Positions 1 through 64,000 of a DNA stretch of 64,000 nt are shown here, piece by piece. The stretch is from Daphnia pulex (lineage: Eukaryota > Arthropoda > Branchiopoda > Diplostraca > Daphniidae): contig NC_060026.1 in assembly GCF_021134715.1 (NCBI RefSeq), positions 2,294,001 to 2,358,000 on the forward strand, in the 5' to 3' direction. Position numbers and translations under genes: made by a program. The first letter of the stretch is position 1, and each line of letters begins with the position of its first letter. The notes below the pieces were generated by a model that ran no database searches, was not told where the DNA came from, and saw nothing but the letters and a program-made list of their open reading frames with translations.

Positions 1-59
1 GTAATAATCTATTTCTCTCTCTTGGGCTATTTGGTGTTGGACAAAATATATCTCGTTAC

Positions 60-1155
60 CTTGCAACAACAAATTGCTCAACACGTAGATAAAGTGTTTT
101 CCCAAGGTTGCTGTACACGCTAGATGACTACCGTCACCCTGTGCCTTTGTCTGCAAGGTTTTAACTCTATTAGGTCGTGTAAGTGAAGAGCTTGTTTTGA
201 GTCTATTCTCCTGGAAATATCGTTGCAGGAGATACAAAATGAATATGACGCAAGAAATCGAAATCACAAGTCCCACCCAGATCTGTGGCATAAAATAATT
301 GAGATTAATTGAGATTTTGCCGATTAAAAAAAAAAAAGAAAGAAAAGAAAAACCACTTTACCGGCCATTGAAATGGTTTAACGACAGCGTAAATATTGAC
401 ACTTTCATCAGGGACGTGCATCAGTAAAGAAGCTGAAGTGTAAACCCACGGCACTGTTATGTCGACAATTTGCTGGTGTTCTTGTGTGGGCATAACATCT
501 TGAAGCAGCAAGTCACATTGCTGTAATCAATGATTTTGAGATAAATTATTAGTTGGTTAGATTACTGTATATACTTGGACTTTTCTAGTGTAAGACTTAA
601 CAAGATCAAAAATTTTTTGTTGCATTCATTGGGTCAATATTCAGCCATAACTACCACATTCTGCTCGAGTTTGATCTATCAAAATAAATAAATTAAGAAC
701 GACTCAACTTGATTCAACAAATAGCTGAAAAGTCCTTTTCCATTTTCCGATGGTTCCAACTGGTGTTCCGTTACGCGGACCATTTCGTACCTAAGAAAGA
801 AAAATCATTATTTTCCTATTAGCTGGGTTATTCAGATAACGGTGGAATATTAATTGCTTGATTGATTTTTAATAGATTACGTGAAATTAAAACGGTGTGC
901 TAAGCAATCGAGAATGACTCCTCCCTTCAGCGGCCCTCTTAGCCCTTTAGGGTTTCCACTCCACCGCGGCTAAAATGACATTCAAATTAGTTTTCTTAAT
1001 ATAATTACAAGTACACTAAATTTGATAAATACCCAGATAACCCGGAGGTGTTGGCCGTTTAGTGGATGAGATGGCGAATGCATTTGTGTGGAGTAACCAA
1101 TTGCCCAAATGTGAGAGAAAAATGTTAAAACGACTAAATTTAAAGTTATACCCAT
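60..1155 (-). CDS. Ionotropic glutamate receptor-like (IR) protein, copy A, cut by window edge
   Basis: Five exons are visible on the minus strand: 1155-1033, 969-881, 790-709, 520-362 and 282-60, all with GT/AG borders and closing phases. The product starts with a hydrophobic signal peptide (MGITLNLVVLTFFSHIWAIG). It continues into the first ligand-binding lobe (LNGQHLRVIW, then GVILDCLAHRFNFTYE), an S1 stretch ending in PWVYTSASLL...VVKPFQWP, and the first membrane helix (WVGLVISISCVIFILYLLQR). Pore, second lobe and C-terminus lie beyond position 1. A GTG 12 bases upstream is in frame, but ATG at 1155 gives the same signal-peptide layout as copy B. IR proteins are ligand-gated cation channels of chemosensory cells; the ligand cannot be told from sequence. 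Exons 2, 3 and 4 have exactly the lengths of those in copy B (89, 82, 159), so the two are tandem duplicates. Confidence 0.8.
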
Positions 1156-3258
1156 TGCGTAAGCCACAAATTTCTTGTCCGTTTTCCCTGAATTCTGGCG
1201 TCTTTCTGAAACCTGGTAGCGTTCTACTTGTACCTTGTAGCCTACTTCTACCTGGTACCTTCGACTTGTAGTCGACTCTTCTCTCGTATCGTTTATCTCT
1301 GTGACATTTATAAGTTATCCTTAAAAATGTGCTGCCAAGCAACGTGAAGGGCTATCACATCCCTTTAAAACTGATGTGTGTCAAAACAATCTGTAAGCTA
1401 TTAAATATGAGAAAACGTTTTGTCAGGTTGAGTTCCGGGGATAGAAGACGCCGACCGACGGCTTGACTTGATTTGAAAATCTTTAAATTATTTGTTATAG
1501 ATCAGAATGATCGGGGTCGTTTGATTCGTTTACTTCAGTTCGTAAAACGCACCCCAACCAACAGGTGTGCATGTTTCAGGTTGGGCGACATATTCTAGCA
1601 CGGGCGCATTAATATTAATGCAATCAGTTGTTGACTGTTGCAGTAAAGCGGTCATACAATATTTTTTTAAACTTTTGAAGTTCTATTCGAATGCATCGAA
1701 TTTGAATTGATTACCGTTATTTTAATTTACGGTCGGTCGGTAAACGTTGCCATCCGAAAATTTAATTGCATTTAATTCGTTAAATAACAATATTTTTTAG
1801 AAATAGAATAATGTTACAAAAAAGTCAGTTAAATTCCACTAAGATTTCAGATATAATTTAACAGAATTAATATCAAATACTTTTGTTATCGAATTATTTA
1901 AATTTGGCAAACATAGAGCATTGTGGATAGTTATTGAAAGCTGTCACCGACTCACTGTCTTTCGTAGAGAAAACAAGAGTTTTTGTGATATGTTTAATGG
2001 ATGCAGGCCCCTTCTGGCCTTCTCAACTGTTACTGCAGAAAAACCACAGCTTCGTCTTCTATAAACTTAAATTCTTTCTGATACGATTTCTGACAAGTTG
2101 TTTCGGTAACAACAACAAATAATTTCATCTTTTCATTCTGTCACTTGGCTGTTTATGTTTGTTTTTTGTGTTACCCACTATTTTACCAATCTATAATGTC
2201 CAAACATTCATGTATAAATGTTTTGTGTGCTCAGCTATGGTTAAAAGTACTTAGCCTAAACTGACGGGTCACTCACGTAATCTTCTTTATGGATTCCTCA
2301 TAACAACTGGGTGTGTAGTCTTAATGGGAATGATGGTAGCAAAGTTGGGTTCAACAGTTTCGATAAACATTAGAAATCTTAGCATGTTCTATATTGCACC
2401 ATTAAAGGAATCCAGCCAAGAATGAATCTAAATTTTTGTTAACCTTGTAATCTCCCTATCAGCCCTTTATCGTTTAGTGTTTTATGATGGGGCATTACTG
2501 AGCAATTGAGCATTGTGTGTACAAAAAGTTGTTTATGGTTTACAGCATTCAAACACTCTTTACAGTATTCTTTCTTAATCTTAACAGATGAAAATCCATA
2601 CACCTATTTATTGTTTCAACTTTTGTCTCCATTTTAGAGATCCTAAGATGCAATTCTTAAGCTGCTGCTGCTCCACGGTTCTACTCCCACATTCCAACCC
2701 GGAATTAGTCACGTCCAGCTAGTCCAATTAGAACTCCCACCAGCTTATCCAAATGGACAACTGAATATGTAAGTGCCAAACAATTTCAACTATTATGAGT
2801 TGTCTTTTGTGGTGTATTTCGTTTCGTATTTGATCTCGTCGACTACGCTAGGAAATATTTGTGCGGAGAATGTAGCATTACTGCGGTACAGTAGTTTTGC
2901 ACCTGTACTTTCAATGCGTCCCAAGAATTGTTTTTTTTTTCTTCATTTATTTGGCTACATTGATTTTTGTAAACCAATCTATTTTTCCGGTTTACTTATT
3001 GATTAATATTAAATGAACACTGTACAGCAAAAGTAGGATCGTAAGTGAGGATCAAAGAGAACATGGATTGCTAAAATTTTCGCTACAAAACCGAAAGAGT
3101 ATTACAATTTTATGATTCCAAATATACTCGGTTTGGATCTCAACCGTTATGTTGCCGTCTTCGCAACCGCCCATATTTTGATTAATTAATATCGATTGAT
3201 TTCCAAACTCGCCTTTACTGTTGACTGTGCCCACTCCTTTGTGGTGATTTTTGGCCAA
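1156..3258. other. Intergenic, between IR copies A and B
   Basis: About 2.1 kb, AT-rich, holding the upstream region of copy A and the 3' side of copy B. I see no convincing exon. A spliceable-looking stretch near 2637-2770 (AG before, GTAAGT after) is broken by stops in the two frames I translated. Confidence 0.5.
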
Positions 3259-5401
3259 TCATTTTTCATGTTGACTCTCGTTCTCCATTTTGACTATGGG
3301 CTCTCTTTGGTTCTGCGAATTTCCTGTATTACTGCGGGATTTTTGCAATTGACGACTGCGGCGGATAAGGATCGAAATTATCTGTTCGCACAGGAAAGCC
3401 AAAAAGGATAGACTGAATCCAAGCAAAAGGACAATAAAAGCCCCGGTCAAGTTCTTGAGGGTCAGTGCAGGCGGACGATTTTTCATCTTCAGGGTTTTGC
3501 TGTTTTGTGGTTTGTAAACGCTTTTGATGTTGTCCAGACATTGAAGTGGCATCGGTCGGAACCACAAGTCCCAGTAGTCGATAATGGCAGTTTGCATGAG
3601 CTCCAACATCCTTTTTTGATTGAAATTCCCCGAGCGTTAGATCCATTTAAATTTCAAGTATTAATAGTTCAGATTTCTTACCCTTGACCAACAGTCTTGG
3701 TGTATTTGCTGTTTTTCTGTAGAGCAAATGAAATAATTGCATTTGAGAAGCCATCTCTCGCCAGTTGCAAGTTGCATTTCCCCGTCTGTTTGAAGTCTTG
3801 TCTGATCGCGTCCCTTAGGTAAGCCGATGCCTATAGGGAATTGCAAGGTTGTTGTCAATCCAATCAATTGTTATGTGACTAAACTAAAAAATATTCGAAT
3901 GTTTATTACGTCCACCAAAATGTTTTTCGATCCTGGTTTTAACAGACTCATGCAGTCGGACACGAGGTTGCATCGGGATTGCGAGAAAGAGTTGATTTTG
4001 TCCCATAAAATTGAGTACAGCAAGTCTGATTTGTTTTTCTTCTATTAATAAATTGAATCGAATGAAATTCAGGAATTTGTGGGAAGAAGAAATTATTTTC
4101 AGGCACTTGCCGAAACCAAAATATCTATGATTCCTTCCTTCCGGACGAGGACGTTAACATCCTCTTTGTCGGCCAAGTCGTAAACGGATTTGACTAGCGG
4201 AGGGTTGACTGGAGTCACCACGTAAGTGAAGAGAGTCGATGTGTAGGCTTGAACGAAAACGAAAGCGGCTAAACACCAAACGCCAGCGACAAGGCGATAC
4301 GGTAGGCGATTCGATGTGCCATGGCCACCTGATTAGTGTTTTGAAGTTAGCTCTTTGTAAATGAATGAATTACTTCTTCAGCTATTTTATTGGTATCAAA
4401 CCTTGCGAAAGCAAACTGGCAAACACGTAGATGTATTGTGTTCCGGGGTGTACAGTTGCAGTAGGACCGCCGGTTTCATCTTTTTCATCGTCTTTTGGAT
4501 TTCTTGATTGTTCTGATGGGTGGTGTGCCATATTCCGTTGCAGTACAATCAGGACTAGTATGACGCAAACCATTGAAATGACAAATCCCAACCACACCTG
4601 TGTATAGTACGGAAGCCAAAGGAGGATATCAAATCGAATGTTTTATCATTGCAAATGTCAATTGTATACCGGCCATTGGAATGGTTTGATGACAGCGTTG
4701 ATGTTAGCCGAGTCATCCTGAACGGGCATAAGCAGAGCGATGCTGCTATAAACCCAAGGCACAGTCATGTCGACTAATTTAAATCTCTTGTCCGTTTGGA
4801 CCACATCGTGGAGTAACAAGTCGCATTGCTGCAAAGAATTTTAATTCGTTTCTTATTGATTTTACGACTTGCGACATCGATTAATTTGCATAGTGGAAAT
4901 TTAAACTAAATATGTGATGAACCTGATCAAACAAATAACTGAAAAGTCCCCGCCCGTTTACCGGTGGCTCAAACACAATTTCGTTTACTCTGACCATCTC
5001 GTATCTGCATATTTCCAAAATTTCAATAAGTGTAAGGCGCTTAATGATATTACAATTTTTGAAAAGTTAAATAATTTACGTGAAATTAAAACGGATTGCC
5101 AAGTAATCGAGAATGACTCCACCCTTGAGCGGCCCCGGCATCCCTTTAGGGTTTCCCCTCCAGAGCGGCTAGAAATGAATTAAAAATAGCAAATAGTCAT
5201 TAACCTTAAAACTTTAAAGCTTACTAAAAAAAATGTATTTCTGAAACAAATAGCGACAGTTATCAATATTTTTACCCAGATAACATGGAGGTGTTGGCTG
5301 TTGAGGGTATTCGATGTCGCTTGCAACGACGACGAGTAACCAATTGTCCAGAATATGGAACCGACGACTAAAATGTAAATTAAATGGGAAGTTATGGCCA
5401 T
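3259..5401 (-). CDS. Ionotropic glutamate receptor-like (IR) protein, copy B
   Basis: Apparently complete gene of nine exons on the minus strand: 5401-5276, 5168-5080, 5004-4923, 4828-4670, 4597-4402, about 4328-4107, about 4041-3910, 3830-3682 and 3610-3259; roughly 500 residues. Order: signal peptide (MAITSHLIYILVVGSIFWTI), S1 lobe (NSQHLHVIW, GVILDYLAIRFNFTYE, PWVYSSIALL), membrane helix 1 (VWLGFVISMVCVILVLIV), pore and second helix (RLVAGVWCLAAFVFVQAYTS), S2 lobe (INSFSQSRCNLVSD, GKCNLQLARDGFSN) and the last helix (LTGAFIVLLLGFSLSFLAFL) with a basic tail. There is no amino-terminal domain, as in divergent IRs. The junction between the sixth and seventh exons does not close in phase with the best donor I see (4107); a donor a few bases upstream, after ATT TTG, would close it, so that border is uncertain. 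Flanked by copies A and C on the same strand. Confidence 0.8.
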
Positions 5402-6916
5402 TACGGACCGACGATTTCTAGTCTTTGCCAGAAAAGAATCTGACGCCTCCCCCGTTTGTTGCTCTTCTTTACATACACACCCGACCCACCCAGTTGACAT
5501 CAATGCCTATACTGTCACGGAGACTTGATATTTCAAGTAAAGAAAAAAAGAAAATAATAATAATACGAGTCGCTTAGCAACGTCAACCCGGTTAGCCTAT
5601 GTGTCTAAAAACAGCCGTTATCCGTGTCTAATCAATTGGTGAATATAATCTTTTTCTATTACCGACCTGCATAGTTGATGTTCGTTGAATCTTCGGTTGC
5701 GCACCCGTGTATGTCGGTCAGCGACATTCCGCGACATCCTCTTGTATCCGGACGATAGTTCCGCCAGAATGACAAACATAGTAATAATTTCCGCCACGGA
5801 TCACGTCAAGTTCCCACACACTATAGCGTTCCAATTAATCTATTTCGTTCTTCCCGCATTTAGTATGCAACATCTATTGCAACAGTTGGTTGAATTGATG
5901 AGGAAATAATGCAAGTGCTATTATATATTTTTTGGGGGGTTCATGTGATAGCATGGGATGAAGGCCCTTGAGCGTTTTTTACCGTTTTTATGCACAGCGG
6001 AATTGCCATGTCATTATCTAAAATTCTCTTCGAATTTTTTTTGAACGAGTGTTTACACGTTCAATGTCAAATCAGAAACCGGGTGCAAATCCAATTGGAG
6101 GTTTGCACGTGCACAGTTCAAGTATTCAGATGAGAAAATTGCTTTTGCGTTGAGCATGAGCAGCTTTTGTGCTTGATGTGGAGGAGGTATTGTTGCGCAT
6201 CAGTGAACTATGCAGAGTGTCCTTAGTAATGCTAATTCTAAAATTAAGCCGAGCCAACGTCGTTTTTACGCATTGATATTCTTCAGTTTGTGATGCATAT
6301 CAATTAGATATGTTGCTAGGCAAGCAGTGCCAATAACCCGCTATTCGCAAGAGTATTTGAGTATTTCCTAAGAAATTAAGGAATCCGGCAACGGCTATGA
6401 GCAGACGAACAAGGCACAAAGTAAAAACAGGAAGACACTCGTTTTCTTCAAAGAAAATGACTAATTGGATTCTCAGAAAAGTGTAGCCTGGTTAATAATT
6501 AACCGAGTTCGTTCAATCAAATAATATCGGTGACTGACGATGCCTACATGGGTTGGTGGTCTTCTTATTAGTTGTTTGATCTGTATGGGTCGTGCATCAA
6601 ATTTCCTCTAATAAACTACCCCTTCCGATCGATAACAGTGTATTGAATTCTTATGGTTCTGCCGAGAAACAATCATGGGATTGCGTGTTTGATAGATGAC
6701 TTTTAGTTTCTCGTCATGCTTTTCGCTAGTGATAGCTACACATATACCGTTGGAATTAATGACGACAATTGTTTAGCATAGACACATGTTTGCGGGAACT
6801 CTCCAAAATCAGAGTTTCCACCAAAATATTTAATAATTTATTACTACAAAGAATTTCTGAGCATTTCATTTTACTGTACTAATGAATCTCTTTGCTAACT
6901 GTGCCAACTTTTTTTG
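5402..6916. other. Intergenic, between IR copies B and C
   Basis: About 1.5 kb with no supported exon. It includes the probable promoter of copy B. No repeat or RNA gene was recognised. Confidence 0.5.
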
Positions 6917-7560
6917 TTAATTTTCAGGCTGCACTTGTTTGTCGACCTTTGTTCTCCGAGCTTCCTCCAAGCGTCGGCGGTTACGACCGGACATTGCGAC
7001 GATTTGTTCGCAAAGGAAAGCCAGAAACGAAATGCTAAACCTAACCAAGAGGACGACGAAAGCTCCAGTCAAATTCTTCAGCGATAGTGAAGGTGGGTGG
7101 TTTTTCTGCTTCAGCGTCGTGCTGGTCTCTGTCGTATGAGCGTTTCTTATGTTTCCCATACATTTACGTGGCATGGGGCGGAACCATAAATCCCAGTGGT
7201 CGATGATTCCAGTCTGCATCAGTTCCAACATCCTGTTAATTGAAATATCAACCGCGTGTAAATACCCAATCAGTTTCATTTTCAAAAAAGTTTGATTATT
7301 ACGCACCCTTTGCTAATGGTATTTGTGAATTTGCTGTTTTTCGGTAGAGCGAATGATACCAGCGCGTTTGAGAAGCCATCTCTCGCCAATTGCAAGTTAC
7401 ACTTGCCCGTCTTTTTGAAATCTTCTCTGATGGCGTCCATTATATAAGACGATCCCTGCGTAGAAAAATGTTTTATCCGCCGGAGTATAAATAACACGAT
7501 CATAATTTCAATTCATACATCTATGAAGACGTTTTTTGATCCCGGCGTCAGTAGCTCAGT
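6917..7560 (-). pseudogene. 5'-truncated IR receptor, copy C
   Basis: Only the last three exons of the IR family remain. One ends in TPGSKNVFID with its donor at about 7512-7545. Exon 7455-7307 encodes GKCNLQLARDGFSNALVSFA, and exon 7232-6917 encodes the last membrane helix (LTGAFVVLLVRFSISFLAFL) and tail. Exon 7455-7307 is 149 nt, identical to its copy-B counterpart, and both closing phases are kept. Upstream of about 7550 the similarity stops, and an sHSP gene ends at 7748, so no room exists for the signal peptide, S1 or pore. The open reading frame in the surviving exons suggests recent truncation. Likely a non-functional fragment; a short separate gene is less likely. Confidence 0.7.
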
Positions 7561-7747
7561 TTGTTGCTCTATAGATTTATGTTGAACGTTTAAATCAGTC
7601 AATGGATGAAAAAATGTTTTGTTCTTTTATGTATTTGAAACATGAATAATTCAACATATTCGAGTCATCATTAACACATTTCACATAGGATTAAGAAAGT
7701 GAAATGAAATATTTCTTCTTAATTAAAGGTAACACATTAGATTCAGC

Positions 7748-8486
7748 TTAGTTCCCTGGATTGGGAGTGGGGACATTACTTGATCCAGCTGAAGGGGCCA
7801 TCGTGATGGGAATAACACGCTCATTCGAACCTAGAATTAAATAGAACACAAAATTAGGGTCCAATTAATTTCAATTTGTTTACAATATTTGTTACCTTTC
7901 AACATCATTTTGGGAGCCATGATGGTCAAAATTCCTTCCGGCGACATGGTGGACGTCACCGACTCGTGATTCACTCCTTTAGGGATCGTAACTCGACGAC
8001 GGAATCTGAAAACGGACAAAAATAACCATTAAAAACTTGATCGTTTAAAATCAAAGCAAAACGAACTTACTCCCGAGTAACACTTCCAAATTGATCCTTG
8101 CGTTCTTCATGCTTGGCTGTACAGAAAATCGAATTAATACCGATGCATATTCCAAAATTATTCAAGCACCATACCATTAACGATGATATCCGTGTCCGTC
8201 GTCTTCACAGAGATCTCGTTCGGTTGGAAATGCGAAACATCCACCATCACCTTTTAAAATCATTTACAGGATGAGACGTTATAGGCCTTTTTAAGGAAAT
8301 TCAAATCATTACCTGAAACGATTTGTCGTCTTCCTTGACGCTGGACAAGAGTTTTCCAAGTTCTCGATCCATGTGACGCATCGATCTCCTCATTGACCGC
8401 GGGACGATGTTGAAGCCGCCAGCTGAGAACGGGTCAGCCCAGGGCTCCAAAATCGTGTCCATATCGAAAGCAGGTAGAAGAGCCAT
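7748..8486 (-). CDS. Small heat-shock protein, type A, copy 1
   Basis: Five exons (8486-8313, 8250-8175, 8116-8071, 8005-7896, 7830-7748) close in phase to a 162-residue product. The N-terminal arm (MALLPAFDMDTILEPW, Arg/Met-rich) is followed by an alpha-crystallin domain: VDVSHFQPNEISVKTTD, then KHEER and FRRRVTIP, then VTSTMSPEGILTIMAPK, the conserved strand-forming end of the family. The tail (ERVIPITMAP) contains the I-x-I motif that docks between subunits. Such proteins are ATP-independent chaperones forming cytosolic oligomers that hold unfolding proteins. The start is the first ATG after a minus-strand TATA-like TATAAATA at about 8650-8657. It is paired head-to-head with the type B gene at 9203 and has a close paralogue at 10851-11640 with the same exon lengths in the core (76, 46, 110 nt). 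Confidence 0.92.
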
Positions 8487-9202
8487 AATTGTCTACAGCA
8501 AAGATAACAGTCGAAATTTAAAGGAATAGTTTAAGATCGATGAAACAGTGATGGAATCGAATTAACTTACAATTAACCAGAGAGTAATCAAAGACTTGTC
8601 ACTAAGAGCAAGCAGTCAGCAATGAACGTCGTAGCGAGAGATGGTCTTATTTATATTATTTTGTTTAACATGACTAGAGCTCAACGTTTTGGCGACGAGT
8701 AAACGTTGTTACACGGAAAACATTTTCACTTGTACCAAGAAAATCGATTTCTTTGAATCTGATTCGTTTCTCCCCATGCAATCCGACTCGGTGAAATCAG
8801 TGATTCGATTTTTTCTCAGATTACAATATCATTTCACCAAAGAAGAACTGTCGAAATTTAAACATTAAAAATCTTATCCGTTAAAAATTCGTATCATATC
8901 GCACCCCCCTCACAATTCCCATTGCGCTACACAACATTTTTTCTGTTCAGGGAATTCGACAACTTTTTAGCTCCCAAATCGCTAGGGTATTTATTCAGAC
9001 TAAATTCGTAAGCTGCTATTGATTCAATTAACGTTGATGAATAGTATTTTAAAACTTGATTCGACGTTTTCAAGCCCTAATCTCCCAAGAGATAACGATT
9101 TCCTTTATAAGGCGTCGGCCTTCGTGAATAGCTCAGTCGAATTGTTTGGTATTACGAGTGAACATATAATCATTAACGTTAATAATTTCTTTCCCATTGA
9201 TT
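8487..9202. promoter_or_regulatory. Shared divergent promoter region of the first sHSP pair
   Basis: The 716 bp between the two start codons hold a minus-strand TATAAATA (about 8650-8657) and a plus-strand TTTATAA (about 9104-9110). GAA/TTC triplets of heat-shock-element type are common (for example TTCTTTGAATC near 8750), but I found no array with perfect nGAAnnTTCn spacing, so heat-shock control is inferred from gene type only. Confidence 0.5.
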
Positions 9203-10018
9203 ATGGCTCTGTGGTGTTACGATCCTTCGTCCGACTATTGTTGCATGGGTAGACCTTGTCCGTGGAGAGATAGTTGGCGATGTTTTCAACCGGAGCCTCT
9301 GTTCCGCTGGGCGGACACGTCCCCGCTTCATTCTCTCTTGTCGCATGGCTTTTTGCCCAGCACTCCGGCCGGAAGGACATCAGGAGCGATTCGAGAAGTT
9401 GAGTGCGACAAAGAAAAGTATCAGGTAAAACAAATCGAAACCGTTTTTGCTCAAATTATACACCAAACATAATTTGCGATTTTATCTATCAAGGTGACTC
9501 TTAACCTGGGAAACTTCAAGTCGAACGAGATCAATGTCAAATTAGTTGACCAGACGTTGGTGGTTTGCGCCGAGCATGACGAAAAGCCGGACGAATCTGG
9601 CCACATCTTCCGTCGCCTGAAGCGTCGTTATTACCTCCCGCCGAACGTGGACTTTGATAATTTGAATGCAACTCTGTCCGATGACGGTACGCTGGTAGTC
9701 TGTGCGCAAAGGAAGGCCATTGAAGCGGTTAGTAGTACAATTTATTTTATTTTCTATTAGCGCTTTGCTCTGGAAAATATTTTAATTTGATTTTTAAAAA
9801 TTTGATAGGGAAATGAGCGTGAAATCGAAGTTAAAAAGCTACCCGCAGAATCCAAATCGCAGCCTCAAGTATCCGAGAAAACCGAACAAGTTACAGCTGG
9901 CACGGAAAAATGTCCAGAGAAATGTCAAGAAAAATGCGCAGAACAGGAAACTGGCAAAGGGAAAAGTGAGAAAAGTACCAACATCCCCGTCGGTCGCGAG
10001 GTTGGCGACAAGAAGTGA
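9203..10018 (+). CDS. Small heat-shock protein, type B, copy 1
   Basis: Three exons (9203-9424, 9494-9727, 9809-10018) close in phase 0 to 221 residues. Exon 1 gives a Cys/Trp-rich N-terminal arm (MALWCYDPSSDY). Exon 2 carries the whole alpha-crystallin core (LNLGNFKSNEINVKLVD, LVVCAEHDEKPDESGHIFRR, LNATLSDDGTLVVCAQ). Exon 3 encodes a charged Lys/Glu tail with PEKCQEKCAEQE. The single-exon core contrasts with the three-exon core of type A, so the two types are distinct lineages despite their head-to-head pairing. No clear I-x-I motif is seen in the tail, so oligomer assembly may differ. A polyadenylation signal follows at 10145. Copy 2 lies at 12295-13010 with an identical 234-nt core exon. 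Confidence 0.9.
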
Positions 10019-10058
10019 GAAAATGTTGAAGATGGAGCCAAAAATCAAGTTTAGAAAT

Positions 10059-10120
10059 TGGTTGTAACATTTTACTTAAATTTAAGTACTGGTTGTAACA
10101 TTTTACTTAAATTTAAGTAC
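10059..10120. repeat. Perfect 31-bp tandem duplication in the 3' UTR of sHSP B1
   Basis: Two adjacent identical 31-bp units (10059-10089 and 10090-10120), each starting TGGTTGTAACATTTTACTTA and ending in TTAAGTAC, just after the stop codon and before the AATAAA signal. Confidence 0.95.
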
Positions 10121-10144
10121 TTGCTTACGCTCGGCGTACCCTTT

Positions 10145-10150
10145 AATAAA
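10145..10150 (+). terminator. Polyadenylation signal AATAAA of sHSP B1
   Basis: AATAAA 127 bases past the stop codon at 10018, in AT-rich 3' sequence. Confidence 0.6.
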
Positions 10151-10850
10151 CATTAAAAGCCTTGATTTTTTAAAATTTGGTTTGAATTACAAAAATGATC
10201 CGCTCAATTGAGGCAATCGGGTTCTTATCTCTTTTTCACTCTTGGGATGAAGCTTTTAGTAAAACGTATTCGTCAATCTGGTAAAAAGTTGCTTATTTAA
10301 AGATGTTGGCAACCTGAGTTCAGCGAATTTTCACGCCAGTAAAATGGATGATCATTCACCGATATCTTGATTTAACGTAACTTTGTTGCATGCAAGCTGA
10401 ATTTTTTAATGTTAAAAAAAAAGATTACTAGTCTCATTGATCGGTCGATATTTCCGCGTCGGCTAAGTTTGATGATAACCAACTGATTTTTTTTTAGCCG
10501 ATTAAAGAATCTTAAACGTAGCTTATAATCCGCATTTGTTGTCAGCTCTTTCGCATTCCGCTTAAAGCTTATCGTTAGCTAGCGCAATTGAATTAAAATG
10601 TCTTTTTCAACAAAAGCGTAGGGCGAGTTAACAGCCACGCAGTCTATCGGAAATGTATATCGGAAATGTAATATAAGCATAGTCATTAGTTTAATTTTAA
10701 AAAGACGCTGCTATAATTCCAAAATTATTTCTGTATTTCAAAGTTCAATCGGACAACATGCCGTATGAAACAAAACAAACATTAAACACAACCGGAAGAA
10801 CAAGAAACGGTATTAAACGTTTTCGTAGTGGTTGAGAATTCTCCCCGAAT

Positions 10851-11640
10851 CTATTTCTTGGATTCAATTGGAGTGGCCGTACTGCTTGATCCAGCTGAAG
10901 GCGCCATCGTAATTGGAATGACTCGTTCTTTAGGGCCTGTGCATAAAAAAAAAACAATTTGGCATAATACTTTGATCAGATAAATTTAAAAAAAGACTCG
11001 CTTATTACCTTCAAGCATCATTTTCGGAGCCATGATGGTCAAAATTCCTTCCGGCGACATGGTGGACGTTACCGACTCGTGATTGACTCCTTGCGGAATA
11101 GTAACACGACGACGGAATCTAAAATCAAAGACAAAAAAATAGGCATCAGTTAAATTTAGCGACACTGTTTTAAGGAACAATTACTTACTCCCGTGAAACA
11201 CCGCCAAACTCGTCATTACGTTCTTCGTGCTTGGCTGCATAACAAAAATTTGATAAGATTAAAAACACAAAATCAAAAATTGAAATAGAGAAAATGGAAT
11301 CTATAATACCTTGTACAATGATGTCCTTGTCAGTCGTTTTAACCGAGATCTCGTTTGGCTGGAAATGCGAAACATCGACCATCACCTAGAGAAAATAACA
11401 AGCGTAAGTCACGAAATGACGAATAAATAAAATTAATTACGGTACCTGAAATGATTTGTCGTCTTCCTTGATGCTGGAGAGAAGTTTTCCCATTTCTCGG
11501 TTCATACGACGCATCGATCTCTTCATCGATCGCGGCATATTCATGTTGAATCTATTCATTGCGAAGGGATCAGCGACCGACATGATGGGGTCGAACGGTT
11601 CCAACATCGAATCCAAGTCGAAAAACGGCATAAGGGCCAT
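10851..11640 (-). CDS. Small heat-shock protein, type A, copy 2
   Basis: Five exons (11640-11446, 11385-11310, 11234-11189, 11118-11009, 10936-10851) close in phase to 170 residues. The core matches copy 1 almost throughout: VDVSHFQPNEISVKTTDKD, KHEERNDEFGGVSRE, FRRRVTIPQGVNHESV, MSPEGILTIMAPKMML. The tail again has ERVIPITMAPSAGSS with the I-x-I docking motif. The N-terminal arm is longer and Met-rich (PFAMNRFNMNMPRSMKRSMR). The cytosolic holdase role is inferred from the family. It is head-to-head with type B copy 2 at 12295, repeating the arrangement of copies A1/B1. Confidence 0.92.
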
Positions 11641-12294
11641 GATTGTCTAAACACACAATGAGAACAAACAAAAATTCAACAAATCAAGAGAAACAAAACC
11701 GGACGCTATTATTTGTTTACACTCAAAATAAATGTAAAGAAAGACAAAAATATTACAAAAAAATGCGCAAAAATTAACTTACAGAAAAACCGGGAAGATG
11801 AATTCGAACTCGATCTGAAGAGCACAGAGAGCTTTCTGGTGTTTGTCGAGGACGCGGAGTCGTATTTATACCGCTGTGTGATCAACGTTGTCGAAAATCT
11901 GTCCTTGATGTTCCCAACATCTTGGAAACGACAAGATGTTATTTACCAGAAAGCGAGAAATCTCGGAAACGCCAATATTCACGAGAAAAAGAGAAAATAA
12001 CAATAAGATTGTTCTAGACCGCCAATTCAACGTTCCCTAATTCACTGATTCGTTGGCTAAACGGTCTCTTAATCGAGTCATTCTTGTTCCCATTCTTCTC
12101 AGAATTACTAACGTACAACTTACTATATTTCCCACGAAAAAGGAAATCATATCAACGTTTTCGTGTATCCAGAGGGTATCTCCTTCCAGACCTTTAAATA
12201 CCCTGCGCAAATATCACAAGTTGTTAGTCTTGCATTGGCGTTGCTGCTGAAACCATTTCAACTCGCACATTTCTCGTTCAAACTTTTTTAAATC
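11641..12294. promoter_or_regulatory. Shared divergent promoter region of the second sHSP pair
   Basis: The 654 bp between the two start codons contain a plus-strand CTTTAAATA box (about 12193) preceded by CTTCCAGA, and many GAA/TTC triplets (for example GAATTCGAACTCGATC near 11801). Perfect heat-shock elements were not confirmed by eye. Confidence 0.45.
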
Positions 12295-13010
12295 ATGGCC
12301 CTTTCGTACTACGACCCTTTGTCGGACTTGTATTTGGGTGTACCTTGTCCTAGAGATCCTTGGGGTGTTTGCCAATGGAGTCCAATGGCCCGTTGGGGAG
12401 AATCGCTGGTGCCGAAGGTCTTGAGCGTTCCTCTCGTAAAATATTCAGCGAATGAAATTGTCAGCGATAAGGAAAAATTCCAGGTAAGTCGTCATTTTGA
12501 ATTTAGCAAGTTAATTATGCAAATTGTATGGTCTAATATCGCTATCTCTTACAACGTAGGTGACTCTCGACCTTGGTGACTTCAAGTCCAACGAGATCAA
12601 CGTGAAACTGGTCGACCGATCCTTGGTGGTTTGCGCCGAACACGAGGAAAAGCCGGACGAGTATGGACACATTTATCGTCACATTAAGCGCAGTTATTTC
12701 CTCCCACGTAACGTCGACTGCGATAAGTTGAACGCAACTTTATCGGACAACGGAACTCTGGTAGTCTGCGCTCAAAAAAAGGCGATTGAAGCGGTGAGTA
12801 ACGATTTTGATTCCATCATTTTTTTCTTTAAATTGTTTCTAATGATTATATGTTTACCGTGAATAGGGAAGTGAGCGTAAAATTGAAGTCAAACAGCTGG
12901 CGCCCGAGTCTAAATCGCAGTCGCAAGTTTCTCAGAAGACCGAGAAGGAAACTGGAAAGGCTAAGGGGACTAATATCCCCGTGACTCACGAAACCGGCAA
13001 GAAGGCTTGA
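12295..13010 (+). CDS. Small heat-shock protein, type B, copy 2
   Basis: Three exons (12295-12483, 12560-12793, 12867-13010) close in phase 0 to 188 residues. The N-terminal arm is MALSYYDPLSDLYLG. The core exon gives LDLGDFKSNEINVKLVDRS, LVVCAEHEEKPDEYGHIYRH and LNATLSDNGTLVVCAQKK. The Lys-rich tail is shorter than in copy 1 and lacks its Cys cluster. Same chaperone family and same divergent partner arrangement as B1. The start is the only ATG between the CTTTAAATA box and the core. Confidence 0.9.
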
Positions 13011-13980
13011 TTAGTGAAAATCGACTCAAATCGTACTGTGGATCGAAATGTTGTGATCAAAATTCATTCATTAAAAAATTAACTTGGAAATGTATTCTGT
13101 TTTGTTTTGAAAAGGAGACGGAAGAATGGGAAATAAAATTCTGAATTACTCTAATTTTGACTTTTGAGACCTAATTTATTATTGCCTAATTTATTGTGAA
13201 TTGTGATTGCTTAATTTTCTCGTAATTGACAAATTTGACAACCCCTAAAAAAAAAATTACTTTGCAGACGCGAAACGAAACAAATCACGATTTCGCAATA
13301 AAATGGCGCGTCACGAACGGCGAACGCATTGAGAGTTGAGACTATTTTATTTTGTGGGCCAAACCGTAGCTTGTCAATAAAAAGTCATCTTCATTTAGTT
13401 AATAACGTTGGATTTCCATACATTCGGCTTGGTGAGCAACGGATTTTAAAACAGTGTTCAAGGGTTCCATTATGACGAAAATGGAACACTCTGCTTAAGG
13501 ATTGGATTGTTATAGTTCACACACAAATTGATTTTCAGTTACTAATGAAATTATACATTTTTTTCCAGGATGTTGCTTATCATGTGTGAGGACTGAGTAG
13601 TTGAAGAAGGTGTGTTTGAAAATAAGTAAGGAACTTGCAACCCAAATTTTCGGTGAGTTAAGTTAACTATTCAACTTGTTATCCTTTATCTAGACATACT
13701 ACCGTGCCTGTTATAGTTCACACATTTAAGAAGCACTACGTGGCTAGGCTAATATGATTGACCATTTATTTCTAAGTTATTCTAAACATGGGTAGTGACA
13801 TACTGTAATACTTAGCAAATTTTTGAAAACAGCAGCGATAATAACCACAAGTCTTTCGTAGTAATTCAATTTTGGTGACTTAAGCAATTCAAAGCTTTCT
13901 GTTAATCATAAAAATCAAACTTTCAATTTGTCAGACATGTTTGCCATACATCAGACAAGTTTATTCGACAGACATGTGAT
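13011..13980. other. Intergenic, sHSP B2 to C1q gene
   Basis: About 970 bp, AT-rich. AATAAA signals of the plus-strand sHSP lie near 13133 and 13296. No coding exon, RNA gene or clear repeat was recognised. Confidence 0.5.
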
Positions 13981-16227
13981 TTACAGTGACTGAGAAATTT
14001 CTTCTTCTAGTTGCCACCCATTGAAATGAGTATAAGCGCCTCCACTCAAGTAAACCCCATGCGACATGCCATTTATCTGCAACCAAATGCTGTCTCTTGC
14101 TTGTAGATGTAAAATCGATTGCAGTGAAAACGTTTCGTATCCTCGATCTTCGATGTTATTCTCGTCAGAATAAGCACGCCCGACGTAATCTTTGATCAAA
14201 TCACTCTCCTTGTACAAAACCACGTTGAAGTAAGCTCGACTAGATGAATGCCCAGGCAAAAACGCCAGACCCGTGAAGGAGAAAAAATATTTTCCGGTTC
14301 GAGCGGCCGTGAAGATTCCCGATGTTAAATTCATAGCTCCTCCGACGTTGAGCACTTCACGGTCAAATGGAATGGGAGTCTCGGTCTGATCGAAGCCATA
14401 GTTTCTCTGAACGTAAAAATAGCAGGGCGCCGATTTGACGTCGGTGTAACCAATCCATTTTTGGAATCCTATTATTGCAATAGTTAAATAATTACGTATT
14501 ATTCCAGACCATTTTTTTTTCAACGTCGTATTGCAGTTTAATTTTTAGATACAGTACGTACCGGAGTCATCTGGTTTCGTAAAGTTGCAGTAAACAGTCT
14601 CAACCATTTCATTTCCCATGACCAAAAATAACCCGCTTTTAATGTGTCCAATCCGACGTAGATCCGCACAGGACGTTGGTATTTTATCGATGGTCTCCAT
14701 TCGGCTCGTTCTCGCTAAATTTCAAACAACGAATTAATTGCTACTGATTCTTAACGTAGGAATTGATTTAACCTTTGCCCCACCTTGTAACTCGGATGTA
14801 AGATTCGCCCTCGTTTCTGTCCAGAATTATAAATTAATCTTTCATTTTCCGTAAATGATTTAAAACTTATTACCGTTCAACTCCCTTGTCAAATTCGCAA
14901 CAAGAACCTGGAGATTATGCCACTCGTCAGTGATGGTTACGTTAGCGTGCTGAACAAAATTGATGGGGGCGGATAGGACGGCGGTCGAGTAACGGACGCT
15001 AATGCTACGATCTTGTAACGAGTTTTTATCCCGACATTGCGTTAAATTCATTTTACTGAGCGTCAGTAGCTTTGGTACAAATTTGTCTCCGTCCCACTCG
15101 ACGTGGTCTTTACTCTCTCGATAGAAATTCGCCAAATCTTCATTTGAAGTGCATCCGTGACGGGTAAATTCACTTTTGACAGATGCTGTTGTTGAAATTA
15201 ATTCCAGGAAATTTACTTCTCCTTCAGATCCCACCACGCCGAAATTTTGATATAGTTCCGACATGTTTCGCTGGGCTTCCGCGTCCAGCTTTTTAAATGT
15301 TTTGTTCAAAGTGTAGGACATTTTATCCGGTCGATAATTGTTGTCGTTCCAAAACACCGATTCCCACATTTGATTGTTTTGCTCTTTGACGGTCATCATG
15401 GAGAGCATCTCTTTCACCGTGTTGTAGATTTCCGATTCAGAAATGGAGGAAACCATATCCGAGTCTCCGAGCGTGTCGATTAGAATGTTGGTTGTCGTTT
15501 CTGTTAGGAGTCGCTTCTCATCGTTGGCCGTCAGAAAAACTTGTTCGTCAAATTGTTGCAGTAGATTTTGAACCATTTCACCTGAAACCATATTAGCGAT
15601 GCGAATGCTGATATCTTTTGTTTGCCACACCTGTGATGTCAAGCCAAAAAGCAGTTTAAAATGGCCAAACTGTTCGGGGTTGGAGCGCATACCAACTGCC
15701 AGTTGGTCGCAGACTTTCCGTTCAAAACACAGTAGGGAAAATTGAAGCGATTTTTGGAGCTGATATGGTAGCCAGTGGGTCGTCAAGTAAAAGGCTGTTG
15801 AAGGCATCGTGCTGGTCAGGATGACCTTGTCTAAAGGAATGATTTGCACTTGATGATCATTCACTTGATGGCCGACTATTTTGCTCAAATATTTTGCCAC
15901 TTCATTTTCGACTTTTTCGTTCCACATTTCAATGCGGAATCGGACCTCGGCTTGTTTTCTCACGTTGTTAAAGCCACTGACGGCGCTTTTATGGTCCAGT
16001 AGAGCGATGGGTGCGTAGACATACTTTTTATCGTTGGGATTGGCCGTCTCTAACTTGTTATTTGCGTGTTCGTAAATGTTGACACGGAAACTTCCGTACG
16101 GCATTGAGCAAAGTTCATTGGGTATGATGCGCAGTTTTTCCCAAAGAGTGTCGCTGTCGGATGAACACACGAACGTCATCAAATGCGTTGCGAATAGCGC
16201 TAGTCTCGCCATGAATAGCGGGTACAT
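13981..16227 (-). CDS. Secreted C1q-domain protein
   Basis: Four exons (16227-14874, 14816-14784, 14714-14562, 14468-13981) close in phase to 675 residues. A signal peptide (LALFATHLMTFVCS) is followed by about 430 residues of unrecognised, mostly helical sequence. A short segment PTSCADLRRIGHIKSG...VETVYCNF resembles the start of a fibrinogen-C/COLFI-type domain. The last 150 or so residues form a C1q beta-sandwich: AGTG-like FTAARTGKYFFSFTGLAFL, a middle strand with AYFNVVLYKESDL, and the terminal GGAYTHFNGWQLEE. C1q-like proteins are secreted recognition molecules in invertebrate immunity; the actual ligand is unknown. Several N-glycosylation sequons (NLT, NVT) fit secretion. No transmembrane segment is seen. 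The function of the long N-terminal region is not recognised. Confidence 0.82.
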
Positions 16228-17367
16228 TTTGATTCAAAAATTAATGACGTAACCGGACGTAACACTTTCTTGAAAACCTTGCGATTTTGCTGTCTCTTAC
16301 GTTGTCGATATTTTATCTTTACACAGACAATTTCAGTTGAATTAAATAATGCCTTGGGCCTAGATGCAGGTGAAATGTCTTACCTTTCAAATGTGATTGT
16401 TCTGCGGCGATTGACTCACGAGAAAACCTCTGGATGATATAACTAAAGAGTCGACAGTTGCGAAAATGAAAAATAGACTCGGGCGATGCTACGTCACGAA
16501 TGTTTGCCCCCAGAATTTTTGGCACGTCTGTGTTACTTTGTGGAAAATCCTACTACGTAGGCATGTAGCAATCGCAGCGTGCAGTATTGCACAAGGAGAA
16601 ACTGCGAAGCTGAGATAGTCTGCGTACAATCTTTTGTAAAAATAAACCGTCTGGAAAGAAGGCTAGTTTGGTGTAGCGCTAGAAATAGACATGTCCGTTT
16701 GTCTATAACACACATGTAAATCCTGGCCAATTTCGCTTCGCCGATAATAGAAGTAGTTAAAAAGCCTAATAGCTTTGATGTATAGCGATCGTAAAAAACC
16801 GTCTTCAACATTCTAAATTTTCTTCTTTATCTTATTTATTTCTTTATTTCTTTTTATTATTATTTACAGGAGGCCCAATCTACTAGTGCCAGAGAGATGG
16901 GGGGTAATCGACCGATTACGTTTGTGGCGATGTACAAGATTGCTAAGCTGGTGGCGGCTGTTAGTATAAGGTAAGCCACCCAACGTTTTGTTACTATGCG
17001 TCAAGTATCGACCAACTTGCTTCATTTCTTGCCAATCATACGGCCAATTGAATAAGAGTCATTGAGATGGCTCTCATTGCGAACACGTTTTTTTTTACAC
17101 ACAATTTTGAGTTTTAAGAAAGTGAGTCTAGCTAAAGAAGAATATTGGGTACACAATAAGGAAGTTCAAGAGTAGTTCTATATCGAATTAATTTATTTTT
17201 TCAGAATAGGGTTGATCCTAGTTACATAATTATAAAATTTGATTTCAATTCTCAAAACAATAGTACTCTAAATCCGACTACATGCATGTATAAATTAATT
17301 GATTGTGGTCTCGATCGCCGAAAGAAAACGTCCAACAACTTTTTCCAAATGTATTCCGCCGGATTTC
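16228..17367. other. Intergenic with one exon-like segment
   Basis: 1.1 kb. A plus-strand stretch at about 16870-16971 is bounded by TTTACAG and GTAAGCC and is open in one frame (EAQSTSAREMGGNRPITFVA...), but no partner exon or family was found. The rest looks non-coding. Confidence 0.3.
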
Positions 17368-19564
17368 TTATCTTTCTTGGTAGTCGAGGCAAAATCCAGT
17401 GTTGCTAACGTCGGCCAAAGCTCGAACGGTATTTGTCGTAAGGTCCTCAGTCACTGCAGTTTCTTGGCCGTCAGTTCGATAGGTGAGCTTAAACGGTTTG
17501 ATGGGAGCTGTGATTATAATTAACATTAGTCAACTGCTGCTTGCATTTCACTCAGTAAACTTAAAAAAAATCGTCTAGGGACTTACTGCACACTTGGACA
17601 CTGGGTTGAGTTCCGGATATGAAAACTCCGGGTTGCCGTACTGTATTGCCCTCGCCGCATGGCACATTTGCAAAAATGACAGAGCCAGGTGATGGGTTCA
17701 GTTCGTTTCCGCAGTAGCGGTCGGCTTCGACGTTATTGGCGTCTCTTCCGCCGGGGATAAGAAGATAATCGTACAAGCAGGTCGCAACAGTTATTCCCGA
17801 TAGGCGGGTCTGATCGGTGTAAGTTGTGCCCACAGCGGAATTGAGTGCGGCATCAGGGTTCGGGGCGAATCCAATTGAATTAGTACCAGAACCCACGAGG
17901 TAAACAGCGGGCGGAGTAGTGATGGAGAAAGCGTCGCCATTCGTGACCGTGCAAGGTGACAAGCACATCTTGGTCGCTTTCTACTTAATCGTACCGCAGA
18001 TAATGAATTCGCAATTTTAAATTTTGTTTGAATTTGAATCACCAAAGTTTATTCTGACCTGTGATGAAATCAGTTCAGTCCTGAAGCAAATGTTGTAATT
18101 TTGACTGTTGAGTTGGCGAGTTCCAGCGACGTCCATCCAGTTAAACGAGCTGACTTTGCCGCTGATGGCGGTAAAATACTGGAGGCAATCGACGGGAGCT
18201 AAAAGAGTCAACAAGTCAATAATTGGCTTTTTTCAAATTTTTTCTCACAACTTTACCGAGGTATTTGGTCCCGCACGGGAGCATTGCGATTTTAATGTTC
18301 CACGTACGGTTGATTGTCGTCCCACTTGCAAAATTGAACATGAGCTGGACGTCGATTGGGTTATTTGACGACGTAGGAACATGAAGGTACACTAGCGCAT
18401 AAATATTTAAAGTTTTATACCGACCAACTTATTTAATTATGATCTGATATTTTGCTTACTGTGTTGTCCCGTATTGTCTCCACAAATGGTAGGCACCGCA
18501 TTTGATACACCACCGACCTGAAATGTATCAGTGCACGTTCCAGCTGTTGGTTGGGAGGTGGTGAAGGACACGAAATCCAAGCTGAATGGAATAGGAAAAC
18601 TTAATTCTTATTTTTCGACAGTAAATGACTAAGGTAGAATTCATTTATACCGAATTTGACAGATGGGTTTTAACGATTGTTCCACAAACTTGGGGTCCAT
18701 TCGGACAGTCAGCGAGCAAGGATTGCGTAAGGCCGTAGTCGGTGTTTGCCAGTAGGTGTTGTTTAGAGTAACGATTGCGCCACACGAATTAACCACGTCT
18801 ATTCAAAGAATTTGTTTGATATCTCATTAAAATCCTTTTTTGAATTATTTTTTAGTGGCTTACTGATGCAACAGACTTGTCCCTGGTTGCAGGAACTACC
18901 AGGCCGGCCACCGAATAAAGAACAAACGGCCCCGGGAGTGCAAATTCCTTCATCCCCACTGGGTGACGTGCAGGTATTGAAGGTGCCGAGTGGATTATTG
19001 GAATTCGGATTCACCGAAATGGGTACTAACTTGGCGAGGGTAACTAAAGGCCTCCACGTATTTGCGGGTGTGAATCTGTTGTTGAAGAGGCCGGTGTTGA
19101 CTAGACTGGCACCTAAGCCTCCCAACCGACCTTCTAGTGTGTTCTCTTCTTCATCTGCTTGATCTGTTTAGAATTGATTAATTTCAATTGATTCCATCAG
19201 GACCTGTAGGAAATATCTCAAGTTTGACTCACCTCTGTTGAAGTAGTTTTTAAACGGGTTTTTACTGGGTCGCAACTTGTTCAATGGCGTTCTCCCCTCA
19301 TAAAGATTTGCGTAATCTTGTTTAAGATGATTAAAATTTGTGTTATTATTTTTATTTCACGCTTGACATTTTCTTCTTACCTGGGAGACGAGGGCTAGGC
19401 TTGTTGTACAGAGCGTTCCACGTATCGGCGGTGAATCCGTACGCCTTGGCAAAGTACTCATCTGATTGCTGTCTGACTAATAGCTCTTCTTCGTTATCGT
19501 CCTCACAAGCTCTGCTGGCTTGCAACATCCAAACGACCAAAAGAATTAGACAAAATTTCGACAT
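17368..19564 (-). CDS. Secreted clip-like/CUB domain protein
   Basis: Nine exons (19564-19381, 19316-19233, 19163-18864, 18798-18651, 18581-18460, 18391-18257, 18198-18059, 17980-17587, 17507-17368) all close in phase to 548 residues. The signal peptide MSKFCLILLVVWMLQASRA is followed by an acidic pro-like region and a Cys-rich, clip-like module (CTSPSGDEGICTPGAVC...CNQGQVCCIS, about residues 150-190). CUB-type folds follow; the first is typical (CGAIVTLNNTYWQTP...CQIRLDFVSF), and later ones carry DYLLIPGG, DRYCG and a closing GFCLDYQE. This is a known arthropod architecture of extracellular CUB proteins of unknown role; no protease domain is present. Start: second ATG of the exon chosen because it begins the signal peptide (an in-frame ATG lies at 19585). 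A minus-strand TATA box lies at 19662-19669. Confidence 0.85.
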
Positions 19565-19661
19565 GATTTTTTGGTTAGTTAACACTTTTCACTCTCCACT
19601 TTGTTCTAAGCTGCTGTAGAGTCTTGCCGAAGACTTGAACATTTTTCCGGATTCCCATGTC

Positions 19662-19669
19662 TTATATAC
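19662..19669 (-). promoter_or_regulatory. TATA box of the CUB gene
   Basis: Reads GTATATAAG on the minus strand, about 100 bases upstream of the chosen ATG, which leaves room for a short 5' UTR. Confidence 0.6.
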
Positions 19670-20290
19670 TCCGGCCCAGTTATAGGTGTGGTTAGAATCG
19701 TTATATACCTGTTTCCCAATCGCTTACCTTATTTCTCTCGCCGACCTGGTGCTCCGTTGAAATCAAACACTCGACCCCTCCGATGGCCTTAAAATGGCTT
19801 TTCCCATCAATGCGGGCGTGTTACACTATATGGCCGCCGCTGTCAATAGTCGGGTGAAATTTATGGGCGGGTTATTAATTATACGACCTATCGTTATGAC
19901 GATAAGTTGGAGGACGGCGGTCATCATGCCATCTGGGTCAGTCTGTGTCGGCTTGACTGCTTTAGTGTGATGGCAATATGTCGTAAAAGAAGATGAAGTC
20001 ATTGGGAAGTCCTTTTCTGACGTACAAGACATTAAAATATTTCGAACAAATTTTCAAAAGATTTTTACGCGCGTTTATATCAGTTCCGCATTTTGACAGT
20101 TCAAGTCGAGTTTGTTGACCGCAACCTTCGCTCAAAGAGTCAAACGGAAAATGAGAGCGATCCATTTATGCCAATTTTTATCGTACGAAAATCCCAGTAG
20201 TTGGTACATGTTTAGTCCAAAACCCATTTAACTGCTTGCTCCGATTATTGCAGAGCGGTCAAATTTTATACGTAGGAATAAAAATGAACG

Positions 20291-21592
20291 ATGAAACAAA
20301 TTTGCATAAATGGCACCACGTCGTTTTTCTTTTTTAGTCGAGAGAATTCCAGTTTTGTCGGCCGACCGGCACATTCCGCAAGTTTACACGCTATAGTGTG
20401 TGTGTGTGCGATACATTCCAGCAAGCTGATGGTTGCCGGACATCGGCGGGCATTGACCGATACAGTTACTACGCGGATGTAAAATAATTCCTATCGTTTA
20501 GGAAAAACAAGCTTAGCTTTTTCTGGGACTTGATAGACGAATCATTTTTAGCCTTATTCGCTTTGTCAACTGGAGATATCATGGTGTATCAAAACTCAGT
20601 TATTCCTTTGCATCTGAAAGGACATCAGGGCAATGTGTATGATCTTGAATGGAACAAGAATGAAGGCGGAGAGGGTTGGCGTTTACTTTCCTGCGGTGCG
20701 GACTGCACTGCTCGAGTTTGGAACGATTCCAATGACGTGGTTTTGCCTCATCCAGCTTACGTGTACAGCGCCCGTTTCGGCGAATCCGACGACCGTGTAG
20801 TCACTGGATGTTTCGATCAGCTGATACGGTTATGGGAATTAAATTCATCGACACCTCGTCTAATAAGCACCTATGTCCAGCACAGGGCACCGATCAACAG
20901 CCTCTGCTGGGACTCCCATGGAAGATTATTTAGCGCAGATGCGAAAGGTTCCATTTGTGTCTGGAACTCGACCATTTCTGGCTTACATTTTGAAAAGTAT
21001 TTGTTATTTTTTATTGTAATATTACGTGATAACTATCTGACTTTTTTTTCCCTCTTCAATCAACAGGATCCTCAACGAATCTAGTGAAGAATATCGCAAT
21101 GAAACTCCCATCAACTGCCTCTGCTTTCATCCTTCTGGAGGCAGATTACTAGTCCACTACAGAGGAAGTCAGATGTGTTTGCTCGAGCCAAAGTCTGGTC
21201 TTAAATTGATTTCGTACAGTGGCATCTATAACCCAAGGTATAGTCTAATAGCATACAGGCATAGTCTAAATAGCTCTGGCGAAAAGCATTATCATTTATC
21301 ATTTAAACTGATAATCAATATTTGATATGGAAATGTTGTTGGCAGGCTGAGACTGGCAAGTAGCATCAGTCCGTGCGGTGGTTACGTGATATCCGGCAGT
21401 GAGGATGGTTCTGTTCACTGGTTTGATTTGGAGCGGGGTGATCTTGTAGCCGTTACAACCTTGGCCACGTCTACAATTGATCCCGTCATGGCGGTCGCTT
21501 TCCACCCCACTTGTCACGCCATAGCCTTGTGTTCATTGAGCTCGCAATGTTTTTCAGTTTTAGAATTTTTAAGCGTTTTCCGTGTATTCTAG
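20291..21592 (+). CDS. AHI1: AHI1/jouberin-like WD40 protein, short or truncated
   Basis: Exons 20502-20996, 21067-21237 and 21346-21592 close in phase and encode six WD40-type blades: GHQGNVYDLEWN...ARVWN, LPHPAYVYSARF...VVTGCFDQLIRLWE, HRAPINSLCWDS...SICVWN, ETPINCLCFHPSGGRLLVHY, SISPCGGYVISGSEDGSVHW and PVMAVAFHPTCHAIALCS. The LPHPxxVY, VVTGCxDxxIRxW, CLxxHPxGxRLLxH and SGSEDG signatures are those of AHI1 (jouberin), a ciliary transition-zone protein. An upstream piece 20291-20478 stays in phase only if a 23-nt intron (20479-20501) is removed, which is below a normal intron size; read through, it hits a stop. The long N-terminus and the C-terminal SH3 domain of AHI1 are absent. It is therefore either a lineage-specific short form or a decaying partial copy. 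Confidence 0.6.
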
Positions 21593-21785
21593 CTACTGTA
21601 TTTTCAATAGCAGTGTTGGCTATATAAGAAGTTTTATTTGTCATCGTTCCAGGTTACTCATATATTTTCTTACTGGATTACTGGAAGGAATGGGAGAGTG
21701 GAAGGAGTAGAAGAAGCGTCTGGAGAATCAGTGGAAAAGCCATAATCCGGGAACCAGTTAGAAACGAATCATAAAATGAAATTAA

Positions 21786-21917
21786 GGACCACCAGGAGTA
21801 CCAGGAGCACCAGGAGCACCAGGAAGACCAGGAGGACCAGGAAGACCAGGAGGACCCGCTGCTCCGTCAGCACCTGCTGCTCCGGATTATTATCCTGTTT
21901 ATTCACAATCAGATTAG
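21786..21917 (+). other. Possible collagen-like terminal exon
   Basis: After an AG (ATTAAG) the frame reads seven Gly-X-Y triplets (GPPGVPGAPGAPGRPGGPGR and onward), then PAAPSAPAAPDYYPVYSQSD and a stop at 21915-21917. Stops lie directly upstream in the same frame, so it needs a splice acceptor at 21785. It may be a real last exon, a relic, or a simple GGACCA-type repeat. It overlaps the outer edge of the palindrome. Confidence 0.3.
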
Positions 21918-21929
21918 GGCTTATCCACT

Positions 21930-24500
21930 GTCTCATTTTCAACTTTTTCTTCCTTGTTGATTCTGTCAATATTTATTCGTAACCCAATTTTGTTTTAAAT
22001 TTAGATAAACAGCATTCCGTTTGGAGAAACTACCGCGATGTCGGTCGAATTCTTCTTAATTTCTTTTAATCCCCTCTATCCTTGTGTACACCAGTGCGTG
22101 AGTGTATTCACGAGGACGTCCTTTCTTGTGGATGCATATTTTCCAGGCTTAAAGGTAGGAAAAATGTATCTCTATTCTTCCTTTTTTAATATTTTGTGTC
22201 GTTGATAAAGCAATGTGCAACTAGAAAATTTTCCGAGCAAGAGGGACCTGCACGCTACACCTGTGCACCTTCTCGTTTATTAAGAAAATGAACAGTAACT
22301 TTAAACTTGAATTCTCCCCCGTGCATTTGTTTTTCTCTTTTGATGTTCATCAAACGGGTTGGATTCTTACACAAGGATCTTGGCGTTTCTGACTCATTTT
22401 TATTGAAAATTGGACGTTTCCATACTTTCCAAAGTGAGTGGACTAGTAGTACACCTTGGAGTGAAATCGATAGCATGGTAAAATACCTCTAAGATAATAT
22501 ACCAAGTCGATAATAGCGTTGTTAGGTGTCGTGCATGTATCACCTCATATATTGTCTATGTTTGTGTGTGTGCTGTTCAACATCAGCTGGTTCTTTCTTC
22601 ACGTTTGACAGTTTGTTTTTCTTAGGTGTTGGAGGTATATTGGAGGTATTCGTTTATTCAAATGTGACCACAACTCGAGACAATTTCCTTAAATAGAAAA
22701 TAGGATCAACTGTGCGGAGCTGTTTTCCCTTTATTCGTTTTCTTTTTCCGTCAGCAGGTGACACATTCCTTTTTACTCTGCTAGGATTTTCATTCTTGTT
22801 TTCTTTTCTTTTTAAAAGGGCGTTTCCAAGATGAATTGGCTGGTTCAACAGGTGAAATCTATCGGCATTCCTGCACCTGTTTACCTCCCACATGGTCTCG
22901 GAACGATAGGAATAAGTGTCACGTAATAATGATCCCTACTTCTTCGTCTATACAACGTAATTGAATAACTGTGTATTGTTTACTGTGTAGGTGAGAGCTG
23001 TAGTGAAAACAACACTTGGATAAGGCAAACTTGTTTGTTCAACAAGCTTCTTCGCCTCGGAGGGTGCGGTGCAACACAATTCACGCGTAATCACGTAATC
23101 GAGTGATCTGGTATGGAAGCGCGTAATAAGATGAAGGAAATAAAGACGGTAACCAACAATCTCTTCGCCAACTGGTTTCGACTGCTTCGAGAAGTTAAAC
23201 GCCATCATTTCCAAGACAGGTGAGCAGACACTTCGATATCTCATAAAGCCCTTAACCGCGTGACGTTAGTTAACTAAAACATCACAATTTGACTGGAAGA
23301 TATCCAGACAAATTTGATTCATTGTGTATTGTTAGAAGCCATAATTTCAGTTGAGGGAAGGTACTTGATGTCATTTGACGAATTTGGGCGAAATTTGGGC
23401 TGATTGCGCCTTTCATTTAGAGGAGGAAAATAATCCCTTAAAATGCCATCATTTGCTTTGCCCGCACCGTTTATTCTTTCATTTCAATTGCCTTCAGGTA
23501 TAGATATCAATCACTAATTTATCGTGCGAATAATCCAAGTCGAGGCAAAACGAGTCAGTGACTGGAAGACGTTAGACTATTCGATGAGATGGAGCTGGTT
23601 TGGTTTAGCGAAAATTCTGAATGAATTCGTCGGCCGAGCAGCCAAATTTATGTATTCAAATCATAGCAAATGTGTCATAAAATCGAATGCACTTTGATTT
23701 AGACGGCCACTAGTCGTCGCTTTATGTACCTTCAATATGTCGGCCACACTTTTATCGACATCGTCTTCTTCGGGTAACCGATCCAAGGAGACCAATAGTT
23801 GTCGAACGCCGCAACTTTGAGCATGCTTCAATGCGATATAGCGCACCCGACTTGCTGTAAAAACAAACGATTTAAATCGGCAAATGAGAGGATATCGAAG
23901 CAGTCAACATGATATGCTACTTTACCTTATCTCTTGTTCTCAATCAATGTGACATAAAGTTCTACGTGTAAATCATTTTAACCAAAAGTCTGGCTGCCTG
24001 CCACTATGCTCATTCGTTTTTTTTTTCTTCTTTTTTCATTTAGTTTTTCTGTTGTTTTTTCGGCCCGCCATGACCAGGTAAGTTCCCTTATTTTGAGGTC
24101 ATAGATAAGTAAGATAGAGAGAGATTAATTGGCTTTAATGTTATAGTGCATATAGTGTTGTTATTGAATTTCCACAGCTAAGAAATTAAAGACCAAATAA
24201 CAAGCCATCCTAATAGGTCTCCGTCGGTAACATATAGTCCAGCGGGTATTGATTCGCGATAAACAAATCATATCAGAACTAGCTGAAACCAAATTATTCC
24301 CAAGTCACTCTGTTTGACATTCGGCAGCGCGTGCGCTTTTTCATTTTTAGAGCAAATGCTTTGTTTTCACTCAAAAATTCTAAAGTTTGTCGCGAGTTTT
24401 AAAAGTTATCCGCGTTGATTAAAATTCATTTTTGAAAGAAAAAAAAAAAAAAACTTGAAACCTTTTAAAGAGAAAGCAAAATACAGCGAATTGTGTACAC
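21930..24500. other. Outer part of left arm: mostly non-coding with relics
   Basis: No complete gene. A minus-strand exon-like block at 23854-23730 (125 nt, AG/GT borders) reads SCGVRQLLVSLDRLPEEDDV and onward; its mirror on the right has a 1-base loss. A plus-strand stretch near 23130-23215 reads NNLFANWFRLLREVKRHHFQ, faintly like the nuclease (KEN) end of IRE1-type proteins. A minus-strand frame at 22948-23244 is open in both arms but unrecognised. Confidence 0.35.
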
Positions 24501-24515
24501 ACGCAAGGACGTAAT

Positions 24516-25216
24516 CACGTGACTTATGAACTTGGAGCAGATCGCCTTTTGCACTCTACACGCTGCACGTGTAGAGTCCTTGCCGATTTGAAAATCGGAA
24601 TATCATCTGAGCTGCCCTTGTTATATGGTCTTACACGTCCTACACAACTGCAATGTGAAGCATGCAAGTTGAAGAATGTCTTGACTCGTAAGCAGACTTA
24701 AAACAGTAATGACAGAACCCAATGACTTGAATCAAATTTTTTGACTCTTCAAAATTACGAGCCAAATCTCAAATGGAACAAAATCAAAATTATCCGAGGC
24801 CACAACTTTTTATTTGCTTCTCTATTATAATAATTTGTCGTAGTTTTTAATGAAAACGCAAAAATTAATTCAATTTCAGAACACTGCAAGAGATTATACG
24901 TGCAATCAAGTACAACCAAACAAACCAAATGGTAGCCTATAATGAAATTCGAAAAAGGATGCCAATCTAGCCAAAAAATCTATCAACCACCAATCTGAGA
25001 TACAAACCAAACGTGCTGGACATCACGTAGTTCCTCTCCTGTGGCAAAATATGGGGATGCATAGAGTAAAAATAAATAACCCGATAGTTGAACGGTTCAG
25101 ATGTCAAAGTCTAGCCACTCACATTCACTCATTTGCGCATGCAGATCATCACGTGAGCCATTACAACTGTCTGCCATCTCTCTCTCTCTCCCAGCCGAGA
25201 GTCTGTGACTATAAAA
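24516..25216 (+). promoter_or_regulatory. Hemoglobin promoter with HRE-type ACGTG sites (left copy)
   Basis: TATAAAA at 25210-25216 lies 78 bases before the ATG. ACGTG cores, the binding motif of HIF in hypoxia response elements, occur at 24516-24521 and 24566-24571 (both CACGTG), 25011-25015, 25024-25028 (minus strand) and 25150-25155 (CACGTG). Oxygen-controlled induction of Daphnia hemoglobin through such sites is established; activity of these particular sites is inferred. Confidence 0.65.
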
Positions 25217-25293
25217 GGCAACTGGGAATGTTAGAGAAGACATCACTTAGCTGACTGATACTTCCAGAGCTAAACTCTTCTTAACTCGCAGCA

Positions 25294-26673
25294 ATGGCTT
25301 TCAAACTAGCCCTTCTCTTCGGCGTGATCGCTTTCGCCAGCGTTTATGTGGTAAGTCCAATTCACTCGTTTATACAATTAATTGATGTTCATTAGTTTGA
25401 AATATTTTGCAGTCTGCAACCACGACGACCACCGTCACCACTTCCGTCACCACCGTCTCGGCCGATGATGACAGCGAGGGTGGACTCTCGTTGAGCTCTC
25501 ATGACCGCAGTGTCATCCGCAAGACCTGGGACCAGGCCAGGAGAGACGGCGATGTTCCTCCTCAGATTCTCTTCCGCTTCATCAAGGCTCACCCCGAATA
25601 CCAGAAGATGTTCAGCAAGTTCGCCAGCGTTCCCCAAAACGAACTGTTGACCAACGGAAACTTCTTGGCCCAGGCCTACACCATTTTGGCCGGTTTGAAC
25701 GTCGCCATCCAGTCCCTGTCCAGCCAGGAGCTGATGGCCAGCCAACTCAATGCTCTCGGTGGAGCCCACAAGCCCCGTGGTGCTACTCCCATCATGTTCG
25801 AGGTTTGTTTAATCAAAAACTGTTTTCCAATCAAGACAAATTGAACTAGAATTTAACCCGAAATGTTTTAGCAATTCGGTGCCGTCCTCGAGGAAGTCCT
25901 CGCTGAAGAGTTGGGCAGCTCCTTCAACGCTGAGGCCAAGAGCGCCTGGAAGAACGGACTTACCGCTTTGGTTGCCGGCATCTCCAAGACCCTGAAGTAA
26001 TTCTAAATTGTCTCTTACATTACATCACTGATGCCCATTTAATATGATTGCATTAACTTGATAGGAACCCACAAGATTTGGCTGATCCCCAGACCAAATT
26101 GTCTGCCCGCCAAGTTCGTGACGTCCAGAGGAGCTGGGAAAACATCAGAAGTGGCCGCAACGCTATGGTCTCTTCCATCATGATCAAGTAATTCGTTAAA
26201 TTAGCCTATACTGTAATTTAATGTTATCATTTTTAATAACTCTTTTTGATGAAAGGCTCTTCAAGGAGACTCCCCGCATCCAGAAATACTTCACCAAGTT
26301 CGCCAATGTCCCAGTGGGATCTTTGAGCGGCGACGCCGAGTACAACAAACAAGTCGCCCTGGTCGCTGACCGTCTGGACACCATCGTCTCGGCTACCGGC
26401 GATAAACTTCAACTTTTGGGCAACATCAACTACATGCGCTACACCCACGCCGCCCGTAGCATTCCCCGTAGTGCTTGGGAGGTGAGATATGCATACATTT
26501 CATTGCTATTTACCAACGAAACTAACTTATGCACGCATGTGCATGTCTTATTTCAGGACTTTGGCCGTCTTCTGATGGAGTCTTTGTCTGCCAGCGGTGT
26601 CTCCTCTGACGATTTGGCTTCCTGGAAGGGCGCTTTGGGTGTCCTTGTCAACGGAATCTCTCCCAAGAATTAA
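25294..26673 (+). CDS. Two-domain extracellular hemoglobin, left-arm copy
   Basis: Six exons (25294-25350, 25413-25802, 25872-25996, 26065-26187, 26256-26481, 26557-26673) close in phase to 345 residues. Exon 1 is a signal peptide (MAFKLALLFGVIAFASVYV), followed by a Thr/Val-rich linker. Globin domain 1 spans about residues 40-190 (SSHDRSVIRKTWDQARRDGD; distal region HPEYQKMFSKFASVP; proximal HKPRG). Domain 2 spans about residues 195-345 (LSARQVRDVQRSWENIRSGR, TPRIQKYFTKFANVP). This two-domain secreted chain is characteristic of Daphnia hemolymph hemoglobin, which assembles into large oxygen carriers. The extra intron joining the two domains at NPQDLADP is in the expected place. The start is the only ATG after the TATA box. 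A mirrored copy at 45468-46847 shows no difference I could find. Confidence 0.96.
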
Positions 26674-27640
<967 letters not shown>

Positions 27641-27955
27641 CACGAAGTCTGTGACCTCCAGAGAAGCTGGGAAGCCATCAGTTGAGTTGCCGCAACGCCA
27701 TGGTCTCTTCTATAGTCCTCATCAAGTGAGAGTTGATAAACCAATTATCTTGTACTGTTATCAAATCTTAATTTTCTTACTCTTTTTTAAGAAATGCTCT
27801 TCAAGGAGACTCCCCGCATCCAGAAACACCTTAACAAGTTCGCCAGCGTCCCCGTACGATCTTTAGATGGAGACGCCGAATACAACACACAACTCTGCTT
27901 GTTGTGTTATTGTAGGACTTTTGCCGCCTTTTGATGGATGCTTTGCCAGCCGAGT
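27641..27955 (+). pseudogene. Hemoglobin domain-2 pseudogene fragment (left arm)
   Basis: Relic of exons 4-6 of the neighbouring hemoglobin. 27641-27726 matches the VRDVQRSWENIRSG...MVSS region but carries an in-frame TGA and a shift. 27794-27900 reads LFKETPRIQKHLNKFASVPV and SLDGDAEYNTQL. The rest jumps to DFCRLLMDALPAE and a stop, missing the middle of the exon. It lies 1 kb downstream of the intact gene in the same direction, so it is the remains of a tandem duplicate. Confidence 0.85.
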
Positions 27956-28600
27956 GATATTTAATCCATGTGATGTTTAAGATGGTATAGTATAAATACT
28001 TAAATAGGTATAAATCTTTCTGGGAAAAAAAACAAAACAAAAAGAAAAACAAACAAAAAAAAAACCTGCTTTTCCACTCGTTGCTGACTTGCTGGATGGA
28101 TTGTTTTGGGGTTTGTTCCCATGTCTAAAGAGAAATCTTAGCTCGCACCACACTAAAAGGGATAGCCTGATCGCTCGTTCCCCGTCTGTTTGTAAACGCA
28201 AGTGGGCAACCAGATGCTCTTGTAAAGAAATTACAACTTATTTGTTATAATTGTATAGCTAACTCAAATAGTATGGTTAATTTAATTTTGTGCCCCAGCT
28301 GCATTTAATAATTTGGAATTAAGACAACTCAATTTTCCATTCATTTAATAGTGTAATGTAATTGAGGGAATGTAACGGTGAACGAACTGGAATTTTCGCT
28401 TGGTGAACATTTTCGTATTCTTTTTCTATATTTAACTGCCTAGTTTTCAATCTATCCTATAAATGATAATTTAACTTGATCGAAAACGGATAAAAACATT
28501 ATTCCTTCTTAATTTTGAAAATATTTCATTCATTTCTCGTTTACTGCTCTTGGTACATAGTTCTGTTATGATTCATAACATTTAATTTTTCTTTTAGAAC
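27956..28600. other. AT-rich spacer (left arm)
   Basis: No gene seen. Contains an A-rich run at 28025-28072 and is mirrored on the right arm. Confidence 0.5.
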
Positions 28601-29760
28601 GCCAATATGTTCCATCGGGATATTCGGCCACATCATCAACAATCACAAACTATTCCAATATCTATGCATCACCTATTTTATGTGCCAGTTCCCATTTCAC
28701 TGCCTTCACAAATCAATCAACTGTAGCCAGTGGAACGTTTGGATTCAAAAGAAAGAGTTTCTCAGTTGGAAGATCAAAAGCGGATGCTGAAACTACAGAA
28801 GAAGATTCAGAAATTGTAGATTAGTTTGGAGGAAGCCAAAGCCAAACAGGCTGTTCCTCCCAGTGGAATTAAGAGCCAGCAGAGCGTCAACGACAAATCG
28901 ATATCTGCAGCTATTTTTCACTGGAGCAAGAAGCCGAACTTCGCCGAACTTTGTGTGTTCCTGAAAAGAATCATTCTACCTCATCTTGTGTCTCTTCTAA
29001 AATTCTGAATGAAATTGATCTTCTGCAAGTCCAATTGAGCAATGTGATCCCTCAACCGGAGCTGTCGTTGTCGACCGTCGTCGCATTGGAAAGATAACCG
29101 ACAACTATCAGGAGTCGATTGGGCGTGAAGAATTCGGTCAAGTCTTCAAAGAAACTTGGCATGGACGTCAAGAAGATCCTTGGCGTTGCAGCACAATCGT
29201 CGAGGCTTGATCGTTCGCCAAGATGATTCAACGAGAGGTTGAAGCCCTTTCAGCTGTTCAGCACCGTAATATTATTGGACTGCTAGATCTTCGCATGGAA
29301 AACGAATCGAGTGATGGTGAAGCATCGATTAGAGTCTCGCTTATCTTTGAATTCGCCAACGGAGGGACTCTTTTCGACTGTCTTTTCGGTGGCCAAGCAT
29401 AAAACAGCAAATTCAAATTAGACGTGAATCAAATGATGCTGATCGCTCGCCATCTCACCGCGAGACTCTCCATCTACTGCATTCCACTCAGCAGAAGCCG
29501 GGCGGTTCAGTTATGGTCCACCGTGACGTAAAATCCGCCAATGTTTTACTGCAACTGGATGACGAAGGAAGAGACCGGGAAGAGTCGTACGAGCTGTTTT
29601 GGCCGATTTTGGTTTGGCACGTTTTCATTCGGATCTCAACGAAAGTGGGGCTCTGGTCTAGCAGCCAGTTCCATGACAGCCTTGGTAGGTTACCCACGGC
29701 TATGTCGATCCTTTGTATGCGGAGGTACTGTATATTCTCAACATGTTCCAACTGATGCAG
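28600..29760 (+). pseudogene. Protein-kinase pseudogene (left arm)
   Basis: A broken serine/threonine-type kinase. From 5' to 3': a coiled-coil-like piece (ERVSQLEDQKRMLKLQKK), a Gly-loop relic (SIGREEFGQVFKETWHG), the C-helix region (IQREVEALSAVQHRNIIGLL), hinge (VSLIFEFANGGTLFDCLF), catalytic loop (VHRDVKSANVLLQLDDEGR) and an activation segment remnant leading to GTHGYVDPL in the mirror copy. Several in-frame stops and shifts (for example within the loop after FGGQA) rule out a full product. The HRDVKSANVLL loop with a short insert suggests a TKL/IRAK-like or IRE1-like family; I cannot choose. The same kinase relic is present on the right arm with different lesions. Confidence 0.7.
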
Positions 29761-29799
29761 TGTTTATTAATTATTTTTCAATTACCATTGTAGAGTTCA

Positions 29800-30375
29800 A
29801 CCTACAGACGGGCCGGCCAGTTTGCATGTCCTTCAACGCTTGAAGGTCGCGGGGAATATTACGTTAAACTCTCAATGCGGTGTTGTAGAGGTTGGGTGAG
29901 AACTGGACGTGTTGCATCATTATCAAGCAGGTACAATAGCCGCAAGGCTCAGCCATTTGGTATTCATTTTGAATTTTGATATTGGTTTTTGTAGACCCAT
30001 CCCCAGCAACGTCAACCTAAAGAAGGAAAGGCCAGTTTGCATTTTCTTTACGCTCGAAGGTCACGGAGATCTTAAAGTAAACGTGTCATGCGACGGCGAA
30101 GAGGTTGGGTGAGGACGACACGTGTTGCATCATTATCAAGCAGGTACAATAGCCGCAAGGCTCAGCCATTTGGTATTCATTTTGAATTTTGATATTGGTT
30201 GTTGTAGACCCTTCCCCAGCAACGTCAACCTAAAGAAGGAAAGGCAAGTTTGCATTTTCTTCAATTTCGAAGGTCACGGAGATACCATTACGTTAAACGT
30301 GTCATGTGGAGTAGAGGTTGGGTGAGAATGGGAAGTGTTCCATCATTATCAAGCAGGTACAATAGCCGCAAGACT
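29800..30375. repeat. Tandem repeat, unit about 213 bp (left arm)
   Basis: Units recur at a spacing of 213 bp: the block starting TGTTGCATCATTATCAAGCA appears near 29908 and 30121, and a diverged third near 30334. Units end just upstream of a TATAAAA at 30404. The right arm has about one unit fewer (41980-42310). Confidence 0.8.
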
Positions 30376-30403
30376 TAAGAGGTTAGGGGTAGAAAAAAAA
30401 TCG

Positions 30404-30480
30404 TATAAAAGGAGAGAGAAAAGGCGTTTGAAATCAGTTGAGTGAGAATCTCCGACACGGCAGCTGCTGTGTCCTATTCG
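30404..30480 (+). promoter_or_regulatory. YYT-family promoter module A, apparently without a gene
   Basis: TATAAAAGGAGAGAGAAAAG followed by the module-typical TCAGTTGAGTGAGAATCTCC and CCGACACGGCAGC. The ATG expected downstream is lost, and another module follows at about 30635. Confidence 0.55.
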
Positions 30481-30753
30481 TCACTAAATGCATTCTTCAT
30501 TCTAAAATCATTTCGCAATAAGTAAATATCCTTTTAACTTTTTGTGTCGATTTTTATTGTTTTTTTTTTCTTTTCAATTGTTAATATGCTTTTATTGAAT
30601 ATATTTAATATTCAAATTGTTTATTGTCTGTCGTATTAAAGGAGAAAAATGGCCAAAGAAATCAGTCGAGTGATCATCTCCGACACTGCAATAGCAACTG
30701 CAGTGCACTATTGATCATCAATTAATTCTTCACTGTGTAATCAGTTCGTAATC

Positions 30754-31545
30754 ATGGGTAAAATATTCATTTTTATTTTGAGTCATGAAACAATTCTATG
30801 TCATTCCTAGTTGATATGATGAGCTATAATTGAAATTAATTTTTAAATTGTTTATTGTACAGTTAATTATGGCGTTGTGCTGCTGTTGGGTCGACCACGA
30901 GTGTACCGATGTCTCCTGGATACGGTGGCCCCGAGTTACTTCACCAAAGCGCCTGAGTACTACACTGAGGCTCCCAAGTACTACACCATCAAAGCTCCAG
31001 AGTATTACACTGCAATCTACGCTGCCCCAGCTTACACCACCAAGGGACCGGAGTACTGCACCACAACCTACGCTGCTCCAGTTCACTACACCGCCCCGAG
31101 ACACAACCACATCTGAGGCAGCCAGTATTACTGCACAGCGGCTGCTTCTTAGTAACAACCTACGTTACACCTAGATGCTACACCGAAGCCCACAAGTACT
31201 GCACCGGCAAGGCCGAATATTACATAACCACGTTTGCTGCCCCAGCTACCCTGCTACACCGAGAAACCCAAGTATTTCTCTGCTTCAAGCAACTATCGAA
31301 CAGAGGCTCCTGTTGACTACACCACCCATGCCCCGGGGTTTTACAGTACAACCTACGCTGCCCCATCTACACCACCAAGGCTCCAAAGTGCTACACAACC
31401 AAGGCACCCGAGCTACTACTTAGGCTGCTCCGACTTTCTGCACCGAAGCTGCGAAATATTCCACTGCCCCGAGTTACTACACCATCAAGGCTGTTTCAAT
31501 GTTACATCACAACCTACGCTTCTCCAGTTTACTACATAATGGTGA
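30754..31545 (+). pseudogene. Tyr/Thr-repeat (YYT) protein gene copy 1, decayed (left arm)
   Basis: Exon 1 is ATGG (30754-30757), spliced to 30863. The first frame runs MVNYGVVLLLG..., then KAPEYYTEAPKYYTIKAPEY and YAAPAYTTKGPEY, to a stop at 31114-31116. Family-like sequence (TYAAP, SYYT, KYFSAPSNY in other frames) continues to about 31545, and the expected leader (STTSVPMSPGYGG) lies in another frame. There are therefore multiple frameshifts: most likely a pseudogene, possibly still yielding an 86-residue product. The family looks like secreted structural proteins made of APEYYTTK units; the role is unknown. A weak TATA relative (CGTATTAAAGGAG) stands upstream at about 30633. Confidence 0.6.
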
Positions 31546-32088
31546 AGCCAGAAATGGAAACAGGTATGGGCCCAACGGGTCTTGCTTTATTCCTCTTGTG
31601 TCTCTTCTACAAGATTAACGTCTGGAATATTTGTTAATTTTTTTTTAAATGTGAAGTAGTCAGGGTAGAGACAATATTTTGATAAAGGGATAAAAGTTTA
31701 TTTTAAAGAAGTTCTACATAACACGTGGGGTTTTGTATTGAAATTTGTTGGTATAGTTAAATGTGTGCGGCTCATGAGTTACCAGGCTGAAGCTTATTTT
31801 CTGCTAGAAATCACTTGAGTAGAATAACCAATGAAGCGTTGTTGACACTTAACTTGCATCTGACCGTGTGGAAGGCCTTTTTATTTTTTTTTCATGTTAC
31901 TTCATTTTTTCAATCATTCTCATTTCATTTCTCCAATGCTAATTTGAAGGTGACGGAGATTATGTCGTAAAATGTGCCATGTAGTGGTGTAGAGGTTGGG
32001 CAAGAACGGGACGTGTTTCATCATTATCAAAAAGGTAGAATTGCTGAAAGGCTTGAGTTGAGAGGTAAATTGGGGTTAGAAAAAGTCG
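31546..32088. other. Spacer between YYT copies 1 and 2 (left arm)
   Basis: No gene. The segment around 31930-32060 (CATTATCAAAAAGGTAGAAT) is a diverged relative of the 213-bp unit. Confidence 0.45.
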
Positions 32089-32171
32089 TATAAAAGGAGA
32101 GGAAGGTGATAGAGATTAGTCTAGTGAGCATCTCCGACCCGGCAACAACTGCTTTCTTCCAATTCTCAATC
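32089..32171 (+). promoter_or_regulatory. YYT-family promoter module C
   Basis: TATAAAAGGAGAGGAAGGTG at 32089, then TAGTGAGCATCTCCGACCCG and GCAACAACTGC, leading to CAATCATGGGTAAT, which is the ATG plus donor of exon 1. Confidence 0.6.
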
Positions 32172-32700
32172 ATGGGTAATTCGTTTATTTTACATGGAGT
32201 TTTGTATCATATAGACTTTCTTACATTTGTTCATGTGTCACTAATAGTTAAATATTTTAATGTTCACATCTAGTTAATTTATAGTCTAGTGCTGTTTGGT
32301 GTATCGTTGATGGTCGAGTCGTCCACTGGTGTACCGGTGTCCCCTGGGTGTGGCAGATACCAAACCGCAATGCTACCGTCTACCACACAACAAACATACG
32401 CAACCAGTTACTACACCTAAAAGGCCGTATGTTACACAAGGACGTATGCTACACCAGTTTACTACACCGTGGAATTCAAGTATTACTCTTCCCCGAACAA
32501 ATACCAAACAGAGGCTCTTGTTTACTACACTACCATCGCCCTCGAGTGTTACACTAAAACCTACGCTGCCCCCAACTACTACACTGTAGCTCCGAAGTGC
32601 TACACATCAATGCACAACCAATTCGCAATTGGTAAATCTGCTGTTTTACATAAATTGAATTATTCCACGTGTTCTCTAATTGTTAATTAATAACTGAAAA
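32172..32700 (+). pseudogene. YYT gene copy 2, decayed (left arm)
   Basis: Exon 1 ATGG (32172-32175) with donor, acceptor at 32272-32273. Joined in phase it meets TAG within five codons. The family leader (VESSTGVPVSPGCGRYQT) and repeats (TYATPVYYTVEFKYYS, KTYAAPNYYTVAPKCYT) follow in a shifted frame with a further stop. A third, leader-only relic (VVLLLVVLSLL then stop) lies near 32725-32775. Confidence 0.6.
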
Positions 32701-32910
32701 TGTTTTATTTTATTCATTTACAGTTTATTTTTACGTCGTGCTGCTGTTGGTTGTTCTATCGTTGCTAACGTGTTGACCACTGTACCGAACTCCACCGACT
32801 TTGGGTATTAACGACAAGGGATGTATGTCAACAGGTGCAATAGCCGTAAAGTTTAAAATGTGAAGAAAAAATCGGATAAAAGAAGAGAGAAAAGGCGATT
32901 TATCAATTCA

Positions 32911-33591
32911 ATGAGCATCTCCTACCCGGCAGCAATTGCATTCTTCGAATACTCAATCAAAGGAGTACTACACCTCCAAGGCAGCGGAGTACTACACCTC
33001 CAAGGCAGCGGAGTACTACACCACCAAGGCAGCGGAGTACTACACCACCAGGGCAGCGGAGTACTACACCACCAAGGCAGCGGAGTACTACACCACCAAG
33101 TCAGCGGAGTACTATACCACCAAGTCAGCGGAGTACTACACCACCAAGGCAGCGGAGTACTACACCACCAAGGCAGCGGAGTACTACACCACCAAGGCAG
33201 CGGAGTACTACACCACCAAGGCAGCGGAGTACTACACCACCAAGGCAGCGGAGTACTACACCACCAAGGCAGCGGAGTACTACACCACCAAGGCAGCGGA
33301 GTACTACACCACCAAGGAAGCGGAGTACTACACCACCAAGGAAGCGGAGTACTACACCACCAAGGCAGCGGAGTACTACACCACCAAGGCAGCGGAGTAC
33401 TACACCACCAAGGCAGCGGAGTACTACACCACCAAGGCAGCGGAGTACTACACCACCAAGGCAGCGGAGTACTACACCACCAAGGCAGCGGAGTACTACA
33501 CCACCAAGGCAGCGGAATACTACACCACCAAGGCAGCGGAGTACTACACCACAAACTACGATTCCGCAATTTTCTACATGGAAATTTCTAA
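32911..33591 (+). CDS. 24-bp-repeat ORFs: GVLHHQGS frame from the promoter-module ATG
   Basis: Promoter module D (GATAAAAGAAGAGAG near 32875) runs directly into a repeat array, because the usual ATGG is replaced by AAAGG. The only ATG of the module (32911) opens a 226-codon frame of GVLHHQGS units (MSISYPAAIAFFEYSIKG start). The ancestral frame, offset by one base, reads EYYTTKAA units to 33596-33598 but has no ATG. Both frames are open because the unit is 24 bp. Whether either is translated is unknown. Confidence 0.3.
   Translation: MSISYPAAIAFFEYSIKGVLHLQGSGVLHLQGSGVLHHQGSGVLHHQGSGVLHHQGSGVLHHQVSGVLYHQVSGVLHHQGSGVLHHQGSGVLHHQGSGVLHHQGSGVLHHQGSGVLHHQGSGVLHHQGSGVLHHQGSGVLHHQGSGVLHHQGSGVLHHQGSGVLHHQGSGVLHHQGSGVLHHQGSGVLHHQGSGVLHHQGSGILHHQGSGVLHHKLRFRNFLHGNF
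32963..33553 (+). repeat. 24-bp coding minisatellite, about 25 units (left arm)
   Basis: Unit GGAGTACTACACCACCAAGG plus CAGC, repeated about 25 times with only a few variants (GTCAGC, GAAGC, CCTCC). The mirror locus at 39286-39362 has about 3 units. Confidence 0.95.
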
Positions 33592-33599
33592 ATACTAGA

Positions 33600-34154
33600 G
33601 CCGAAATTTCTATGTCAGGTTATTTATATTTGTCGGTTATTTTCATGGTCATTGGTCACTGGGAATTAATTATTGATCTTAAAAGAGAAAATTAAAGTTT
33701 TAACACGTGTAATTCTTTTGTAATACTTTTGTTAGTAACTGTAAGTTTGTCAACTTTGCGTCAGTTGTCTATTGGTGTTGGATTTCTTCAAGACCGGGAT
33801 GCTGAATTGTGAATTGTTTATTTCATGTTTTAGAGGTGACTACTGCCTTATTCATAAGGACATGTTCTTATGGTTCGACGATGATATTTCAAGGTTTAGT
33901 TACGAAAGACACTTGTAACTGTAGATTTTATCAAATCTTATAAATAATGGGAAAGTGGCTGACCTTTGTAAAAATGAAAGACTTTGAAATTGAGAGAAAT
34001 ATATTGATACAATTCATAAACAAAACTTGGTATAAATTAGAAACAATGAACAACAAACTTATAAAAAGAATTGTGTTATATGGTCCCACCTCCTCCCACA
34101 ATTCCTCCACATTTTACAGTCACATACATGCATACACATATACATACACTTAAG
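33600..34154. other. AT-rich spacer (left arm)
   Basis: No gene recognised; mirrored on the right arm at about 38924-39285. Confidence 0.5.
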
Positions 34155-34430
34155 TTAACCCATTGACTGCCACGCCATACAACCCGTAGGTTGCTCTCTA
34201 CTAATCTACGCGCCACGTCTGAAGGATCCATGACCAAGTTGGACTTGCCATTGCTGACAAGTCCGTGCTGAAAAGGGGAAACTATGGTGCATTGCCTGAA
34301 ACAGGCGCCTTGCGGCAAATTTTGGGCTTGGCGACTCTCCGACCCCGCGGCTTGTAAACCACGAGACCGAACAGCGCGGCCCGTGCTAAGGAGCTAGGGG
34401 AAAACAAAGGCGTGGCAGACAACGGGTTAA
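34155..34430. mobile_element. piggyBac-like MITE (left arm)
   Basis: A 268-bp body is flanked on both sides by TTAA (34155-34158, 34427-34430). Its ends are inverted repeats: CCCATTGACTGCCACGCC on the left, and CCCGTTGTCTGCCACGCC when the right end is read in reverse. TTAA target duplication and CCC-start termini are hallmarks of piggyBac. No transposase frame is inside, so it is non-autonomous. The same insertion is present on the right arm and therefore predates the inverted duplication. Confidence 0.8.
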
Positions 34431-34454
34431 CTAACACTAACACAAACATATTAC

Positions 34455-35597
34455 CAACAACAAATGATGATCCACGCTGACATTTTGGAGATACCGGCGA
34501 CGTTTTAGTGTCCATCTTCTCGACGTTTCCTCTCATTACCTGAATAGAATAAAGAGAAAACAATTCTTTATTAAGTGACATGCCAATTAAAGTAACATAA
34601 TAGTCACATAATACGTTTAAGTTCATTGATATGGTTTTTTTGCTCAAAATCCACCTAACAATGTTGAGAACTGTTCACAGAACAAAGCTCACATGCTAGT
34701 CTTCAAAAAAAAATTCCGGAAGTAGACCGGAAGTAACCACAGCGCCTCAACCATTGAGCTGTCGTCAAATTAAACCACATATTCGTGATCTCCATGAAAT
34801 TTGGGGTCGATTAGATGTGATTTAAACGAAATCCAAAATTTGGCCAAAATCGAGAATTTTCCTGAACTATAATAGTTCAGGAAAATTTTCGAAACCGGAA
34901 GTACGCGTACGTAAAAAAGATAACATGAACTTTACCACAAATTCGACGAGGATTACGAATATGTGGTTCTTTTGCTCCTCGAATGAATATTTTCTGAACT
35001 ACTGACTGAAATGAGCAAACCGGAAGTAGAAAAAAAGAGCAATTATCGAAAATTTTACAAGTGAGCTTTGTTGCAGGAATAGTAATCGTTAGTTATTACT
35101 AAATATTTCAACAAAATAACTGCCAATAAATGTTTAAATAGACGTGCAAAGTAACTGAAACTGACTGTTATGACAGCTGCAAATTATCAAAAGCCATCTA
35201 GCGTTAGAAAAAAGAAACGTCCAAGTAAAACTTCGTTGGCGCGTAAGAAGGGCCTGATTTTGAAAACTATTGCACAGACAGAGTCTAACGCAACTAGACT
35301 ATTAGTAGATAACCTACGCAAATAAGTCAATTGTTGGGTACCTGGGCATAATCCCTTGGTGAGTGACTGCAGGTGCGTAACAGCGGACGGAAGCGATCAC
35401 TGAAGTGGTCCAGAAACTCGCCAGTGAAGTAAATCAAATTGTGTTTAGAAGCAGTGAAGTTAGATGAGCGTGCGTCGCGAAGATAAGGATGGAAATGAAC
35501 GTTGATGGAAGTCCCTCTTCCGTCATGGACAAAGGTCAGCATTGGCACAAGAATCTCCGTGCCAGGACCACACGATTCCATAAAGAAACTGTGTGCT
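34455..35597 (-). CDS. Unrecognised outward-facing gene, two exons visible (left arm)
   Basis: Exon 35597-35342 (256 nt) reads HSFFMESCGPGTEILVPMLT, then FHPYLRDARSSN, YFTGEFLDHFSDRF and SHSPRDYAQ. It ends in CAG/GT in phase 0. The next in-phase exon is 34539-34455 (VMRGNVEKMDTKTSPVSPKC). The first exon is open and read the same on both arms. Upstream, a short ATG frame ending in a GTAAAG donor (near 35650-35690) does not join in phase, so the start is unknown. No family recognised. A foldback MITE sits in the intron between the two exons. Confidence 0.3.
34681..35072. mobile_element. Palindromic foldback MITE (left arm)
   Basis: Ends are inverted repeats (AACAAAGCTCACATG and, reversed, AACAAAGCTCACTTG). 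Internal inverted matches include ACCGGAAGTA and ACCACATATTCGT, and the centre is a hairpin (CTGAACTATAATAGTTCAG near 34872). About 390 bp with no coding capacity. The target duplication is not clear. Present at the mirror position 37984-38372. Confidence 0.75.
35170..35325 (+). CDS. Basic 51-residue ORF (left arm)
   Basis: ATG to TAA, highly basic (SSVRKKKRPSKTSLARKKG), intact at the mirrored position 37731-37886 too. It converges on the unrecognised exon ending at 35342. It could be a small nuclear protein or a chance frame; no family recognised. Confidence 0.25.
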   Translation: MTAANYQKPSSVRKKKRPSKTSLARKKGLILKTIAQTESNATRLLVDNLRK

Positions 35598-35599
35598 CT

Positions 35600-36402
35600 G
35601 TAAAATAAAACGTTTTACATTAATAAAATTACAACAAAGAATAAAGCATATCAATCTTTACCTTTTCTAAGAAGCACACTTCAATTTTCATGATGAAAAA
35701 ACCGTAAAAATGGAAATCACAGGAACAAACAGTCTTACTCCTCATGTTGAGATACATTTCCTGATGCTAAAGAAAGTGTCATAATGTGTTACAGTAGCAT
35801 GGTGATAGGTGGTTCACTTCACACTCTTCATGTCACTGAAACTCTAAGTGGAAATGGGACAAGGAAATTCTTTACGTTATTTACAAATTTACACAAATTT
35901 ACCTGTGAGAAATAAAACTTTACCTATCTCTTAGCTGGGTTGCCTTCTAAACAGAAATAAAAACAGCCATAACAACAAACATGCTATTGCAGGGTACGCC
36001 ATAAAAATTCCGAGATTCAGAAAAGATCCTATGGTTCAAGAATACCTATGTTACATGAAAATCTGAATTGTAATGGACTGTTAGTAGTAATGGGAAAATA
36101 CCTTAACTCGGCAGATTTGTATTCCACTATATGTGAGCTTCAAACATAGGTTTTGACAGCATTATGGGTCTATTGGATGGAAATTGACTGACCGCTAAGT
36201 CAACTTGTTGGAATGATTTGAAGAAATAAAATGATACAGTATAAAAATAAGGAAACTAGGTAAAGATAAACCTACATATGATATGAAGTTCAATTTGGTA
36301 ATTGAAATCACAGGAATATAAGTATAAATAAGCAACAATTTGTCTCGCTCATTTCGCCTCGTTTAACCATTAAAGAACAACAACATGGGAGACACTAGCG
36401 AC
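35600..36402. other. Inner part of left arm
   Basis: No gene recognised beyond a possible short first exon. It matches the right arm imperfectly; the right arm has an extra block of about 85 bp near 37160-37245 and a local duplication at 36735-36981. Confidence 0.5.
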
Positions 36403-36463
36403 ATCTGGTAATAAGTTTTGAATCTTAAGTTGTCGCTTTAGGATTCAAAACTTATTACCAGAT
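36403..36463. repeat. Centre of the palindrome
   Basis: ATCTGGTAATAAGTTTTGAA plus TC (36403-36424) faces its perfect complement at 36442-36463. The 17-base spacer itself is nearly complementary (TTAAG against CTTTAG), leaving a loop of about 6 bases. Confidence 0.95.
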
Positions 36464-37458
36464 TTCGCTAGTGTCGCCTTTGTTGTTGTTACATCGTGAA
36501 ACAAGGTTGGGCGAAATAGTTGGTTGCTAATTTATACTTAAATTCCTGTGATTTCAAGTACCGAATTTAACTTCATATCTTATGTAGGTTTATCTTGACC
36601 TAATTTTCTTATTTTTATACTGTACCAACTTATTTCTTCAAATTTTAGATGCATACTGTCATTCATTCCAACAAGTTGACTTAGCGCTCAGTCAATTTCC
36701 ATCCAATAGACCCATAATGCTGTCCAAACCTAAAACTCATAATTGAAGCTCACATATAGTGGAATACAAATCTGCCGAGTTAAGGTATTTTCCCATTACT
36801 ACTAACAGTAACAGTCCATTACAATTCAGATTTTCATGTAACAGGTATTCTTGTTCATGAACCATAGGACTTTTCTGAATCTCGCAATTTTAGCTGTCAA
36901 AACCTAAAACTCATGTTTGCAGCATGTTTGAAGCTCACATATAGTTGAATACAAATCTGCCGAGTTAAGGTATTTTCCCATTCCCACCTGGAACATCATG
37001 TTTGCTGTGATGGCTGTTTCTACTTCTGTTTAGAAGGCATCCCAGCTGAGAGATAGGTAGAGTTTTATTTTTCACTGGTAAATTTGTAAATAAAGTAGAG
37101 AATATCCTTGTCCCATTTCTACTTAGAGTTTCAGTGACTTGAAGAGTCTGATGTGAATAATGCCGTGTGTATGCATACATGTTCCAGTTCTGGTTGACGC
37201 CTTACTAAATTCATCACCCATATGATAAAGGTGAGCATCAATACCACCTATCACCATGCTACTGTAACACATTATGACACTTTCTTTAGCATCAGGAAAT
37301 GTATCTCAACATGAGGAGTAAGACTGTTTGTTCCTGTGATTTCCATTTTTACGGTTTTTTCATCATGAAAATTGAAGTGTGCTTCTTAGAAAAGGTAAAG
37401 ATTGATATGCTTTATTCTTTGTTGTAATTTTATTAATGTAAAACGTTTTATTTTACAG

Positions 37459-38623
37459 AGCACACAGTTTCTTTATGGAATCGTGTGGTCCTGGCACGGA
37501 GATTCTTGTGCCAATGCTGACCTTTGTCCATGACGGAAGAGGGACTTCCATCAACGTTCATTTCCATCCTTATCTTCGCGACGCACGCTCATCTAACTTC
37601 ACTGCTTCTAAACACAATTTGATTTACTTCACTGGCGAGTTTCTGGACCACTTCAGTGATCGCTTCCGTCCGCTGTTACGCACCTGCAGTCACTCACCAA
37701 GGGATTATGCCCAGGTACCCAACAATTGACTTATTTGCGTAGGTTATCTACTAATAGTCTAGTTGCGTTAGACTCTGTCTGTGTAATAGTTTTCAAAATC
37801 AGGCCCTTCTTACGCGCCAACGAAGTTTTACTTGGACGTTTCTTTTTTCTAACGCTAGATGGCTTTTGATAATTTGCAGCTGTCATAACAGTCAGTTTCA
37901 GTTACTTTGCACGTCTATTTAAACATTTATTGGCAGTTATTTTGTTGAAATATTTAGTAATAACTAACGATTACTATTCCTGCAACAAAGCTCACTTGTA
38001 AAATTTTCGATAATTGCTCTTTTTTTCTACTTCCGGTTTGCTCATTTCAGTCAGTAGTTCAGAAAATATTCATTCGAGGAGCAAAAGAACCACATATTCG
38101 TAATCCTCGTCGAATTTGTGGTAAAGTTCATGTTATCTTTTTTACGTACGCGTACTTCCGGTTTCGAAAATTTTCCTGAACTATAGTTCAGGAAAATTCT
38201 CGATTTTGGCCAAATTTTGGATTTCGTTTAAATCACATCTAATCGACCCCAAATTTCATGGAGATCACGAATATGTGGTTTAATTTGACGACAGCTCAAT
38301 GGTTGAGGCGCTGTGGTTACTTCCGGTCTACTTCCGGAATTTTTGTGTGAAGACTAGCATGTGAGCTTTGTTCTGTGAACAGTTCTCAATATTGTTAGGT
38401 GGATTTTAAGCAATTTAAAGCGCGCCTTTAAAGTTTTGAGCAAAAAAAACCAGAACAATGAACCTATATGTATTATGTGACTATTATGTTACTTTAATTG
38501 GCATGTCACTTGATAAGAAATGTTTTCTCTTTATTCAGGTAATGAGAGGAAACGCCGAGAAGATGGACACTAAAACGTCGCCGGTATCTCCAAAATGTCA
38601 GCGTGGATCATCATTTGTTGTTG
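37459..38623 (+). CDS. Unrecognised outward-facing gene, two exons visible (right arm)
   Basis: Mirror of the left-arm model: exon 37459-37714 (identical HSFFMESCGPGTEIL...SPRDYAQ sequence) and exon 38539-38623 (VMRGNAEKMDTKTSPVSPKC; one residue differs from the left). The first exon boundary upstream is unknown. Transcription would run away from the palindrome centre. Confidence 0.3.
37731..37886 (-). CDS. Basic 51-residue ORF (right arm)
   Basis: Mirror of 35170-35325, intact ATG to TAA, same Arg/Lys-rich composition. Confidence 0.25.
   Translation of the reverse strand: MTAANYQKPSSVRKKKRPSKTSLARKKGLILKTITQTESNATRLLVDNLRK
37984..38372. mobile_element. Palindromic foldback MITE (right arm)
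   Basis: Same element as at 34681-35072, with AACAAAGCTCAC ends; small differences include a shorter central hairpin (CTGAACTATAGTTCAG). Confidence 0.75.
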
Positions 38624-38647
38624 GTAATATGTTTGTGTTAGTGTTAG

Positions 38648-38923
38648 TTAACCCGTTGTCTGCCACGCCTTTGTTTTCCCCTAGCTCCTTAGCACGGGCC
38701 GCGCTGTTCGGTCTCGTGGTTTACAAGCCGCGGGGTCGGAGAGTCGCCAAGCCCAAAATTTGCCGCAAGGCGCCTGTTTCAGGCAATGCACCATAGTTCC
38801 CCCTTTTCAGCACGGACTTGTCAGTAATGGCAAGTCCTACTTGGTCATGGATCCTTCAGACGTGGCGCTTAGATTAGTAGAGAGCAACCTACGGGTTGTA
38901 TGGCGTGGCAGCCAATGGGTTAA
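38648..38923. mobile_element. piggyBac-like MITE (right arm)
   Basis: Same insertion as at 34155-34430, with TTAA at both ends and matching inverted termini. Confidence 0.8.
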
Positions 38924-39285
38924 CTTAAGTGTATGCATATGTGTATGTTTGTATGTGACTGTAAAATGTGGAGGAATTGTGGGAGGAGGTGGGACAATAT
39001 AACACAATTCTTTTTATAAGTTTTTGTTCATTGTTTCTAATTTATACCAAGTTTTGTTTATGAATTGTATCAATATATTTCTCTCAACTTCAAAGTGTTT
39101 CATTTTTACAAAGGTCACCCACTTCCCCATTACTTATAAGATTTGATAAAATCTACAGTTACAAGTGTCTTTCGTAACTAATCCTTGAAATATCATCGTC
39201 GAACCACAAGAACATGTCCGTATGAATAAGGCAGTAGTCACCTCTTAAACATAAAACAAACAATTCACAATTCAGCAGCCTGGGT

Positions 39286-39362
39286 ACTCCGCTGCCCTGG
39301 TGGTGTAGTACTCCGCTGCCTTGGTGGTGTAGTACTCCGCTGCCTTGGTGGTGTAGTACTCC
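39286..39362 (-). repeat. 24-bp minisatellite, about 3 units (right arm)
   Basis: The short allele of the array at 32963-33553. The frame from the module ATG (39413) here runs out of the repeat after GSGVPRLLNC and ends at 39159, giving an 84-residue frame. Confidence 0.9.
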
Positions 39363-39664
39363 TTTGATTGAGTATTGGAAGAATGCAATTGCTGCCGGGT
39401 AGGAGATGCTCATTCAATTGATAAATCGCCTTTTCTCTCTTCTTTTAACCGATTTTTTCTTTTCCTGTTTCACATTTTAAACTTTACGGCTATTGCACCT
39501 ATTGACATACATCTCTTGTCGTTAATAACCAAAGTCGGTGGAGTTCGGTACAGTGGTCAACACGTTAGCAACGATAGAACAACCAACAGCAGCACGACGT
39601 AAAAATAAACTGTAAACGAATAAAATAAACATTTTCAGTTATTAATTAACAATTAGAGAACATA

Positions 39665-40161
39665 TGGAATAATTCAAATTATGTAAAACAGCAGATTTAC
39701 CAATTGCGAATTGGTTGTGCATTGATGTGTAGCACTTCGGAGCCACAGTGTAGTAGTTGGGGGCAACGTAGGTTTTAGTGTAACACTCGAGGGCGATGGT
39801 AGTGTAGTAAACAGGAGCCTCTGTTTGGTATTTGTTCGGGGAAGAGTAATACTTGAATTCCTCGGTGTAGTAAACTGGTGTAGCATACGTCCTTGTGTAA
39901 CATACGGCCTTTTAGGTGTAGTAACTGGTTGCGTATGTTTGTTGTGTAGTAAGACGGTAGCATTGCGGTTTGGTATCTGCCACACCCAGGGGACACCGGT
40001 ACACCAGTGGACGACTCGACCATCAACGATACACCAAACAGCACTAGACTATAAATTAACTAGATGTGAACATTAAAATAATTAACTATTAGTGACAAAT
40101 GAACAAATGTAAGAAAGTCTATATGATACAAAACTCCATGTAAAATAAACGAATTACCCAT
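39665..40161 (-). pseudogene. YYT gene copy 2, decayed (right arm)
   Basis: ATG at 40161 with a GT donor after ATGG. The leader (MLFGVSLMVESSTGVPVSPG in an open frame) and repeats (YYTT, KTYVAP-type) are broken by frame changes. Its lesions overlap only partly with those of the left copy. Confidence 0.6.
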
Positions 40162-40816
40162 GATTGAGAATTGGAAGAAAGCAGTTGTTGCCGGGTCGGA
40201 GATGCTCACTAGACTAATCTCTATCACCTTCCTCTCCTTTTATACGACTTTTTCTAACCCCAATTTACCTCTCAACTCAAGCCTTTCAGCAATTCTACAT
40301 TTTTGATAATGATGAAACACGTCCCGTTCTTGCCCAACCTCTACACCACTACATGGCACATTTTACGGAATAATCTCCGTCACCTTCAAATTAGCAATTG
40401 ACATTGGAGAAATGTAATGAGAATGATTGAAAAAATGAAGTAACATGAAAAAAATAAAAAGGCCTTCCACACGGTCAGATGCAAGTTAAGTGTCAACAAC
40501 GCTTCATTGGTTATTCTACTCAAGTGATTTCTAGCAGAAAATAAGCTTCAGCCTGGCAACTCATGAGCCGCACACATTTAACTATACCAACAAATCTCAA
40601 CACAAAACCCCACGTGTTATGTAGAACTTCTTTAAAATAAGTCAAAAGCACTTTTATCCCTTTATCAAAATATTGTCTCTACCCTGACTACTTCACATAA
40701 AAAAAAATAAACAAAAAAAAAAAAAATATTCCAGACGTTAATCTTGTAGAAGAGACACAAGAGGAATAAAGCAAGACCCGTTGGGCCCATACCTGTTTCC
40801 ATTTCTGGCTTCACCA

Positions 40817-41603
40817 TTATGTAGTAAACTGGAGAAGCGTAGGTTGTGATGTAACATTGTAACAGCCTTGATGGTGTAGTAACTCGGGGCAGTGGAATAT
40901 TTCGCAGCTTCGGTGCAGAAAGTCGGAGCAGCCTAAGTAGTAGCTCGGGTGCCTCGGTGGCGTAGTACTTTGGAGCCTTGATGGTGTAGATGGGGCAGCG
41001 TAGGTTGTACTGTAAAACCCCGGGGCATGGGTGGTGTAGTCAACAGGAGCCTCTGTTCGATAGTTGCTTGGAGCAGAGAAATACTTGGGTTTCTCGGTGT
41101 AGCAGGGTAGCTGGGGCAGCAAACGTGGTTATGTAATATTCGGCCTTGCCGGTGCAGTACTTGGGGGCTTCGGTGTAGCATCTAGGTGTAACGTAGGTTG
41201 TTACTAAGAAGCAGCCGCTGTGCAGTAATGACGGCTGCCTCAGATGTGGTTGTGTAGCTCAGGGCGGCGTAGTGAACTGGGGCAGCGTAGGTTGTGGTGC
41301 AGTACTCCGGTCCCTTGGTGGTGTAAGCTGGGGCAGCGTAGATTGCAGTGTAATACTCTGGGGCTTTGATGGTGTAGTACTTGGGAGCCTCAGTGTAGTA
41401 CTCAGGCGCTTTGGTGAAGTAACTCGGGGCCACCGTATCCAGGAGACATCGGTACACTCGTGGTCGACCCAACAGCAGCACAACGCCATAATTAACTGTA
41501 CAATAAACAATTTAAAAATTAATTTCAATTATAGCTCATCATATCAACTAGGAATGACATAGAATTGTTTCATGACTCAAAATAAAAATGAATATTTACC
41601 CAT
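40817..41603 (-). pseudogene. YYT gene copy 1, decayed (right arm)
   Basis: ATG at 41603 with donor after ATGG. The main frame runs through KAPEYYTEAPKYYTIKAPEY, GPEYCTTTYAAPVHYA and, unlike the left copy, reads on through LSYTTTSEAAVITAQ to 41182. Further family sequence follows in other frames. Confidence 0.6.
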
Positions 41604-41979
41604 GATTACGAACTGATTACACAGTGAAGAATCAATTGATGATCAATAGTGCCCTGCAGTTGCTATTGCAGTGTCGGAGATGATCACTCGACTGATTTCT
41701 TTGGCCTTTTTTCTCCTTTAATACGACAGACAATAAACAATTTGAATATTAAATATATTCAATAAATGGCATATTAACAATTGAAAAGAAAAAAAACAAT
41801 AAAAATCGGCACAAATAGTTAAAAGGATATTTACTTATTGCGTAATGATTTTAAAATGAAAAATGCATTTAGTGACGAATAGGACACAGCAGTTGCCGGG
41901 TCGGAGATTCTCACTCAACTGATTTCAAACGCCTTTTCTCTCTCCTTTTATACGATTTTTTTTCTACCCCTAACCTCTT

Positions 41980-42310
41980 AAGCCTTGCGGCTATTGTACC
42001 TGCTTGATAATGGTGCAACACTTCCCGTTCTCACCCAACCTCTAACTCCACATGACAAGTTTAACGTAATGGTATCTCCGTGACCTTCGAAATTGAAGAA
42101 AATGCAAACTTGCCTTTCCTTCTTTAGGTTGACGTTGCTGGGGATGGGTCTACAACAAGCAATATCAAAATGAATACCAAATGGCTGAGCCTTGCGGCTA
42201 TTGAATACCTGCTTGATAATGATGCAACACGTCCAATTCTCACCCAACCTCTACACCACCGCATTGACAGTTTAACGTAATATTCCCCGCGACCTTCAAG
42301 CGTGAAGGAC
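41980..42310. repeat. 213-bp-type tandem unit, about two copies (right arm)
   Basis: Two units marked by GCTTGATAATGATGCAACAC-type blocks, against about three on the left arm. Confidence 0.7.
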
Positions 42311-42369
42311 ATGCAAACTGGCCGACCCGTCTGCAGGTTAAACGCTACAATGGTAATTGAAAAAATAAT

Positions 42370-43560
42370 TAATAAACACTGCATCAGTTGGAACATGTTG
42401 AAAATATACAGTACCTCCGCACACAAAGGATCGACATAGCCGTGGGTACCTACCACGGCTGTCATGAAACTGGCTGCTAGGCCAAGGCGGGAGCCACTTT
42501 CGTTAAGATCCAAATGAAGACGTTAAATCGTCCAAAACAGCTCGCACGACTCTTCCTTCGTCATCCCGTTGCAGTAAAACATTGGCGGATTTCACGTCAC
42601 GGTGGACCATAACTGAACCGCCCGGCTTCTGCTGAGTGGAATGCAGTAGATGGAGAGTTTCGCGGTGAGATGGCGAGCGGTCAGCATCATTTGATTCACG
42701 TCTAATTTGAATTTGCTATTTTTTGCTAGGCCGCCGAAAAGTCAGTCGAAAAGAGTCCCTCCGTTGGCGAATTCAAAGATAAGCGAGACTCTAATCGATG
42801 CTTCACCATCACTCGATTCGTTTTCCATGCGAAGATCTAGCAGTCCAATAATATTACGGTGCTGAACAGCTGAAAGGGCTTCAACCTCTCGTTGAATCAT
42901 CTTGGCGAACGATCGAGCCTCGACGACTGTGCTGCAACGCCGAGGAGAGCGGATTTCTTTGACGGCTGCTTGACATCCATGCCAAGTTTCTTTGAAGACT
43001 TGACCGAATTCTTCACGCCCAATCGACTCATGATAGTTGTCGGTTATCTTTCCAATGCGACGACGGTCGACAACGACAGCTCCGGTTGAGGGATCACATT
43101 GCTCAATTGGACTTGCAGAAGATCAATTTCATTCAGAATTTTAGAAGAGACACAAGATGAGGTAGAATGATTCTTTTCAGGAACACACAAAGTTCGGCGA
43201 AGTTCGGCTTCTTGCTCCAGTGAAAAATAGCTGCAGATATCGATTTGTCGTTGACGCTCTGCTGGCTCTTAATTCCACTGGGAGGAACAGCCTGTTTGGC
43301 TTTGGCTTCCTCCAAACTAATCTACAATTTCTGAATCTTCTTCTGTAGTTTCAGCATCCGCTTTTGATCTTCCAACTGAGAAACTCTTTCTTTTGAATCC
43401 AAACGTTCCACTGGCTACAGTTGATTGATTTGTGAAGGCAGTGAAATGGGAACTGGCACATAAAATAGGTGATGCATAGATATTGGAATAGTTTGTGATT
43501 GTTGATGATGTGGCCGAATATCCCGATGGAACATATTGGCGTTCTAAAAGAAAAATTAAA
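42370..43560 (-). pseudogene. Protein-kinase pseudogene (right arm)
   Basis: Mirror of 28600-29760. It keeps pieces lost on the left (for example the lysine-region sequence around 42925-42985, a gap in the left copy) and reads RLGLAASFMTAVVGTHGYVD, where the left is shifted. Stops remain, so it is also non-functional. Confidence 0.7.
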
Positions 43561-44185
43561 TGTTATGAATCATAACAGAACTATGTACCAAGAGCAGTAA
43601 ACGAGAAATGAATGAAATATTTTCAAAATTAAGAAGGAATAATGTTTTTATCCGTTTTCGATCAAGTTAAATTATCATTTATAGGATAGATTGAAAACTA
43701 GGCAGTTAAATATAGAAAAAGAATACGAAAATGTTCACCAAGCGAAAATTCCAGTTCGTTCACCGTTACATTCCCTCAATTACATTACACTATTAAATGA
43801 ATGGAAAATTGAGTTGTCTTAATTCCAAATTATTAAATGCAGCTGGGGCACAAAATTAAATTAACCATACTATTTGAGTTAGCTATACAATTATAACAAA
43901 TAAGTTGTAATTTCTTTACAAGAGCATCTGGTTGCCCACTTGCGTTTACAAACAGACGGGGAACGAGCGATCAGGCTATCCCTTTTAGTGTGGTGCGAGC
44001 TAAGATTTCTCTTTAGACATGGGAACAAACCCCAAAACAATCCATCCAGCAAGTCAGCAACGAGTGGAAAAGCAGGTTTTTTTTTTGTTTGTTTTTCTTT
44101 TTGTTTTGTTTTTTTTCCCAGAAAGATTTATACCTATTTAAGTATTTATACTATACCATCTTAAACATCACATGGATTAAATATC

Positions 44186-44500
44186 ACTCGGCTGGCAAAG
44201 CATCCATCAAAAGGCGGCAAAAGTCCTACAATAACACAACAAGCAGAGTTGTGTGTTGTATTCGGCGTCTCCATCTAAAGATCGTACGGGGACGCTGGCG
44301 AACTTGTTAAGGTGTTTCTGGATGCGGGGAGTCTCCTTGAAGAGCATTTCTTAAAAAAGAGTAAGAAAATTAAGATTTGATAACAGTACAAGATAATTGG
44401 TTTATCAACTCTCACTTGATGAGGACTATAGAAGAGACCATGGCGTTGCGGCAACTCAACTGATGGCTTCCCAGCTTCTCTGGAGGTCACAGACTTCGTG
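44186..44500 (-). pseudogene. Hemoglobin domain-2 pseudogene fragment (right arm)
   Basis: Mirror of 27641-27955 within the difference-free tract; same lesions. Confidence 0.85.
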
Positions 44501-44611
44501 TTCTTCTGTCTGGTGTCAGAAAATAAAATGCATTCTTTAGCAAATGATAATGCGTACAATAATGAATTCACTTTTACACTGTACTTGAAGTCCCACATTT
44601 CTTTTGGGTAA

Positions 44612-44713
<102 letters not shown>

Positions 44714-45467
44714 TGAATATCCATTTCTCCAGTGCAGGAGAAACAATCCATCGATCCTCACTTTCTGGGAGTACTGAAATGTTTTACACATTTTCTTGAA
44801 TTGAATATATTGTTCCGTCACGCGTAAGCCAGAGACCATCACCCACATCCATGAAAAACACAAGTTTACAATTGGTCAATTGTGACACAGAAGGAAACTT
44901 ACTACTTCCTATGAACGGAGTTATATTGCAAATTCCCAGTAACATTGAATATCTATTGAATATTATGAAAGGTTTATACCTCGTTACAGGTAACCTACTA
45001 CCGACGTGAATGACTGTAATGTGAATTTTAGCAGAGTGCAGACGAACTGGCTTGAAAACTGGAAAGCGGTGCTGCCAGTTAATAAATCTCATCGGCAAGA
45101 GCGAAGACAGTAATTAAATCAGGTTGAATTGAATCTGTAAGAAAATAATAACGATGGCATACCCATGGGTCAGGTAGTTCACTCTAAAATTATTGTTAAA
45201 AGTAAAACATAATTCTTCTTCTTAATTCAGTTTGGCTGAATAGTCAACAACTCCATCCTTGGAGCAGACCGAGCCAGATAAAAAGTTTTATCAGACTGTA
45301 AATTTTTTTGTAAACCCAATTTCTATCCGCGAATTCAACAGCCAACTTTGGATTGCTTAACTAATTGTATTTGAAAAAGAAAAGAACATCGATGAATAAA
45401 ATGGGCGGGAAATGATTTCTCTTCCATTCCGTGTCATTGCTTGAATGCGGACCCAAGAAAATGTGTC

Positions 45468-46847
45468 TTAATTCTTGGGAGAGATTCCGTTGACAAGGAC
45501 ACCCAAAGCGCCCTTCCAGGAAGCCAAATCGTCAGAGGAGACACCGCTGGCAGACAAAGACTCCATCAGAAGACGGCCAAAGTCCTGAAATAAGACATGC
45601 ACATGCGTGCATAAGTTAGTTTCGTTGGTAAATAGCAATGAAATGTATGCATATCTCACCTCCCAAGCACTACGGGGAATGCTACGGGCGGCGTGGGTGT
45701 AGCGCATGTAGTTGATGTTGCCCAAAAGTTGAAGTTTATCGCCGGTAGCCGAGACGATGGTGTCCAGACGGTCAGCGACCAGGGCGACTTGTTTGTTGTA
45801 CTCGGCGTCGCCGCTCAAAGATCCCACTGGGACATTGGCGAACTTGGTGAAGTATTTCTGGATGCGGGGAGTCTCCTTGAAGAGCCTTTCATCAAAAAGA
45901 GTTATTAAAAATGATAACATTAAATTACAGTATAGGCTAATTTAACGAATTACTTGATCATGATGGAAGAGACCATAGCGTTGCGGCCACTTCTGATGTT
46001 TTCCCAGCTCCTCTGGACGTCACGAACTTGGCGGGCAGACAATTTGGTCTGGGGATCAGCCAAATCTTGTGGGTTCCTATCAAGTTAATGCAATCATATT
46101 AAATGGGCATCAGTGATGTAATGTAAGAGACAATTTAGAATTACTTCAGGGTCTTGGAGATGCCGGCAACCAAAGCGGTAAGTCCGTTCTTCCAGGCGCT
46201 CTTGGCCTCAGCGTTGAAGGAGCTGCCCAACTCTTCAGCGAGGACTTCCTCGAGGACGGCACCGAATTGCTAAAACATTTCGGGTTAAATTCTAGTTCAA
46301 TTTGTCTTGATTGGAAAACAGTTTTTGATTAAACAAACCTCGAACATGATGGGAGTAGCACCACGGGGCTTGTGGGCTCCACCGAGAGCATTGAGTTGGC
46401 TGGCCATCAGCTCCTGGCTGGACAGGGACTGGATGGCGACGTTCAAACCGGCCAAAATGGTGTAGGCCTGGGCCAAGAAGTTTCCGTTGGTCAACAGTTC
46501 GTTTTGGGGAACGCTGGCGAACTTGCTGAACATCTTCTGGTATTCGGGGTGAGCCTTGATGAAGCGGAAGAGAATCTGAGGAGGAACATCGCCGTCTCTC
46601 CTGGCCTGGTCCCAGGTCTTGCGGATGACACTGCGGTCATGAGAGCTCAACGAGAGTCCACCCTCGCTGTCATCATCGGCCGAGACGGTGGTGACGGAAG
46701 TGGTGACGGTGGTCGTCGTGGTTGCAGACTGCAAAATATTTCAAACTAATGAACATCAATTAATTGTATAAACGAGTGAATTGGACTTACCACATAAACG
46801 CTGGCGAAAGCGATCACGCCGAAGAGAAGGGCTAGTTTGAAAGCCAT
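45468..46847 (-). CDS. Two-domain extracellular hemoglobin, right-arm copy
   Basis: Exons 46847-46791, 46728-46339, 46269-46145, 46076-45954, 45885-45660 and 45584-45468, the exact mirror of the left gene with the same introns. It predicts the same 345-residue secreted protein: signal peptide, Thr/Val linker, two globin domains. Both copies have intact splice sites and promoter, so both should be expressed. The two genes are transcribed towards each other and towards the palindrome centre. Confidence 0.96.
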
Positions 46848-46924
46848 TGCTGCGAGTTAAGAAGAGTTTAGCTCTGGAAGTATCAGTCAGCTAAGTGATG
46901 TCTTCTCTAACATTCCCAGTTGCC

Positions 46925-47130
46925 TTTTATAGTCACAGACTCTCGGCTGGGAGAGAGAGAGAGATGGCAGACAGTTGTAATGGCTCACGTGATGATCTGC
47001 ATGCGCAAATGAGTGAATGTGAGTGGCTAGACTTTGACATCTGAACCGTTCAACTATCGGGTTATTTATTTTTACTCTATGCATCCCCATATTTTGCCAC
47101 AGGAGAGGAACTACGTGATGTCCAGCACGT
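46925..47130 (-). promoter_or_regulatory. Hemoglobin promoter with HRE-type sites (right copy)
   Basis: TATAAAA at 46925-46931. CACGTG at 46986-46991 and ACGTG cores near 47113 and 47126-47130 mirror the left set. More distal CACGTG sites near 47470 and 47526 lie in the part where the arms differ. Confidence 0.65.
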
Positions 47131-47134
47131 TTGG

Positions 47135-50100
47135 TTTGTATCTCAGATTGGTGGTTGATAGATTTTTTGGCTAGATTGGCATCCTTTTTCGAATTTCATT
47201 ATAGGCTACCATTTGGTTTGTTTGGTTGAACTTGATTGCACGTATAATCTCTTGCAGTGTTCTGAAATTGAATTAATTTTTGCTTTTTCATTAAAAAAAC
47301 TACGACAAATTATTTAATAGAGAAGAAAATAAAAAGTTGTGGCCTCGGATAATTTTGATTTTGTTCCATTTGAGATTTGGCTCGTAATTTTCAGTTGTGT
47401 AGGACGTGTAAGACCATATAACAAGGGCAGCTCAGATGATATTCCGATTTTCAAATCGGCAAGGACTACACGTGCAGCGTGTAGAGTGTAGAGTGCAAAA
47501 GGCGATCTGCTCCAAGTTCATAAGTCACGTGATTACGTCCTTGCGTGTGTACACAATTCGCTGTATTTTGCTTTCTCTTTAAAAGGTTTCAAGTTTTTTT
47601 TTTTTATTTTTTTCTTTCAAAAATGATTTTTAATCAACGCGGATAACTTTTAAAACTCGCGACAAACTTTACAATTTTTGAGTGAAAATAAAACATTTGC
47701 TCTAAAAATGAAAAAGCGCACGCGCTGCCGAATGTCAAACAGAGTGACTTGGGAATAATTTGGTTTCAGCTAGTTCTGATATGATTTGTTTATCGCGAAT
47801 CAATACCCGCTGGACTATATGTTACCGACGGAGACCTATTAGGATGGCTTGTTATTTGGTCTTTAATTTCTTAGCTGTGGAAATTCAATAACAACACTAT
47901 ATGCACTATAACATTAAAGCCAATTAATCTCTCTCTATCTTACTTATCTATGACCTCAAAATAAGGGAACTTACCTGGTCATGGCGGGCCGAAAAAACAA
48001 CAGAAAAACTAAATGAAAAAAGAAGAAAAAAAAAAAAAACGAATGAGCATAGCGGCAGGCAGCCAGACTTTTGGTTAAAATGATTTACACGTAGAACTTT
48101 ATGTCACATTGATTGAGAACAAGAGATAAGGTAAAGTAGCATATCATGTTGACTGCTTCGATATCCTCTCATTTGCCGATTTAAATCGTTTGTTTTTACA
48201 GCAAGTCGGGTGCGCTATATCGCATTGAAGCATGCTCAAAGTTGCGGCGTTCGACAACTATTGTCTCCTTGGATCGGTTACCCGAAGAAGACGATGTCGA
48301 TAAAAGTGTGGCCGACATATTGAAGGTACATAAAGCGACGACTAGTGGCCGTCTAAATCAAAGTGCATTCGATTTTATGACACATTTGCTATGATTTGAA
48401 TACATAAATTTGGCTGCTCGGCCGACGAATTCATTCAGAATTTTTGCTAAACCAAACCAGCTCCATCTCATCGAATAGTCTAACGTCTTCCAGTCACTGA
48501 CTCGTTTTGCCTCGACTTGGATTATTCGCACGATAAATTAGTGATTGATATCTATACCTGAAGGCAATTGAAATCAAAGAATAAACGGTGCGGGCAAAGC
48601 AAATGATGGCATTTGAAGGGATTATTTTCCTCCTCTAAATGAAAGGCGCAATCAGCCCAAAATTCGCCCAAATTCGTCAAATGACATCAAGTACCTTTTC
48701 TCAACTGAAATTATGGCTTCTAACAATACACAATGAATCCAATTTGTCTGGATATCTTCCAGTCAAATTGTGATGTTTTAGTTAACTAACGTCACGCGGT
48801 TAAGGGCTTTATGAGATATCGAAGTGTCTGCTCACCTGTCTTGGAAATGATGGCGTTTAACTTCTCGAAGCAGTTGAAACCAGTAGGCGAAGAGATTGTT
48901 GGTTACCGTCTTTATTTCCTTCATCTTATTACGCGCTTCCATACCAGATCACTCGATTACGTGATTACGCGTGAATTGTGTTGCACCGCACCCTCCGAGG
49001 CGAAGAAACTTGTTGAACAAACAAGTTTGCCTTATCCAAGTGTTGTTTTCACTACCGCTCTCACCTACACAGTAAACAAAACACAGTTATTCAATTACGT
49101 TGTATAGACGAAGAAGTAGGGATCATTATTACGTGACACTTATTCCTATCGTTCCGAGACCATGTGGGAGGTAAACAGGTGCAGGAATGCCGATAGATTT
49201 CACCTGTTGGACCAGCCAATTCATCTTGGAAACGCCCTTTTAAAAAGAAAAGAAAACAAGAATGAAAATCCTTGCAGAGTAAAAAGGAATGTGTCACCTG
49301 CTGACGGAAAAAGAAAACGAATAAAGGGAAAACAGCTCCGCACAGTTTATCCTATTTTCTATTTAAGGAAATTGTCTCGAGTTGTGGTCACATTTGAATA
49401 AACGGCCCAATATCTCCAACACCTAAGAAAAACAAACTGTCAAACGTGAAGAAAGAACCAGCTGATGTTGAACAGCACACACACAAACATAGACAATATA
49501 TGAGGTGATACATGCACGACACCTAACAACGCTATTATCGACATGGTATATTATCTTAGAGGTATTTTACCATGCTATCGATTTCACTCCGAGGTGTACT
49601 ACTAGTCCATTCACTTTGGAAAGTATGGAAACGTCCAATTTTGAATAAAAATGAGTCAGAAACGCCAAGATCCTTGTGTAAGAATCCAACCCGTTTGAAC
49701 ATCAAAAGAGAAAAACAAATGCACGGGGGAGAATTCAAGTTTAAAGTTACTGTTCATTTTCTTAATAAACGAGAAGGTGCACAGGTGTAGCCGTAGCGTG
49801 CAGGTCCCTCTTGCTCGGAAAATTTTCTAGTTGCACATTGCTTTATCAACGACACAAAATATTAAAAAAGGAAGAATAGAGATACATTTTTCCTACCTTT
49901 AAGCCTGGAAAATATGCATCCACAAGAAAGGACGTCCTCGTGAATACACTCACGCACTGGTGTACACAAGGATAGAGGGGATTAAAAGAAATTAAGAAGA
50001 ATTCGACCGACATCGGTAGTTTCTCCAAACGGGATGCTGTTTATCTAAATTTAAAACAAAATTGGGTCACGAATCAATATTGACAGAATCAACAAGGAAG

Positions 50101-50163
50101 AAAAAGTTGAAAATGAGGCAGTGGATAAGCCCTAATCAGATTGTGAATAAACAGGTTAATAAT
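47135..50163. other. Outer part of right arm: non-coding with relics
   Basis: Mirror of 21886-25000. It lacks an insert of about 105 bp found at about 24651-24755 on the left and has many single differences. The exon-like block opposite 23730-23854 carries a 1-base loss here. Confidence 0.5.
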
Positions 50164-50894
50164 TTAAGGTTTCCATGTAATATTAGTGCAAGTCATGCAT
50201 CATTAACAAATCTAGCATTAAAGTAACGAAAATCCTTACCCAATCCCAAAGTGATGATGCTGAGATTGAAGCTGATGACTGGTCAATACCAGCAAAAGAA
50301 AAACTTCATATCTTGTGGTTACGATGGCTGGCTCAGGCCTCAAATCTGCACACAGGAAAATGTTACATAGCGCAAACAAAATGCCATCAACAGGGTCACA
50401 ACAGGGAGCATAATACATGATAAATTCAAGTCAGGAACTAAAATTTCACCAATTTGTAACAAGTTTAACTCTTCTATTTAAGCTCCCACAATCATTCTAT
50501 TTGAATTCTTAGCTCTCTTTACCTGCTATGAACAGGATGGAGTGTGTGTTAAGCGATTCTATCAAGAGACGCCGGCAGAGTACAGTTGACACGCCGACCA
50601 GGCTTTTGTATTTGTATACGATGTGCTATTTTCCTTGCACCCACGAGTACGTTTCCGTCAAAGTAAACGTCCTGTTTCATTATGCATTTTAAAACATTGT
50701 CTTTTTCGCAACTTGCAACAAACAAAAGCAGACGACACTAATATTTTAATTGGCTATGCTAATAAGGTTGAATCAAAACAATTAAGAATGCCACCTTGCG
50801 ATGAATCAGTGAACGTTATCATTATCACAACTGGATTGAAATGCAAATGTAGCACAGCAAGTCAGCAAGTTCCTTTTTTTCAAAATAGTTTGGT
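50164..50894. other. Unique sequence between palindrome and histones
   Basis: A minus-strand frame at 50236-50418 (MYYAPCCDPVDGILFALCNI...) is bounded by a GTAAGG donor but is unrecognised. Nothing else supported. Confidence 0.4.
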
Positions 50895-50910
50895 GGCCCT
50901 GAAAAGGGCC
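50895..50910 (-). terminator. Histone 3' stem-loop of H2A
   Basis: GGCCCTTTTCAGGGCC on the minus strand, 32 bases past the stop codon: the canonical replication-dependent histone processing hairpin bound by SLBP. Confidence 0.95.
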
Positions 50911-50941
50911 GTTTGTTTATAAGACGATAGGAAAGGGAAAT

Positions 50942-51322
50942 TTAAGCCTTGGCAGGTTTGTCGGTCTTCTTGGGCAAGAGAACGGCCTGTATGTTGGGCA
51001 AAACACCACCCTGGGCAATTGTAACACCGGAGAGAAGTTTGTTCAACTCTTCGTCGTTGCGGATGGCCAATTGCAAGTGACGAGGAATGATACGGGTCTT
51101 CTTGTTGTCACGGGCGGCGTTACCGGCCAACTCGAGGACCTCAGCGGCCAAGTACTCCATGACGGCAGCCAAGTAGACGGGGGCACCGGCACCAACGCGT
51201 TCAGCGTACGAGCCCTTGCGGAGCATTCGATGGATACGACCGACGGGGAATTGAAGTCCGGCCCTGCTGGAACGGGTCTTTGACTTTCCCTTGACTTTGC
51301 CTCCTTTACCACGACCAGACAT
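50942..51322 (-). CDS. H2A: Histone H2A
   Basis: Intronless, 126 residues, canonical ([20 protein letters not shown] start; [17 protein letters not shown]; acidic-patch region [18 protein letters not shown]). There is no SQ(E/D) tail motif, so not H2A.X. It packs DNA in the nucleosome with H2B. Divergent from H2B with 333 bp between starts. A minus-strand TATATAAA lies near 51394. The 3' stem-loop makes it a replication-dependent gene. Confidence 0.98.
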
Positions 51323-51655
51323 GTTGAGATGTAGAGTAAGTAAACGTGGTTCCTAAAATCAAGGAACGAATGATGTATAAATTTGAAAAATCGGGGTTTA
51401 TATAGTCGCTTGATGTCGGATTCAGAATAAAATTTTGGTAGCCAACCAGAAAATTTTTACTTGCCCCGCCTTTCCTTCTGCTCTCCCCTGATTGTGTTAC
51501 TAGCTCCGCCCCCGAGTGAACATCTGCTGTTACACGTAAGTCTCTGGAGACGCGAGTTTTGGCTACCATCAGGTAGTAAAGGGGAGCCAAAATCTGTATA
51601 AACAAGAAATTCGGACAAGCGGACTTCACTTTCTGAGATTTACTCAAGTCCTAGA

Positions 51656-52027
51656 ATGCCCCCTAAAGTTAGCGGTAAAGCAGCGAAGAAGGCCGGCAAG
51701 GCCCAGAAGAACATCGCCAAAGGAGACAAGAAGAAGAAGCGCAAGAGGAAGGAGAGCTACGCCATTTACATCTACAAAGTGTTGAAGCAGGTCCACCCCG
51801 ACACTGGCATCTCCTCCAAAGCCATGACCATCATGAACAGCTTCGTCAACGACATTTTCGAGCGCATCGCTGGAGAGTCGTCCCGTCTTGCCCATTACAA
51901 CAAGCGTTCGACCATCACTAGCCGGGAAATCCAGACGGCCGTCCGTCTGCTTTTGCCCGGTGAGTTGGCTAAGCACGCCGTGTCTGAAGGCACCAAGGCA
52001 GTGACCAAGTACACCAGCACCAAGTAG
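51656..52027 (+). CDS. H2B: Histone H2B
   Basis: Intronless, 123 residues ([20 protein letters not shown] start; [20 protein letters not shown] core; terminal [20 protein letters not shown]). The ubiquitination-site lysine in AVTKYTS is present. TATAAA lies near 51597. It shares its upstream region with H2A and is followed by a stem-loop. Confidence 0.98.
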
Positions 52028-52058
52028 ATTATCTCCGGTTTTCTCTTTCAACCCAAAC

Positions 52059-52074
52059 GGCCCTTTTCAGGGCC
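52059..52074 (+). terminator. Histone 3' stem-loop of H2B
   Basis: GGCCCTTTTCAGGGCC 32 bases after the stop, followed by a purine-rich AAAGAAAAGAAAA downstream element. Confidence 0.95.
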
Positions 52075-52628
52075 ACCAAACGTTTAAAGAAAAGAAAAAT
52101 ACTTAACTGCCACACAGCTACCTTTTACTTAAGTGATAAGTTCTACTTTTCGGTAGAAAAATGCAAGCGCATGATCTTATAAAATGAGAGAAAACGTTAC
52201 CCAGACTTTTACTTTAACGTCAAGTAACTTTCATATTTTGCAAGGGAGATCGTATGATTGAATATAAATGATATCTTAAGTTTGTCGTCCATTGATTGAT
52301 GGTACGGCGTGGTACTGAATGAATTATAAATGCTGGATGAAATGTTGAAATTCATGTTCAAAAAGTCGATCCAAGAAAAACTTCATATCCATTCATTTTC
52401 CAGACCAGAGGATATCACTTTACTTTAATTATTCTGCATTGTAATCCCGATGGCATAAATATTTTTGTATCGGTTGGCGGAAATAGAAATAAATTGAACA
52501 ATTAAATCATGAAAGATTAAATCACAATAGCTTTTTACAGCATATGCTTTCGTACGAAGTATATTAATACATATTCAAATGTAACAAAGACAAACGGAAT
52601 TAACTAGATCTTTCTTTTAAAAAATGGT
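52075..52628. other. Spacer between the two histone pairs
   Basis: AT-rich, no H1 or other gene seen. Confidence 0.6.
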
Positions 52629-52644
52629 GGCCCTGAAAAGGGCC
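52629..52644 (-). terminator. Histone 3' stem-loop of H4
   Basis: GGCCCTTTTCAGGGCC on the minus strand, about 42 bases past the H4 stop. Confidence 0.95.
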
Positions 52645-52685
52645 GATTGGTTTGAACGATCGGAGTATGAAAATCAAGATCAGAT

Positions 52686-53153
<468 letters not shown>

Positions 53154-53286
53154 TTATCAATTTTCTTTCCCTCCCATTTTTTGAACTAACCAATCCCTAG
53201 CCAAAGAACTCACTTAGTTCCTCAACGTCCGTCGACTCCCTACATATACTAACCGCTTTTCTGTATACATTATCCCCAAATTTTAG

Positions 53287-53706
<420 letters not shown>

Positions 53707-53735
53707 GCGACCTATTCCCTTTTGACTTACCAATC

Positions 53736-53751
53736 GGCCCTTTTCAGGGCC
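53736..53751 (+). terminator. Histone 3' stem-loop of H3
   Basis: GGCCCTTTTCAGGGCC 30 bases after the stop, then GAAAAGAAA downstream. Confidence 0.95.
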
Positions 53752-54573
53752 ACCAACATTTCACTGAAAAGAAATTTACAGACCGATAGTTGCCATCGAT
53801 TCGTGGATAGCGATTTAAAGTTAAAAAAGCCCCGCAATATCTGAATAATCATCTACATTTTCAACATGTTGCCTTTCATTCTAACAAGATATTTAACAGT
53901 TAAATTCGTTCCGTAGTACTTCAGTTTCTACAATCCACTTACCTTTGCTCACAGTTAATCCATCAGTTCTTTAATCCCAACAGCTGGGCAAACTAGTCGT
54001 AATGCAGCACACAAACACAAGAAATACCATTGTCACTTTGAGCCCACTATTCAGAGTAATCACTACACTGCTACAAAGTGAAAATCATTGGTACTACGGG
54101 AAAATAAACATTTTAGTTCGAAGTATCGTCTGTTGACAATAATCTAGATAAGAAGAAAGTCTATAATTCAAAAGATTTCAAACAACCAGGCACGTAGACA
54201 ACAGATGCATTGCTTTAATATTGAACTAGATTGTTTTTATTATGTTACAACTAATTATAGAGAATTTAACTAAATTTCGTTTTTCAAGACAAACATTTTC
54301 GTCAATTGTTAGCTCTTTCCTAAAATGATTTAAATCATCATAATTTCGAATGTCAAAATTCTCCCTCGTCAAAGACACAAAAGAAAACGTTATTTTGCCA
54401 GGCAATAAACTAAAAGTTGTGGTAAGCAATTTCGTTATCGTCAATAACGACAAGAGGTAAAAATGTCATTTATCAAACGAAAAGTAAAAGGCGACAGAGA
54501 TAAACTCAACACGAGAAAGAGCTAGAGCTATATCGTTCTGTAAATAACCGACATTGGCATTAATGGGCTCAGA
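53752..54573. other. Intergenic, histones to Ig-domain gene
   Basis: 822 bp, AT-rich, no supported feature. Confidence 0.5.
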
Positions 54574-57329
54574 CTAATAAATTTTCAACAGGACCACGAT
54601 GTGTGTTACAAACCACATGCCCTCGGCGGTGAATAAAGAGTCTAGACCGCAGAGCAACCGACTGTTACCATTCTTCAGTTGTTGTCCATCGCTGGCGGCT
54701 GTAACAAAACAAGGAGAGAAAATCGTTTAGTATTTTTACTTGGATAATTTACTGTTTCTCTCCTTCCTGAATTCGAGCCGTTATTTATGTTTGTTTGTTT
54801 GTTTCTAGACGTACTTGACACGGCCAAAATGTAGGAAGCCGAGACACCCGATTGTTGGTGAGTGCACTTGTAAGTGCCAGCTGCTTGGCTGGAAATATTA
54901 GTCCAGCTCAAATGACTTAGACCGTATCCATTCCGCCTAGTTGACTCCGCAATCCTCCCCACTCCGTCCGGGCCGGGACCACCGCCGCCTAATTCCAAAG
55001 TGACGGAGACGTTTTGCTCATCACGCCGAGTCCAATGCCACGTCAGATTCGGGAGATTGTCTCGATCCTGCTGCTGCCATTCTTGACTGCGGCAAGTCAG
55101 TTGGACAGCATCTCCTTCCGCAATCGTTCCGGCCTTGTTGCCGTCGCTAAATGACATTGTCAACTCGATCCCTTTTTTTCCAGAAAGTCAAATGAAGACA
55201 CTGACGTCAATTTCTGTCATTTGAAATTGATACCTCGAACCCTTAGGTACAATTCGTGCGTAACGACTGCCGATCGATGCCTGGACGGGCCTTCCAGGTA
55301 ATTTTTACGGCCGACGCATAGGTAGGTGCCTTCCGTCTCCCACGAAATCCTTTTAGTGTACTTGAATCCTTCAAAGACATTGTAGGACCAATCGCCCATG
55401 TCCTTGTTGCTATCCTTACCAGGCGAGTAAACCTACATTTTAAATGATTCATTTTTTTTTAAAACTCTTGATTGATTAAGAGCGCGGGTCATTTTGATTT
55501 ACTGTGACTGGAGTTCCATCATCGGCTATCCGCTCGAGAGACATTTGAACGGAAGGATGAGTTGGTCTGCAACCAATCATGGCTTCCTCTTTGCCAAATT
55601 CCAAATATTTGTTCAATGGGGCAGCGACTAACGCATTCCAGTCTAATGTCAATTTCAAAAAAGTTAATCGTTAATTTACAGTTGAAGTGATTATCGAGTG
55701 AAATGTTTAAATGTGTCTGACCTTGAATGAAGACGTATTGTCTGACTGAATTGCTGTCATTATCGGCTCTGTGACACGTATAATAGCCCGTGTCCAAGTG
55801 GCTGGCGTTGGTGATGGTCAGGACGGAATAGTCCGACTGTGAGCTCCTGCCGTTGGCTTTGGCCAGCGTGGCGACGACTCGCTGGCCAAGATTCTTGACT
55901 TGGGCCGTGTCGTAGTCGTCGTTGTGGAAGGCGAACGGCAGCCGCCAATTGACATTCCACTGGTGAGCGGCCAAAGCGTCCGTTTTACAGAACAAACTAA
56001 AAGTAGAGCCCGACGGAAAGATGAGAAACGGCGTAGAAGTCGGCCTAATGCGGGGCCGCTGGTCCTTGTCGTCTTCAACGGCTTCCTTCTCCACCGATTC
56101 TATTTTAAAAATACCAACAGAAACAAAAGTAAATAAGAATTGATTTTGTCATCATTCCGTGTACCTTGGACGATGAAAAAACTGTAGAGGGACCATTTGG
56201 GTACGGGGCACGTGCTGTTGAACGTGACGGCCCCGCACCTGTACTCGCCGCTCTTGGGATGACGGATGGCGATGCCCTTGTAATCGGCGAATGACCAGTT
56301 GAAATAACTTTTCGCCGAGAGATCAACCTGTGGTGAGAGAGAGAGTAAAAAATGGCAGCATAAGCGGCTGTCGAACGTCGAATGATTCCGCCCAAAATCT
56401 CAAGACATTGTAATACCGATTCCCATAAAGTGTCTGGCGAACCGATTTGCGGTAGTTTCCTCTTCTGCAGAGCCAAATCCACCATGGAGAAATGCTGGCT
56501 GGGGAAATAGTTGAAGCAGGGCACGACAAACAGCTGCTGCGAAGGGTTGCCGACGACGTAGACGCTCTTCAACGGATTCAGCTCGACGCCGACGGCTCCT
56601 TTCCCTGTGTGCAGCCAAGACACGGAGGTTGACGTCACGAGAGTCAATGGTCTGACATTTGAAATTGGATATAAACAAAGGAGAGAGAACCAAAGGGGTA
56701 AGTGTGCGTACATGAGATGAAGATGTGTACACATGGAAAGGTTTCAGATTGAGCCTTCAAGTCGACTGGATCGACGCCAACGGGGTGACAAGTGTAACGT
56801 CCCGAATCGGATCTCTTGGCTTTCACGACGCTCAGAACGGCGACAAAAACATCTCCTTCGCGTAAAGTCGTCAGATGGGCACGTTTCTGTAAATCCTGTG
56901 GCATCTTTTGTCAAACAAAAAAGAACCAGAAACAAAAAAATTCCGGGGGATTAAAAATGAGTGTAACAAAATTAAAATCTGTTTGATGTACCTTGATCTG
57001 GATGTTATCCAGTTCGTCGCTGGAATGAACGGGTAGAGCCCAGGTGACATTACCTGGACGACTGGAAAAGCACGTCAGATTGAACGAAGTGTCTTCGACG
57101 AAGCCCGCTGCTGGGCCAGACGGCCTGATGGTGATGCCACCACCATCGGTCCATTTCGTGGACAGGACAAGGAGCAGTAGAAAAGCTGTGCTCCCTGGAA
57201 ACACAAATCAGAGAGGTCCTGACACGAGCAATAAGGAAAATTTGTGTAAAAACATTTCAACAATTTACTTCGTGTCCAGATGTGTTGGTACTGGGCGACG
57301 ATTGGCGACGACGGCTCTCTGGTGGACAT
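54574..57329 (-). CDS. Multi-Ig-domain protein resembling a VEGF/PDGF-receptor ectodomain, no kinase
   Basis: Ten exons: 57329-57269, 57194-56992, 56904 to about 56712, 56651-56417, 56327-56165, 56099-55722, 55642-55503, 55432-55234, 55171-54815 and 54698-54574; about 670 residues. All junctions close in phase except exon 3 to 4, where no GT donor gives the needed phase 2. A signal anchor (STAFLLLLVLSTKW) precedes about five to six Ig domains with YxC motifs: SDSGRYTCHP, PKSGEYRCGA, LDTGYYTCHR, ETEGTYLCVG and QAAGTYKCTH. The second domain (FNWSFADYKGIAIRHPKSGE) recalls PVR/VEGFR-type receptors. The C-terminus (GMWFVTHIVVLLKIY) is hydrophobic and ends the protein: no cytoplasmic or kinase part, so it would be GPI-anchored, tail-anchored or secreted, perhaps a decoy. 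A generic Ig adhesion protein is the alternative. Confidence 0.65.
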
Positions 57330-60300
57330 GATGGGCTTATAAATCTCACAATCAAGAAAACCAAAATCCGAGAGGGAGCCGTTGGATGAGACGTGCAAAA
57401 TGGATCGCCATCAAAGGCGTTGTGTGAACACGCGCCAACATATCTTTTCCTTGTGATTATAAACCATTATGACATCACTGTGGTGCAGCGATGGTGAAGC
57501 GATATAACAAAAATTGTCCATCTGATGGGACGTATCCGCCTTGATTGGTGAGAAAAAGGGGAAAGGATGAAGAGACTCTGGCCAATCAGACTTCCATCAA
57601 CACCCCGCAGAGAGCGGACGTTGTCATCAAATCATTAACTATTGCATTGATGCGAGTGTGATCTTTTCGGTTCCATGATAGCGCCCATCCGGGTGGAGGA
57701 CCCGTACTCTTCGAAATAATTTTAAACTAGACAAATAAATAAATAAGATTTAATACAAATATTTTAAAGTTAAACGACAAAATTGACATGGTATTTAAAA
57801 TTAAAATTTTAGGCTTAAACCAAAAGACCCAAATGAATAATTCTAGACATGTATATTGTAAATTTATGAATTGAATTCAAATGTAAGAAAACAAATTGAA
57901 GCGCCATGCGATATGAAACCGGAAACTTCTATGATTACTAAACAATTCCAAGAAATATTATGAAATCGAGTTGTAATGTTTGACCATTTCGCTATTACGT
58001 CAGCCGTCTGTCCGGTACAATTCGATCCAATATCCTAAATGTTCATTCTACGATAAGGCCGGCATGTGCAATACGTAGGTTTCCTTTCACGGGATAGAGA
58101 GAATATGAACAAAATCATCACCAACTATTAAACGCGAGGGATTTGGGTTTCAATAGATTATTGGGAACTGGAATATATTTCCCAGGCGGTCACGTCCGCA
58201 CATACTCGCACGTTTTATTACGACGCGCCTGTAGGTGAATAGGACACGCTTGCCCTTGACTTGGTCAAAAGAATGGTTTGATTTTTCACTCGTTCCTTTT
58301 TTAAAAAAGCCATCGACGTCTAAAGTGGAAAATTCTCTTTTGGTCAATCAGGCGAAAATGTTTTCAAGGTGGGTATATTACATAAGATAAGGTGATATAA
58401 AAAATACCTCTGCCCTATAGTACGATTTTCCAGCATTAGATGGCGACTCGATTAAAATTGACGCAACAATTTCCAGGAGATTTAAAAAATAAAAAATAAA
58501 CTCAAATCGGTTTTAAAAGATGAGTGGGAATTCACTAAATATGGTGTCATTTGAATAAATATTTGGAATAAGGATTTTAGGGTTCGTTCGGGACTGAACT
58601 AAAACTGTTGGAATGAAAGAAAGAAAAAACGAAAAGGATTCGGCGCACCTGAACGAAGAGAAAAAAACAAAACAAAATAAAAGAAAATTCTTTTCAAAAG
58701 TGCCGGGTGCCGGCCGGCTGGTGGCATCCAGCTGTCCGGCCACGAATCCTTTTAAAGTTGGACGTAAAAGGAAAAGTCGTTTTCAATAGCGTCGAGATCT
58801 TGCAAGAAAGTTCCACGATTTTTTCGTTGTTGTTGTATGTAGTTGTGTAGACCCATCCGTTATATAACAGGTGGGAGGGACCAGGCAGCAGCCTTATGAA
58901 AGAAATTTTAGCCCCCCCCCGATTATTTTTCCAAACATTTATTTATGCTGGTTGTTGTTGTTTTGTATTCTTTCAAAAAGGCAAGGAGAGAGAGAGAGGG
59001 GAGAAAAATCGTCTAAAAGGAGCGCTGAGTCGCTTATTGCGAAACCTCGCATCCGGGTGAACAAAAGAAACCTCGCGGCTGCTCTCTCGCCACTGAGAGA
59101 AAAAAAAAGCGTTAGACGATATACACACACACAAACGGTGAATTCACGAAAACGTCAAACCATCAAAGAAATCCTCTAGGCTAGTCTCCCCCCAGCCCAT
59201 TCAGCCGAAATAATACTGACAGAAACTAATAAGCTTCTGCGAGTTGAAAAAGTGTTTCGAGCGAAAATCAAAACGTCGGTCTATTTGGCTTGGATCGATC
59301 TCGATGATTAATGGAACCCCAAAAGAAAAAGTATGAACTGAACAACCAAGAGATTCAGCCATCAAAGCGAATAACTCAATCAAAGTTGATGTGGGCTGAA
59401 TAACTCATTGGACCGTTGCAGGTTTCCCCAAAAAATTCCAGACCCAGACTTCTGGTTTACAGGTTACTTGACATAAACAAGCAAGTCATAATAGATGGTG
59501 GAACAAAACAAAAAAAAAGCAAACAAACAAGAAAGCTATAAAAGTCTGGAAGTAAACAAGCAGAGAGCATTAAAACGGAAAATCATTTTTTCCCAAAAGC
59601 TTGAAAAGAATGTTTGCCTAATTCATTGGAAAAACCGATAAAGAATACCCAAAGCACGACTGATACCGTATTTAGTGCATGTCTATAAAAGAAGAATGTC
59701 AGCCTTGCACTGGAATTTCTTTTTGAAAGACATTTCGAGAGATAGTCACATGTTATTTATACAGACCTCTAATGACTAATGGCAGCCTCACGATCAGGTA
59801 GTCGCCATCGAGTCAGGGAAGAAATCTAGAAACTCGTAATCGGTCAGTCTAAAAATAGCCATGAATAATACAACTAAATAATATCTTCGAGGTCAATGGG
59901 TATATAATGCAACCCTATTGCGTTTCCTATCGACTCTAATCAGTTCCAAACGAAAAAACTGACATTTCGTCGTCTGCTAAAATGTCAAACCCTAAACAAT
60001 CTCTGTTTACATTTTTCTTCCGCTTCACGATTGATTACTTTTATTAAAAATTAGTTGGACAAACTGTAATAGCATTTGCGTATAGTCAACTCTGACCTAA
60101 ATTTGTTTCGACAGCGATAAAGAAAATTTAAACAAGTCGTTGATTATTGCATCCAATAAAAATGAGCCTGGGCAGATAATGAGAATGGCTAACCAACTAA
60201 GTCCAAATGATAACTTTTTTAAAGCACACACACTCGTATCTGAAAGCTGTAATTTCTCTCTAGTGCGACATCAAAGTGAGAGATTATAAGAAAACCCGGC

Positions 60301-60789
60301 ACAAATGGGCAAGCCAATAAGAACCCCGGCACGTGTGCTGGAAGCTAACAGTAGTGAGTCAACAAAACCCGACATATTGAAAGAGCCCAATGGTATTATA
60401 CGCAGCAGCAGCAGAGAAAAATAAAATCAAATATCCGGTGCTGCGCAATAGCTTCTGGCCATTGACACAAGCGTCCGAATTTTCTCCTTGCAAGTCAAAT
60501 ATTGGCCGCGTGCAGAGAGAGAGGGTCCAGTATTATACACAGCACACCAAAATATCGAACGTGTCACTTAATCTTGTGGGAGGGTAAAAGTCCAGAGAAT
60601 AAAGACGCAATATAAGATATATATAAGATGGGACGTGCCAAATCAGATTGGCTTTTAAGAAGAAACAAAATAACAACACACACCCTTGACTCTTAAATAT
60701 ATTTCGGCTTCTCTCTATATATTGCAATAAAGAAATCCGCGGTTTACACTACTAGATAGCAGCCTGCTGGAAGTTAATGCGATGATGTG
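57330..60789. other. Long intergenic region, Ig gene to ZMYND10
   Basis: 3.5 kb. It holds simple-sequence tracts (GAGAGAGAGAG near 58985, ACACACAC near 59123, CAGCAGCAGCAG near 60404) and a minus-strand promoter area for the Ig gene. No coding exon or RNA gene was supported. Confidence 0.5.
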
Positions 60790-63700
60790 TCAGTGCTGCT
60801 GCTGGAGTAGAAGGTTGAGGTGGCCTCCATCCCGTCGAGTCAGGGGTTTCAGCGCCGGCTTGCAATCCGATTTGTGGTTCGGCCAATCCGCTACTTGGCA
60901 TTCCCTGTAGACAACCGCACAGTAGAAGAAGAAGAAATCGATTCAATCAGTGTGGAAGAAGAAGTCGGGAGCGAGAAACTTTGTCCTTTTTTTTTTACTT
61001 GCTGCAATAATGCTGACGGCGGCAGCGTGAGCAGCGATGGAGGGCCGGTTTGGCGCACAAAGTGCACGTACTACTGCCGGCAATATTCGTCTGTCGTCCT
61101 GCTGCTGCTGCTGATGTTGTTGTTGTTGGCTCGGTTGTTGTTGTATGACGACTTGTGCAATGGTCGAAGGTGGCTTCCAGGTGTTCCGGATCGTAAATGG
61201 CCGCCAACCTGAAATAATAACGACGACATTAGCATGTCATTAGCGGAATATGATGAGAGTTGACACAAAAACCGATGGATAGTTTCGGGTGATTCGTCGC
61301 TGAGAAACTGTCGTTGGCCATCCAGGATGGCAGTCCATTCGGCGGCCAGTTGCTTGAGCATGAGCTGTCTCATTTCGGCCACTAGTTCCAGGATGAAAGG
61401 CTTCTGCAGGCTGGAACCGGAATGACGCCAAACTTGATGGGCACCGACAATCGAGAGTTGGACCAGCCATTGTTCAAACTCAGCCAGCGGAGGAATTTGA
61501 TCGATGACGTACGGATTCAAACTGGAGCGCAACTTTCATTCGTAACAGAATAAAAATAGTCATTTTAAAAAATTAGATTTAAAAAATAATGAATGGCTCA
61601 CTTTGAGTAACTGCTGGCACCGGAAGTCGTTGAGGTCGTATTTGCGTGGGGCCACGGGACTCATCAGGAGGGACAATAGGAGGAGCCATAGGTGGGCAGC
61701 GACTGGATGGATCTGGCCACCGCTTGAGCCGGATGCTTCGTCGTGAGAGCAGCGACGCCATTGACCGTTGTCGTAGATTTCCAACATTTCGTCGTCGTCG
61801 TTCCGGCTTCCGCTTTTATCATCACCGTCGCTTTGGCGTCTGACCCGCCGGATCCACGGTTGCTGGTCCATCAGTAGCTGGACCGCCAACAGCGGCACGT
61901 CCGTCGTCGTTAGCATCCGGGATGTAACGATTTCGGACAAACTGTAGGCATAAACCCAAAAATAACACGTACCCTATCAAAAGTCATTTTAAAAAAAAAT
62001 CATAATTCTAAATCAACACACACACACGACGTCAGGGGGGGGGGACTTAATTCTTTTATTTTCAAAAATGTTTTAAAAATGAAAAGTCTAGCGAGTGAGA
62101 TTTACTGCGTCATTCCTTTATTCGATTGTCGCCGACGTCGTGTAGAACCGGTTTTTTCTTTTTCGTTATAGTTTTTTTTTTAAACAAGAAAAAAAGAAAA
62201 TTTAAATTGATGTTATCAGTTATAGTGCATAGTAACAGGTCCTTGAGACTTGCGTCCTTGTAGCGACTTCAAAAAAAGTTACATGGCCCGTAAGAGGATC
62301 GAACTCATGACCTCCGCGTTATTAGCACGGCGCTCTAACCAACTGAGCTAACAGGCCGTTAGTTCCGAGGGCTTGTTGCACGACAAAATTTTCATAAAAA
62401 TAATAAACAGAAAATGGAGAAAGAAAGAAGAAAAATTTAATTGTTACGCAAAAAGAAAATGTGCCAACAGCATCCCAAACGGTCACCCCCAATCCAAGTG
62501 AATAGTAGTAACGGGACTGTGGAGCTCGACTTCCGGGAGGGTTAAGTTCGTTCTACATGGCCCTCGTTGACAATGCGTCGTATAATTTAATTGAGTAGTC
62601 TCGGGATCTCGGCTTTATTCTTTATAAAATATTTTTTCGTGATTTTCGAAAAAAAAATAAATAAATAAAATGAATATTTTAACTATTTTTTTTATGCGTC
62701 ACGAGACTGCCAGACACACTGGGAACCGGGCGCAGATTGGCACCGATAACAAGAGAGTCTGACAGGACGATATTGATTCATAGCCCGAATTCCGCGATAA
62801 ATCAACCAAGGGACCAACAGCACACAGCTCGTTAAATCGAAATCTGATTGTCTTCATTATTTAACAAAAAATAAAATAAATAAATAAAAAAAAAAAAGTC
62901 CCCCCACTATATCTGATTACTCATTAGTAGGTTGTTATTACAGTTTCTATTTTGACTTTGTCGGCTCTTTTTCCCGACGCACTATGTCATTTGCACACAA
63001 TTTGTTTTAGATACAAAAGAATTAACTCTGGCGCCCCCCTACCAACCAGCGCCCGGTTATTCAAAAAAAAACAAAAAAAAAAGTGTCTGAATATATAAAT
63101 ATAGTCGCTACTCACATGACGCCGGGCGGGGGCCACAGTCCTTGGTATAATACCAAACCCCGGGAATTTATAATGACCAGGGAGAGGACTTCCCCGTTCA
63201 TTATATCTGATTTATTTGAAGTTGCGGATTATATTACTTGTCTGCGTGACCGGCGAGAAAGCGTAGAATGGCGATGCAGCGGATGGCGATGTTGGCCTCC
63301 AAGTGGCTGACGTCCAGGTGCTTGAGGATTGGGCTGTCGGCCAAGGACGGGTGGTTCCTCGACGACGCCGAAGCTGCTGCTGAACGCAAGAGCGTGCGAT
63401 GGCAATAGTCGAGTAAATCGACGATTGAGTCGCCCAGGGCTTCGCAGGCCGCCGAATGGTACAGCAATAGCTCCAGCAAGCTAATGACGGCTCCTTCGTG
63501 GTACAGCTGCCAACAATAAGGTAAAAGGGGAATGTGGGTTTGTTTGAGACAAAAAGGAAAGGCTTCTCTCTCTCTTTTTTTTATTTATTTCTGTGTTGTC
63601 GTTAGGTTGGGAGAAGAAAAGAAAAAAAGGGGGGTCTTTTGTTTTTGTGTGCAACCCGGGCTGGCTGGCTGGCTGGCTGGTTGTTATTCATATTTTGACA

Positions 63701-63819
63701 ACTCACCACCGAGTAAATCATTAAAGGTGAAAGGGAAGACTCGGTCTTGAGCAAGTGAGGCAGGATCTCCTCCCTCCATATTTCGATCAGGATGGCATCG
63801 TAGACCAGCAGGGAAACCT
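60790..63819 (-). CDS. ZMYND10: ZMYND10 (MYND-type zinc finger, dynein-arm assembly factor), 5' end outside window
   Basis: Exons from the 5' side: about 63819-63717, 63506-63238, 61941-61602, 61532-61267, 61208-60999 and 60904-60790, all closing in phase. Diagnostic stretches in order: YDAILIEIWREEILPHLL, YHEGAVISLLELLLYHSAAC, DSIVDLLDYCHR, LSEIVTSRMLTTTDVPLLAV, YVIDQIPPLAEFEQWL, then the MYND finger split across the last intron (CTLCAKPALHRCSRCRRQHY, CSK, ECQVADWPNHKSDC) with all Cys/His ligands. ZMYND10 works in the cytosol with LRRC6 and FKBP8 to pre-assemble axonemal dynein; in arthropods this matters in chordotonal sensory cilia. A Gly/Ser/Asp-rich insert (RQSDGDDKSGSRNDDDEM) expands the third visible exon. 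The first visible exon could instead begin at 63893; the 63819 acceptor (CCCCGTTCAG) has the better polypyrimidine tract. N-terminal exons lie past 64000. Confidence 0.88.
62284..62357 (-). tRNA. tRNA-Ile-AAT: tRNA-Ile (AAT)
   Basis: The minus strand gives the full cloverleaf: acceptor GGCCTGT paired to ACGGGCC, A-box TTAGCTCAGTTGG, anticodon loop GCTAATAAC with anticodon AAT, B-box GAGTTCGATCC, discriminator A. One T-stem mismatch. No intron. It lies in the 1.3-kb intron of ZMYND10 (61942-63237), same strand. Confidence 0.95.
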
Positions 63820-64000
63820 GAACGGGGAATGAAGTGACAAAGAAGAAGTGTAATCGTTGAGCTGAGCCATGACTCCCACTCTTTGAAAAGCCCTGCAAAA
63901 GATCATTGACATCGTAAAAAGGAAAAAAAGAAGTGCACAACCACAATCAGCACTTTCAATCATACACCGAAAGAAGGTACAATAAGGCGGTTTTTCGAGG

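What the first reader, a model, noticed from the sequence alone, without database searches (positions are those of the whole stretch)
21886..50163. A palindrome of about 28 kb carrying two convergent intact hemoglobin genes
Seen directly: 14.5-kb and 13.7-kb arms are reverse complements of each other, with a spacer of about 17 bp. Each arm has an intact hemoglobin, a hemoglobin relic, a kinase relic, YYT genes and two MITEs at mirrored places. Known Daphnia hemoglobin clusters are tandem, so an inverted amplified unit would be a different amplification mode and resembles gene-bearing palindromes on sex chromosomes. The arms differ by many substitutions and indels, so this is not a simple read fold-back. 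It could still be two haplotypes falsely joined head-to-head.
Basis: partly seen in the sequence, partly recalled or inferred. Interest (0 to 1): 0.9.

Follow-up and report, generated by a model that had tools for sequence, protein, structure and literature searches.

The report
Hemoglobin palindrome with mosaic-age arms
A stretch of water-flea-type DNA carries a 28-kb mirror-image duplication with one complete hemoglobin gene in each half; the two genes are letter-for-letter identical although much of the mirror sequence around them has drifted apart, which suggests that the halves copy sequence onto each other, but sequencing reads are needed to rule out an assembly error.

Summary
The palindrome is in the sequence. 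Arms 21886-36424 and 36442-50163 surround a 17-bp spacer. The two flanks do not match each other. Each arm holds a complete six-exon, 345-residue, two-domain hemoglobin gene; the two are convergent.

The arms fall into five blocks: outer 1.5%; a 4,198-bp block with no difference at all, holding the hemoglobin gene, its upstream region and a hemoglobin relic; 3.0%; 0.1%; and a central inverted repeat at 11.5%.

Most likely this is a true inverted segmental duplication whose arms exchange sequence by gene conversion, most recently over the hemoglobin gene. The old centre fits a pre-existing short inverted repeat that seeded a fold-back duplication; an older palindrome with later-homogenised arms is the main alternative. 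A plain head-to-head join of two haplotypes is disfavoured because the flanks differ; an inversion-polymorphism chimera, or a double misassembly, is not excluded without reads.

Gene-bearing palindromes with gene conversion are described off sex chromosomes (Drosophila Hsp70 and Amy; passages of PMC3924832), so I file it as a new member of a known kind.

The parts
21886..36424 (+). left arm of the palindrome
36442..50163 (-). right arm of the palindrome
36425..36441 (.). 17-bp spacer between the innermost 22-bp perfect stems
35813..37157 (.). central inverted repeat, 11.5% divergent (67 of 583 aligned sites); 86 bp (37158-37243) beside it occur in R only
24913..29110 (+). left copy of the 4,198-bp tract identical between arms
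   Evidence: exact string match
43031..47228 (-). right copy of the 4,198-bp identical tract
   Evidence: exact string match
25294..26673 (+). complete two-domain Hb gene, exons 25294-25350, 25413-25802, 25872-25996, 26065-26187, 26256-26481, 26557-26673; 345 aa
   Evidence: GT/AG at every splice site; Pfam globin in the stretches holding both domains; PDB globins match both domains
45468..46847 (-). complete two-domain Hb gene, identical DNA to the left copy
27641..27907 (+). Hb relic, part of domain 2 with stop codons
44234..44500 (-). Hb relic, right arm
34715..35812 (.). second near-identical tract (1 substitution in 1,100 sites), ending at the edge of the old centre; R partner 38338 to about 37243
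32962..33552 (+). 24-bp minisatellite, 24.6 copies (R partner 39284-39362, 3.3 copies)
34153..34432 (.). MITE-like element 1, 24-nt terminal inverted repeats (R partner 38646-38925)
34773..34968 (.). MITE-like element 2 (R partner 38088-38280)
20488..21592 (+). left flank: WD40-repeat gene exons, outside the palindrome
50870..53776 (.). right flank: histone quartet H2A(-), H2B(+), H4(-), H3(+) with four histone 3' stem-loops, outside the palindrome
   Evidence: the H4 name rests on recall (its Pfam Histone score, 21.9, is under the cut-off)

Best explanation
A true inverted segmental duplication (gene-bearing palindrome) on a daphniid chromosome. Inferred origin: a short, already diverged inverted repeat (about 0.6 kb per side, 17-bp loop) lay at what is now the centre; after a break, the single strand folded back on it, synthesis primed from the fold copied about 14 kb of neighbouring DNA with its Hb gene, and the end was resolved into unrelated sequence. 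The arms then diverged by mutation while discrete gene-conversion tracts reset parts of them. Shown: the structure, the complete genes, the five-block divergence mosaic, the 4,198-bp zero-difference tract over the Hb gene. Inferred: that the molecule exists as assembled, that the zero tracts are inter-arm conversion, and that the centre predates the arms. Expected effect: two co-regulated identical Hb copies (extra dose), kept alike by conversion.
For: Exact reverse-complement identity over 4,198 bp that includes introns, upstream DNA and a relic, so coding constraint cannot explain it. At the rate seen elsewhere in the arms 88.8 substitutions and 18.5 indels would be expected there; the longest event-free gap in 2,000 uniform shuffles was 724. 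Blocks 43/2920, 0/4190, 138/4600, 1/1100 and 67/583 show sharp steps, as conversion tracts do. At L 35812 divergence jumps from 0 events in 540 bp to about 11%. The outer 150 bp show 6 substitutions, far fewer than the 11.5% of the centre would give (P 0.001), so an arm end that should also escape conversion is not as old as the centre. The centre alone folds at -365 kcal/mol against -76.4 (sd 5.3) for 20 shuffles. Flanks do not match each other (0 hits). Outside support: in yeast, inverted Alus with a 12-bp spacer still raise rearrangement at 86% and 75% homology (PMC10164571, one section read); fold-back priming at short inverted repeats makes inverted duplications (PMC10622511, abstract and part of the discussion; PMC3907307, abstract). 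Inter-arm tracts of 2-9 kb are reported for human Y palindrome P6 (PMC3723533, passages).
Against: No reads, depth or second assembly could be examined (no genome held), so the centre and both edges are unverified. Identical tracts are also expected between haplotypes of a clonal daphniid that lost heterozygosity (mean tract 320 kb in D. obtusa, PMC12926508 passages). The centre is itself uneven: 5/152 in one patch against 62/436 elsewhere (P 7e-6, patch chosen after seeing the data), so conversion may reach it, which weakens both 'centre never converted' and a single old age. The outer-edge test uses nested windows picked after the fact. No outgroup, so direction of conversion, ancestral side and the age order are untested.
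Confidence: 0.6

Rival explanations
1. Old palindrome, younger arms: the whole palindrome, centre included, arose at one time (as old as the 11.5% centre), and conversion has since homogenised the arms at several times but seldom the centre.
For: Mosaic of 1.5, 0, 3.0, 0.1 and 11.5%; substitution-to-indel ratio in the centre (67:9) is like the arms', as for ordinary divergence over a longer time.
Against: Outer arm end shows 6/150, not 11.5% (P 0.001); the step falls exactly at an 86-bp R-only segment, where two different sequences could have been joined. Neither point is strong.
Confidence: 0.22
2. Assembly artefact: two haplotypes, one with this segment inverted (or a further wrong join at one edge), were merged into one contig, giving arm(hap1)-arm(hap2).
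For: No reads checked; clonal daphniids are heterozygous and lose heterozygosity in tracts (PMC12926508 passages); erroneous scaffolding makes artificial palindromes (PMC7953838 passages).
Against: A plain head-to-head join predicts matching flanks; there are 0 hits between them. 3.0% over 4,600 sites is well above the 0.57% heterozygosity quoted for D. obtusa lines (P 1e-53) and above its higher pi_s of 1.7% (P 4e-10); but the species here is unknown, the block was chosen as the most diverged long one, and hybrids can exceed this. The join would need to fall inside a 0.6-kb inverted repeat with a 17-bp loop.
Confidence: 0.15
3. Single-molecule fold-back read or polymerase artefact.
For: Near-zero spacer.
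Against: 182 substitutions in 12,806 sites with 97 transitions and 85 transversions, large indels, separate decay of the kinase remnant, and distinct flanks.
Confidence: 0.01
4. The zero-difference tract is a consensus artefact: a real palindrome whose reads were mis-assigned so that the two Hb regions were polished to one sequence.
For: Cannot be excluded without reads.
Against: Polishing would have to equalise 4,198 bp exactly while leaving 1.5% and 3.0% differences on either side.
Confidence: 0.05

Closest known systems
Drosophila Hsp70Aa/Ab (and Ba/Bb) and Amy-p/Amy-d palindromic gene pairs (PMC3924832, passages)
   Same: Two copies of a gene in mirror orientation, homogenised by ectopic gene conversion.
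   Different: Different gene; here the identical tract includes non-coding DNA and a relic (Amy conversion is described as largely coding), arms are about 14 kb with a 17-bp spacer, and the centre is more diverged than the arms.
Human Y palindromes such as P6 (PMC3723533, passages)
   Same: Large inverted repeats, kilobase conversion tracts.
   Different: P6 arms are about 0.02% different with a spacer of about 46 kb; here arms are a mosaic of 0-3% with a 17-bp spacer; sex linkage not testable.
Fold-back inverted duplications (PMC10622511, PMC3907307, PMC10164571; parts read)
   Same: Short inverted repeat at the centre of a larger inverted duplication.
   Different: Those are mostly new events in yeast or patients, often with terminal deletion; this would be an old, interstitial germline one.
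Daphnia pulex Hb1-Hb8 cluster (PMC2678976, passages and part of the results)
   Same: Two-domain secreted Hb; of 17 distinct peptides listed for Hb3, Hb4 and Hb5, LFKETPR and QVALVADR occur exactly in the window protein, others with changes (compared by eye).
   Different: Here one complete gene plus one relic per arm in inverted order, not eight clustered genes.

Membership tests
Gene-bearing palindrome with arm-to-arm gene conversion | Long inverted repeat with a short spacer | tested here: met
   (in the assembly; not in reads)
Gene-bearing palindrome with arm-to-arm gene conversion | Intact genes in both arms | tested here: met
Gene-bearing palindrome with arm-to-arm gene conversion | Arms homogenised by conversion rather than recent duplication | tested here: inconclusive
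   Block mosaic and a 4,198-bp zero tract fit conversion; no outgroup or population data, and allelic loss of heterozygosity would look alike if the arms were haplotypes
Sex-chromosome palindrome | Lies on a sex chromosome or non-recombining region | not testable with these tools
   No genome held
Fold-back inverted duplication | Short inverted repeat present at the centre before the duplication | tested here: inconclusive
   Centre more diverged (67/583) than arms, with a sharp step; no ancestor sequence
Fold-back inverted duplication | Dicentric intermediate or terminal deletion | not testable with these tools
   Needs chromosome-scale comparison
Daphniid two-domain hemoglobin | Signal-peptide exon plus two globin domains | tested here: met
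   Gene model (the N-terminus looks like a signal peptide by eye; no predictor run); Pfam globin 47.5 and 38.5 bits against a cut-off of 22
Daphniid two-domain hemoglobin | Phylogenetic placement among daphniid Hbs | not testable with these tools
   No eukaryote genomes searchable; Hb found no relative in genome contigs or viral contigs

The most novel reading that the evidence does not exclude
The centre is a fossil of the seed: a pre-existing, diverged 0.6-kb inverted repeat that nucleated a 28-kb germline palindrome in an animal, after which the arms became a five-age mosaic with the youngest conversion tract centred on the Hb gene, possibly because selection for identical, doubled hypoxia-response Hb copies favoured that tract.
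Probability: 0.35. Interest if true: 0.6.

Novelty: new member of a known kind. Interest (0 to 1): 0.45.

Why it matters
If the molecule is real, it shows a second mode of Hb amplification in daphniids, in which inverted copies are kept alike by conversion. It would also give a dated case in which the centre and arms of one palindrome have different ages, so that fold-back seeding and conversion of an old palindrome can be told apart with one outgroup. With published Daphnia mutation rates (2.3e-9 to 9.0e-9; passages) the identical tract is at most about 40,000-155,000 generations old (95% bound), the 3.0% block 1.7-6.7 million and the centre 7-27 million. These ages assume neutral divergence and a rate like those species'.

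Tried and rejected
Rejected: read fold-back (substitution spectrum); purifying selection as the cause of the identical tract (it includes introns, a relic and intergenic DNA). Tried without result: own-genome search (none held); Hb relatives in genome contigs (81 pattern matches, 0 relatives) and viral contigs (9 matches, 0 relatives); Pfam at E 0.01 for the ORF 35330-35614, for 29354-29755, 28579-28821, 22954-23265, 34282-34674 and 14863-16233 (0 families each) and at E 0.001 for 17564-17980, 18802-19167, 6920-7312 and 61074-61535 (0 each). Looking for the ancestral side of the duplication at the edges: a collagen-like GXY reading frame in L runs across 21886 to a stop near 21917, but without an outgroup it decides nothing. 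The 86-bp R-only segment and the 100-bp L-only segment match nothing else in the window.

Paper searches for an earlier report: searches found 0 papers; one search found 15 and one search found 14, and the titles listed gave no inverted Daphnia Hb pair; others (977 papers, 25 listed; 124, 15 listed) were seen only as listings; paper PMC3529199 is not held. One search required 3 of 5 terms. So absence in print is shown only for these searches of an open-licence library.

Results against my reading that I keep: the right flank has one weak match to both arms (37 bp, 86%, E 1.8e-4; window about 59502-59537 against about 28031-28067 and its mirror; it overlaps an A-rich tract of the arms); the centre holds a less diverged patch.
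Full report
What is there. Self-comparison of the 64-kb window shows inverted matches over 21886-50163. The innermost perfect stem is 22 bp (36403-36424 with 36442-36463) around a 17-bp spacer, midpoint 36433. The edges are sharp: homology starts at 21886 and 50163 with ATTATTA on both sides. The 21.9-kb left flank and the 13.8-kb right flank do not match each other (0 hits), the left flank does not match the arms (0 hits), and the right flank has one weak 37-bp match to each arm in an A-rich stretch. The left flank ends with a WD40-repeat gene; by recall it resembles Jouberin/AHI1, which no call tested. The right flank begins with a histone quartet with four histone stem-loops. So each flank looks like ordinary unique sequence.

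Genes. The left Hb gene has six exons with GT and AG at every splice site and encodes 345 residues. The two stretches that hold its domains score 47.5 and 38.5 bits for the Pfam globin model, above the cut-off of 22, and PDB globins match both domains. The right gene lies in a stretch that is an exact reverse complement. Two of 17 distinct peptides listed for D. pulex Hb3, Hb4 and Hb5 occur exactly in it and others nearly (PMC2678976, table read; compared by eye). It is therefore a daphniid-type Hb, species unknown. RCGTG motifs, the core of hypoxia-response elements (motif recalled), lie at 24898, 25011 and 25151 on the + strand; the last two are inside the identical tract. An Hb relic lies downstream in both arms.

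Divergence. A MAFFT alignment of the arms and a segmentation with a penalty per segment give five blocks, from outside to centre: 43/2920, 0/4190, 138/4600, 1/1100 and 67/583 substitutions per aligned site. The zero block is exactly 4,198 bp (L 24913-29110, R 43031-47228). With all 220 arm events placed at random, no gap in 2,000 shuffles exceeded 724 bp. The tract contains introns, upstream DNA and a relic, so it is not explained by constraint on protein. Arm differences are substitutions (182 of 12,806 sites, 97 transitions, 85 transversions) rather than read errors: 39 indels, 12 of them 1 bp, 1 of these 12 in a homopolymer of 5 or more.

Centre. The central inverted repeat is at 11.5% and uneven: 19/170, 15/71, 5/152 and 28/195. 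Its edge is sharp: 0 events in the 540 bp before L 35812, then an 86-bp segment present only in R, then the diverged repeat. As DNA the inner 895 bases fold at -365 kcal/mol, against a mean of -76.4 for 20 shuffles.

How it works, most likely. Shown: structure, complete genes, mosaic. Inferred: (i) a short diverged inverted repeat seeded fold-back synthesis and copied the neighbouring 14 kb; (ii) later inter-arm conversion reset two or more tracts, the latest over the Hb gene; (iii) both Hb copies are used. Point (i) rests on the centre being older than the arms and on the arm's outer end (6/150 substitutions) being younger than the centre (P 0.001; nested windows chosen after the fact). The alternative, an old palindrome with conversion-renewed arms, differs only in when the arms arose. 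Yeast work shows that inverted repeats of 75-86% homology with a 12-bp spacer still raise rearrangement (PMC10164571, one section) and that fold-back priming at short inverted repeats gives inverted duplications (PMC10622511, abstract and part of the discussion).

Artefact. A plain head-to-head join of haplotypes should continue into matching flanks; it does not. A chimera of two haplotypes that differ by an inversion would give the observed layout, and loss of heterozygosity would give identical tracts, so I keep 0.15 for artefact. The 3.0% block exceeds the heterozygosity quoted for D. obtusa (0.57%; PMC12926508 passages; test), but the species here is unknown and the block was picked as the most diverged long one.

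Comparison. Palindromic Hsp70 and Amy pairs in Drosophila with ectopic conversion (PMC3924832 passages) are the closest kind; human Y palindromes share the form (PMC3723533 passages). PMC7953838 (passages) screened 23 of 26 asexual animal genomes for palindromes and names D. pulex among the three not screened; it warns of scaffolding artefacts. Hence: new member of a known kind, interest 0.45.

Noticed in passing
21791-21856: A 9-bp minisatellite (ACCAGGAGG, 7.3 copies) lies 30 bp outside the left edge of the palindrome, inside a collagen-like GXY reading frame that runs across the edge.
   Followed up: partly
50870-53776: Compact histone quartet with four histone 3' stem-loops next to the right edge.
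   Followed up: partly
35330-35614 (-) and 37442-37729 (+): A 95-codon reading frame, identical in both arms, inside the second near-identical tract; no Pfam family at E 0.01 (left copy tested).
   Followed up: partly
36743-36797 and 36928-36982: Direct duplication of about 55 bp inside the right half of the centre, with no second copy in the left half.
   Followed up: no
28950-29800 and 42330-43195: Kinase remnant differs between arms: the left copy lacks 18 bp at the catalytic-lysine segment and has an in-frame stop.
   Followed up: partly
29887-30372: 213-bp tandem repeat, 2.3 copies in the left arm; 211 bp, about one unit, is absent from the right arm.
   Followed up: no
62284-62357: tRNA-Ile (AAT) gene on the - strand.
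   Followed up: no
9473-9760 and 12560-12862: Two similar Hsp20/alpha-crystallin reading frames in the left flank (Pfam for the first only).
   Followed up: no
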